Origin: an uncultured SAR86 cluster bacterium
Lineage (GTDB): Bacteria; Pseudomonadota; Gammaproteobacteria; Magnimaribacterales; D2472
Reading direction: 5' to 3'
DNA: 42,208 nt
NCBI GenBank assembly: GCA_902557965.1
Contig: CACECK010000006.1
Span: 1 to 42,208, forward strand
Positions 1 through 42,208 of the stretch are shown here, piece by piece. A program made the position numbers and the translations under genes. The notes below the pieces were generated by a model. The model worked only from the letters and a program-made list of their open reading frames with translations, searched no databases and was not told the DNA's origin. The first letter of the stretch is position 1. Every line of letters begins with the position of its first letter.

Positions 1-249
1 GCCTAAGAACAAAATATATGCGCCTCCAACAAGACTTATCATAAATTTATAAAGATCATTAGATATAATAATCAAAGAAATTCCATTTACTGCGAGTACA
101 CAATGTATGTATATTCCTATTCCAATTCCTATAGAGGTTTTATAGCCTTCTTTTCTTCCATATAGAGAAACTTGTCTTAAGACAACAGCAGTGTCTGGAC
201 CTGGACTTGTTAAAGCAATCAAATGTGCAAGCGCTGACCAAATAAACAT
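1..249 (-). CDS. LysE/RhtB-family amino-acid exporter, N-terminal part (cut by window edge)
   Basis: This is an open frame of 83 codons from an ATG at 249 running off the left edge, so only the N-terminus is visible. It starts MFIWSALAHLIALTSPGPDT, and the SPGPDT turn after a first hydrophobic helix is the hallmark of LysE/RhtB exporters, which pump amino acids or related small molecules out through the inner membrane. A basic stretch (GRKEGYK) follows, then a second helix beginning GIGIGIGIYIH, then the GGAYILFLG segment of helix 3, all in family order. It lies 3 nt downstream of the murB stop and is probably the tail of the same transcription unit. The substrate cannot be predicted. Confidence 0.8.
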   Translation of the reverse strand, partial: MFIWSALAHLIALTSPGPDTAVVLRQVSLYGRKEGYKTSIGIGIGIYIHCVLAVNGISLIIISNDLYKFMISLVGGAYILFLG

Positions 250-252
250 ATA

Positions 253-1254
253 TCAATTTATAACTATTGGCTCTATTTCAAGCTTAATATTAAAAACATC
301 TTTAACAGTTTTCATTATTTCATTTGCATAGCTAATTACATCACCTTGTGATGCTTTAGCATTGGTAGTTAAAACAAGTGAATGATTGGAGTAAATAGTT
401 ACGTTGTTTGATTTAGGTAATCTATTTTGAATTAATTCAATTAATCTAGCGCTGCCAACCTTGACCATGCCATCTTCAACATCCCAAATTATTAAATCAT
501 CAATTGAGAATTCTGAAGTATTAATTTCATTTTTATCTATTATGACATTTTTAAAAAAACTTCCTGCATTTGGAATAATGTTTGGATCTGGAAGAATTGA
601 ATTTCTAATAGAACATATTATCTCAGATACACTTTGCAGATTTAAGGTTTTTCTGTCAATTCTATTAGCGTCTAAATATCTTTTTATTGACTCATATTCT
701 ATGTTGAGTAATTTATTGTTATCACTTTTAAAGTCTATTGAATAAACAACTAATGAATTATTCTTTAATATAGAGTTTCTATATGAAAAATGACATGATT
801 TGTTGTCCAAAGTTATAAACTCACCTGTATTTAAATCAAAACAATATACATTTTTTATTAATTTGGAAACTTCTTGGCCATAAGCTCCTATATTTTGAAT
901 TGGAGCAGCTCCGACACTTCCTGGAATTAAAGATAAATTTTCAAAACCATGAATGTCATTTTTAATACATTCACAAACAAAATTATGCCAATTAACAGAT
1001 GCCCCTGCTCTTACAATTCTTAAGTCATGATCAAAAAACAATTCGTTAAAGTCTAAGGCTATAACTATTCCATTAAAAGCTTCTGGTACGACAATATTTG
1101 TTCCTTCTCCAACTATCAAATAGGGAAGATTTTTGTTTTTAATATATTTATACAATTCAACAAAATCGTCTTTTTTACTTACTTGTATATATAGTTTTGC
1201 ACATGAATTGATTTTTAAAGAATTACTTATATTTATATTTTCTGAAATAATCAT
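253..1254 (-). CDS. murB: UDP-N-acetylenolpyruvoylglucosamine reductase MurB (type I)
   Basis: MurB is the cytoplasmic FAD enzyme that uses NADPH to reduce UDP-GlcNAc-enolpyruvate to UDP-MurNAc, the second committed step of peptidoglycan synthesis. The 333-residue length fits the E. coli-like type I form (about 340 aa). The FAD-binding motif VGEGTNIVV is at residues 48-56 and the glycine-rich PGSVGAAPIQNIGAYGQE at 111-128. The likely catalytic residues are Arg159 (in SYRNS), Ser232 (in NAGSFFKN) and Glu328 (in LEIEP). The start ATG overlaps the kdsB stop by 4 bp (ATGA), implying translational coupling. The combination with kdsB and lpxK is the common gammaproteobacterial envelope cluster. Confidence 0.96.
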   Translation of the reverse strand: MIISENINISNSLKINSCAKLYIQVSKKDDFVELYKYIKNKNLPYLIVGEGTNIVVPEAFNGIVIALDFNELFFDHDLRIVRAGASVNWHNFVCECIKNDIHGFENLSLIPGSVGAAPIQNIGAYGQEVSKLIKNVYCFDLNTGEFITLDNKSCHFSYRNSILKNNSLVVYSIDFKSDNNKLLNIEYESIKRYLDANRIDRKTLNLQSVSEIICSIRNSILPDPNIIPNAGSFFKNVIIDKNEINTSEFSIDDLIIWDVEDGMVKVGSARLIELIQNRLPKSNNVTIYSNHSLVLTTNAKASQGDVISYANEIMKTVKDVFNIKLEIEPIVIN

Positions 1255-1961
1255 GTGTTTGTTAAAATTTTTCTAGCTTTAATAGCATCGATATACGTAT
1301 CAATTCCATGAGGAACACCATCCTTATAGTGAGAAACATATATTGAAAAATTGTTATCAAGGAATCTGAGTTGCTCTAATTTATATTCGATTTCTCTGTC
1401 TGATGGATCTAGATTTATTAATTTTTTAAGAGTCTTAAATGTATATCCATAAATACCAATATGCCTATTAAGATTTTCTTTATCAGATTTTCTTAGGAAA
1501 TCTAATGCGTAGTTATCAATGTCTGTTTTAACTTTGACACAATTTGGATTTTTCAGATCATTTATATCGTCTAATACACAAGAAAGCGTTATGACATCAG
1601 GCTCAATAGACTGATATGTATTAATAATTTGATTTACAGCATCTATGGGCAGAAATGGTTCATCACCTTGTAAATTAATTATTAAAGAATTATCTTTGAT
1701 ATGTAACTTTTCTGCTGCCTCAAATATACGATCTGTTCCTGATATATGATCTGAAGATGTCATAATAACTTTTGAAGTATATTTAGAGAGATTTTGTTCT
1801 ATTTTTTTTGAATCTGTTGCTACAAATACATTAGAAGATATTTTAGAGGCATTTAAATAAACTCTTTGAATTAATGACTTACCATTTAAATCTATTAAAG
1901 GTTTATTTGGTAAACGTGTTGATCCAATCCTTGCTGGAATAATTATGTAAACATCTTCCAT
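1251..1961 (-). CDS. kdsB: 3-deoxy-manno-octulosonate cytidylyltransferase (CMP-Kdo synthetase)
   Basis: KdsB activates Kdo with CTP to make CMP-Kdo, the donor used by WaaA to attach Kdo to lipid IVA. The 236-residue protein is near the usual 245-250. The nucleotide-binding N-terminus IIPARIGSTRLPNKPL (residues 7-22) carries the conserved Arg and Lys residues. LQGDEPF (97-103) holds the metal-binding Asp, and RHIGIYGY and GVPHGIDT are family signatures near the C-terminus. It begins 1 nt after the msbA-lpxK stop and its own stop overlaps the murB start, so it is in the middle of a tightly packed operon. Confidence 0.96.
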   Translation of the reverse strand: MEDVYIIIPARIGSTRLPNKPLIDLNGKSLIQRVYLNASKISSNVFVATDSKKIEQNLSKYTSKVIMTSSDHISGTDRIFEAAEKLHIKDNSLIINLQGDEPFLPIDAVNQIINTYQSIEPDVITLSCVLDDINDLKNPNCVKVKTDIDNYALDFLRKSDKENLNRHIGIYGYTFKTLKKLINLDPSDREIEYKLEQLRFLDNNFSIYVSHYKDGVPHGIDTYIDAIKARKILTNT

Positions 1962-1962
1962 G

Positions 1963-4722
1963 TTATGAAATTTCTTCTAATTTATTTTGTAGTTGATCTA
2001 TAAACTTATTATTGACATCTGCATCAATCTTAAGATACCAAATTTTATTATTATCAAAATCTTTGCATTTAGAGGCATCTTTTTCAGTCATTACTATAGG
2101 AAGATGATCTAAATAAAATATATCACTAGAAAGAAAATTATGATGATCTGGGAATGGATGTCGAATTATATCAAAACCAAGCTTGCCTAAAAGATCAAAA
2201 AACCTTCCAGGATTTCCTAATCCAGCAACAGCATGAACTTGATTATGCATAGGCCATTCATCAATTTTATATGATTTACCAGATTTTAAATGAACGAACT
2301 CAGATGGGCTGATATTCATTAAAAATTCTTTTTCTTCAGTTGGGCCAGTATTATTTACAATAAAATCTACCGAATCTAATCTTTTTATAGATTCCCTTAA
2401 TGGTCCTGCAGGAAATGTAAGTTTATTTCCGAATCTTCTTTTACCATCAATAACCGCAATTTCAATATTACGCTTCATTTTATAATGCTGGAGACCATCG
2501 TCGGAAATAATGACATCACAGTCATGATTTTTATTAATTTTATCGACTGCACGAACCCTATTCTTGTCTATATAAAAAGGGATATTTAACTTTGCAAGTA
2601 TTTGAGCTTCATCACCCGTTTCTTTCACAGATGTATTTTCATCAACTTTCAGTGTTTCTTTAAATTTACCGCCATATCCCCTACTTACAATACCAGGTTT
2701 ATAGCCTCTATTTATTAACTCTGTTGCAATGTATTTAACCAATGGTGTTTTGCCTGTACCGCCTATAGTTAGATTACCAACAACTATTATGGGTATTTCA
2801 GACTTATATGATTTATTTTTGTCTTTTAAGAATTTTCTTCTTCTTCTAGATGTTAAGTATGAGAATAATAATGAAAATGGATAAAGTAAATATAGCCAAA
2901 TACTTTTGTTGTACCAACTATCAACCACAAAGCTTCTTGAAGTTTCGTCTTCATATTCAGGCATATATAGTTGCACAGATTTAGATGATGAAGATTTAGT
3001 TTTAGGTGAATCTTCAAATTTATTTTTATATAGAGAATGATAGATGGATTCATTACCAATCAATTCATTGTGTGTTCCTGATTCAACTATTTCACCATTA
3101 TCCAAAACTATAATTTTTGAAGCGTTCTCAATAGTTGATAGTCTATGGGCAATAACGATTGTTGTTCTATTGGTGATTAGCTTTTCTAAAGCTTCTTGAA
3201 CAATTAGTTCTGATTCTGTATCTAATGATGATGTTGCCTCATCTAAAATAATAATTGGGGAATCCTTATAAAATGCTCGTGCGATAGCTAAACGCTGACG
3301 CTGTCCTCCTGATAATAAAACACCATCGTCACCAATCTCTGATTCAAAGCCTTCAGGTAGTTTTTCAATAAACTCTAAGCAACCAGATAGTTTTGCTGAT
3401 TCTTTAAGTTTATCAACATCTATTTCATCATCACCATATGCGATGTTTTTTGAGATTGTGTCATTAAATAATGATGGGGATTGGTTTACTATAGATATAG
3501 AAGATCTTAAATGCTTTAAGCTAAAGTCTGAAACTTTTATATCATCAATTAATATGTCACCAGATGTATGGTTATAAAACCTTGGTATTAAATTAGCTAT
3601 TGTAGATTTACCAGAGCCTGATTTTCCTACAATTGCAACAGTATCATTTTTATTTATAACAAAACTTATATTAGATAGTATTTGATTTCCACTATCATAA
3701 GAAAAATTTACATCTTTGAACTCTATATTTCCACTAATCTCATTATCATTTCTACCTAAATCTCTTTCAATACTTTGATCTAGTTGTTCAAAAATCTCAT
3801 TAGCCGCAGCTAGACCTTTTTGAACAATAATATTTATATTTGAAAGCTGTCTTATGGGTTTTGCCATCAAACCAGCAGCTGTAAAAAATGCAACAAATGT
3901 TTCTGCATCTAGAGATATACCAAGCTTAGATCCTAGTGCAAAATATGCAACTATAGATAATGATATTGATACAAGCACCTGAATAATTGGTGTAGCCATG
4001 TTGCCAGTTGCTTCAAGTTTTAAATTTTGATTTTTATTAGATATATTGGCTGATGAAAATCTTGAATTTTCATAATCTTGTGCGTTAAAACTTTTAATTT
4101 CTACATGTCCATCGACTGCCTCAGATGCAATATGAGTAACATCACCCATTGCTGTTTGAATTTTGGCTGCAAGTTTTTTTAACCTTTTGCCTGCAACATA
4201 AACTATTAATGCTATCAATGGTGCTGTTCCTATTAACAGCATAGTTAATTTGTAATTCATTATTAATAAATAAATGAACAATCCTATTAAAAGAAATCCC
4301 TCTCTTATTAGTGTTTTGACTGCGTTTGATGCAGCACCTGAAACCTGAGTCGTTGTAAATGTTATTCTATTAATTAATTGGCCCGATTGGTTTGAATCAA
4401 AGTAAGATTTTGGTAATTCATGTAACTTTTTAAACAGTTCTTCTCTTAAGTCGTGAACAATCCCAAATCCAACTTTTGACATAAAGTAGTTACCAATAAA
4501 AAACCCTATGCCACGTCCCATTGCAATAAATATTAGAGAAAGTGCTAAAAACGAGCTAAAGTTTTCTTCCTCAGAATTTATATAACCAATAATTCTTCTA
4601 ATCCATTCAACAGCTGCAATATCGGCTAATGCAAAACTAATAAAACCAACAACACTAATAGCAAAAGACCATTTATATCTAAATGTATATCCTAATAATC
4701 TTCTTAAGCTTCCTTGTTTCAT
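1963..4722 (-). CDS. msbA-lpxK: Fusion of lipid A flippase MsbA and tetraacyldisaccharide 4'-kinase LpxK
   Basis: A single uninterrupted 919-residue frame contains two complete enzymes. Residues 1-570 are an MsbA-type ABC exporter: an N-terminal membrane domain, Walker A GKSGSGKS (366-373), signature LSGGQRQR (470-477), Walker B IIILDEA (490-496) and H-loop His526. Residues 570-600 form a Ser/Lys-rich linker. Residues 603-919 match LpxK along its whole length, including its own N-terminal membrane helix (about 606-624), P-loop GNLTIGGTGKT (649-659), SRGYGG (680-685), SDDGLQHY (740-747) and FPAGPLRE (770-777). LpxK phosphorylates the lipid A precursor on the inner leaflet; MsbA then flips the lipid. 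In E. coli the two genes are adjacent but separate. The start overlaps the exbD stop by 4 bp. Function is secure from motifs; the fused state is what is unusual. Confidence 0.93.
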   Translation of the reverse strand: MKQGSLRRLLGYTFRYKWSFAISVVGFISFALADIAAVEWIRRIIGYINSEEENFSSFLALSLIFIAMGRGIGFFIGNYFMSKVGFGIVHDLREELFKKLHELPKSYFDSNQSGQLINRITFTTTQVSGAASNAVKTLIREGFLLIGLFIYLLIMNYKLTMLLIGTAPLIALIVYVAGKRLKKLAAKIQTAMGDVTHIASEAVDGHVEIKSFNAQDYENSRFSSANISNKNQNLKLEATGNMATPIIQVLVSISLSIVAYFALGSKLGISLDAETFVAFFTAAGLMAKPIRQLSNINIIVQKGLAAANEIFEQLDQSIERDLGRNDNEISGNIEFKDVNFSYDSGNQILSNISFVINKNDTVAIVGKSGSGKSTIANLIPRFYNHTSGDILIDDIKVSDFSLKHLRSSISIVNQSPSLFNDTISKNIAYGDDEIDVDKLKESAKLSGCLEFIEKLPEGFESEIGDDGVLLSGGQRQRLAIARAFYKDSPIIILDEATSSLDTESELIVQEALEKLITNRTTIVIAHRLSTIENASKIIVLDNGEIVESGTHNELIGNESIYHSLYKNKFEDSPKTKSSSSKSVQLYMPEYEDETSRSFVVDSWYNKSIWLYLLYPFSLLFSYLTSRRRRKFLKDKNKSYKSEIPIIVVGNLTIGGTGKTPLVKYIATELINRGYKPGIVSRGYGGKFKETLKVDENTSVKETGDEAQILAKLNIPFYIDKNRVRAVDKINKNHDCDVIISDDGLQHYKMKRNIEIAVIDGKRRFGNKLTFPAGPLRESIKRLDSVDFIVNNTGPTEEKEFLMNISPSEFVHLKSGKSYKIDEWPMHNQVHAVAGLGNPGRFFDLLGKLGFDIIRHPFPDHHNFLSSDIFYLDHLPIVMTEKDASKCKDFDNNKIWYLKIDADVNNKFIDQLQNKLEEIS

Positions 4723-5123
4723 TTCTCAATTGTTCTTATCTGAACTTCATCAAAACCATATTTATTTAAAATATCCATTACAGATATAACCCAGATATGA
4801 AGAGATTCGCTATGGGCGCTCAAAATTATTGAGCCTTCATTATCTGGAAGATTAAAAATTGAATTTTCAATTACACTCATATCAGTAATGTTTAATAACT
4901 CATCATTAATATAAACAGAGCCATCATTCATAATTACTATTTCATTCAAAGATTGGACAGCTTTATACTCAAATGATTCAGTTTTGGGTAAATCAAGGCT
5001 AAGAAACTGAGAATCACCAACTTTTGAAGTAACTACAAAAAATATTACTAATAGAAAAACAATATCGATTAAAGGTGTGATTTCTATTGAAAAGTTAGAT
5101 TCTTTTTGCGATAAAAATTTCAT
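4719..5123 (-). CDS. exbD: ExbD/TolR-family proton-channel subunit
   Basis: ExbD is the small partner of ExbB in the proton-driven inner-membrane motor that energises TonB (or a Tol-like system). The 134 residues have the expected layout: a short cytoplasmic N-terminus, one membrane helix and a periplasmic domain. The helix carries the signature TPLIDIVFLLVIFF (residues 16-29), with Asp20 in the place of the proton-carrying Asp25 of E. coli ExbD. The gene overlaps both exbB (ATGA at the start) and msbA-lpxK (4 bp at the end). ExbBD next to lpxK/kdsB is common in gammaproteobacteria. TonB itself is not in this window; the two TonB-dependent receptors further along would need such a motor. Confidence 0.9.
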   Translation of the reverse strand: MKFLSQKESNFSIEITPLIDIVFLLVIFFVVTSKVGDSQFLSLDLPKTESFEYKAVQSLNEIVIMNDGSVYINDELLNITDMSVIENSIFNLPDNEGSIILSAHSESLHIWVISVMDILNKYGFDEVQIRTIEK

Positions 5124-5719
5124 TTGTTGATTATGTCAATAAAATCAGAAACTTCTTTTTGAAGATTAATTAATAAGTATTTGATCTTGTGTTCAAAATA
5201 TTTATGTAGAACCAATCCTGGAACAGCAATAAGTAAACCAAATGCAGTTGTTATTAGCGCCTGTGAAATACCTGCAGCAAGAAGATCTGGGTTAGCGCCA
5301 GAAGTTTCAGTTAAGCCTGTAAAAGCAGTTATCATTCCAACTACTGTTCCAAGTAATCCTATTAAAGGGCTTATTGTTGCAATAGTTCCTAACATTGTTA
5401 AATTTCTTTCAAGACTATATTGAACTTCTGCAGCCTTCTCTTCTATTTTTGATTCTAGATTTTCTCTTGGTAAGTTCTTATATTTTAGACAGTTTATTAG
5501 CAAAAATCCTAATGAGGAAAGATGTGAAATCTCCTCTGCTTGTTTATTATCAATATTTTTATTTTCGATTAAGTTTCTTAACTGGTTTGAAAGACCATCT
5601 GGACATATTAGTCTTTTTTGAAGGAACCACGTTCTCTCAATTGAAAAAGCAATTATTAACACGCTACAGACCAATAATGGCCACATAAATATTCCACCAG
5701 CTGTTATAAATTCACTCAT
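5120..5719 (-). CDS. exbB: ExbB/TolQ/MotA-family proton-channel subunit
   Basis: This is the ExbB-type membrane subunit that forms the pentameric channel around ExbD. Three membrane segments are visible: about residues 10-28, 107-132 (with SPLIGLLGTVVGMI, the strongest family motif) and 146-171. The cytoplasmic part lies between the first two. The 199-residue length is typical of the shorter ExbB forms. In the third helix the segment GISQALITT has Gln153 where E. coli ExbB has Glu176; from general knowledge, Gln also occurs at this site in other short ExbB homologues. The gene overlaps lolD by 8 bp and exbD by 4 bp. Confidence 0.9.
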   Translation of the reverse strand: MSEFITAGGIFMWPLLVCSVLIIAFSIERTWFLQKRLICPDGLSNQLRNLIENKNIDNKQAEEISHLSSLGFLLINCLKYKNLPRENLESKIEEKAAEVQYSLERNLTMLGTIATISPLIGLLGTVVGMITAFTGLTETSGANPDLLAAGISQALITTAFGLLIAVPGLVLHKYFEHKIKYLLINLQKEVSDFIDIINK

Positions 5720-6392
5720 TTACTTTATTTAACTTAGAATCACTAAGAATATATACCTTTTTAAAAGAATCTGTAAATTTATTATCATGAGTAGCTGCAA
5801 TTAAAGCAATACCGTATTTAGATGCCATATTGAATATTAATTGTTGAATAAGAGATGAACTCTCAACATCTAAATTTCCTGTTGGTTCATCAAGAAATAA
5901 GCATTTTGGTTTATTTATAATAGATCTTGCTATCGCAACTCTTTGTTTTTCTCCGCCTGACAGCTTCCAAGGTAAATGATTTGAACGTTTATGAATATCT
6001 AATTCTTTCATTATATGATTAATCATTTTCTTACAATTTAGATCATATGAATTGTTAAGATGTAATGGAATTGATATATTTTCTTCAACTGTCAAATCTT
6101 CCAGTAAATGATGAAATTGGTATACAAATCCAAAATTATTAAGTCTAACTTTAGATAAATTTTCGTTCGAAGAATTTGTTAAATTATCCCCATCAAGCAA
6201 AACAGAACCTGATGTTGGCCTATCAAGGGTGGCAAGGATATGTAGTAATGTAGATTTTCCAGCTCCAGACTTACCTGTTATTGCAATGCTGTCATTAGCT
6301 TCTATAACTAGATCTATATTATTAAGTACATTAATATTTTCATCTCCAATTTCAAAGCTTTTACATAATTTATGACATTCTAATTTATTCAT
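5712..6392 (-). CDS. lolD: Lipoprotein-release ABC transporter ATPase LolD
   Basis: LolD is the cytoplasmic ATPase that powers extraction of outer-membrane lipoproteins from the inner membrane by the LolCDE complex. The 226-residue protein has Walker A GKSGAGKS (40-47), signature LSGGEKQR (144-151), Walker B CLFLDEPTGNLD (164-175) and the switch His in ATHD. The Q-loop stretch YQFHHLLEDLTVEENI (91-106) is close to the LolD-specific form and separates it from MacB and FtsE. It overlaps the lolC/E stop by 8 bp and the exbB start by 8 bp. Confidence 0.93.
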   Translation of the reverse strand: MNKLECHKLCKSFEIGDENINVLNNIDLVIEANDSIAITGKSGAGKSTLLHILATLDRPTSGSVLLDGDNLTNSSNENLSKVRLNNFGFVYQFHHLLEDLTVEENISIPLHLNNSYDLNCKKMINHIMKELDIHKRSNHLPWKLSGGEKQRVAIARSIINKPKCLFLDEPTGNLDVESSSLIQQLIFNMASKYGIALIAATHDNKFTDSFKKVYILSDSKLNKVNE

Positions 6393-7614
6393 GCCTAAGT
6401 ATTTCTAAAGGATTAAGCTTAGTAGCTTTTAATGATGGAATAAATGAAGTAGCAATGCTTATGAAAAATGAAATGATGCATATTAATAGAATTTGGTATG
6501 AGTCAATATAGTATGGAAAATAATTAATAAAATACGCCTCTAAAAGCTTTCTATTAAGAATAAATTCTAGAAATATAACCATATTATTAATATTAATTGT
6601 TAATAAGTACCCTAAGATAATTCCAAAAATAATTCCAATAAAGCTAACAATCACACCTTGAGTAAAAAATATTAAAACTAACTGTCTTGAACTAGCGCCA
6701 AGGGTTCTCAAGATTGCAATTTCTCTTTCTTTTGATTTAACAGTCATTACTATAGTAGACAATACTAGTATGGATGCTACAGCTACAATCAAAAATAACA
6801 TCAAACTAATAAGCAGTTTTTCAAATTTTATTGCCTCAAATAAAGTGCCATGAGATTCTTTCCAAGATTGAAAATAATAATCTTTGCCAATTGTTTTTAC
6901 TAATTCGTTAGAAATTTCATCAGCTTTAAAAAGATCATTTGTTTTAATCCGAATGGATGAGGTTTCATTTGGTTTAAATTTCTTTATTTTCTGTGTTGTT
7001 TCATGTGAAGTAAGAACAAGATACTGATCTATTTCAGTTTTTAATTCATATATTCCAACAATTTTTAACTTTAAAGATATTGGATATGATCCAACAACGC
7101 TAGTTCTTATTTCTGTAGTTGTTATAGTTATATTATCACCAACATATGCGCCAAGATTGGCTGCAAGTGATGACCCTATTATTATTGAATTTTTTTGATA
7201 TAAATTATTAATATCGCCAATAATCATATAATCCGGAATTATTGATATATTCTCTTCATCTTTTGGGTCAGTGCCAACTAAACTTATTGGTTTATCATCA
7301 TACGAAGATGAAATCAGGCCCTGGATATTTATATATGGTGCAGCGCTAACAACATTTTTATTTTTTTTAATTTCATTAATTAAATAATCATAATTATCAA
7401 TTTGGTCTCTGGATTCGATTATTGAATGAGGTATTACTCCTAGTATTCTATTTTCAAGTTCTTTTTGAAATCCATTCATTACCGATGTAACAACAATAAG
7501 GCTTGATACACCTATAGTTAAGCCTAATATTGCAAGAATGGTTGTAAAGGAAAAGATACCGCCTTTTGTTGATCTCAGGTATCTATAACCTAATTTGAAA
7601 GAAATTGAGGACAC
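6385..7614 (-). CDS. lolC: Lipoprotein-release ABC transporter membrane subunit LolC/LolE
   Basis: This is the integral-membrane partner of LolD, 409 residues, the usual length for LolC/LolE. The N-terminus FKLGYRYLRSTKGGIFSF (residues 6-23) followed by the first long helix and VMNGFQKELENRILG (65-79) is characteristic. A periplasmic domain of about 200 residues follows, then three helices with the FtsX-type coupling segment KSKEREIAILRTLGASSRQ, which contacts the ATPase. Only one such gene is present next to lolD; the upstream neighbour is an aldehyde dehydrogenase rather than a second lolC/E paralogue. It may therefore work as a homodimer like the single LolF described in some gammaproteobacteria, or a lolE may lie elsewhere. 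It ends 8 bp inside lolD. Confidence 0.9.
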   Translation of the reverse strand: MSSISFKLGYRYLRSTKGGIFSFTTILAILGLTIGVSSLIVVTSVMNGFQKELENRILGVIPHSIIESRDQIDNYDYLINEIKKNKNVVSAAPYINIQGLISSSYDDKPISLVGTDPKDEENISIIPDYMIIGDINNLYQKNSIIIGSSLAANLGAYVGDNITITTTEIRTSVVGSYPISLKLKIVGIYELKTEIDQYLVLTSHETTQKIKKFKPNETSSIRIKTNDLFKADEISNELVKTIGKDYYFQSWKESHGTLFEAIKFEKLLISLMLFLIVAVASILVLSTIVMTVKSKEREIAILRTLGASSRQLVLIFFTQGVIVSFIGIIFGIILGYLLTININNMVIFLEFILNRKLLEAYFINYFPYYIDSYQILLICIISFFISIATSFIPSLKATKLNPLEILRHE

Positions 7615-7618
7615 TTGC

Positions 7619-9046
7619 CTATTTCATTAGTTGTTTTAATACTTTCTCAATACTTCCTTTATAAGGTGGTCTTACTGCATCAAAGAACTTGTCTAACTTA
7701 AAACCAACTTCTTTGTAATATGCTCTTGGGTTAGAGAAATTTTTAAAGCCATCAAAAGATTTGTATCTACCCATCCCACTCGGCCCTACTCCACCAAATG
7801 ATAGATCATTTTGTTGAATATGGCTTATAACATTATTAACAGTTACTCCTCCCGATGATGTTTTATTAAATAAATCATCTTCTTCAGATTTATCAGTTCC
7901 AAAATAATATAACCCAAGAGGTCTATCTTTAGAATTGATAAGATGCGTAGCTTCATTGATTTCATCGTATTCAACAACAGGTAATATAGGACCAAATATC
8001 TCTTCTTGCATAATCTTCATGTCATCAGTTGTATTAGTTACGATTGTAGGTGGCATTTTATAGAATTCCTGTTGACTAAAATCTTCATTTGCAGGATTAA
8101 TTTCATCAACTTTAGCACCTTTTTCAATAGCATCATCTAAAAGATCCTTTAATCGATCGTAATGCTTTTCATTAATAATTGATGTGTAATCATCATTATC
8201 TTTTAAATTAGGGAAGTATTCAGTAACTGCATTTTTTGTTGCTTGTATAAAATCTTCTTTTTGATCTTTGTGAACAACCACATAATCAGGAGCCAAGCAT
8301 ATCTGCCCAGCATTGAGTGTTTTACCAAACATAATCCTTTTAGCAGATGTGCTTAGGTCTGCAGTTTTGCCTATTACTACTGGTGATTTACCGCCTAGCT
8401 CTAATGTAAGTGGAACTAAATTTTGTGATGCTGAGTTCATTACATGTTTAGCAACTGATCCGCCTCCTGTATATAAAAGATGATCAAACTTTAATTTTGT
8501 AAATGCTTCTCCAACTTCAGGGCCTCCTAGAAATGTAGCAAATTCATTTTGGTCATATGATTTATCACATAATTCTTTTAACAATAAAGATGTTGTTGGC
8601 GTATGTTCACTTGGTTTATGCATGACTTGATTTCCAGCAGCAAAAATTGAAACAAGTGGAAGGAATGATAAATTTACAGGAAAATTCCAAGGCGATATCA
8701 TACCTACTGTACCGAGTGGTTCGTATTTTATATAAGACTTTGCGCCAAGGAACCCAAAAGGAAAATTTGATGATTTTTTTTCAATCTTATTCCATTTTTT
8801 TACATTTTTAATAGCAAGATTAATAGCAGGCATTATTCCGTATACATCAGAAAGCATTGAGGCATTTTTAGATCTGTTTCCAAAATCTTCATTAAGTGCA
8901 TCTACAAAATCATATCGATTATCCATTATTAGAGCTTTTAATCTCTTTAATCTATCAATCCTTAATTCAATGGATGGAGAACCATTTTTAATAAAAAATT
9001 CTTTTTGCTCATTTAGAGCTTTATTCATTTCTTCATTTATATTCAT
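7619..9046 (-). CDS. NAD(P)-dependent aldehyde dehydrogenase, coniferyl-aldehyde-dehydrogenase-like
   Basis: This ALDH superfamily enzyme of 475 residues oxidises an aldehyde to the carboxylic acid in the cytoplasm. The catalytic set is complete: Asn121 (PWNFP), Lys144 (KPSEH), Glu216 (LELGGKS) and nucleophile Cys250 (NAGQICLAPDYV). The CLAPDYV context, the short length and the C-terminal RPPYKGSIEKVLKQL are typical of the branch that includes coniferyl aldehyde dehydrogenase and membrane-associated fatty aldehyde dehydrogenases. The actual substrate is open; a fatty or aromatic aldehyde is plausible. It starts 5 nt after the SDR gene, so the two oxidoreductases are probably co-expressed. It sits between hemH and the lol genes without an obvious link to either. 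Confidence 0.88.
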   Translation of the reverse strand: MNINEEMNKALNEQKEFFIKNGSPSIELRIDRLKRLKALIMDNRYDFVDALNEDFGNRSKNASMLSDVYGIMPAINLAIKNVKKWNKIEKKSSNFPFGFLGAKSYIKYEPLGTVGMISPWNFPVNLSFLPLVSIFAAGNQVMHKPSEHTPTTSLLLKELCDKSYDQNEFATFLGGPEVGEAFTKLKFDHLLYTGGGSVAKHVMNSASQNLVPLTLELGGKSPVVIGKTADLSTSAKRIMFGKTLNAGQICLAPDYVVVHKDQKEDFIQATKNAVTEYFPNLKDNDDYTSIINEKHYDRLKDLLDDAIEKGAKVDEINPANEDFSQQEFYKMPPTIVTNTTDDMKIMQEEIFGPILPVVEYDEINEATHLINSKDRPLGLYYFGTDKSEEDDLFNKTSSGGVTVNNVISHIQQNDLSFGGVGPSGMGRYKSFDGFKNFSNPRAYYKEVGFKLDKFFDAVRPPYKGSIEKVLKQLMK

Positions 9047-9051
9047 TATCT

Positions 9052-9927
9052 TTAACCTCTGTCTGCTTTATCTTTATTATTGGCGCCCCTAATTAATTCC
9101 CTCATATTATTCCAGTCTTCTTCGGAAAGTTTATCAAGTTGTGAGAATGTACCACCACCTGTTAAATATTGAGCACCATCTAAACCAATAGTTTGACCAG
9201 TAAGATAATCACATCCATCCGCCATTAAAAAAGTAGCCAAATTTTGAAGTTCGATCATGTCCCCAACTCTTCCAAGAGGAACAGTACTCATCATTCCATC
9301 ACTCTCATTTTTGCTATCAGGATTTAGTCTATCCCATGCTCCTTTTGTTGGAAAAGGTCCAGGAGCAATGCCATTAATTTTAATTCCATATTTACCCCAT
9401 TCTGCAGCTAAGGACTGTGTCATTGCATGAATACCAGACTTAGACATTGCTGAAGGAACAACATAAGGCGATCCAGTCCAAATCCATGTTGTGAGAATAT
9501 TAACAATAGATCCCTTATGATTAGCTTCAATCCATCTTTTTCCAACTGAATGAGTCATATAAAAAGTACCATGAAATACTATATTGGCGATAGCATCAAA
9601 TCCTTTATGTGATAAATCTTTTGTAGGAGAAATAAAATTGCCTGCAGCATTATTTACTAAACCATCGAGAGGTTTATCATCAAAGATGCTTTGAACATAA
9701 TCATCAACATCTTTAGAGGCTCTAATATCTAAAACTTGTGTGTGTACCTTAGATTTATATTTATCAATAATTTCATCAGCTGTTTCTTGAAGAACATTAT
9801 CTCTTCGTCCACATATATATAACTCAGCACCATGTTCTGCAAAATGATTCGCCATTTCTTTACCTAAACCGGTGCCACCCCCTGTAATAAGTATTCTTTT
9901 ATCTTGTAATAAGTCTTTTTTAAACAT
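9052..9927 (-). CDS. Short-chain dehydrogenase, 2,4-dienoyl-CoA-reductase-like
   Basis: This 291-residue SDR has the NADP-binding motif TGGGTGLG (15-22) and NNAAGN (92-97). The usual active-site Tyr of YxxxK is replaced: the segment VVPSAMSKSG has Ser159 four residues before Lys163. This, together with SLAAEWGKYGIKINGIAPGP (171-190) and TKGAWDRL, is the pattern of mitochondrial-type 2,4-dienoyl-CoA reductases, which use a different Tyr and remove double bonds during beta-oxidation of unsaturated fatty acids. The Ser is therefore a family trait and not damage. The enzyme probably acts in unsaturated acyl-CoA breakdown, alongside the aldehyde dehydrogenase just downstream. It lies 14 nt after hemH. 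Confidence 0.85.
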   Translation of the reverse strand: MFKKDLLQDKRILITGGGTGLGKEMANHFAEHGAELYICGRRDNVLQETADEIIDKYKSKVHTQVLDIRASKDVDDYVQSIFDDKPLDGLVNNAAGNFISPTKDLSHKGFDAIANIVFHGTFYMTHSVGKRWIEANHKGSIVNILTTWIWTGSPYVVPSAMSKSGIHAMTQSLAAEWGKYGIKINGIAPGPFPTKGAWDRLNPDSKNESDGMMSTVPLGRVGDMIELQNLATFLMADGCDYLTGQTIGLDGAQYLTGGGTFSQLDKLSEEDWNNMRELIRGANNKDKADRG

Positions 9928-9941
9928 AGTTATTATTTCTT

Positions 9942-10940
9942 CTATTTAATAATATCAATAATAGCATCTGTCCAGCTATCTGAATAATTTAATGACTCAA
10001 CATAATCAAGCTGTTCGCCACCAGCTTCAATAAATAGTTCGGTATATTCATCACCAATTTCAATAATTGTTTCTAAACAGTCTGCCGTAAAGGCTGGAGA
10101 AAAAACTAATATTTTTTTATTCCCCTCTTTTGGCATACTTTCAAGAACTGAATCTGTAAATGGTGTAAGCCATTTATTAGTCAGTCTTGATTGATAAGTA
10201 ACTATATATTTATCAGCGGAAATATTTAATCTTTTTGCTAATATCTTGGTGGTCTCATAAGTTGTAGCTTTGTAACAAAATTTGTTTTTATTGGTAATTT
10301 TTAACTCGCAATCATGATCACTGCACACAGAATCTTGATAAACATTATCAACATGACTATTAGGAATACCGTGGTAACTGAAAATTATCTTGTCATATGC
10401 TTGGACATCAAATTTATTTGCTTTTTCAACCCAAGCATCAATAAATTTATCATTATCATAAAATTGATTAATAAAAGTAATTTTTGGGACTACCCATTTT
10501 TTTGAAATAATTCTTGAAATTTCCTCGTAAACTGAACCTGTTGTAGCTGCAGCATAGTGAGGAAAAAGAGGTAATATAATTAGTTCATCAGGGTTTTTTA
10601 ATAGCATTTTATTAATGACGCTATTAATTGAAGGATTTTGATAACGCATTGCAAATTCAACATCATAATCTGTAAGTTTATTTCTTAACTTTTCTGCGAG
10701 TTTCTCAGTATTATGAAGTAATGGAGATCCAGTATCTTCATCCCATACTTTCTTATATATTTTTGCCGATGAAAAAGATCTAATAGGAACAATTATAAAA
10801 TTTACCAGAATAAATCTTAGTATTAAATTTATGTCTATCACCCTACCATCCATAAGAAACTGTTTTAAGTACTTAAAAACACTAAAATAAGTTGGCTTAT
10901 TTGGTGTTCCTAAGTTAACTATTAATAATGCTTTTTTCAT
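9942..10940 (-). CDS. hemH: Ferrochelatase (protoporphyrin ferrochelatase)
   Basis: HemH inserts ferrous iron into protoporphyrin IX, the last step of heme synthesis. The 332-residue protein begins with the typical LLIVNLGTP (5-13), has FAMRYQNP (96-103) in the porphyrin cleft and the catalytic His190 in SYHGIP, with Glu290 in CLETIIEI as the second active-site residue. An insert after the His motif contains Cys206, Cys211 and Cys222. It resembles the internal Cys segment of [2Fe-2S]-containing ferrochelatases, but the residue expected to be the fourth Cys (the family form is near CYRAQC) is Thr here. The stop overlaps nothing; the start overlaps the MFS gene's stop by 4 bp. Confidence 0.94.
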   Translation of the reverse strand: MKKALLIVNLGTPNKPTYFSVFKYLKQFLMDGRVIDINLILRFILVNFIIVPIRSFSSAKIYKKVWDEDTGSPLLHNTEKLAEKLRNKLTDYDVEFAMRYQNPSINSVINKMLLKNPDELIILPLFPHYAAATTGSVYEEISRIISKKWVVPKITFINQFYDNDKFIDAWVEKANKFDVQAYDKIIFSYHGIPNSHVDNVYQDSVCSDHDCELKITNKNKFCYKATTYETTKILAKRLNISADKYIVTYQSRLTNKWLTPFTDSVLESMPKEGNKKILVFSPAFTADCLETIIEIGDEYTELFIEAGGEQLDYVESLNYSDSWTDAIIDIIK

Positions 10941-12127
10941 AAATCTTTTAAATTTCTAAGTTTGGGATGCAATATTATAAATAATACTAATGATATACAT
11001 AGTATTGAACTGAAATAATACAAGTATGATGGATTAATCGCATATATTGGCATTGCAATAAATGGAGTTGTCATATGACCAATTGGAATGACAGAACCTA
11101 AATATCCAGCAGCAGAGCCTTGATTTTCTGGGTTTTGTGATAAAGAAAGAGAAGATGCCAACGCTGGTCTTGTCATTCCAAACCCAAATCCTAAAACAAT
11201 TATGGATAAGTAATAGACTGAGATAGTTTGAAAAAATGCCATCGTAAAATACGAAAATATTAATAAAATAGTTCCAAAAAATAATAAATTAAAGTTATTC
11301 ACTGGAAATGCATCAGTAAAAGTATATTGACTAAAAATAGTAGATATGGATAAAAGAGCAAAAGTCATACTTATTAAAGTTGGTAAATTATCTAAATCAT
11401 TAAATAAATCAGTTATGTAAAAACCAATTGATTGTAATAATGATGCCTGACAAAGACTCATAATGGCTGCAAATAAAAGGAAGGGCCATATAGTTGATGA
11501 ATGCCAACTAATTTTTTTTACATTTTTCTTTAATTCTATTGACATGTTTGTTGGTTCTAGATTTTTGTATATACCTAGGGCTGCTACCAATGCAAAAAAT
11601 GAAAATACATAAAAAGGTGTTTCCTTTGTTATAAGAAATAAGAAACCCCCCAACAATGGTCCTGCAACGGTTCCCAATAAAAAACTTGATTCTAATCTAG
11701 CAAATTTAACTGTTCTATTTTCTTTTGAAGTAACATCAGCAACATAAGCAAAGGAAGCTGGTCTTGTTGCAGAACCTATAAGGCCATTGATAAGTCTTCC
11801 TAGTATTAGGGCTGGGAACAAAAGAGATATATTTAATAAATTTCTTTCAGCAAGAAAAAGAGGAGTTATTAAGGCTATTAAGGAAATTGAATATCCTAAA
11901 AGTCCTAAAATTGCAATATTTCGTCTTCCGTATTGATCGCTAGCTCTACCCCAAAATGCGCTTGTTGTTGCCCAGGCTAACGCTGAAATTGCAAATATAG
12001 ATGATGTTTGTATCTCAGTTAAGCCAAGGTCACGAGCAAGAGGAGGAACCAACACAAAAACAAATGATTGTCCAAGACCAACTGTAAACAGGCCAAATTT
12101 TAACCAAGAGGATCCAGATATAGACAT
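10937..12127 (-). CDS. Major facilitator superfamily transporter, TetA/multidrug-like
   Basis: This is a 396-residue inner-membrane protein with about 12 predicted helices. The loop between helices 2 and 3 has the MFS signature FWGRASDQYGRRNIAILG (about 58-75), and the helix 5 region has AGPLLGGFLF, the antiporter-type motif C. That combination points to the drug:proton antiporter group (TetA-like) and therefore to export. The substrate is unknown. It is locked between trpS (TAATG, 1-bp overlap) and hemH (4-bp overlap), so it is translated as part of the same message; a link to porphyrin export is possible but unsupported. Confidence 0.85.
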   Translation of the reverse strand: MSISGSSWLKFGLFTVGLGQSFVFVLVPPLARDLGLTEIQTSSIFAISALAWATTSAFWGRASDQYGRRNIAILGLLGYSISLIALITPLFLAERNLLNISLLFPALILGRLINGLIGSATRPASFAYVADVTSKENRTVKFARLESSFLLGTVAGPLLGGFLFLITKETPFYVFSFFALVAALGIYKNLEPTNMSIELKKNVKKISWHSSTIWPFLLFAAIMSLCQASLLQSIGFYITDLFNDLDNLPTLISMTFALLSISTIFSQYTFTDAFPVNNFNLLFFGTILLIFSYFTMAFFQTISVYYLSIIVLGFGFGMTRPALASSLSLSQNPENQGSAAGYLGSVIPIGHMTTPFIAMPIYAINPSYLYYFSSILCISLVLFIILHPKLRNLKDL

Positions 12128-13119
12128 TAAGTAATCTTTGAAATTCCTATTACTTCTTTTATTAGAGAAATTTTTTCTACTGCGTAAGATCTAGCTTTGG
12201 TTGCTCCTTCATGAAGCACATCGTTTATATAATTTTTATCTTGATAAAGCTCATCATATTTATTTCTAATTGGTTCGAGTTGTGAATTTATTTTAAGAAA
12301 TAATTTTTCTTTAGCATCTCCCCAAGAAATACCTTCATCGTAAGCAGTCTGCAAATTAATAATCTCATCTTCAGTAGCAAAATTTTTATATAAATCAAAA
12401 ACAGTACAGTTTTTAGAGTCTTTTGGCACACCAGGTTCTAGTGAATTAGTAACAATTTTCATAATTGATTTTTTCAATGTTTTTTGTGACTCTAAAAGAG
12501 GTATAACATTTCCATATGATTTACTCATTTTTCTTCCATCTAAACCTAAAACTACTTTTTGTTTATCCTGGATAATTGAATCAGGAACAGTTAATAGAGG
12601 ACCATAAAGATGATTGAATCTAGTTGCTATATCTCTGGTCATTTCAATATGCTGATTTTGATCAGAACCCACTGGAACATGAGTACTGTCAAACATCAAG
12701 ATATCAGCAGCCATAAGGATAGGATACGAGAATAACCCCATATTTATACCCTTATCAGGATCATTGTTGTTTTGTGAAACTGCTGATTTATAAGCATGAG
12801 CTCTATTCATTAAGCCTTTAGCAGTAACACAGTTTAATATCCATGTTAGCTCAAGTATTTCAGGTACATCAGATTGTCTATAAAAAATAGTCTTTGTGGG
12901 ATCAAGTCCACATGAAAGCCAGGCAAGAGCTATACTTTTCACTGATTCTTTAATTTCATCAGTGCTATTATTTTTTATGATTGAATGGTAGTCAGCTAAA
13001 AAGAAAAAAGAATCATCATAGTCTTTGGATAATTCAAGTGCGGGTTTTATTGCACCAATGAAATTACCTATATGAGGTATACCAGTTGTCGTGATACCTG
13101 TTAGAATTCGTTTCTTCAT
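12127..13119 (-). CDS. trpS: Tryptophanyl-tRNA synthetase
   Basis: TrpS charges tRNA-Trp with tryptophan. The 330-residue class I synthetase has the HIGH-like motif HIGN (16-19) in GIPHIGNFIGA, the GSDQNQHIEM segment (151-160) that contacts the adenylate, and KMSKS at 197-201. All are intact and the length is normal. It is the first gene of the long minus-strand run. Its start lies about 2 nt from the transcription start predicted by the palindromic -10 box at 13124-13133, so the message could be nearly leaderless from that promoter. Confidence 0.96.
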   Translation of the reverse strand: MKKRILTGITTTGIPHIGNFIGAIKPALELSKDYDDSFFFLADYHSIIKNNSTDEIKESVKSIALAWLSCGLDPTKTIFYRQSDVPEILELTWILNCVTAKGLMNRAHAYKSAVSQNNNDPDKGINMGLFSYPILMAADILMFDSTHVPVGSDQNQHIEMTRDIATRFNHLYGPLLTVPDSIIQDKQKVVLGLDGRKMSKSYGNVIPLLESQKTLKKSIMKIVTNSLEPGVPKDSKNCTVFDLYKNFATEDEIINLQTAYDEGISWGDAKEKLFLKINSQLEPIRNKYDELYQDKNYINDVLHEGATKARSYAVEKISLIKEVIGISKIT

Positions 13120-13123
13120 TAGG

Positions 13124-13133
13124 TATAATTATA
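13124..13133. promoter_or_regulatory. Palindromic -10 element between trpS and the DUF349 gene
   Basis: The ten bases TATAATTATA form a perfect palindrome, so a consensus TATAAT is read on each strand (13124-13129 plus, 13133-13128 minus). It lies in the 33-bp gap between two divergent starts. The plus reading would start RNA near 13136, giving a leader of about 17 nt before the GTG at 13153; the minus reading would start near 13121, almost at the trpS ATG. The -35 matches are weak on both strands (for example TTAGAA at 13101-13106, spacer 17, for plus). Confidence 0.5.
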
Positions 13134-13152
13134 AACATCATATAAAAATATT

Positions 13153-14577
13153 GTGGAAACTAGTAAACATTTATTTAACGAGTTAGACAAAGCTGAACAG
13201 CTTTTTTCAGAGGGCTCTATTAAGAATGGGCAAAAAATACTAAGGGAAGCTATAAAAACTTCAAAAGATCTTAAAAAAATACCAAACAAGTTGCGGCATA
13301 AAATTAATTCTGCAGTTAGCAAATCGAGATATTTTGATGACATATCATCATTTGCAACAAATCCAAAAAGAGATAATTTAATTAACGAAATATCAAAACT
13401 GGTCTCAAATCCAAATGAGAATCCTCGTGAACATGCTCATTCTATTCATAATCTGCAAAGACAGTGGCAATTACTAGATGTATCTGGAAAACCTGCATCA
13501 CGTTCACAGTGGTTAAAGTTTAATGAATTAACAAATAAGGCTTGGGAGTCGTGTAAGGAATATTTTGAAGAAATTAAACAAATTAAGATCAATAATGCTG
13601 CTCAAAGAAAGGTGATAATTCAAAAAATAAATGAATTCTCTGAACAAAATAAGAATAGATGGCCTCCTCTTATAAAATTAGTAAAATTTCTAAAACTAAC
13701 ATATGAGGAATGGCAAACCAATGCACCTGTTCTAGATACAGATATTGATAAACTAAAATCAGATTATTTTAGTGCTAGAAAACCTATTAATGATGAAATC
13801 CGTAGGCAAGAAATTTTCAATAAAGATCAAAAGGAACTATTAATTAATAAGGTTGAAAATATAAACCTAGAAGACAATGAACAATGTATTAATGAATTCA
13901 AAAAAATAAAATTAGAATGGTCAAAGCTTGGACCAGCTGGAAAAAAAATAGAAAAAGCTCTTTGGAATAAATTCAATACAGCTGCTGATAGATTCTATGA
14001 AGAAAAAAATAATCTAATTAAAGAAGAAATAAGCCAATTAAATAATATTAAAAAAGATTTTAAAAATAATCAGAAAACGATAGATGAGGTCAAAACAGAA
14101 ATTAATTCTCTAGAGAATATAAAAAATACTAAAGAATATAAATTAATCCTCACAGATATAAGAAAAGCCAAAGAAGCAAAACGCATTGAAAAAAAAGAAG
14201 CTAAGGTTTTGGCATATAAAAATATCTATGATGTTTTATTAAAGAAGTTAGATGTTGATAAGGCTCCTCATACATTTCTTGATGATATAAAAAAATCATA
14301 TGAATCTAAAAAATCTAATATTGAGAATATGAGATATGCCTGTATAAAAATTGAGGTTTTAGCAGGCATTGAGTCACTTAAAAAAGATCAAGAAATGCGT
14401 AATAAAATTCAGTTAGAGCTACTTAGCAATAAATTTAATAAAAAAAGTCACCCAGAAAATGATGATCTTCATTCTTTAATAATTTTTTTCATTAATAATT
14501 TTTCAAATCACGATGTTAAAGCAGAGCACAAAAAGCTTTGGGATAGAATTATTGCTTCCTTTGACAAATTAATTTAA
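13153..14577 (+). CDS. DUF349-domain, coiled-coil-rich protein of unknown function
   Basis: This is a 474-residue, charged, mostly helical cytoplasmic protein starting at GTG. No signal peptide or membrane segment is seen. Two DUF349-like helical repeats are visible: around residues 96-145 (LQRQWQLLDVSGKPASRSQW) and around 245-285 (KLEWSKLGPAGKKIEKALW), with the typical pattern W..LG..GK....LW..F. The C-terminal third is Lys/Glu-rich and probably coiled coil. DUF349 proteins are found across gammaproteobacteria without a settled function. It is transcribed away from trpS, and its last 9 bases overlap the 3' end of the convergent symporter gene. Confidence 0.8.
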   Translation: METSKHLFNELDKAEQLFSEGSIKNGQKILREAIKTSKDLKKIPNKLRHKINSAVSKSRYFDDISSFATNPKRDNLINEISKLVSNPNENPREHAHSIHNLQRQWQLLDVSGKPASRSQWLKFNELTNKAWESCKEYFEEIKQIKINNAAQRKVIIQKINEFSEQNKNRWPPLIKLVKFLKLTYEEWQTNAPVLDTDIDKLKSDYFSARKPINDEIRRQEIFNKDQKELLINKVENINLEDNEQCINEFKKIKLEWSKLGPAGKKIEKALWNKFNTAADRFYEEKNNLIKEEISQLNNIKKDFKNNQKTIDEVKTEINSLENIKNTKEYKLILTDIRKAKEAKRIEKKEAKVLAYKNIYDVLLKKLDVDKAPHTFLDDIKKSYESKKSNIENMRYACIKIEVLAGIESLKKDQEMRNKIQLELLSNKFNKKSHPENDDLHSLIIFFINNFSNHDVKAEHKKLWDRIIASFDKLI

Positions 14578-15954
14578 TTTACCCAATATTTCTTTATGCT
14601 TTTGTTTAGACAAACTATAAGTAGAAAATATTAATATCGGAACTACCATTAAAAGAGTTGTGACTGGTCCTTGAACAAATGCCAGTGTATATGCTTGTTC
14701 TGCTGTATGATTTAGTCTGTCAAAGTTAATAAAGCTTAATACTTGTCCAGCGAAAAATGTACCGAGGCCAGCATTAAGTTTTTGCATGAACCCTACTGCT
14801 GCAAAAAGTATGCCCTCTTGTCTTTTTCCACTTTGAAATTCAACTTCGTCAGCAATATCACCAACCATTGAGTCTCTTACCATTATTCCAATAATATTAA
14901 AGGTAATTAGGATGAATAGAAATAAACTTATAAAAGCAACTAATTCCATTGAGCCTTTTGGTGGAGTTAACCCTAAATTATAAAATATAAAAGCTGCTGG
15001 AGATAAAATTCCCACCATTCCAATGCATATTACAACTATATTTCTTTTATCAAATCGCTTTACCATTTTTGGAGTGAGGTAAAAAGCAAAAATTGTTCCG
15101 ATAAGATATATTGGTAAAAAATATTTAATTTGCGTTGCTTCAAATTCCCAAAAATAAGTATTTACAAATAAAGTTAACGTATTAGCTAAACCCCACGAGA
15201 GAGAAAGAAAAAGATTCCCAAAAAAGAAAATAACAAATGATTTATTGCTTAATGCAATTTTTAATTCATTTATGATTGATGATAAAGAAATCGCTCCAGA
15301 CCATCTTGATAAGTTCTTTGCATGATCTTTTGTAGATACAGAACAGTAAAGGGCTGAAATTATCATGATTGCAGCTCCTGTAAGAGCAAAGGGAAACCAT
15401 GCATCTGGATTTAATTGACCTTGGGGATATGCTGAAGTTGAAGAAAAAAATACTCCATATCCTAAGAATGCATTACCAAGACCTGCGATCCATGCAAACA
15501 TCTCACGCCATGACATAAGAAGAGTTCTTTCTTCATAGTTTTTTGTTACCTCGCCACCAAATGCTCTATGTGGTATGTCAAATAAGGTCATTCCTATTCT
15601 TGTGATGACAGTAAATAGTGTCATCCATAAAAAAAGATCATTCTGTGACATATCCCAGTCTTGTCTTGGTGCAAATAAAAATATATATCCTAATGACATA
15701 GGTATGAATGCAATAAACATATATGGATGTCTTCTTCCAAATAGTGAATTAGTTCTATCAGAGATAGTTCCCATTAATGGATCAGTAACAGCATCAATAC
15801 ACAATGCAATGAAAATAGCTGTTCCTGCTAAAGCTGGATTAAGACCAATTATATTGCTATAAAAAAATAAAAGAAAAAAAGTAAAAGTATCTGTTTTAAT
15901 ACCATTTGGAACAGAACCAATCGAATAATTTATTTTAAAACTTGTTGAAAGCAT
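14569..15954 (-). CDS. GPH-family (MelB-like) cation symporter
   Basis: This is a 461-residue polytopic membrane protein of the glycoside-pentoside-hexuronide:cation symporter group. The N-terminal motif DAVTDPLMGTISDRT (about 53-67) followed by FGRRHPYMF (71-79) is the family signature, and roughly 12 helices follow. GPH carriers usually import sugars or related compounds with Na+ or H+; the substrate here cannot be told. It starts 4 nt after the stop of the upstream alpha/beta hydrolase gene, so the DUF3089 protein, hydrolase and symporter probably form a three-gene unit. The 3' end overlaps the DUF349 gene by 9 bp, tail to tail. Confidence 0.85.
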   Translation of the reverse strand: MLSTSFKINYSIGSVPNGIKTDTFTFFLLFFYSNIIGLNPALAGTAIFIALCIDAVTDPLMGTISDRTNSLFGRRHPYMFIAFIPMSLGYIFLFAPRQDWDMSQNDLFLWMTLFTVITRIGMTLFDIPHRAFGGEVTKNYEERTLLMSWREMFAWIAGLGNAFLGYGVFFSSTSAYPQGQLNPDAWFPFALTGAAIMIISALYCSVSTKDHAKNLSRWSGAISLSSIINELKIALSNKSFVIFFFGNLFLSLSWGLANTLTLFVNTYFWEFEATQIKYFLPIYLIGTIFAFYLTPKMVKRFDKRNIVVICIGMVGILSPAAFIFYNLGLTPPKGSMELVAFISLFLFILITFNIIGIMVRDSMVGDIADEVEFQSGKRQEGILFAAVGFMQKLNAGLGTFFAGQVLSFINFDRLNHTAEQAYTLAFVQGPVTTLLMVVPILIFSTYSLSKQKHKEILGKLN

Positions 15955-15958
15955 ATTT

Positions 15959-16963
15959 TTATAAACTTTTTAGATGAATTAATAGCTCTTCTTTAAACTG
16001 ATCAAATACTGGCGGCTCAATCAAGTGACGCATATCTGGAATAATTTTTAATTGGCTGTTTTCAATCAAGCTATGAGCCTTGTGTGCATTTTTAACCTTG
16101 ATTAGTGGATCTTCAAAACCATGGACAATAAGAGTCTTTGCTTTAATCAATTTTACTTTGTTTAATCTGTTGCTAGATCCTAAAATAGCAGTTAATTGTC
16201 TTCCAAAGCCTGTATCATCAACTCCACCTCTTTCAACAGACATTTTTATATTTTCATAAAATTCATCAGTATCAAGGTCTATCCCATCATAACCAATAAT
16301 TTTAAATAATCTTTTTGATCTATCAACTCTATCATCTATGGATGCATCAATATTCTTGGTCCTCTCTAGAAATAATTTTCTGACCTCTCGAGTTGGGCCG
16401 TTAAATGGTGAAGGTGTTGATGCCGTCGATGCTATTAATGTAAATGTCTTAGTTCTTTCAGGGTATGAAGACACAATTATCTGAGCTATCATTCCTCCCA
16501 TTGAGATACCAAGAATGTGAGATTTATCAACATTTAACTCATCAAGCACTGCTATAGCATCAGTTGCCATATCATCGATTGTATATTCTGATTTAATAGG
16601 CAATCGAAAGTAATATCTTATGTAATTCCTAATTATTGTCTTATTGATATTTTCTTTATCAAATAGATTACTTTCTACCTTTGAAGACAATCCTGTATCT
16701 CTGTTATCAAACACAATTGGACGAAAATTATTATCTACCAAAAATTCGATTAAATGTTGGGGCCAATTAATTAGTTGTCCACCTATACCCTGAACTAATA
16801 GTATAGGGTCACCATCGATGGGACCATAATCTCTATAGTAAATTTCTAGATCATTATTTTTAGCTAGACCTTCTTCATAAGAGAATAAATTTGAATTTGT
16901 AAACATAGCAATTATTACTATAAGTAAAGTTTTAAATGAACGTCGTAATTCTATCTGTGACAT
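15959..16963 (-). CDS. Secreted or membrane-anchored alpha/beta hydrolase
   Basis: This 334-residue alpha/beta-hydrolase-fold protein has a basic N-terminus (RRSFK) and a hydrophobic stretch at about residues 11-22, consistent with a signal peptide or anchor; this supports the upstream start even though it overlaps the preceding gene by 32 bp. The nucleophile elbow is GISMGG with Ser154; the acid is probably Asp in HGFEDPLIK and the base His in DMRHLIEP near the C-terminus. LLVQGIGGQ (55-63) forms the oxyanion region. It is likely a periplasmic esterase or lipase; the substrate is unknown. It is co-transcribed with the DUF3089 gene upstream and the GPH symporter downstream. Confidence 0.82.
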   Translation of the reverse strand: MSQIELRRSFKTLLIVIIAMFTNSNLFSYEEGLAKNNDLEIYYRDYGPIDGDPILLVQGIGGQLINWPQHLIEFLVDNNFRPIVFDNRDTGLSSKVESNLFDKENINKTIIRNYIRYYFRLPIKSEYTIDDMATDAIAVLDELNVDKSHILGISMGGMIAQIIVSSYPERTKTFTLIASTASTPSPFNGPTREVRKLFLERTKNIDASIDDRVDRSKRLFKIIGYDGIDLDTDEFYENIKMSVERGGVDDTGFGRQLTAILGSSNRLNKVKLIKAKTLIVHGFEDPLIKVKNAHKAHSLIENSQLKIIPDMRHLIEPPVFDQFKEELLIHLKSL

Positions 16964-18026
16964 TTTGCCTTAATGTACCCCAAAAAAGCATCATGTCAAA
17001 GGAATGAAGATCTCCACTAAAGAATTTCATTTTCTTTATATTATCGATTAATGGGCCTCTTGTTTCAATAAGACCAGATTTGTCATTAAGGCATGCGCTA
17101 AATTCTTGGACTCTTGTTAGACCTATAGATTTTTTGGTACCAGTATGCTCAATACTTATTTGATCAGTAAAGTCGTATTCTTGAGATTTGTTTATTATTG
17201 ATTTATTTTTAGAAGATAGATGCCAGTTTGAATCATTAGTCCATGAAAAAGGATTTGTTGACACAATTTTTTGAATCATCGGCTCAGATGTCCATCCGCT
17301 AGGAGTCCAAAATGGTGTCTTTTCTCTACTTCTTTTAAAGCCCTCCACTACAGTAGACCAACAAACAATACAATTTGTATCATTATAATTTTCTGATCTT
17401 TTTATAGATGGGAATAAGTTATCGTACAAGTTATCTGGAATCATATATCCAATAGCGTATGCGCATATAAATCTTTCTTGTAGGCTTGTACCCTGAATTC
17501 TATTTATGATGAGTCTTTGAGCATGTAAAGCACCTTGACTGTGGCCAGCAATAATAAAAGGCCTATCACGATTATCGTTTTGAATAAAATAGTCAAATGC
17601 GCTTTCAACATCTGTATATGCTAGATCAAGAGCTTGTTTACCATTCTGATTTTTATCAAAAAAAGAAAAATAAGTTGCTTGTCTATATTCAGGAGCATAA
17701 ATATTGCACGATTCATTAAAAGCTGATGCCTGATTCGCAAGCATAATTTCAGTTCTCTCAAATGCAGATTTGCCTCTATCCATATCAGAATTCCATTTCT
17801 TTTCATAAAAGCCAGTTGGATGAATATAAAAAACATCAACATCATTATCTTTCTTAGTTACTTGAAATGATTCATCAGGAACATAAAACTGTTGAGCATC
17901 ATTCTCGGGTCTTGCTGCCCAATTTTTAAAATCAGAATAATCAGGCTTCATTGGCTCAATTTCAGTACCAAATTCAACATTTGGCTCTACAAGTTCTAAG
18001 AATTTTTTAAAGTGATAGTCAGTCAT
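16932..18026 (-). CDS. DUF3089-family alpha/beta hydrolase
   Basis: This 364-residue protein matches DUF3089, a group of alpha/beta-hydrolase-like enzymes. Diagnostic segments are DVFYIHPTGFYEKKWN (64-79), NIYAPEYRQATYFSFF (108-123) and the nucleophile elbow AGHSQGALHAQ with Ser163. AYAIGY and the later CWSTVVEG also fit the family. There is no signal peptide, and it begins with a charged DYHFKKF, so it is probably cytoplasmic. The next gene, another alpha/beta hydrolase, starts 32 bp inside this one. No Shine-Dalgarno sequence is obvious in the 120-bp gap upstream. Substrates of the family are not established. Confidence 0.8.
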   Translation of the reverse strand: MTDYHFKKFLELVEPNVEFGTEIEPMKPDYSDFKNWAARPENDAQQFYVPDESFQVTKKDNDVDVFYIHPTGFYEKKWNSDMDRGKSAFERTEIMLANQASAFNESCNIYAPEYRQATYFSFFDKNQNGKQALDLAYTDVESAFDYFIQNDNRDRPFIIAGHSQGALHAQRLIINRIQGTSLQERFICAYAIGYMIPDNLYDNLFPSIKRSENYNDTNCIVCWSTVVEGFKRSREKTPFWTPSGWTSEPMIQKIVSTNPFSWTNDSNWHLSSKNKSIINKSQEYDFTDQISIEHTGTKKSIGLTRVQEFSACLNDKSGLIETRGPLIDNIKKMKFFSGDLHSFDMMLFWGTLRQNVTDRITTFI

Positions 18027-18146
18027 TTATTTTTACAGATGCATTTAACATTAAAGTTTTTTGAATAATCTTTGGCTTATCCATTTTTGTGATTAAATTT
18101 GGTCATTTGTTAAGATATACAAAAATTATATCTTAAAAAATAATTT

Positions 18147-18560
18147 TTAAGGGTTAATATTTATTATTTTGTTAGTAGCAGTTCCCGTAGCTATAAGCTC
18201 ATCATTTTGATACAACTCACCACTTGTAAATATTATTGTTTTGCCTTTTCTTACTATCTTACTTGATGCAATAGCTTTAACATTTGGAATGCATGATTTT
18301 AAAAATTTTACATCTAAATCTAATGTAAGAGGAAGGTCATTACCGTTTGATAAAAACATTATTAGTTGCGACATTGAAGCATCTATCATCCCTGAAACAA
18401 ATCCACCTTGAACAATGGTACCGTTAGAATGAGTTAAATCTCTTGAAGGTAAAAATTCAATTACCCATTCATCATTTTCATCTAAATAAGCATCTTGAAA
18501 CCCAAGAATAGCCAAAAAATCTGGTATTTCATTAAAAATATTTTTTAGATCTTTATTCAT
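18147..18560 (-). CDS. Hotdog-fold thioesterase, PaaI/YbgC-like
   Basis: This 137-residue single-domain protein has the PaaI-type hotdog pattern: SNGTIVQGGFVSGMIDASMS (residues 43-62) with the catalytic-region Gly and Asp, then PLTLDLDVKFLKSC and a final beta region ELIATGTATNKI. Such enzymes hydrolyse acyl-CoA thioesters in the cytoplasm. Its start codon lies only 7 nt after the encoded CCA end of tRNA-Ser on the same strand, with no room for a Shine-Dalgarno sequence, so it is probably made from the same primary transcript after tRNA processing. The stop falls inside an AT-rich inverted repeat at 18132-18151. Confidence 0.82.
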   Translation of the reverse strand: MNKDLKNIFNEIPDFLAILGFQDAYLDENDEWVIEFLPSRDLTHSNGTIVQGGFVSGMIDASMSQLIMFLSNGNDLPLTLDLDVKFLKSCIPNVKAIASSKIVRKGKTIIFTSGELYQNDELIATGTATNKIININP

Positions 18561-18567
18561 ACATTAA

Positions 18568-18659
18568 TGGCGGAGGGAGTGGGATTCGAACCCACGGTGC
18601 CGATGAAGGCACGACGGTTTTCAAGACCGCTACAATAAACCAGACTCTGCCATCCCTCC
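18568..18659 (-). tRNA. serT: tRNA-Ser (UGA anticodon)
   Basis: The 92-nt gene reads GGAGGGA at the 5' end, paired with TCCCTCC at the 3' end, followed by discriminator G and encoded CCA. The anticodon arm is GCGGT-CTTGAAA-ACCGT with anticodon TGA at 18623-18621. There is a long variable arm (roughly CGTGCCTTCATCGGCACG) and a T-arm with GGTTCGAATCC. The long variable arm and the G discriminator are tRNA-Ser identity features. It is transcribed with its own promoter just upstream. Confidence 0.97.
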
Positions 18660-18673
18660 TGTTTTGATGCCCT

Positions 18674-18701
18674 ATTCTAAAGAGTTTTAGTTAAATATCA
18701 A
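18674..18701 (-). promoter_or_regulatory. Sigma-70 promoter of tRNA-Ser
   Basis: On the minus strand, TTGATA (18701-18696) is followed after 16 nt by TAGAAT (18679-18674). The tRNA 5' end is 14 nt downstream, and the sequence just after the -10 box is AGGGC, a GC-rich discriminator of the kind seen on growth-rate-controlled stable RNA promoters. It would also drive the thioesterase gene that follows the tRNA. Confidence 0.6.
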
Positions 18702-18762
18702 TCCGTTTCATTTTGTGATAATTTATAAGATCTGATAATTATTTGATCTATAATCTCTTATC

Positions 18763-19893
18763 TCACATAGCCTCAAGAAATAGATTTTCCCATTCTTTTT
18801 CAGTTGGTAGCCTTGGAGTTGTGATGTTACTTGGATCAGTTATAGAGTGTTTAACCAATTCAGGAATCATGTCTTCAGTTATTCCCATTTCTGCAAGACC
18901 ATTGGGGATTCCAATTATTTCATTCAATTTTGTAATCTCATCTGCAAGATTAGCTGACTTGTTAATTCCCATTGATGAGGCAATTCTAGAATATTTATTT
19001 CCAACATGGTTATGATTAAATTTTAATATAGTAGGCAGTATTACCGCATTAAGAGTACCATGATGAAGATTCAGTTCTTGATTAGCGCCTGCTGCATGAC
19101 TCATTGAATGAACGGCTCCTAAACCTTTTGAAAATGCCATAGCACCCTCAGTAGAGGCCATCATCATATTCCATCTTGCTTCTTTATCGTTTCCATCCTT
19201 ATACGCTCTAATAAGACCCTCTTGTTTAATTATTTTTTCAATTCCATCTAAACCCACTGCCTCTGCAGGTGGATCAATAATAGGTGACAAAATAGCTTCA
19301 ATGCAATGAGTTAAAGCATCCATCCCAGCACCAGCTGTAAGAAATGGTGGCAATCCAATTGTGAGTTCTGGATCACATATAGCTGCATTTGGTCTTAGAT
19401 GCGGACTAGCAAAAATAAGTTTTCTTCCATCATGCATCACAAGCAAAGCTCCATCAGATACTTCACTTCCAGTTCCAGCAGTTGTTGGTATTGCTATCAT
19501 AGGAATTGTTTCGGCTATTTTTCTATATCCACCCTCAACTACTGAATAGTCTATTATGTTTCCACCATGATTAGCCATTAACGCAACTGCTTTTGCTAAA
19601 TCTATGCTAGACCCGCCACCAAATCCAACAACTCCATCACAGCCATTATTATTGAATATCTTAAGAGCATCATTTACAGATTTCTCTGTTGGATTAGCAG
19701 GAGTTTCTCCATAAAATGACGAGGAAAAATCATCAGAGATAAGATTTATAATTTTATCTGTCATGCCTATAGATGAAAGGCCTGGATCTGAGCAAATAAG
19801 TGGCTTTTTAATTCCATTTAAAGTCAAAACTTTAGATATTTTTTCAATATCTCCATTTCCAAAATAAGGTTGATTAAAATAATTTAACTGCAT
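18763..19893 (-). CDS. Iron-type (group III) alcohol dehydrogenase
   Basis: This 376-residue member of the iron-containing alcohol dehydrogenase family is a cytoplasmic NAD(P)-dependent oxidoreductase. The nucleotide-binding GFGGGSSIDLAKA is at 90-102, and PTTAGTGSEVSDGA at 136-149. The metal ligands expected from FucO are present: Asp192 and His196 in AGMDALTHCIEA, His262 in AVHSMSH and His278 in LHHGT. The family includes lactaldehyde, butanol, 1,3-propanediol and 4-hydroxybutyrate dehydrogenases; this one cannot be narrowed down. It follows the small secreted-protein gene by 34 nt and may be co-transcribed with it. Confidence 0.9.
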   Translation of the reverse strand: MQLNYFNQPYFGNGDIEKISKVLTLNGIKKPLICSDPGLSSIGMTDKIINLISDDFSSSFYGETPANPTEKSVNDALKIFNNNGCDGVVGFGGGSSIDLAKAVALMANHGGNIIDYSVVEGGYRKIAETIPMIAIPTTAGTGSEVSDGALLVMHDGRKLIFASPHLRPNAAICDPELTIGLPPFLTAGAGMDALTHCIEAILSPIIDPPAEAVGLDGIEKIIKQEGLIRAYKDGNDKEARWNMMMASTEGAMAFSKGLGAVHSMSHAAGANQELNLHHGTLNAVILPTILKFNHNHVGNKYSRIASSMGINKSANLADEITKLNEIIGIPNGLAEMGITEDMIPELVKHSITDPSNITTPRLPTEKEWENLFLEAM

Positions 19894-19927
19894 AACTGCT
19901 TAATTTATTTAGTTTTATGTCTTATTG

Positions 19928-20335
19928 CTAATCTATGTTCCATGTATTTTCAACTGTAACAAGATCTCTTCTATTACATGATGTTACTTCACCCCATCTC
20001 GCAAATACTTCAGTTCCGCTTCCTGCAGTAAAGAAGTCATTAAAGCCTTTCCCCATAACTTCAAAATTTGGCCATACTGTCATTAATGCAAAAGCTTTTG
20101 GGTTCATTGGTCCCATAAAAGTTGTAAATAAAAATTGGCTGCCCTTCATGCCATTTTCTTTAGAAAATTTTTCAACTCCATACGACACATCTCTTACATC
20201 ATCCATTGTAAAACCATCATTAATCTCACAGTACCAAATTTCAGCTGGAACAGTAGCTGAACCAACATTTTGTGAAAAAGAATTTAAAGAAAATAATATA
20301 AAAAAGGTTGAAAGTGTAAATTTAAGTAAGTTCAT
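19928..20335 (-). CDS. Small secreted protein of unknown function
   Basis: This 135-residue protein has a clear signal peptide: a Lys near the start, hydrophobic residues about 6-18 (FTLSTFFILFSLN) and a likely cleavage after SFS, leaving a mature domain of about 113 residues. GGAG precedes the ATG by 7 nt, which fixes the start. The mature part has two Cys (in IWYCEIND and VTSCNRRD) that could form a disulfide, and aromatic-rich segments such as FMGPMNPKAF and TVWPNFEVMG. I do not recognise a named family. It is the first gene before the alcohol dehydrogenase and divergent from the MBL-fold gene. Confidence 0.75.
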   Translation of the reverse strand: MNLLKFTLSTFFILFSLNSFSQNVGSATVPAEIWYCEINDGFTMDDVRDVSYGVEKFSKENGMKGSQFLFTTFMGPMNPKAFALMTVWPNFEVMGKGFNDFFTAGSGTEVFARWGEVTSCNRRDLVTVENTWNID

Positions 20336-20389
20336 TTTTAATCTCCAATATATAGTTTAATTTTGCCACAATTAGTTTATATTTTAATA

Positions 20390-21127
20390 ATGAAATTGAT
20401 AAAAGCTGATAATTATCAAACTTGGTACATTGAGAATGAAAATGAATCGATAATAATTGATCCATGGTTAACCTCAAAATTGAATGAAAAAAACTCTTTT
20501 TTTATACAAAGAACTAAAAAAATAACAACGCATCTAGAAACTTTCCAATTAAATAAAATCAAGGCAATAATAATCACGGCACCGTTTGAAGACCATTTAA
20601 ATATAGAATCAATAAAATATCTTTCAAATAAAATTCCAATTTATACTTCTAATATCGTTTCAAAATTATTACTAAAGAAAGGAATATTAAATCCAATAAA
20701 TATTCTTAATGAAGATGTAACTAATATTTGTAAACTTAAAGTATCAGCTTTACCGACAAGTTACCCTTACTATAGTTCTACTTTCTCAATATTATTTGAA
20801 GATTTAAATAATAATAGGATTTTTCATGAGGGCCATATTGTTAACTTTAAATATATAAAAGCTAAAAAAATTAAAGCTGATATTGCAATACTTACAGCTG
20901 AACAAGTTAGATTGTTTGGTTTAATAACTCTTGGAATGGGTACAAAAAATACTTTAAAAGCGTGTGAGATCCTTAAATCAAAGTCTCTATTTATTACAGG
21001 CAATAATCCAGAAGATACTAAAGGTTTTATAGGTAAATTTTTACTTACAAAGAAAATGGATCTAAATAAACTTTCAAGCAAGTTAGATGTCTATTTTAAT
21101 GGTGGAGACAGTATAGAAGTTAGTTAA
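20390..21127 (+). CDS. Metallo-beta-lactamase-fold protein with incomplete metal site
   Basis: This 245-residue protein is read from the ATG at 20390; a TTG at 20363 would add nine residues but has no supporting signal. The opening LIKADNYQTWYIE and IIIDPWLTS (21-29) match the start of the UlaG/MBL-like fold. At the place of the zinc motif HxHxDH the sequence is APFEDH (64-69): Asp68 and His69 remain, but the first two His are Ala and Phe. Later HEGH lies in the position of the second metal region. It may be a non-zinc or inactive relative. The last 4 bp overlap the convergent aminotransferase gene. Confidence 0.65.
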   Translation: MKLIKADNYQTWYIENENESIIIDPWLTSKLNEKNSFFIQRTKKITTHLETFQLNKIKAIIITAPFEDHLNIESIKYLSNKIPIYTSNIVSKLLLKKGILNPINILNEDVTNICKLKVSALPTSYPYYSSTFSILFEDLNNNRIFHEGHIVNFKYIKAKKIKADIAILTAEQVRLFGLITLGMGTKNTLKACEILKSKSLFITGNNPEDTKGFIGKFLLTKKMDLNKLSSKLDVYFNGGDSIEVS

Positions 21128-22239
21128 ATTACTTGTTTTAAAGATTCTAGGCAGTGATCAATATTAGATTTATTACTAGATGATCCCATTAATCCTATCC
21201 TCCAGATCTTTCCAGCAAGAACACCTAATCCAGCTCCAATTTCTAAATTAAAATCATTTAATAATTTTTGTCTAGAAGCGAGATCGTCTACACCTTCTGG
21301 AATAAATATTGAATTTAGCTGAGGTAATCTGTCATCTTCATCAACAAGATAAGATATTCCAAGATCTTGAAGGCCTTCTCTTAAAATTAAATGATTATCC
21401 ATATGCTTTTTCCAAGAATTTTCAATTCCAATTTCTTTTAAAATCAGTAAAGCCTCATGAAGTCCATACAATGCATTAATTGGAGCTGTGTGATGATAAG
21501 ACCTGCCACCTTCTCCTTCCCAATAAGACATAATTAAATTTAAATCTAAGAACCAACTTTTAACTTTTGACGATCTATTTTTAATTTTTTCTTGTGCAGC
21601 CTCACTAAAACTTATTGGTGATAAACCGGGAGATGCAGATAAGCATTTTTGAGTTCCTGAATATATAGCGTCTATGCCCCATTCATCAACTTTTAATGGT
21701 ACGCCTGCAAGACCAGTTACTGTATCGACGATAGATAGGCAATCATAGTCATGAGCTAACTTAGTTAGAGATTCTGGATCAGACAAGGCTCCTGTTGAAG
21801 TTTCAGCATGAACAAAAGCAAGAATTTTTGTATCTGGATTATTTTTAAGAGCTTCTTCAGCTTTATTTAAGTCTACTTTCTTACCCCAATCATCATCCAC
21901 CATGACAGGGATCCCGCCAAATCTTTCAACATTTTCTTTCATTCTTTCACCAAAGAAACCATTTTTACAAATAACGACTTTGTCACCCTCTTCCACTAAA
22001 TTAGCAAAACAACATTCCATACCAGCCATCCCTGGAGCGGATACAGCAAATGTTAATTCATTGGTTGTTTGAAATGCATATTGTAATAATTGTTTAATTT
22101 CGTCCATCATTCCTGTAAATGCTGGATCAAGGTGACCGATAGTGGGTCTTGCCATTGCCTCTAAAACACGGGTGCTTACATCAGATGGCCCTGGCCCCAT
22201 TAAAATTCTTTGTGGTGGATTAAAAGATTTTGTGTTCAT
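21124..22239 (-). CDS. Class V aminotransferase, serine-pyruvate/alanine-glyoxylate type
   Basis: This 371-residue PLP enzyme of fold type I belongs to the alanine:glyoxylate / serine:pyruvate aminotransferase group. The N-terminal LMGPGPSDVSTRVLEAM (13-29) and RPTIGHLDPAF (31-41) are the group signature. Asp172 in VDTVTGLAG binds the pyridine nitrogen, and Lys198 in SGTQKCL forms the Schiff base. It would move an amino group from alanine or serine to glyoxylate or a similar keto acid, linking glycine/serine and C2 metabolism. It follows gamma-glutamyltransferase by 31 nt on the same strand. Confidence 0.9.
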   Translation of the reverse strand: MNTKSFNPPQRILMGPGPSDVSTRVLEAMARPTIGHLDPAFTGMMDEIKQLLQYAFQTTNELTFAVSAPGMAGMECCFANLVEEGDKVVICKNGFFGERMKENVERFGGIPVMVDDDWGKKVDLNKAEEALKNNPDTKILAFVHAETSTGALSDPESLTKLAHDYDCLSIVDTVTGLAGVPLKVDEWGIDAIYSGTQKCLSASPGLSPISFSEAAQEKIKNRSSKVKSWFLDLNLIMSYWEGEGGRSYHHTAPINALYGLHEALLILKEIGIENSWKKHMDNHLILREGLQDLGISYLVDEDDRLPQLNSIFIPEGVDDLASRQKLLNDFNLEIGAGLGVLAGKIWRIGLMGSSSNKSNIDHCLESLKQVI

Positions 22240-22270
22240 TTTTTTATTTTACTCGATAATTTAAATATAT

Positions 22271-23950
22271 TTAATAACCAGATGCATGACCATCTTTTCT
22301 ACTTTCAGAAGCTCCCAAGTAAACACCATCCTTTAACATTATTGCTTGATAACCGCCAAAGCCTCCTAAGTCATATTGAAATTTATGTCCAAGTTCTTTC
22401 AATTTTTTTATTTCTTCAGATGATATTTTTTTTTCTAAGCTTAAATAACCTCCGTCATTCATCATTTCACCTGTTGGTTGTGATGAACCAGCATGTCTTA
22501 TTCTTGGAGCATCACCAGCTTCTTGAAGGTTCATCTTAAAATCAACTAAATTTATTATAATTTGAGCATGTCCTTGAGGTTGCATAGCTCCTCCCATAAG
22601 CCCAAAACTTATGTAAGGTTCATCATTTTTGGTAACGAATGCAGGTATTATTGTATGGAATGGTCTTTTACCTCCCTTTAATGCATTCATATGATTTTTA
22701 TCCATACTAAACATTTCACCTCTATCTTGTAGCATAAAACCAGAATTATCAGGAATAATTCCAGAACCCATTCCTCTGTAATTACTTTGAATAAGTGAAA
22801 TCATATTTCCAAATTTATCAGCTACGGTTAAATAAATAGTATCACCGCTTTCTATATTTCCTGGATTATATGTTTTTGATGCCTTTTTGAGATTTAGCAA
22901 TTTAGATCTTTCTAAAGCGTATTCTTTTGATATTAATTCTTGAACAGGAACATTAGCAAAACTTGTATCAGCATAATATTTAGCTCGATCTTCAAATACT
23001 AATTTTTTAGCTTCTGTAAAAAGATGAATATATTCAGCGCTACCGAATCCCATAGCTTCAATATTAAAATTTTCAAGAATATTCAAAATTTGGAGTGCTG
23101 CTATACCCTGACCATTTGGAGGAAGTTCCCATACGTCAAGACCTCTATAATTTGTAGAGACAGGCTCAATCCACTCAGGTTTGTATGAACTTAAGTCATT
23201 TTTTGAAAAATATCCTCCAGCATCATTTACTGACTTAACAATATTACTAGCAATAGTTCCATTGTAGAATTCTAATCCATAAGTTCTCGCAATATCTCTA
23301 TAATTTTGAGCTAAAAGTTGATTTTTGAATAACTCTGCTTTTTTTGGGGTATGTCCATTTGGCATCCAAACTTTTTTGAAATTAGGATACGTAGCGAATA
23401 CTTCAGAAGATCTATTTAGGTAATATGCAATAAGTTCAGTGACAGGAAATCCATTTTCAGCATAATTAATTGCATCAGTAAACAATAATTCAAAATCTAA
23501 AGTTCCAAATTTTTTATGGAGAGCAGACCATCCTGCAACAGCTCCAGGTACAGTAACAGGAAGTGCTCCATAAGGAGGTATCTTATTAATTCCAACTTCT
23601 TTTAATTTATCAATAGAGATTCCACTCGGGGCAGGTCCTGACGAGTTTAGACCATATAATTTTTTTTCATTAGCATTCCATACAATTGCAAATAGATCGC
23701 CACCGATACCACATCCAGTAGGCTCAACTAATCCAAGCACTGCATTAGCAGCAATAGCAGCATCAATCGCATTACCACCATTTTTTAGAATGCTTATAGC
23801 TGTTTGTGTTGCTAATGGATGACTTGTAGCAGCCATACCATTAACTGCAATTACTTCTGATCTAGTTGCAAATTCTAGGCCCGTAATTCGATCATAAGCA
23901 AATATATTTAATGTAATTAGAAATAAAAGAGATATCCAGATCTGTTTCAT
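22271..23950 (-). CDS. ggt: Gamma-glutamyltransferase (periplasmic)
   Basis: This 559-residue GGT has a signal peptide (about residues 1-18, KQIWISLLFLITLNIFA). GGT cleaves glutathione and other gamma-glutamyl compounds in the periplasm and matures by self-cleavage into two subunits. The large-subunit segment GNAIDAAIAANAVLGLVEP (59-77) and GGDLF are present. The nucleophile is Thr371 in ESGDTIYLTVAD, matching E. coli Thr391, so the cut should fall between Asp370 and Thr371. SNYRGMGSG (389-397) and FGLMGGAMQPQGHAQ complete the active site. It probably supplies cysteinyl-glycine and glutamate from glutathione; the aminotransferase downstream could handle a product. Confidence 0.95.
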   Translation of the reverse strand: MKQIWISLLFLITLNIFAYDRITGLEFATRSEVIAVNGMAATSHPLATQTAISILKNGGNAIDAAIAANAVLGLVEPTGCGIGGDLFAIVWNANEKKLYGLNSSGPAPSGISIDKLKEVGINKIPPYGALPVTVPGAVAGWSALHKKFGTLDFELLFTDAINYAENGFPVTELIAYYLNRSSEVFATYPNFKKVWMPNGHTPKKAELFKNQLLAQNYRDIARTYGLEFYNGTIASNIVKSVNDAGGYFSKNDLSSYKPEWIEPVSTNYRGLDVWELPPNGQGIAALQILNILENFNIEAMGFGSAEYIHLFTEAKKLVFEDRAKYYADTSFANVPVQELISKEYALERSKLLNLKKASKTYNPGNIESGDTIYLTVADKFGNMISLIQSNYRGMGSGIIPDNSGFMLQDRGEMFSMDKNHMNALKGGKRPFHTIIPAFVTKNDEPYISFGLMGGAMQPQGHAQIIINLVDFKMNLQEAGDAPRIRHAGSSQPTGEMMNDGGYLSLEKKISSEEIKKLKELGHKFQYDLGGFGGYQAIMLKDGVYLGASESRKDGHASGY

Positions 23951-23993
23951 GATTATTAATTTAAGAATTATGATATTAATATATACTTAATGT

Positions 23994-24326
23994 ATGAAGA
24001 TGTTAATAGGATTATTGTTAATATTGGCCTGCATGCCACTTAGCGCAAGTTTTGATACAAAGTGTTCTGTTCTTATTACATTAAGACTTCAATCAAGTGA
24101 AGATGCCTATAAAGAAGCTTTGCAAAAAATAGATCAATGTGAAATAAATGATATTATCTCAGTTACTAGTTTTCTAGAAGAATCAATTAGTAAAGTTTAT
24201 ATTACAGATATTATTCAAAGCTATTGTATGTTTAATCATGAAATAATATCTGTAATTGATGACAAAACCTCAAATCTTAGTTGTGTTCATAGAGGTAAAA
24301 AACGTACTGAACGAAAATTTAACTAA
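23994..24326 (+). CDS. Small secreted Cys-containing protein, unknown function
   Basis: This 110-residue protein begins with a signal peptide (residues 1-18, KMLIGLLLILACMPLSAS); the Cys at 13 lies inside the hydrophobic stretch and the lipobox would be poor (ILAC), so cleavage by signal peptidase I is more likely. The mature part has four Cys (in DTKCSV, DQCEIN, QSYCMF and LSCVHR) and a basic C-terminus RGKKRTERKF. No family is recognised. It starts 43 bp from the divergent ggt gene, and its last 4 bp overlap the convergent MAPEG gene. Confidence 0.65.
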   Translation: MKMLIGLLLILACMPLSASFDTKCSVLITLRLQSSEDAYKEALQKIDQCEINDIISVTSFLEESISKVYITDIIQSYCMFNHEIISVIDDKTSNLSCVHRGKKRTERKFN

Positions 24327-24703
24327 GAAATAATATTTAAACCCATCATAACCAATATCACTATTGAGGGCAGCCATATTACGGGTCTAATCATGGGTAT
24401 TCTATACAAGTTTAATATTGCTCCAACTAAGTATAAACCTCTCAACAGAAACCAAAGTTTTGCCAGCATTAGGTTATCAACATTGTTAATAACAGATAAG
24501 ACCGAAAATACGAGAAAAATTGGTAATGATTGTCTCAGGTTATCACTAGCTAGAATCATTCTAGCTGATAAATCAGTCATTGCTGTGGTATCTCCACCGG
24601 TATATGTCCAGTTCATGAATGGTACTTTATGTAATGAAAAACTCATCACTAAAAAGAGATGTAAAATATAAAACATGCCAACACAAATAAGTAAATCAAT
24701 CAT
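24323..24703 (-). CDS. MAPEG-family small membrane protein
   Basis: This 126-residue, four-helix membrane protein is read from the ATG at 24703, which has GGAG 6 nt upstream; a TTG four codons earlier overlaps that ribosome-binding site and is unlikely to be used. The segment ARMILASDNLRQSLPIFLVF is the MAPEG signature (R..NA..N..E.LP.F), and RPVIWLPSIVIL forms the last helix. Eukaryotic MAPEG proteins are glutathione-dependent; bacterial ones are largely uncharacterised. Its closeness to ggt is suggestive of a glutathione theme but not proof. Convergent 4-bp overlap with the upstream small secreted protein gene. Confidence 0.78.
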   Translation of the reverse strand: MIDLLICVGMFYILHLFLVMSFSLHKVPFMNWTYTGGDTTAMTDLSARMILASDNLRQSLPIFLVFSVLSVINNVDNLMLAKLWFLLRGLYLVGAILNLYRIPMIRPVIWLPSIVILVMMGLNIIS

Positions 24704-24758
24704 TAATATCTCCAAAAAAAATAATTCTTAACATATCGTAATAGATTTCAGCGTAAGA

Positions 24759-26714
24759 TCAATATTTAAGTTCTGTCTTAAGAACATTTAAATAAGATTC
24801 ATAATTTTTCCAATAATCAATACCACTTTTATAAATAGGTTGTCTTACTTGTTCAGAACTTGGTGTGCGAACTGATCTTTTATTTTTGTAAAAACTTAAA
24901 CATTCCTCTTCAAACGGCAGATCACAATAATCAAGTATTTTATTAACAGAACTTTCAAAATCATTTACAAGATCCTCATAATTAATTGATAAAATCTGGT
25001 CTGGAAGAACTTTGTTCCAATGATCCATAAGTTCTACATAATTATTATAGTATCCAGCTAAATCATTTAAGTCATATGTAAACTCCTGACCTTCTGCAAA
25101 AAGTTGTTTGTAGCAAGAAAAACATGCTGACATAGAATTACGTCTAATATCTATAATTTTAGCATTAGGCAATATAAGTTTAATTAAACCAATATGTCTA
25201 AAGTTATTTGGCATTTTGTCTATAAAAAATGGTTTATCAGATCTAAAGACCTCAGCATCATTTATATATTGTTCTCCAATCATCTTTAGTTGAGGTGCTG
25301 ATAATGAAAGTAATATATCTGGATATCTAGAAGCCTTGTCCAAGACTTTTCTCAGATTTAATTTATGAGATAGTGCAAGGATATTTGGAAGTTCGTGTGT
25401 TGCCTCAACTTTTGAGTGAGATGCTAGAATTTGTTCTAATAAAGTTGAGCCAACTCTAGGCAAGCCCAATATAAATATTGGTTCTTTTGAAGGCAAACCC
25501 CAGTCTTGTTTGGAAGTAAAAAGATCATTACTGCATACTTCTTTTTGATTTTGACATTCTTCATTAAACATTTCTAAATCAAACTTTGTAAATTGTTTTT
25601 TTAGTAAATTGCCACTTTGATAGTGCTTAAAAGACAGTTCAAATTCATCTCTATCTTCATAAGCCTTTCCTAGTGCAAAGTTCATATATATCTTTTCACT
25701 ATCGTTTAAGTATTCATCATCAATCATGTCTTCGAGTTTAGATATTTCATCGTCAGTAAATTCGTACGTTTTTAAATTAGCTAAACTCCAATACGCGTCG
25801 CCATAATACTTATCAATTTGATATGAGTTCTTATACGAATTAATAGAAGCATCAACATCACCAAATGTTTTCTGCAAATGTCCTTTAGATACTAAAACTT
25901 CTGAATTGTTTTTATCAATAGTAAGTATTTTATTATAAATATCTAATGCTTCTTTTTGATTATTTGTTTGCTGTAAAGTTACTGCATATGCAATCATGAA
26001 GCTAAGGTTGTTTTTATCTCTGTCATATAACCTTTTTGCCTGTTCAAGAGCCTTACCATATTTTTGTCTTTTTATAAGAACATCAATGTAATCTAATGCG
26101 ACCTCAATATTGTCCTTATCGAATACTAGACAGCTTTCAAGAAGGAACTCACTATCATCATATACATGTAACTCTTTTCCGACTTTGGCTAACAATCTCA
26201 TAGCCTCAACATTATGAGGATCCTTTTTTAAAAAATCTCGACAAAGATGGTCAGCTTTTTTATATTTACCCTCATATATAAAACTGCTTACAGATTTAAG
26301 TTCTGGGGGCAGATTTTTTAAATATAAAACATTCTTTGTTGCTAAATCTATAGTATTTTGATCAATATTTTCAATGCCAAGTATGCCTAACCATGATGCA
26401 TGAAGTGTTGGATTATATTTTATCGCTCTCAAGTAACTTTTTAGGGCCATTTTAAAATTATTTAGCTTAAAGTAGTTATGGCCAAATTCCTGAAATGCTC
26501 GAGCATAATTGGAATCTATTTTGATAACGTTATTTAGTATTACTAGAGCCTGTTTATAGTCTCCTTGATACCTAGAACATAGTGAAAGGTAATACCAATA
26601 ATCAAGCTCAATTAAATCATTCTTATTTTTCTCAATTAATGAAACAGCTTGTTTGTAATTTTTAGATGCTATGGTTTCTTGTATCTGTTTTACTGTTGTA
26701 ATTTTAGAAATCAT
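24759..26714 (-). CDS. TPR-repeat sulfotransferase (copy A)
   Basis: This is a 651-residue protein with about ten tetratricopeptide repeats (roughly residues 5-375, e.g. GDYKQALVILNNVIKIDSN) joined to a C-terminal sulfotransferase domain. The PAPS-binding loop is FILGLPRVGSTLLEQIL (414-430); the 3'-phosphate segment is DIRRNSMSACFSCY (522-535); FIDKMPNN (497-504) is also conserved. The family transfers sulfate from PAPS to a protein or small acceptor. No signal peptide is seen, so it is cytoplasmic. It lies directly downstream of a TonB-receptor gene but is separated from it by a strong terminator. A paralogue of nearly the same length and layout is at 33489-35447. Confidence 0.88.
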   Translation of the reverse strand: MISKITTVKQIQETIASKNYKQAVSLIEKNKNDLIELDYWYYLSLCSRYQGDYKQALVILNNVIKIDSNYARAFQEFGHNYFKLNNFKMALKSYLRAIKYNPTLHASWLGILGIENIDQNTIDLATKNVLYLKNLPPELKSVSSFIYEGKYKKADHLCRDFLKKDPHNVEAMRLLAKVGKELHVYDDSEFLLESCLVFDKDNIEVALDYIDVLIKRQKYGKALEQAKRLYDRDKNNLSFMIAYAVTLQQTNNQKEALDIYNKILTIDKNNSEVLVSKGHLQKTFGDVDASINSYKNSYQIDKYYGDAYWSLANLKTYEFTDDEISKLEDMIDDEYLNDSEKIYMNFALGKAYEDRDEFELSFKHYQSGNLLKKQFTKFDLEMFNEECQNQKEVCSNDLFTSKQDWGLPSKEPIFILGLPRVGSTLLEQILASHSKVEATHELPNILALSHKLNLRKVLDKASRYPDILLSLSAPQLKMIGEQYINDAEVFRSDKPFFIDKMPNNFRHIGLIKLILPNAKIIDIRRNSMSACFSCYKQLFAEGQEFTYDLNDLAGYYNNYVELMDHWNKVLPDQILSINYEDLVNDFESSVNKILDYCDLPFEEECLSFYKNKRSVRTPSSEQVRQPIYKSGIDYWKNYESYLNVLKTELKY

Positions 26715-26724
26715 TTAGATATTA

Positions 26725-26756
26725 TATAAAAAAAAGGCCGGGTAAACCGGCCTTTA
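26725..26756 (-). terminator. Intrinsic terminator after TonB receptor A
   Basis: A perfect 9-bp stem (AAAGGCCGG / CCGGCCTTT, 26733-26741 with 26747-26755) encloses a 5-nt loop. Read on the minus strand it is followed directly by a run of eight T, with the stem's own final T's included. It is placed 17 nt after the stop of the receptor gene at 26773, so it ends that transcript and separates it from the sulfotransferase gene. Confidence 0.92.
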
Positions 26757-26772
26757 AGTTTAATTCTAAATC

Positions 26773-29253
26773 TTAGAATCTATATGACAATCTTACACCC
26801 ATATTTCTAGGTCTATTGGTTGTTATTCTAGGAATATCATCCTGATCGTTATAGTAAAGATTTGCTCTTTCATCTCCTGCATTTCTGATAAAGAATTCAA
26901 CATCCACATCATTAAGAGTCATGCCATAAGCAAGATCAATGATTTCGTATGCTGGTTGGTCTTTAACTTTTGCAGCTTCAAAAGAGTTATAAGTTCTTGA
27001 TGAGCTCTTGTAAACAAATTGGAAATATCCATCATTAGAACCCATATCTTTTCTTAGTCTTAAATTCCATTGTCTTTTTGGTGCTAAAGGTAAAGCATTA
27101 CCAATATCAACAATTGGAATTGTTTGAGCTACGTCTTTTACAATTTCAGTATCATTTAATGATATTGCTGCCGCAACTGTTAACGTATCAGATGGATACC
27201 AGAGCATGTCTGCTTCTAGACCACTAATATCTGCATTTGCAGCATTCTCTACAAAAGTAATAAAGTTAACGTGTACAGGATCAAACTGAGATACTTGAAT
27301 TCCAGTCCACTCAATATTGTAGTACGTAGCATTAAGCCTCATAGCTCCATCCATTAGTAGCGTTTTAACCCCAATTTCAGTATTTAAAACTTCATCAGAC
27401 ATATAAGCCAAAGGAATATCTGCTCTATAAGTTCCATCTCCTGGAGTACCGCCACAATAGTTCGCATCAGTAGCCGCATACGATCTACATTTTGGTGTTA
27501 CGCCAGCATTCCTATTCCAACCACCAGGTCTATAGCCTTCAGATCTTGTGAAATACATAAGAGTATTTTCATCTTTCTGATAACTAGCTGTAAACTTAGT
27601 TATTGTGTCATCTTCTTTGATCGGTTGATCTGTATGACCGGCTGTATTGTTGTAGTCTCTACCAGCTTGAGAATCATCTCCTAAAAGACCAAACTTAGAC
27701 TGACCTTCATAATCTAAATCAAGCTCATAATCTCTCATTCCAAGAGTAAAGCTTAACTGATCATTTATAGGAAGAGTTACCTCAGCAAAATATGCAATCT
27801 GTTCATCGGTTCTAGTGATATCGTTAAAGAATCTAACCTCAGGAGGTCTAGGGTTAGGATTATTTGCATATACACCAGAAATAATCTTGTTATTAGGTAC
27901 ATTAGGATATACATCAAGGAACCCTGTATAACCAAAGTCATTTTGTGTGTCTAAGATGCTTTCTTCAATAAAAACACCTGCAGTAAATGAGAATGGCAAT
28001 TCACTTAACTCATTAGTACTAACTCTAAATTCGTGAGTTGTTCTTTCATTTTCATCCATAACATCTACATATACTTCAGAGCTTCCGCAAGTAGGTATTC
28101 CACCAGCAGCAACAAGCTGTGAACCCCAATACACACAAGTGTAATAAGGCATGTAAGCACCAGTATTTATGTAGCCTGTATAGTCAACTGTTTGATCAGC
28201 TTCTCTATTCAAGAATGAGCCTGAATATACAACATCAAGCATTCCCATTCTGCCATCTAAAGTAATAGCTGTTTGATCAAATGAATCTTCTAAAGTATCA
28301 GGTTGAAATCTTGTTACCTCAAGGTCGCCTACAGCTGGATCATAGTCCCAGACACCATCAGATTCTAGTGTTTGATCAATATGTGTTACTAATAACTCCC
28401 AATTGTCATTAAATGACATTCTTGAAGAAAGTCTGAAACCTTCGTAGGTAGCTTCATTGAAATTTTTCTCGACTAACTCAGCGTTATCAGAGGTTTTAAA
28501 AATTCCAGCAGGTACTAGTGAAGCAAATGATCCTTTTCCTTGTGATGATACAGTTCCACCAACATTATCAATATACCCACCTTGAGTTGAATTATAAAAA
28601 ACACCTCTAATTGACCAGGCATCATTAATAGGTATATTTATAAAAGCATCAAGAGAATTACTAGGATCTCCGCTATATGTTGAATAAGTAGATGTATTAA
28701 ATCCACCCTCAACAACATCGAACTTAGGTTTATTTGTTATAAGTCTTACTGTACCAGCTTGAGAACTAGCTCCAAAAAGAGTTCCTTGTGGACCAGGTAA
28801 TACTTCAACCCTTTCCATGTCAGCAACATATACATCTAAATTTCTGCCTGGAACTTGTGCAGGCTGTTCATCGATATATAGAGCTACGTTTGGTTGAGAA
28901 CCAGCTGCTGTAGCAAGCATGACGTTAACAGAATCCACTGCAAGTCCTCTAATGTAGATTGTAGATTGGCCAGGGCCTCGTCCACCACTTGTTACATTTG
29001 GTAGATATTCAACGTATTCATCGAAATTTGAAACGTTTAGTTCTTTTAAAGTTTCTTCGGTTAAAGCAGTAACTGTAACTGGAATCTTTGATGCACTTTC
29101 GTCCTTCTTGGTTGCAGAAACAACAACTTCTTCAATTTGCCGCTCTTGTGATTCAGCTGTTTGCGGTATCATCGCAGCAACTGCACCTAGAACGCCTAAA
29201 GAAATCTTATTTTTTATATTGTTAAGTTCTTTTGTTTTAATTAAATTCAACAT
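26773..29253 (-). CDS. TonB-dependent outer-membrane receptor (copy A)
   Basis: This 826-residue receptor imports a ligand across the outer membrane using TonB energy. The chosen start is the ATG at 29253, which has GAGG 6 nt upstream; the in-frame ATG at 29265 precedes that site and lacks one. A signal peptide covers about residues 1-35 (LGVLGAVAAMIP core). A TonB-box-like EEVVVSAT is at 41-48. The plug follows (VTALTEETL, YIRGLAVDS, MERVEVLPGPQGTLFGASSQAGTV), then a barrel ending in aromatic RLSYRF. A barrel loop holds Cys pairs. The length and PGPQGTLFG form are typical of the large CirA/FecA-like group with unknown ligand. It is divergent from a BCCT transporter gene and paralogous to the receptor at 37776-40166. 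Confidence 0.93.
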   Translation of the reverse strand: MLNLIKTKELNNIKNKISLGVLGAVAAMIPQTAESQERQIEEVVVSATKKDESASKIPVTVTALTEETLKELNVSNFDEYVEYLPNVTSGGRGPGQSTIYIRGLAVDSVNVMLATAAGSQPNVALYIDEQPAQVPGRNLDVYVADMERVEVLPGPQGTLFGASSQAGTVRLITNKPKFDVVEGGFNTSTYSTYSGDPSNSLDAFINIPINDAWSIRGVFYNSTQGGYIDNVGGTVSSQGKGSFASLVPAGIFKTSDNAELVEKNFNEATYEGFRLSSRMSFNDNWELLVTHIDQTLESDGVWDYDPAVGDLEVTRFQPDTLEDSFDQTAITLDGRMGMLDVVYSGSFLNREADQTVDYTGYINTGAYMPYYTCVYWGSQLVAAGGIPTCGSSEVYVDVMDENERTTHEFRVSTNELSELPFSFTAGVFIEESILDTQNDFGYTGFLDVYPNVPNNKIISGVYANNPNPRPPEVRFFNDITRTDEQIAYFAEVTLPINDQLSFTLGMRDYELDLDYEGQSKFGLLGDDSQAGRDYNNTAGHTDQPIKEDDTITKFTASYQKDENTLMYFTRSEGYRPGGWNRNAGVTPKCRSYAATDANYCGGTPGDGTYRADIPLAYMSDEVLNTEIGVKTLLMDGAMRLNATYYNIEWTGIQVSQFDPVHVNFITFVENAANADISGLEADMLWYPSDTLTVAAAISLNDTEIVKDVAQTIPIVDIGNALPLAPKRQWNLRLRKDMGSNDGYFQFVYKSSSRTYNSFEAAKVKDQPAYEIIDLAYGMTLNDVDVEFFIRNAGDERANLYYNDQDDIPRITTNRPRNMGVRLSYRF

Positions 29254-29410
29254 ATGAATCCTCATAGTTAGTTTATATAAATTGCAAAATAAACTAGCCT
29301 GGTCCCCCCAGAGATTTTCCCCTTGAAAGTTTAGCCATATTTATAGACCAGCAATTTCTGTAAATCGGTCTTGCAGTAATAATAACATCTTAAAATAATG
29401 ATGCAATATA
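29254..29410 (-). promoter_or_regulatory. Long structured leader of TonB receptor A (candidate cis-regulatory RNA)
   Basis: The untranslated leader of about 157 nt contains several competing pairings read on the minus strand. CTGGTC (29351-29346) can pair with GACCAG (29304-29299), or its GGTC with the upstream GACC (29370-29367) in a local hairpin. AGTTTA (29295-29290) can pair with upstream TAAACT (29333-29328), or as TAGTTTAT (29296-29289) with downstream ATAAACTA (29276-29269) in a perfect 8-bp hairpin just before the gene. A last small stem TATGA/TCATA encloses the ribosome-binding site. A G-rich segment (GGGGAAAATCTCTGGGGGG) lies in the centre. It does not match any riboswitch class I know. 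The rest of the 243-bp gap holds the two promoters listed separately. Confidence 0.45.
29371..29399 (+). promoter_or_regulatory. Candidate promoter of BCCT transporter A
   Basis: TTGCAG (29371-29376), a 17-nt spacer and AATAAT (29394-29399) give a fair sigma-70 match. Transcription from about 29406 would leave a leader of about 90 nt. It faces the minus-strand promoter at 29418-29445, so the two starts would lie within a few bases of each other. A 13-bp palindrome TAAAGATTCTTTA (29483-29495) stands directly before the start codon. Confidence 0.35.
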
Positions 29411-29417
29411 GATATAA

Positions 29418-29445
29418 ATAACAGTTATATTTCTTAATATGTCAA
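29418..29445 (-). promoter_or_regulatory. Candidate promoter of TonB receptor A
   Basis: On the minus strand, a perfect TTGACA (29445-29440) is followed after 16 nt by TGTTAT (29423-29418), a moderate -10 match. Transcription would start near 29411 and give the long leader described for 29254-29410. Confidence 0.45.
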
Positions 29446-29496
29446 TTTTATAACTAGATTATTCAATTTAATTATGTTTCACTAAAGATTCTTTAT

Positions 29497-30981
29497 ATGA
29501 AAAACATTAGTAAACCTAGGTTTCTTAGCGCTGTTTCGTTAATTATTTTAATAACGGTTGCAGTTTCATTAAATTCATCTGTTTCAGAGGGTTTTTTTAT
29601 TAATTTACAAACATTTTTATCCAAATATCTAGGTTGGATGATTATTTTGTTAGCCAATGGTTTCCTTATATTTTCAATTTGTCTGATATTTACAAAATAT
29701 AAAAATATTAGGCTTGGTGGAATAGATGCAAAGCCAGCATATTCATATACAAATTGGATTGCAATGTTATTTAGTGCTGGTCTTGGTATTGGTTTATTGT
29801 TTTATGGCGTAGCTGAACCAATAATGCATCTAAATTCTTATCCTGGGATGATTGAGGGTAATATTTCATATAACGCAGGTAAGGCTATTGGATTAGCAAA
29901 CTTGCATTGGGGTTTGCATGGCTGGGCTATATATTCTTCACTAGGGTTGTGTTTTGCTTATGCTTCATACAATAAAAACCTTCCTTTTAGAGTTAGTTCA
30001 CTTTTAGGATCTAAAGTTTCATCTAATAAGTATCTTGCTGTGACAATTGATGTTATCGCTATCCTTACAACAGTTTTTGGTGTCACCACATCTCTTGGTT
30101 TGGGTACAGTTCAAATAAGTGCTGGTCTCAATAATGTGTTTGATATTAATGAAAGCTTTGTAAATCAAATTTTAATAATCACATTTATCACATTAATTGG
30201 ACTCATTAGTGTTTCTTTGGGACTTGATTCTGGAATTAAAAGGCTTTCACAATTGAATATGATTTTAGCAGTTAGCCTTCTTCTATTTATATTTATTTTA
30301 GGGCCGACTATATTTATTATTAATGCTCTGATACAAAACTTTGGTGCTTATTTAAATACTCTAATTCAGTCTGCAACATGGACTGAGGTATATGATGATA
30401 CATCATGGCAAAACGGCTGGACTTTATTCTATTACGCATGGTGGTTTGCATGGGCTCCTTTTGTTTCTTTGTTTATTGCTCGTATATCTTATGGGAGATC
30501 TATTAAAGAGTTTATTATCGGTGTTTTATTTGTTCCATCGTTGATTGTTTTTATTTGGATGGGTGTATTTGGTAATGCTGCTATCTATCAAGTTATAAAC
30601 GAAACCAGCCAGATCAGCGTAGTGGTAAGTAATAATCTTCCTGTGGCATTGTTCACCTTATTTGATGTGTATCCCGTTTCACAATTTTTATCAATACTTT
30701 CTTTAGTTTTGATTGTTACTTTCTTTGTTACATCCTCAGACTCAGGTGCTTTAGTTGCATCAATGCTGTCATCTAAAAAACAAATGAATATTAATGATGA
30801 TTCACCAATATTATCTAGAATCACTTGGGCTATATTGCTGGGAATATTAGCTGCTGTATTGTTATACGCTGGTGGCTTGACTGCGCTTCAAACGTCAGTT
30901 GTTATAACCGGTGTCCCATTCGCACTGATCGTAGTTCTAGCATGCAGAGAATTTTACTCATCTTTAAAAAATGAGGTTTAA
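29497..30981 (+). CDS. BCCT-family transporter, Na+-coupled betaine type (copy A)
   Basis: This 494-residue protein has about 12 helices and belongs to the betaine/choline/carnitine transporter family, which carries quaternary ammonium or sulfonium compounds across the inner membrane. The glycine motif AGLGIGLLFYGVAEP (94-108) is the form seen in Na+-coupled carriers such as BetP. HWGLHGWAIY (137-146), TSLGLGTVQ (198-206) and the aromatic FYYAWWFAWAPF (311-322), followed by IARISYGRS, are in family order; the Trp residues around 315-319 correspond to the substrate-binding box. The short cytoplasmic tail argues against BetP-like osmosensing. It is divergent from TonB receptor A and meets a 51-residue gene end to end. 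Confidence 0.92.
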   Translation: MKNISKPRFLSAVSLIILITVAVSLNSSVSEGFFINLQTFLSKYLGWMIILLANGFLIFSICLIFTKYKNIRLGGIDAKPAYSYTNWIAMLFSAGLGIGLLFYGVAEPIMHLNSYPGMIEGNISYNAGKAIGLANLHWGLHGWAIYSSLGLCFAYASYNKNLPFRVSSLLGSKVSSNKYLAVTIDVIAILTTVFGVTTSLGLGTVQISAGLNNVFDINESFVNQILIITFITLIGLISVSLGLDSGIKRLSQLNMILAVSLLLFIFILGPTIFIINALIQNFGAYLNTLIQSATWTEVYDDTSWQNGWTLFYYAWWFAWAPFVSLFIARISYGRSIKEFIIGVLFVPSLIVFIWMGVFGNAAIYQVINETSQISVVVSNNLPVALFTLFDVYPVSQFLSILSLVLIVTFFVTSSDSGALVASMLSSKKQMNINDDSPILSRITWAILLGILAAVLLYAGGLTALQTSVVITGVPFALIVVLACREFYSSLKNEV

Positions 30982-31137
30982 TTAATGGATTTCTTTGTCT
31001 ATAGAATTTAGTTCTTCATCATCCATTTCATCTTCATAAACTAAATCATTAAGCTCATCTTTACTATGAGAAAACTTTTTAACTAAAATAAGGACTGCCA
31101 CAAAGATAACTGCTATTAAACCAATTTGATACAACAT
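30982..31137 (-). CDS. 51-residue single-helix membrane protein
   Basis: A short ORF filling an otherwise empty gap starts MLYQIGLIAVIFVAVLILV, a single hydrophobic helix, followed by KKFSHSKDELND and a strongly acidic tail (about 12 Asp/Glu in the last 27 residues). The basic residues after the helix suggest a cytoplasmic tail. Its stop codon directly abuts the stop of the BCCT gene (0 bp apart). There is only a weak GAG near the start. No family is recognised; the coding call rests on the clean helix-plus-charged-tail layout and the exact fit between neighbours. Confidence 0.55.
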   Translation of the reverse strand: MLYQIGLIAVIFVAVLILVKKFSHSKDELNDLVYEDEMDDEELNSIDKEIH

Positions 31138-31196
31138 ATATTTACTCTATATAATTACAATTTTTATATGTTAACCTCAAAATCATAAAGAATATA

Positions 31197-31748
31197 ATGG
31201 ATGCGCTAGAAAATATCTTAAATCGAGTATCTGCTAGGAAATTAGCGGAACCTTTTCCATCTGATGATGAAATGAAAAAAGTATATAAGGCTGCTTTGCG
31301 TGCGCCTGATCATGCATGGTTAAGAACAAGTAGTTTTATAGAGGTAAAAGGTGAAGGCTTGGATAAACTATCTAATATCTTTTTAGATTTTGGTAAAACT
31401 ATACCTAATTTGCCTGATGATATTTTAAAAAAATATACAGATGCTCCTTACAGAGCTCCTATGATTATTATTTTAGTAAATACGCACAAAGAACATCCAA
31501 AAGTGCCGTCAATAGAACAGAAACTTTCAACCGCTGCCGCAGCTCAAAATATAATGCTTGCATTAAATGCTATGAATTATTCATGCATCTGGAGAACTGG
31601 AAAAATGGCTTTTAATGAGGTGATTCGAGATGCCCTTGGCTTAAGTAATGAGCAAGAAGTATTAGGGTATTTGTATATCGGAACTGAGGTAGGAGATAAA
31701 AAAAAGATACCTAATTTAGATATAGATAATTTTGTAAGTTACTTATAG
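31197..31748 (+). CDS. Nitroreductase-family flavoprotein, YdjA-like
   Basis: This 183-residue FMN-dependent oxidoreductase has the length and pattern of the compact YdjA group. The FMN-phosphate segment RVSARKLAEPFPSDDE (11-26) and AALRAPDHAWLRTSSFIEV (33-51) match it, as does the central AAAAQNIMLALNAMNYSCIWRTG. These enzymes reduce quinones, nitro compounds or other small electron acceptors with NAD(P)H. The physiological substrate is unknown. The 3' end overlaps the next convergent gene by 6 bp. Confidence 0.88.
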   Translation: MDALENILNRVSARKLAEPFPSDDEMKKVYKAALRAPDHAWLRTSSFIEVKGEGLDKLSNIFLDFGKTIPNLPDDILKKYTDAPYRAPMIIILVNTHKEHPKVPSIEQKLSTAAAAQNIMLALNAMNYSCIWRTGKMAFNEVIRDALGLSNEQEVLGYLYIGTEVGDKKKIPNLDIDNFVSYL

Positions 31749-32114
31749 ATTTTTATATTTATACGATGCAATCCATGCCATTGAGGCAAAAACTATTTCT
31801 GAGATTAATGATGATAATGCTAGTGGAGCTTCATGGTTGATACTTGCAAGTATGTTGAAAGTTGCTGCAAGCATGTAAACCAATCCACAAACAAAGATAT
31901 ATTCATATTTTTTTGTTGCAAATGAGAGATAACACATAATGGAGGTTGCTAAGAAAAAGGCAGTAAAATCTCTAATCTGAGTATTTCTGCCCTCTCCATC
32001 TAGATAGGCCATACCTAATGATTCAGCTGCAGATGCTGGAATGAAGATCCATTGAAGTGCGAGTAATAGTAAAACTGTTCCTAGAATCACTGATAAGATA
32101 TTTGCTATTTTCAT
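31743..32114 (-). CDS. Small four-helix membrane protein (DUF4345-like)
   Basis: This 123-residue protein has four hydrophobic segments (about 4-27, 47-65, 71-90 and 96-117). The stretch ALQWIFIPASAAESLGM after the first helix, followed by IRDFTAFFLATSIMCYLS, resembles small uncharacterised membrane proteins of the DUF4345 kind. The assignment is tentative. Its start overlaps the S51 peptidase stop by 4 bp (ATGA), so it is the last gene of that unit. Confidence 0.6.
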   Translation of the reverse strand: MKIANILSVILGTVLLLLALQWIFIPASAAESLGMAYLDGEGRNTQIRDFTAFFLATSIMCYLSFATKKYEYIFVCGLVYMLAATFNILASINHEAPLALSSLISEIVFASMAWIASYKYKNL

Positions 32115-32809
32115 AATTGTATTAACTCTGTTTTCTCAATTTGGCTATGATTTATTATAGAGTCTTTTTTGTTCACTAAAAAACAATTTTTAGAATCTCC
32201 AAAGCTTACTGAATATTTTGGAATATCGTCAATTAAATGAAGAGCACAAAAGCCCTCGATAGCCATACATTCTGATATCCTTTTATCCTCAAGTATTTCC
32301 TTAACAAAAGGTATTCTCTCAGGCTCTTCATCGTAATGCGGGCAGCAAACTCCATTTACAAAACCAAGACAAGGTAATATTGCTTGATGATCTTTCCATG
32401 AATCAGTTATACCCTTTTCAAACCAACATATTGCACCAGCGCTTACACCACTCATTATAATTCCTTGTTTATATGCCTTTAAAAGAATCTTATCCAATTC
32501 CCATTCTCTCCATACAGCCAACATACTCTTGGTATTTCCACCTCCAACAAAAATAATATCTTGATTCATGACATGTTTTTCCAGGTCAATAGTTCTTTTA
32601 AAGAAATCGATATGTGAAGTCTTACAATCTAAAAAATTAAAAGCATCATAAAATTTATTGATATAATTAGAGTCATCGCCTGTCGCAGTTGGTATAAAAC
32701 AGATTTGTGGATTTTCTTTTGAGGATATTTTTTTAATATACCTTTCAATTTTAAGATCGCCTATCGACCTACCAAATCCTCCGCCGCCTATTGCTACAAT
32801 TTGTCTCAT
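32111..32809 (-). CDS. Peptidase S51 family protein (dipeptidase E-like)
   Basis: This 232-residue protein has the class I glutamine-amidotransferase-like fold of family S51. FIPTATGDD (38-46) and VGGGNTKSM (88-96) are family motifs, and the nucleophile elbow is GVSAGAICW with Ser123. It starts IVAIGGGGFG. Known relatives are aspartyl dipeptidase (PepE) and cyanophycinase; the length and lack of a signal peptide favour a cytoplasmic dipeptidase-type enzyme. It begins 3 nt after the nuclease gene and overlaps the small membrane protein gene. Confidence 0.87.
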   Translation of the reverse strand: MRQIVAIGGGGFGRSIGDLKIERYIKKISSKENPQICFIPTATGDDSNYINKFYDAFNFLDCKTSHIDFFKRTIDLEKHVMNQDIIFVGGGNTKSMLAVWREWELDKILLKAYKQGIIMSGVSAGAICWFEKGITDSWKDHQAILPCLGFVNGVCCPHYDEEPERIPFVKEILEDKRISECMAIEGFCALHLIDDIPKYSVSFGDSKNCFLVNKKDSIINHSQIEKTELIQL

Positions 32810-32812
32810 ATC

Positions 32813-33496
32813 CTAACTGTTATTTTTATATTTCTTATCAAAATAAATAAGTCTCTTTTTCCATTTAATTGTTAATTCATTAAATTCATCTAATTTAACA
32901 ATAAATTCTTTAAAGATTAAATCTCTGTCAACCATTAAAATTACTATCTGTTTTATTTCAGTATTAAACATTACGTTATGCGCATTGGCATATGCACAGC
33001 CTTGTAAAAAATAATCTTCGATCCACTCTCTTCTTTTTATTCTTCTGGCAGTCTTGAAGTCAATTAATGATGGAGTACCCTGATATGTACCGACACAATC
33101 TGCAGTTCCAGCATATAAATTATCTAATATTAGGCCTACTTCAAGACCCCAAATTTCTGTTATCTTTTCTAAACCTTGATTAATGAATTTTGAGGTTATG
33201 TTTCTTGCCATAAGCTGATCATTATTTTCTTCAAAATCGTCCCAGTGCTCTTTATTTAGATATTTTTCAATTGCTTCATGAACTGCAGTTCCAATATCAG
33301 TACTTTGTTTCATTATTCTATCTGCTTCAAGGTCACCAACCTTGTGTCTCCATTTTTCTATACCCTCTTTGTTATTCGAGGTTTTTGAAAGGACTGTTGT
33401 TACACTTGGAACAAGATTGCCATTAGAGTCTAAGTAATGCCTTCCAATCTCGGTATCAACTCTTTCAAGGTCCGGATATGTAAACTTATTATTCAT
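32813..33496 (-). CDS. PD-(D/E)XK-family nuclease, phage-exonuclease-like
   Basis: The 227-residue frame from the ATG at 33496 overlaps the sulfotransferase stop by 8 bp (ATGAATAA); upstream in-frame TTG and ATG codons at 33532 and 33526 would add up to 12 residues and cannot be ruled out. The order of motifs is that of RecB/lambda-exonuclease-like nucleases: VPSVTTVLS, GTAVHEAIEKYL, GTADCVG with an Asp, LIDFKTARR (the D..D-x-K core) and a QGCAY (QxxxY) motif. The PSVTTVLS opening and GTAVHEA resemble exonucleases of T4-like and other marine phages. It is cytoplasmic and would act on DNA ends. The operon partners do not suggest a role. Confidence 0.75.
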   Translation of the reverse strand: MNNKFTYPDLERVDTEIGRHYLDSNGNLVPSVTTVLSKTSNNKEGIEKWRHKVGDLEADRIMKQSTDIGTAVHEAIEKYLNKEHWDDFEENNDQLMARNITSKFINQGLEKITEIWGLEVGLILDNLYAGTADCVGTYQGTPSLIDFKTARRIKRREWIEDYFLQGCAYANAHNVMFNTEIKQIVILMVDRDLIFKEFIVKLDEFNELTIKWKKRLIYFDKKYKNNS

Positions 33497-35447
33497 TAAA
33501 ATGTTTTGATAGGACCGACAAGTCATTTTCAAAATTTTTCCAATAATTTAGTGCGCTTTTATATATTGGTTGTCTTACTTGTTCTGAACTTGCGGTTTTA
33601 ACTGGACGAGACGATTTATAAAAATCCATACAAGATTCTTCAAATGGGAGCTGTAAATAATTTAACATCTTACGAACTTCTTCCTCAGAATTATTAATGA
33701 CATCCTCATATAAAACTGTATGAATTGAGCCAGGAAAAAATTTGTTCCAAAAATCCATGAGTCTTAAATAATCTTTATAGTATCTTGCTATATCGTCAAG
33801 ATCATAAGTAAAGTGTTGGCCTTTTGCAAAATACTGCTTAAAGCAACTGAAACATCCATCCATGGGATTTCTTCTTGCATCAATAATTTTTGCGTTAGGT
33901 AGAATCATCTTTATTAAGCCAATATGTGGAAAGTTATTTGGCATTTTATCTATAAAGAGCTCTTTTTCATTTCTAGCCCACATTGTTTCATCAATAAACA
34001 TCTTTCCATACATTTTTATTGATTTACTATCGAGCTCAAGTATATTATTTAAATAATTTTCTGAATTATTTAAAGATTTAATTCTCCTTCCTATTGTCAT
34101 AATATTGTGAAGTTCTTGAGTTCCCTCAATGCAAGAATGCGATGATAAGATTTGTTCAAGTAGCGTTGAGCCAGCTCGTGGCAGACCTAATATAAATATA
34201 GGATCTTGAGCTTCATATCCAGAATTGAAATCAATTAAACTCTTATTTTTTTGAAAAAAATCAATAATTGAATCTATATTATTAGCATTTTCTTGAGCAT
34301 TGTACTCAACAATTTTTCGCTGCATCCAATTCCCTTTCTCATAAAAAGTAAATGATTTTTTATAATCACCTTTTGATTCATAAGCTTTTCCTAGAGCAAA
34401 TAACATTTGAATCTTTTCTTGTTCTTGGATTTTGTCATCAAGTGAATTTTCCATCTGTAATATTTGAGCCTCAGAAAACTTATAAGTTTTTAGATTTGCT
34501 AAGCTCCAATATCCCTCGCCACATAAAGGGTATAAAGTAATTGCTTTATGATAAGCATCTTCACATTCTTTTCTTCTTCCAACAGTTTTAAGAGCATGAC
34601 CCATACTTAGGTATACTCTTGGATTATTATTTTTTAATGACAATACTTTTTGATAAGTCTTAATACCTTCATCATAATCTGCTAATTTAACGTATATAGT
34701 TCCAAGAGCAACCAGTGCCTCCAAGTTATAAGGATCAAGCTTTATTAGATTTTTAAATGCTTTCTTTGATTTCTCTAATTTATTTTGAATCCTATATACC
34801 TTAGCGAGGTTGTCCCACAATAAATGAAAATGCTGATCAATTTTAATTGCTCTTATAAATAGATTTTCTGCTATAGAATAATTTTTATTTTTAAAAGCTA
34901 AAAGCCCAAGCAAACGTAAAGCATCAATATTATTATTATCTTTTTTTAAAACTTTTTTATAAGATTCTTCTGCTAATTTAAACCTTCCAGCTTTTACATG
35001 TCTTATTCCTTTGTATAGTTCTGAGTAAGACTTATCAGATTCAAAAAATGTTTGGATAACTTCATCAGATTTTTCTTCATCATCATGTTTTAAATAATAA
35101 TTTGATAGCTCTCTGGCTGTATTTATTGATGGATGGGATGTGTTCAATAAAAGAAGTGTGTCAAATGCCGCTGATTCTTCTCCAATATATAACAATAATT
35201 TATATTTTTTTTCTAAAGTATTTTTATTAGAAGCATCTATTTTTAACACTCTATTTATGAATTTAAGTGATTCAGTTGGTTTATTTAGCTTAATAAAAAT
35301 ATCTGCTAAGAGATTTAGTGATTTTTTATGATCAGATTGAATCTTGAGAATTTCTTCAAGTTGTTCGATAGACTCTTTTAGATTATTATCATTAAGTAAC
35401 TTAATTGCATTATCAAAAGCATAATTAATATTATTTAATTCTGACAT
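33489..35447 (-). CDS. TPR-repeat sulfotransferase (copy B)
   Basis: This 652-residue paralogue of the protein at 24759-26714 has the same design: TPR repeats from about residue 5 to 385 (e.g. AENLFIRAIKIDQH) and a C-terminal sulfotransferase domain with FILGLPRAGSTLLEQIL (418-434), DARRNPMDGCFSCFKQ and FIDKMPNNFPHIGL. The two share near-identical stretches such as SSEQVRQPIYKS. Acceptor unknown; cytoplasmic by lack of a signal. Its ATG is 9 bp from the divergent BCCT gene's ATG, so its promoter must lie inside that gene. It heads a unit with the nuclease, S51 peptidase and small membrane protein. Confidence 0.88.
   Translation of the reverse strand: MSELNNINYAFDNAIKLLNDNNLKESIEQLEEILKIQSDHKKSLNLLADIFIKLNKPTESLKFINRVLKIDASNKNTLEKKYKLLLYIGEESAAFDTLLLLNTSHPSINTARELSNYYLKHDDEEKSDEVIQTFFESDKSYSELYKGIRHVKAGRFKLAEESYKKVLKKDNNNIDALRLLGLLAFKNKNYSIAENLFIRAIKIDQHFHLLWDNLAKVYRIQNKLEKSKKAFKNLIKLDPYNLEALVALGTIYVKLADYDEGIKTYQKVLSLKNNNPRVYLSMGHALKTVGRRKECEDAYHKAITLYPLCGEGYWSLANLKTYKFSEAQILQMENSLDDKIQEQEKIQMLFALGKAYESKGDYKKSFTFYEKGNWMQRKIVEYNAQENANNIDSIIDFFQKNKSLIDFNSGYEAQDPIFILGLPRAGSTLLEQILSSHSCIEGTQELHNIMTIGRRIKSLNNSENYLNNILELDSKSIKMYGKMFIDETMWARNEKELFIDKMPNNFPHIGLIKMILPNAKIIDARRNPMDGCFSCFKQYFAKGQHFTYDLDDIARYYKDYLRLMDFWNKFFPGSIHTVLYEDVINNSEEEVRKMLNYLQLPFEESCMDFYKSSRPVKTASSEQVRQPIYKSALNYWKNFENDLSVLSKHFNE
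35405..35434 (+). promoter_or_regulatory. Candidate promoter of BCCT transporter B
   Basis: TTGCAT (35405-35410), an 18-nt spacer and TATTAT (35429-35434) precede the BCCT start by 22 nt. The element lies inside the first codons of the divergent sulfotransferase gene, as it must given the 9-bp gap. Confidence 0.35.
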
Positions 35448-35456
35448 AAAACAATA

Positions 35457-36932
35457 ATGATTGATCCTAATTGGAATAAAACAGTTGTAAGTATAACTAT
35501 TTTAATGTCATTGGTGCTATCTATATTCGTTTTAGCTGATCCAATAACATCTTCTAAAATGCTTTCAGAAGTTTACGCAATACTCTCTAGAGAATTTGAA
35601 TCTTTTTTTATGTATGGCAGTTTTATCTTATTGATACTGCTTTTTGTTTTAGGTTTGTCTAGGTATGGAAAGATAAAAATTAAACTTGATAACAAACCAA
35701 CTTATTCACTTTTATCATGGTGTTCTATGTTATTTGCAGCTGGTATTGGAGCAACCTTGTTGTATTGGTCAACAGTAGAATGGATTGAATACTTTAATAT
35801 TCTTAGCTCTGATCCAAGCATAAGTGAAGATAAAGTTTTGTTATATTCAAGGTCTTATCCATTATTCCATTGGGGTTTTACAGCTTGGGCAATCTACTGC
35901 CTTCCAGTGGTTGCTTTTGGCTTAGCCTTAAGCCTAAAGCCTGAATCTAACTTAACATTTTCTGGGATATTATTTTTTAAAAATAAATATATTAATTTCA
36001 TATTAGATGTTTTATTTATTGGTGCAATTATATGTGGAGCTGGGGTAGGACTTGGCCTTTCATTTCCTCTTATATCCTCTGTAATTTCAGAAATATTCAA
36101 TATAGATAGAACTGTGACACTTGATTTGATGACAATAATAATTTGCTCTCTAATTTTTGGGACTAGCGCCTATATAGGTGTTCAGAAAGGCATAAAAAGG
36201 TTAAGTAATATTAATATGATCTTAGTAATATCATTTCTTGTTATTATTTTTATGATTGGTCCAACATGGTACATTCTTTCAAATTCTATAGAAACTTTGT
36301 CATTTTTCTTTATAAAATATACTGAAATGAGTCTTACTACAGGCACTAATATTAGCCTTGACTGGACTGTTTTTTATTGGGCTTGGTGGTATGCACTTGC
36401 CCCAATGGTTGGAACATTTTTGGTAAATATTTCAAATGATAAAACATTAAGAGAGATTATCTTTGGAACTATTTTTGTTGGAAGTTTCGGTTGCATATTT
36501 AGTATGTTGATTTTATCAAATTTATCAATTTCATTATTTGATAATAGTCTTTTAAATGGTCCTGAAATAATTTTGAATGATGTGATGACTAGGGAACAAT
36601 TGGTAGTGGAAACGATATCAAGTGTGCCATTTGGAAATGTGCTTTTAATTGCTTTTGCAATTATATTGATAATATTTTTGTGCACTACATATGACTCTGC
36701 TTCATATGTTCTTGCTTCTGCGTCTATGAAAAAATCTAATATGAGTAGCTCAAAATCTCTAAGGGTCTTGTATGCATTATTGCTTGTTGTTCAGCCTACT
36801 CTATTAATGTACCTTAACGGTGTAGACTCTTTTAAATGGATCATGGTTATTTTTTCAATACCATTGCTATTTATTAATATATTGTTAATGTACTCAATAT
36901 TACAAAATGTATATTCAATTAAAAAATCATAA
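35457..36932 (+). CDS. Divergent BCCT-family transporter, CaiT-like features (copy B)
   Basis: This is a 491-residue member of the BCCT family. The core HWGFTAWAIY (138-147) and FYWAWWYALAP (306-316) is conserved, so an aromatic substrate box is present. Other segments depart from the betaine type: AGIGATLLYWSTVEW (95-109) replaces GLGIG...VAEP, GVGLGLSFPLIS (196-207) replaces SLGLGxxQ, and FLVNISNDKT replaces the usual ARISRGRT. Several of these read closer to the carnitine/butyrobetaine carrier CaiT, although the CaiT Na1-site Arg is not apparent (Asn in SNINM). The substrate is likely a quaternary-ammonium-like compound. The alpha/beta hydrolase gene starts 26 bp inside its end. Confidence 0.88.
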   Translation: MIDPNWNKTVVSITILMSLVLSIFVLADPITSSKMLSEVYAILSREFESFFMYGSFILLILLFVLGLSRYGKIKIKLDNKPTYSLLSWCSMLFAAGIGATLLYWSTVEWIEYFNILSSDPSISEDKVLLYSRSYPLFHWGFTAWAIYCLPVVAFGLALSLKPESNLTFSGILFFKNKYINFILDVLFIGAIICGAGVGLGLSFPLISSVISEIFNIDRTVTLDLMTIIICSLIFGTSAYIGVQKGIKRLSNINMILVISFLVIIFMIGPTWYILSNSIETLSFFFIKYTEMSLTTGTNISLDWTVFYWAWWYALAPMVGTFLVNISNDKTLREIIFGTIFVGSFGCIFSMLILSNLSISLFDNSLLNGPEIILNDVMTREQLVVETISSVPFGNVLLIAFAIILIIFLCTTYDSASYVLASASMKKSNMSSSKSLRVLYALLLVVQPTLLMYLNGVDSFKWIMVIFSIPLLFINILLMYSILQNVYSIKKS

Positions 36933-37779
36933 AGTTCATATCTTTACTAAAACGGTAATAGATCCATCTAAAAAAAGTCTTATATTTATTCCAGGCGCCG
37001 GTATGGATCATCGGATCTTATCAATGTTCAAAATGGATAGTTTTGAAGAGAGATATAATATTTTAGCAATTGATCTTCCTGGCCATGGATATACAACAGG
37101 ACCATTATTTAAAGATGTCGAGAGTCATACTAAGTTATGCATAGAAGTTTTAGATGAATTAAATTTGCAAGATCTTATTTTTGCAGGTCATAGCTGGGGT
37201 GGGCTTATTGCCCTAGATCTATCTACTCAATATAAAAATAGTATGACCATATGCATGAACATTGCTTATCCATTTTTAGTAGGTGATATTTTATTAGATT
37301 ATGCAAAAGGCAACTTAGATCAAGCTGTTGAATTTCTTATGAAGTTTGGTATTTATAAAATGCCAGAAACCGAAATTAAAACAACTGGTTTTGGTGTAAA
37401 AGGTTCAGGATTCTATGGCAGATCAAAGGGTGTTATAAAATCACCATACGGAACCAAGACAGTTGAAGATGATCCTGAAAGAGAAATTAAACTATATCCA
37501 TTAAAAAGGTTATTTAATCAGACAGAAAAGGAAATTAGTTCGATTGATCTAAATTCATGTACCAACTTTAGACTCCAGGAAAGTCAAATTCAAAATTTTG
37601 AAAATGTAAAATACATATTCTGTGAAAAAGATAAATTGGCTAGATACAATCCTGATAACGAAATTCTTCAAAACGCTATTCTTGATGAAGATGTATTTAT
37701 ATTAGCTGGATGTGGTCATTTCCCCTATTTTGAGGATCCTGACCAACTAGAAAAAACCTTTAAGAAGATTTTAGATTAG
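36907..37779 (+). CDS. Alpha/beta hydrolase co-transcribed with BCCT transporter B
   Basis: This 290-residue cytoplasmic alpha/beta hydrolase has FIPGAGMDHRIL (27-38) as oxyanion region, DLPGHGYT (56-63), nucleophile elbow GHSWGG with Ser96, probable acid Asp in CEKDKLA, and base His in AGCGHFPYFEDP near the C-terminus. No signal peptide. It overlaps the transporter gene by 26 bp, a strong sign that the two are co-expressed, so it may hydrolyse a compound brought in by that carrier, for example an ester of a betaine or carnitine. Its last 4 bp overlap the convergent TonB-receptor gene. Confidence 0.83.
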   Translation: MYIQLKNHKVHIFTKTVIDPSKKSLIFIPGAGMDHRILSMFKMDSFEERYNILAIDLPGHGYTTGPLFKDVESHTKLCIEVLDELNLQDLIFAGHSWGGLIALDLSTQYKNSMTICMNIAYPFLVGDILLDYAKGNLDQAVEFLMKFGIYKMPETEIKTTGFGVKGSGFYGRSKGVIKSPYGTKTVEDDPEREIKLYPLKRLFNQTEKEISSIDLNSCTNFRLQESQIQNFENVKYIFCEKDKLARYNPDNEILQNAILDEDVFILAGCGHFPYFEDPDQLEKTFKKILD

Positions 37780-40166
37780 TATCTATATCTTATTCTTATA
37801 CCTACAATCCTAGGCTTGCTTCCAGTTCTTCTGTATCCAAAGCCTGCATATCCAGAATCACCAACATCTACAAAATCGTTATATCGTGATAAATAAGCAT
37901 CTTTATCAAACAAGTTTGTAATATAGAATTCAAGTGACGTATTGTCGTTATCTATACCTGCTCTTAAGTTACTAATATTATAAGCTGGTAATTCAGCTGC
38001 TCCATTTTCATAAGAAGTAAATCTTTTACCCGTATGAGAATGATCTAAGCTAACAAAAGCAGGCTTGCCCATAAAAACAAATTCTTTATCAAATGATAAA
38101 TAATATGAGAGTTCAGGCATATACGCCAACCTATTTCCAGCATCAGCACCTAGTTCTCCAGAGGTGTAATAATAATCTTGTGATAATGTAGGATCCATTT
38201 TATTTACGTAAAAGGTCATGCCTGCAGTATCGTTGAATGAGTACATCATATTTAACTCAAGGCCATTAATTTTTGCATTACCTACATTTTCAGTATATGC
38301 AACTGAGGTAATATCAGTATCGTAAGTTGATGTTTGATAATCTGTCCAATCCATTTTATAAAAAGCCCCATTAAGAATTAACTTTCCATCTTTAAGGGAA
38401 GATTTAACACCAATCTCATAACTATCTAGATAGTCAGGGTCATACGTTGCTGGAATTAGCCCTGCTTGAGAAGGTCTAGGCCTATTAACACCTGATGGTC
38501 TAAAGCCCTCAGAGTAGCTTCCGTATATCATAATGTCATCAGAGATATCATGAGATAAAGAAAGTTTAGGTATTGAACCGGTTTCAGACGAATTAAAGTT
38601 TAAGGTATTAATACCATAAGCATATGATCCGTAATAACCATCACTTGCAACCAAGTTCATTGTTTGATCATATTTTCTTAAGCCAAGAGTTAACTCAGTT
38701 TTATCAGATACATCAAAATAAACCTCACCAAATACTGCATCTATGTCTCCTTTTCTAACTAAATCTGCTTCCCAGAAGATTGGGTATATACTTCCAGGTT
38801 GAAGATAGTCAACATCAGTAACCTTTTCATTAGTTTCCTTGAATGCTCCAAGAATCCAATTAAAACCAGATTCATTATTTGATTGAATTCTAAATTCAGT
38901 GGATGTTCTTTCAATATCATTGGTCTGAGCATAGGTCATTCTAGGATCTCTACAATTTGAAATATTTCCGTAGTAATAATAATCATAGTAATCACAAACA
39001 TAAGTTGGATATGCAGCATATGCATAATATTCAACATAGCTAGCATAATCATATGTATAAGCAGTATCTCTTTCAAAAATCGAAGATGTTAAAATTACAT
39101 CCAAATTATCATTAATTGAGCCGCTAATAGTTACTGACATTTGATCAAATTCATCATCATATTTCTCGGGAGAAAATCTTGTGTTGCTTCTCTTAGGCAT
39201 TGCAGCGCTCTGATCATCAGTAAAGATATCAGTTTCATACGAGCCGTTATATTGAGATTCTTGTGTCAAGAATGATAGATCAATATTAAAATTATCAAAT
39301 GCAGTTGCAAGCCTAATCCTGCTACCTGTTTTTGATGAATCATTGTAGTCATCTTTTGCAACATTATAAGGAGCTGTTGTGTTATCTATTGTGTAATTTA
39401 TTCCATAATTTTGGTAAGTAAAACTTGCAGGTTTATTGTCAATCCAACCTCCATCTTGAACATCATAAGCGCTTATTCTTGCGGCTAGACTTGATCCAAT
39501 TGGAATATTTACAAATGCCTCAAGTGATTCATCATTAGCTCCGTCTGTGATGGAACCATATTCCACGTCCACACCTGCATCAAATGCAGTTGGATCCGGT
39601 TTTTTTGTAATTATTTTAATGTTACCTGATGTTGAGCTAGAACCATACAAAGTTCCCTGAGGGCCCATTAGAACTTCAACTCTTTCAATATCATACACAT
39701 GTAGATCGGGAGTCAAACTTCCTGCTGTTAATGGCTGTTCATCTAAATATAAAGCAGTTGTTGCTTCAGGAGATGCATAACTATTCATAATTGCGCCATC
39801 TGAAACACCCCTTATATAAAAATTAGATTTTCCAGGACCTACATTATTAAACGTAACTGCAGGAGAAAGATTTGCAATGTCTTCTAAATTCTTAATATTC
39901 TTTTTTTCTAATTCAGCTGATGTGATAGCTTGAACACTCATTGCAATATCTTGAACGCTTTGCTCTTTTTTAGATGCCGTAACTATTACTTCTTCAACAT
40001 TATCATCTTGCGCATTTAAATTATTAGCATTTGAAACGCCAATGCCTAAAGATAGAGCTCCAAGCCATGACATTGCAAAATTATTATCTTTAAAAACTTC
40101 TCTTAAAGCAGACGTCAATGGATCTACTTTTCTTTCAAAAAGTGGTTTTAATTGAACTCTAGACAT
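37776..40166 (-). CDS. TonB-dependent outer-membrane receptor (copy B)
   Basis: This 796-residue receptor has a signal sequence preceded by an unusually long charged N-terminus: hydrophobic core at about 30-46 (AMSWLGALSLGIGV), likely cleavage before AQDD at 52-55. The TonB box EEVIVTAS is at 58-65; the plug has YIRGVSDGA, LYLDEQPLTAG and MGPQGTLYGSSSTSGNIKIITKKP; the barrel ends RIRIRYRY. A barrel loop at 370-405 is very Tyr-rich (15 Tyr within 370-400) and bracketed by Cys391 and Cys405. Compared with receptor A it shares layout and motifs but is clearly diverged. SD AGGGG lies 8 nt before the ATG. Confidence 0.92.
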   Translation of the reverse strand: MSRVQLKPLFERKVDPLTSALREVFKDNNFAMSWLGALSLGIGVSNANNLNAQDDNVEEVIVTASKKEQSVQDIAMSVQAITSAELEKKNIKNLEDIANLSPAVTFNNVGPGKSNFYIRGVSDGAIMNSYASPEATTALYLDEQPLTAGSLTPDLHVYDIERVEVLMGPQGTLYGSSSTSGNIKIITKKPDPTAFDAGVDVEYGSITDGANDESLEAFVNIPIGSSLAARISAYDVQDGGWIDNKPASFTYQNYGINYTIDNTTAPYNVAKDDYNDSSKTGSRIRLATAFDNFNIDLSFLTQESQYNGSYETDIFTDDQSAAMPKRSNTRFSPEKYDDEFDQMSVTISGSINDNLDVILTSSIFERDTAYTYDYASYVEYYAYAAYPTYVCDYYDYYYYGNISNCRDPRMTYAQTNDIERTSTEFRIQSNNESGFNWILGAFKETNEKVTDVDYLQPGSIYPIFWEADLVRKGDIDAVFGEVYFDVSDKTELTLGLRKYDQTMNLVASDGYYGSYAYGINTLNFNSSETGSIPKLSLSHDISDDIMIYGSYSEGFRPSGVNRPRPSQAGLIPATYDPDYLDSYEIGVKSSLKDGKLILNGAFYKMDWTDYQTSTYDTDITSVAYTENVGNAKINGLELNMMYSFNDTAGMTFYVNKMDPTLSQDYYYTSGELGADAGNRLAYMPELSYYLSFDKEFVFMGKPAFVSLDHSHTGKRFTSYENGAAELPAYNISNLRAGIDNDNTSLEFYITNLFDKDAYLSRYNDFVDVGDSGYAGFGYRRTGSKPRIVGIRIRYRY

Positions 40167-40203
40167 AAATATTTCCCCTATATTTAAATATGTTTCTCTT
40201 ATA

Positions 40204-40231
40204 ATAATACCTTTATAAGTGAGTATTTCAA
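40204..40231 (-). promoter_or_regulatory. Candidate promoter of TonB receptor B
   Basis: On the minus strand, TTGAAA (40231-40226) is followed after 16 nt by TATTAT (40209-40204). A start near 40197 gives a 31-nt leader with a good Shine-Dalgarno sequence. The spacing is consistent and the region is otherwise empty. Confidence 0.45.
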
Positions 40232-40232
40232 G

Positions 40233-40247
40233 CTATATGACATATAG
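40233..40247. promoter_or_regulatory. 15-bp palindrome next to receptor B promoter (candidate operator)
   Basis: CTATATGACATATAG is a perfect 7+1+7 inverted repeat. It begins 1 bp from the -35 box of the TonB-receptor promoter, a usual position for a regulator site. The only other sequence here is the 3' end of the esterase gene at 40260. Confidence 0.4.
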
Positions 40248-40259
40248 ATATATAGAATT

Positions 40260-41285
40260 CTAGAGTTTAAATAATTTCTCAAGAAGGAAATCATTTCCCC
40301 ATTCATTGTCAATGTGCTTACAAGAATCTAGATTTATCTCCTTTTGACTATCAGTTTTACAAAATCCTGCAGACTCTTTTGTTCCAGGCCATGAATGACC
40401 TTTATCCATATTAACAAGACTAATTACACTAACATTATCAGAGCAATTTGAAAAAATCTCTTCATGAATTAAATCATTTTTATCATATTTAATAGACTTT
40501 TTGTTTTTGCAAGCAAATGTTTTTGACCATTCTTCAGTAATATTATTAACCGGAGTATAAAAATATTTATCGTGAGAAACTATTTCAAATGGCGGAACGA
40601 CAAAGTCTTTATTTCCTGCATAAATAATATAATTAACAGGATCTTTAGGTTTGCATGCTAATCCATATTGAGGTGATCCTACTACATTTATAATACCTTT
40701 TATTTCATTGCCAAAGGCACAACCTAGTGCATGTGCCATCTTTCCTCCATTACTCATACCAACAATATAAACATCATCAATATTGAATTTTTTTTTGACC
40801 ATATCAATAATATTTTTTATGAAGCCAACATCATCGCCACAGCTTGTCCATGCACATCTTCCAGCATTAGTACCTTTACAATTTGGATATTTTGGATACA
40901 TAACAGCATCAATTGCGCATGTCTCTCCAATTGGGGTTTTTGTTTTTGATCCAGTTAGATCATTCCATGACGAAACATAATTTGAAGAGATTTGGCCTCT
41001 TTCATATGAGTTTTCATAAAAAAATGAACCTTGGGGATAGACAGCTATAAAGTTATATTTATCTGCACTTTTATTGAAGCCACCAGTTGTTTCCATTTCA
41101 AATCCGGAGGCGGAGCCTGTATATCCATGAAGACCTATTAAAATTTTATTTATTTTTTTATCACTTTTAGGAACATACATAAGAAAATGCCTATTTTCAT
41201 TTTGGTAATTTAAATCAAATCGCTCCATTTCGTTAGATTGAACATAAATAGAAATAGAAATGATAAATAATAGAAATAATTTCAT
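40260..41285 (-). CDS. Secreted esterase, PHB-depolymerase/feruloyl-esterase-like (LpqC family)
   Basis: This 341-residue protein has a signal peptide (about 1-17, KLFLLFIISISIYVQS) and an alpha/beta-hydrolase fold of the LpqC type. IGLHGYTGSASGFE (50-63) is the oxyanion region, AVYPQGSF follows, and the nucleophile elbow is GMSNGG in VYIVGMSNGGKMAHALG. The catalytic His is likely in GHSWPG. A Cys-rich insert (GETCAID, PNCKG, GRCAWTSCGDD) would form disulfides, as expected for a periplasmic or extracellular enzyme. Relatives cut short-chain polyesters or feruloyl esters. Its start overlaps the lipase gene stop by 4 bp, and it precedes the TonB receptor B gene on the same strand. Confidence 0.85.
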   Translation of the reverse strand: MKLFLLFIISISIYVQSNEMERFDLNYQNENRHFLMYVPKSDKKINKILIGLHGYTGSASGFEMETTGGFNKSADKYNFIAVYPQGSFFYENSYERGQISSNYVSSWNDLTGSKTKTPIGETCAIDAVMYPKYPNCKGTNAGRCAWTSCGDDVGFIKNIIDMVKKKFNIDDVYIVGMSNGGKMAHALGCAFGNEIKGIINVVGSPQYGLACKPKDPVNYIIYAGNKDFVVPPFEIVSHDKYFYTPVNNITEEWSKTFACKNKKSIKYDKNDLIHEEIFSNCSDNVSVISLVNMDKGHSWPGTKESAGFCKTDSQKEINLDSCKHIDNEWGNDFLLEKLFKL

Positions 41286-42178
41286 ATTTTATTAAAAAAT
41301 TTTAATAGCTTATTGTAGGTATTTTCTTTATCAGTTTCACTAAAAACCTCATGTCTTGCATTTTCTATCAAATCTAGTTGAACAGAGTTAAATATTGAAT
41401 TTAAAAAATTAAATAATTTTTTTACACCCGATCCATTTCCACCTACTGGATCTTTAGATCCAGAAATGATGTATACGGGCATTGATTTATTTAAATCTTC
41501 ATATTGATTACAGTCGAAGACTGATAACATTCCTCTTGATAGATCGTTCCATAAACCAATCGTTACTGGATATCCGCACAGAGGATCTTTAATGTAATCA
41601 TCAACATTTTCATCATCTGAAGAGATCCAGTCCTTTTCTGTTCTATTTGGTTTAAAAAATTTATTATATTGGCCCAAGGTAATTTTATCTAAAAATTTAC
41701 CAATGGCTTTTTTTCCAAAAAATAGCATTTGCAATCTAATAATGATTCTTTGAGTATTTATCACTGATATTGGGATCATTGATGACCCTGATAAAACCAA
41801 ACCATCTAAACTTATACCTTTTTGAATTAAGCCTAATGAAATCCATGAACCCATGCTGTGGCCAATTAAGAATTGTTTATGATTAGGAAATTCCTTTTTA
41901 GTGTCACTGATCAAGCTAATCAAATCTTCAAGAACTAAATCCCATCCATTTTTGTCAGCAAAGTATCCCTTAAGACTATTATTTATTCTTTTTCCATGAC
42001 CTCTGTGATCAATAGCAATAACGTGAAAACCATCATTGTTTAGTTTTTTAATTAGCCACTTATACCTTCCAATATGTTCTGCCATACCATGACTTATATG
42101 AACAATGCCGTTTATTTTGTTGCTATTTGATAAATGCCGATAAACCTTATCTTCGTTTATGGTGCTGTTTAAATTCAT
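41282..42178 (-). CDS. Alpha/beta hydrolase, lysophospholipase/monoacylglycerol-lipase-like
   Basis: This 298-residue protein of the Hydrolase_4 (PldB/monoglyceride lipase) group has HISHGMAEHIGRY (27-39), VIAIDHRGHGKR (53-64) and the nucleophile elbow FLIGHSMGSW with Ser108; the acid is probably the Asp in ISGSKDPVG and the base His in ENARHEVFSE. No signal peptide, so it is cytoplasmic. It would release fatty acids from mono-acylated glycerolipids. It is translationally coupled (ATGA) to the secreted esterase gene. The remaining 30 bases to the window end hold no feature. Confidence 0.87.
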   Translation of the reverse strand: MNLNSTINEDKVYRHLSNSNKINGIVHISHGMAEHIGRYKWLIKKLNNDGFHVIAIDHRGHGKRINNSLKGYFADKNGWDLVLEDLISLISDTKKEFPNHKQFLIGHSMGSWISLGLIQKGISLDGLVLSGSSMIPISVINTQRIIIRLQMLFFGKKAIGKFLDKITLGQYNKFFKPNRTEKDWISSDDENVDDYIKDPLCGYPVTIGLWNDLSRGMLSVFDCNQYEDLNKSMPVYIISGSKDPVGGNGSGVKKLFNFLNSIFNSVQLDLIENARHEVFSETDKENTYNKLLKFFNKI

Positions 42179-42208
42179 AATTTATAATAAACTCTTATAA
42201 TAATTTAT

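Follow-up and report, generated by a model that had tools for sequence, protein, structure and literature searches.

In the accessible text of the papers cited here, RaxX of Xanthomonas is the only documented case of tyrosine sulfation in bacteria, and a 2022 review (PMC9372746) describes bacterial protein-tyrosine sulfotransferase (TPST) genes as sparsely distributed. According to the excerpts of PMC6637879 and PMC9372746, RaxST is a TPST-type enzyme of the cytoplasm whose substrate, the product of an adjacent gene, is modified before it is exported; the former also gives the general residue scheme of TPST-type catalysis. Animal TPST1 and TPST2 are Golgi enzymes (PMC9372746, PMC6094398, in the parts available), and TPST1 requires a negative charge at position -1 (PMC6094398, likewise). 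Some methanobactin operons combine a sulfotransferase (MbnS) with a TonB-dependent transporter (MbnT); in the available text of PMC3621798 MbnS is believed to act on a Thr of the chalkophore, and MbnA/B biosynthesis genes are present.

The locus presented here lies in a 42,208-nt stretch of a SAR86 genome (the window) and pairs TPR-containing sulfotransferases (STs) with TonB-dependent receptors (TBDRs) and carriers of the betaine/choline/carnitine family (BCCT). By description it is likened to RaxST-RaxX. However, RaxST modifies a 60-residue peptide exported by RaxAB, while the candidate substrate here is an outer-membrane receptor of about 800 aa, and the SAR86 ST has a long TPR domain. With animal TPSTs it shares the catalytic-domain fold (Z of about 21), aligned key residues and an acid before the candidate Tyr, but the enzyme is TPR-fused and, judged by eye, the STs have no signal peptide. 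Pfam found no MbnB/MbnC-type biosynthesis gene and no MATE exporter among the 30 window ORFs scanned, and the locus is therefore not classed as a methanobactin operon. A sequence-only reading of this DNA knew of no described system with this combination; in agreement, no account of it, nor of a BCCT coupled to a TBDR-ST pair, was found in the literature searched, among the matches listed.

Two sets of three families in one SAR86 locus

Set A comprises ST A (24759..26714, minus strand, 651 aa; TPR and a TPST-like sulfotransferase domain, PF13469 at 163 bits), with a catalytic domain starting at about residue 396, and TBDR A (26773..29265, minus strand; Pfam Plug domain) directly upstream on the same strand, the ORFs being 58 bp apart. 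TBDR A has 830 aa counted from the first ATG; an earlier figure of 826 aa fits an ATG four codons further in. BCCT A (29497..30981, plus strand, 494 aa; PF02028 at 536 bits) is divergent from TBDR A. In set B, ST B (33489..35447, minus strand, 652 aa; TPR and a TPST-like domain, PF13469 at 151 bits, catalytic residues aligned) is divergent from BCCT B (35457..36932, plus strand, 491 aa; PF02028 at 323 bits). An alpha/beta hydrolase (36907..37779, plus strand; PF12697, synteny) overlaps BCCT B, and the set also contains TBDR B (37776..40166, minus strand, 796 aa; Plug and barrel by Pfam). The hydrolase was present in 11 more set-B loci checked (L063, L067-L070, L078-L080, L082, L083, L098) and missing from the set-B loci of genus g5 (0/6 checked). 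Between the sets lie island genes for a nitroreductase, a small protein and an S51 peptidase (31197..32809; Pfam), in conserved context and outside the swapped pair described below.

The sequence-only reading had described three families, each occurring twice within 15 kb, and the same arrangement of carriers and hydrolase; both descriptions hold, the ORFs being found at or very near where it had placed them. Pfam agrees for both STs (PF13469 and TPR), both BCCTs (PF02028, far above the curated cut-off of 27 bits) and both TBDRs, with PF07715 in TBDR A and TBDR B and PF00593 in TBDR B, that is, the Plug and beta-barrel of this receptor family. The host genome (SAR86-like, 1.05 Mb, 81.5% complete) contains exactly two BCCT and two PF13469 matches, and because all four sit in this 15 kb the clustering is beyond chance. 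Plug matches number 15 in the whole genome.

The A and B copies are paralogues within each family, as that reading supposed, with identities of 42% over 503 aa (ST), 29% (TBDR) and 30% (BCCT). In the TBDR tree, TBDR A groups with a receptor of a Glaciecola MAG (L151, support 98), and TBDR B, with SAR86 L177, stands beside L183 and L193 (support 91). By distance, each ST and BCCT copy is nearest to its own orthologues in other genomes. A recent joint duplication of the two sets is thereby rejected, and sequence comparison marks the copies as ancient paralogues with no local duplication.

The receptor and the sulfotransferase form a pair

Linkage of the three families in related genomes, which the sequence-only reading had put forward as a check, was found: in 40 SAR86 stretches (the window and L061-L099, among the matches listed), each of the 53 TPR-STs (ORFs of at least 450 aa) lies no more than 3.5 kb from a TBDR piece and no more than 6 kb from a BCCT. 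The stretches were picked by ST presence, independently of TBDR and BCCT.

Receptor type foretells ST type in 46 of 47 SAR86 pairs, and in the lone mismatch (L082) the adjacent ST is frame-broken. TBDR A is of type T2, which is paired with ST type S5 in 10/10 cases. Distances between TBDRs and between STs co-vary (r 0.65, 94 pairs). For the SAR86 pairs behind the type matching and the distances, receptors had to exceed 700 aa, pass a [DG]YxxY filter and have an ST of >1,300 bp no more than 5 kb away; a handful of receptors clipped at the end of a stretch were included. In slot 1 (15 loci, one T1 ST, that of L083, being a fragment), the TBDR and the ST are each just 39% identical between T1 and T2, whereas the neighbours keep about the identity seen within types (BCCT 74%, nitroreductase 71%, S51 peptidase 72%). 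By these identities, the TBDR and ST of slot 1 were exchanged jointly, with the neighbours left in place. Less than about 100 bp separates the TBDR from the ST in sets A and C. An N-terminal extension of ST-linked receptors, which bears on the idea of docking, is clear in set B only.

The TBDR-ST pair is spread over Gamma- and Alphaproteobacteria. A BCCT is found at 11 of the 44 TBDR-ST loci outside SAR86, where it is the sole widely recurring neighbour, compared with one (L150) of 28 unlinked control receptor loci. The module thus has the TBDR-ST pair as its core, with an optional BCCT; the carrier was rejected as the core on account of the 11/44 count and because it is not exchanged with the pair, so that in this respect the wording of the sequence-only reading is not supported. 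Among class loci with an ST score >500, a related receptor lies within 3.5 kb in 5/6; L105, with an ST score of 607, has no such receptor adjoining. For many class-wide STs with a profile score <500 no TBDR was found nearby.

The enzyme resembles protein-tyrosine sulfotransferases

By sequence profile and predicted fold, the ST domain is closest to eukaryotic protein-tyrosine sulfotransferases. These make up 7 of the 9 best matches in a PDB profile search (4e-17 to 1e-12). With the AF2 model of the ST A domain (pLDDT 87), Foldseek ranks 1-13 are all TPSTs, the nearest folds being TPST1/2. VIA Z values are 20.9-21.7 for TPSTs; two sulfotransferase domains of polyketide/olefin synthases reach 17.8 and 17.6, and the remaining rows among the matches listed at most 13.8. 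Identity to animal TPSTs is about 17-19%. The STs match PF13469 best, and PF00685 scores lower, still above its cut-off.

Arg420, Glu441, Lys500 and Arg525 (ST A numbering) are invariant in 40/40 STs, SAR86 included, and in the PDB profile alignment they align with the key residues of TPSTs. They correspond to the 5'-phosphosulfate Arg, the catalytic Glu, the Lys and the 3'-phosphate Arg.

Partner receptors carry a tyrosine-rich loop

TBDR B has a Tyr-rich, two-Cys loop (residues 373-405; 38952..39050, minus strand) with 11 Tyr in a stretch of 20 residues, located between model strands 355-373 and 411-429. The AF2 model of TBDR B (pLDDT 84) retrieves outer-membrane receptors of the same fold in all 50 PDB matches, among the matches listed. 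The loop itself is modelled with low confidence (pLDDT about 45, residues 381-400). In TBDR A the corresponding loop, likewise rich in Tyr and with two Cys (residues 361-393; 28087..28185, minus strand), is extracellular by alignment with TBDR B; the model places the Tyr-rich loop of partner receptors outside the cell. D373, Y374 and Y377 (TBDR B numbering) are near-invariant across 40 receptors, and D361, Y362 and Y365 of TBDR A fit the same D-Y-x-x-Y. The loop cysteines are absent in set-B receptors L068-L070.

Outside SAR86, at least five loop Tyr are found in 43/43 ST-linked receptors and 5/18 unlinked ones, counts which are not independent, because the ST-linked receptors with such a loop fall mostly into a single clade and the TBDR tree (ST label changing 5 times, Tyr label 4 times) holds about one informative pair. 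The statistics for independent origins are accordingly weak, and a Fisher test on the counts adds no independent evidence. Four supported independent contrasts comprise about one that shifts both traits and three with no difference. The counts come from 80 loci after removal of four SAR86 loci, L205 (loop <30 aa), five weak-ST loci and nine unlinked loci with short flanks. In 25 genomes without PF13469, 29 receptor rows have 0-4 loop Tyr; the rows come from the 30 best loci of these genomes, four repeat an ORF, and the most distant loop alignments are doubtful.

The association has exceptions in both directions. Receptors of about 1000 aa beside other STs (L104, L121, L122, L129-L131) are ST-linked and loop-less, as are L201, L215 and L219, whose STs are weaker; Tyr-richness as a universal property of ST-linked TBDRs was therefore discarded. 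Five unlinked receptors do carry the loop. Four of the five (L150, L170, L180, L186) come from genomes with an ST scoring >500 elsewhere, and none was seen in the genome of L202. Such a distant ST does not discriminate, since 4/6 control genomes with Tyr-poor receptors have one too.

Proposed mechanism and alternatives

A sulfotransferase of unknown role, as the sequence-only reading put it, can now be given a specific hypothetical role, tyrosine sulfation of the partner receptor. The TPR-ST would be a cytoplasmic TPST-type enzyme that binds the precursor of its TBDR, either ahead of export or while it is under way, and sulfates Tyr of one extracellular loop (D-Y-x-x-Y...YY-x-C). The loop of the mature receptor would be anionic, aromatic and probably disulfide-pinned, and would aid capture of a cationic ligand. 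Most likely this would be a methylated amine of the betaine type, free or as part of a larger compound. Transport across the outer membrane would fall to the TBDR and, at loci that have a BCCT, transport across the inner membrane to that carrier. In linked loops, acids occur at -1 of Tyr in 23% of cases vs 14% loop-wide, and basic residues are rare around Tyr; acid exceeds the loop average at -1, at -4 and marginally at +2 only. Each set is described here, tentatively and at somewhat less than even confidence, as an uptake module for betaine-like compounds in which the ST sulfates the loop of its receptor before export. Against this proposal stand the concentration of the co-variation in mostly one receptor clade, the ST-linked receptors without the loop, and the failure to find a canonical PAPS pathway in SAR86 (below).

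The idea of uptake through TBDR and BCCT in series survives in part. A betaine-type or methylated-amine substrate is plausible: among the loci annotated, four (L103, L141, L146, L183) have neighbouring genes of one or more of these kinds: sarcosine oxidase alpha/beta, a dimethylglycine-dehydrogenase-like enzyme, MTTB, a corrinoid activator, MTHFR and homocysteine methyltransferase. Only generic hydrolases point to the ester or betaine lipid also suggested, and that part is not supported. Both window carriers are filed as BCCT only, because they score below the 650-bit cut-off of the glycine-betaine equivalog NF047988 (BCCT A 472.5, BCCT B 244.9 bits); no NCBIfam equivalog cut-off is reached by either.

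Tyr/Trp cages are the usual betaine-binding device. The loop could thus be an unmodified aromatic cage or lid for a quaternary-ammonium ligand, the linked ST having another target, and methylated-amine genes near some loci would suit this; with receptors mostly from one clade, the loop could also be a mere clade trait. However, relative to the remainder of their own proteins, linked loops are enriched in Tyr (2.9x) and depleted in Phe (0.84) and Trp (0.49), compared with 1.56, 1.28 and 0.97 in unlinked loops. Tyr positions move while Tyr-richness persists (L193, L198, L207), and the receptor is swapped jointly with the ST and not with the BCCT. The loop is also kept at all 34 of the 43 linked loci outside SAR86 that have no visible BCCT (18 of the 34 with at least 5 kb of DNA on both sides). 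An unmodified cage is considered unlikely, though the likeliest of the alternatives.

Some methanobactin operons, with an ST beside a TonB-dependent transporter (PMC3621798, in the part available), provide the precedent for a different proposal, in which a small molecule or peptide is sulfonated by the ST, secreted and re-imported by the TBDR. Matched receptor and ST types would equally suit a receptor tracking its modified ligand. This is improbable here: the 30 window ORFs scanned contain no natural-product biosynthesis family by Pfam, nor an exporter of the MATE type, the short gap in sets A and C leaves no space for an intervening precursor gene, and beside the 44 loci outside SAR86 only the BCCT recurs widely. 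Methanobactin STs, moreover, belong to PF00685 in the same excerpt (PMC3621798), and not to the best-matching family of these STs.

The supply of PAPS bears on whether the enzyme is active in SAR86. Profile searches of 107 SAR86 genomes (PF01747, NIR_SIR, PF01507, PF01583) did not find the canonical PAPS pathway: PF01747 and sulfite reductase (NIR_SIR) are each at 0/107, and PF01507 is weak in all but one of 39. These profiles lend no clear backing to a PAPS-only sulfur economy in SAR86, which was considered as support for sulfation. Together with the long TPR array and the pair specificity, the result would suit an ST whose chief task is to bind or assemble its receptor, catalysis in SAR86 being slight or lost. 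Such a role seems similarly improbable given the invariant catalytic residues, which SAR86 STs share. In addition, weak PF01583 matches occur in 91/107 genomes (88/101 ST-bearing, 3/6 ST-free, every match weak), and one short PF01583 kinase, whose best relatives in the PDB are APS kinases, is by sequence a possible source of PAPS. Least probable is sulfation of a surface glycan or lipid with a regulatory receptor linkage, for although STs within glycosyltransferase clusters are read as exopolysaccharide-sulfating (PMC4110880, in the excerpt), Pfam finds no glycosyltransferase family in the 30 window ORFs scanned, receptor type and ST type vary in step and are swapped jointly, and TPST folds are nearer than carbohydrate sulfotransferases.

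Implications

Loop sulfation by the partner ST may extend well beyond SAR86. In a broader and slightly more tentative form, TPR-TPSTs of many Proteobacteria would sulfate a loop of their partner TBDR, with sulfotyrosine as a built-in ligand-binding element and the pairs exchanged as units. Tyrosine sulfation is labile and routine proteomics can overlook such a modification. If the proposal is true, tyrosine sulfation would be a general means for Proteobacteria, SAR86 included, to tune outer-membrane receptors. It would also give a role to a large class of annotated but unexplained TPR-sulfotransferases and explain a receptor clade bearing an odd Tyr-rich loop. Should sulfation prove wrong, the receptor and its enzyme, as an exchangeable pair linked to methylated-amine catabolism, are still new handles on the uptake of betaine-type compounds by marine bacteria.

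Conserved gene sets in SAR86

The open reading frames named in the sequence-only reading were located in the window and their assignment to TPR-sulfotransferases (STs), TonB-dependent receptors (TBDRs), and betaine/choline/carnitine-type (BCCT) carriers was borne out by Pfam. The genome that contains the window comprises 1,051,093 bases in 22 contigs and is 81.5% complete. PF02028 and PF13469 have two matches each in this whole genome and all four fall inside the window; PF07715 has 15 matches. The members of sets A and B (24759-40166) are paralogues, with identities of 42% (ST), 29% (TBDR), and 30% (BCCT). A low GC content pointed to SAR86, and the receptors of the window's family cluster with the SAR86 loci L144, L160, and L177 in the receptor tree; the family is therefore called SAR86 here.

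PF13469 was found in 101 of the 107 genomes of the family. From the matches listed, 40 SAR86 stretches were fetched, 39 around TPR-STs and one (L100) around a shorter ST without TPR. In the window and the 39 stretches, all 53 TPR-ST open reading frames of at least 450 aa lie no more than 3.5 kb from a TBDR piece and no more than 6 kb from a BCCT, so the expected co-occurrence of the three families in related genomes holds among stretches taken from the matches listed. In several genera roughly 8 kb separates sets A and B; in the genus g5 they form separate loci. Some genomes have a third set, C, where B would be; its ST measures about 530 aa and its receptor about 755 aa.

Several other features of these regions were observed. 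The L100 protein (9281-10396, 371 aa, PF13469) lacks a TPR match, and no TBDR was found in its vicinity; short open frames like it are seen repeatedly in the family. A 239-aa protein without a Pfam or NCBIfam match (window 32813-33532) is kept beside an S51 peptidase in many loci. The adjoining region (window 253-7614) carries envelope-type genes: MurB-like, CTP_transf_3, ABC and FtsX permease, and a 919-aa ABC_membrane-ABC_tran-LpxK fusion. In set-B receptors (window 37776-40166) the signal peptide is preceded by a conserved extension with the pattern LKPLFxKKxDPxT...FKxN.

A tyrosine-rich receptor loop

Despite 33% overall identity in their alignment, TBDR A and TBDR B both contain a loop that has two cysteines and is rich in tyrosine. 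Among 387 distinct open reading frames of at least 300 aa in the SAR86 stretches (window, L020-L031, L061-L100), 38 have at least 7 Tyr per 20 residues, and all 38 are TBDRs. In the TBDR B model (pLDDT 84.2) the loop spans residues 374-410 between the strands 355-373 and 411-429, with pLDDT of about 45 at residues 381-400. It is on the opposite side from the short 353-354 turn, which places it outside the cell in the model. Across 40 ST-linked receptors with a mean column identity of 26%, D373, Y374, and Y377 (TBDR B numbering), part of a D-Y-x-x-Y motif, reach at least 90% conservation.

The loop was also studied in 80 TBDR loci from genome contigs, of which 75 were used (four SAR86 loci and one with too short a loop were left out). 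A receptor was counted as linked when an ST scoring above 400 lay within 5 kb, which applied to 43 loci. All 43 linked receptors carry at least five tyrosines in the loop (median 7), and the exact DYxxY is present in 35, whereas among unlinked receptors with full flanks 5 of 18 reach five tyrosines (median 1.5). Relative to the rest of the protein, linked loops have 2.9x Tyr, 0.84x Phe, and 0.49x Trp; the values for unlinked loops are 1.56x, 1.28x, and 0.97x. An acidic residue precedes 23% of linked-loop tyrosines, compared with 14% of loop residues, and acids are also elevated at -4 (19%), being near or under average elsewhere. Basic residues around loop tyrosines are depleted (1-5% vs 8%). 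TPST1, a protein-tyrosine sulfotransferase (TPST), is reported to require negative charge at -1 (PMC6094398).

A BCCT is found in 9 of the 43 linked loci; the other 34 show none in the available DNA, which for 18 of them extends 5 kb or more to either side. The loop is retained in all 34 and therefore tracks the ST and not the BCCT.

Likeness of the enzyme to TPST

A TPST-like nature of the enzyme is well supported. A profile of 40 ST domains compared with solved chains retrieved TPSTs first, that of a tick ahead of TPST1 and TPST2, and polyketide/olefin-synthase sulfotransferases shortly after them. When the ST A domain was modelled with AlphaFold2 (pLDDT 87.2), TPSTs took Foldseek ranks 1-13; in VIA-align, seven TPST entries score Z 20.9-21.7 and the two synthase domains 17.8 and 17.6, and no other row among the matches listed exceeds 13.8. 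Four residues, Arg420, Glu441, Lys500, and Arg525 (ST A numbering), do not vary among the 40 STs and align with TPST residues which we take to be the PAPS-binding Arg, catalytic Glu, active-site Lys, and 3'-phosphate Arg, respectively. The C-terminal S-x-x-Q-V-x-x-P...W also aligns with TPST; it is largely common to TPR-STs beside which no such receptor was found and is thus a marker of the TPR-ST class at large. By eye, the window's two STs have no evident signal peptide.

Receptors and sulfotransferases form matched pairs

Receptor types (T1-T4) pair with types of the ST catalytic region (S1-S5) almost without exception. The 47 pairs comprise T1-S4 (14), T2-S5 (10), T3-S3 (9), T4-S2 (10), T4-S1 (3), and a single T1-S2. 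In the last case, L082, the adjacent ST is split by a frame break, so the island's other ST was scored as the partner. The slot-1 ST (at the position of set A) is frame-broken in two genomes (L082:12898-14900, L083:4919-6923) and the receptor is still open.

Each slot-1 type (T1, T2) occurs with each slot-2 type (T3, T4). In 15 slot-1 loci, identity between T1 and T2 loci is 39% for the TBDR (70-75% within types) and 39% for the ST (66-75% within). No such type difference is seen for the flanking BCCT (74% between, 72-82% within), the nitroreductase (71% between), S51 (72% between), or MAPEG (57% between, 58-64% within). The receptor and the sulfotransferase were therefore replaced jointly while their neighbours were retained. 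Under permutations uncorrected for species descent, tree distances correlate at r 0.65 for TBDR-ST (94 pairs; 0.77 in 11 triples outside SAR86), 0.60 for TBDR-BCCT (60 triples; 0.45 in the 11), and 0.34 for ST-BCCT (0.29 in the 11, not significant there). The existence and conservation of the gene set are firmly established, as is the pairing of receptor with enzyme.

Extent of the association

When the loop columns are excluded from the tree, ST-linked receptors fall into approximately one clade, with five changes of the ST label and four of the Tyr label. Among four supported independent pairs, about one changes both traits together, none changes them oppositely, and three show no loop difference. 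The association thus reflects long co-conservation rather than repeated gain.

Four unlinked loop-bearing receptors (L150, L170, L180, L186) come from genomes with STs scoring above 500 elsewhere (L186 through an assembly common to L170); for a fifth, L202, the best ST among the matches read scores 349. Such distant STs are non-discriminating, as genomes of Tyr-poor unlinked controls also hold an ST above 500 in four of six cases (L190, L192, L203, L212; not L214, L217). Of 25 genomes without PF13469 (6 of them SAR86), 16 have receptor matches, and the 29 rows read, four of them repeats, have 0-4 loop tyrosines. In the nearest end-to-end match among them (L251, genome G109), which lies outside the main clade, DSSEF replaces DYxxY.

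Other ST-linked receptor families do not have the loop. In other Gammaproteobacteria (L104, L121, L122, L129, L130, L131) STs, mostly in tandem, lie beside a different TBDR of about 1000 aa without Tyr clusters. Near the C-terminus of a TBDR at L134:11603-14218, a short segment containing Tyr is repeated.

Possible sulfation and the sulfate donor

The most likely explanation, offered tentatively, is that the ST sulfates the loop of its partner receptor. The literature searched yielded no account of a TonB-dependent receptor with a TPST-like partner enzyme, and a word search of a 2024 review of TonB-dependent uptake (PMC11658791) returned no sulfat-, sulfotransferase, tyrosine, or betaine. The nearest case in that literature is the methanobactin operon, where a sulfotransferase occurs together with a TonB-dependent transporter (PMC3621798).

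The weakest point of the sulfation reading is PAPS supply in SAR86. Neither sulfite reductase (PF01077) nor Sat-type ATP sulfurylase (PF01747) was detected in any of the 107 SAR86 genomes; the latter is missing from several controls too, including E. coli. The laboratory strain E. coli K-12 does make PAPS. PF01507 matches 39 of the 107, all weakly save one in genome G058, and PF01583 matches 91 weakly. In three genomes read, the PF01583 protein is a kinase of 135-136 aa beside a protein of 129-130 aa with a marginal nucleotidyltransferase match (L283:1403-2195 on G000 contig 2; also L284 and L285). Among solved chains, one such kinase is best matched by APS kinases (2e-4) and its neighbour by adenylyltransferases. 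Judging by these similarities, the two could be a reduced, minimal PAPS-making pair or could have another role.

Predicted substrates

Cultured carriers of the TBDR-ST pair include Paraglaciecola chathamensis (L148), Psychrosphaera sp. F3M07 (L152), Colwellia hornerae (L153), and Novosphingobium nitrogenifigens (L181). Outside SAR86, the BCCT is the sole widely recurring neighbour of the pair (11 of 44 loci); it is present in 1 of 28 unlinked receptor loci. A smaller neighbour group occurs at L141, L146, L158, and L183, its annotated members (L146, L183) being dimethylglycine-/sarcosine-dehydrogenase-like FAD-GCV_T proteins, and an MTHFR group occurs at L103, L141, and L191. At L146, a locus of an alphaproteobacterial MAG, the pair is flanked by sarcosine oxidase alpha and beta, a GbdR-like regulator, an MTTB-family methyltransferase, and a corrinoid activator. 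The neighbours are MTTB and MTHFR at L103, and a GcvT-like protein, MTHFR, and a homocysteine methyltransferase-like protein at L141. These catabolic genes favour methylated amines.

No methylated-amine genes were found among the scanned proteins of the partly annotated loci L102, L109, L151, L153, L164, L168, L181, and L189. In Nitrospirillum viridazoti (L173:6014-14382) the pair adjoins an aromatic amino acid lyase and a HutF-like amidohydrolase, a histidine-degradation-like arrangement which suggests a histidine-related ligand. The ligand therefore probably differs among loci. At the BCCT-bearing loci the predicted substrate is likely of betaine type.
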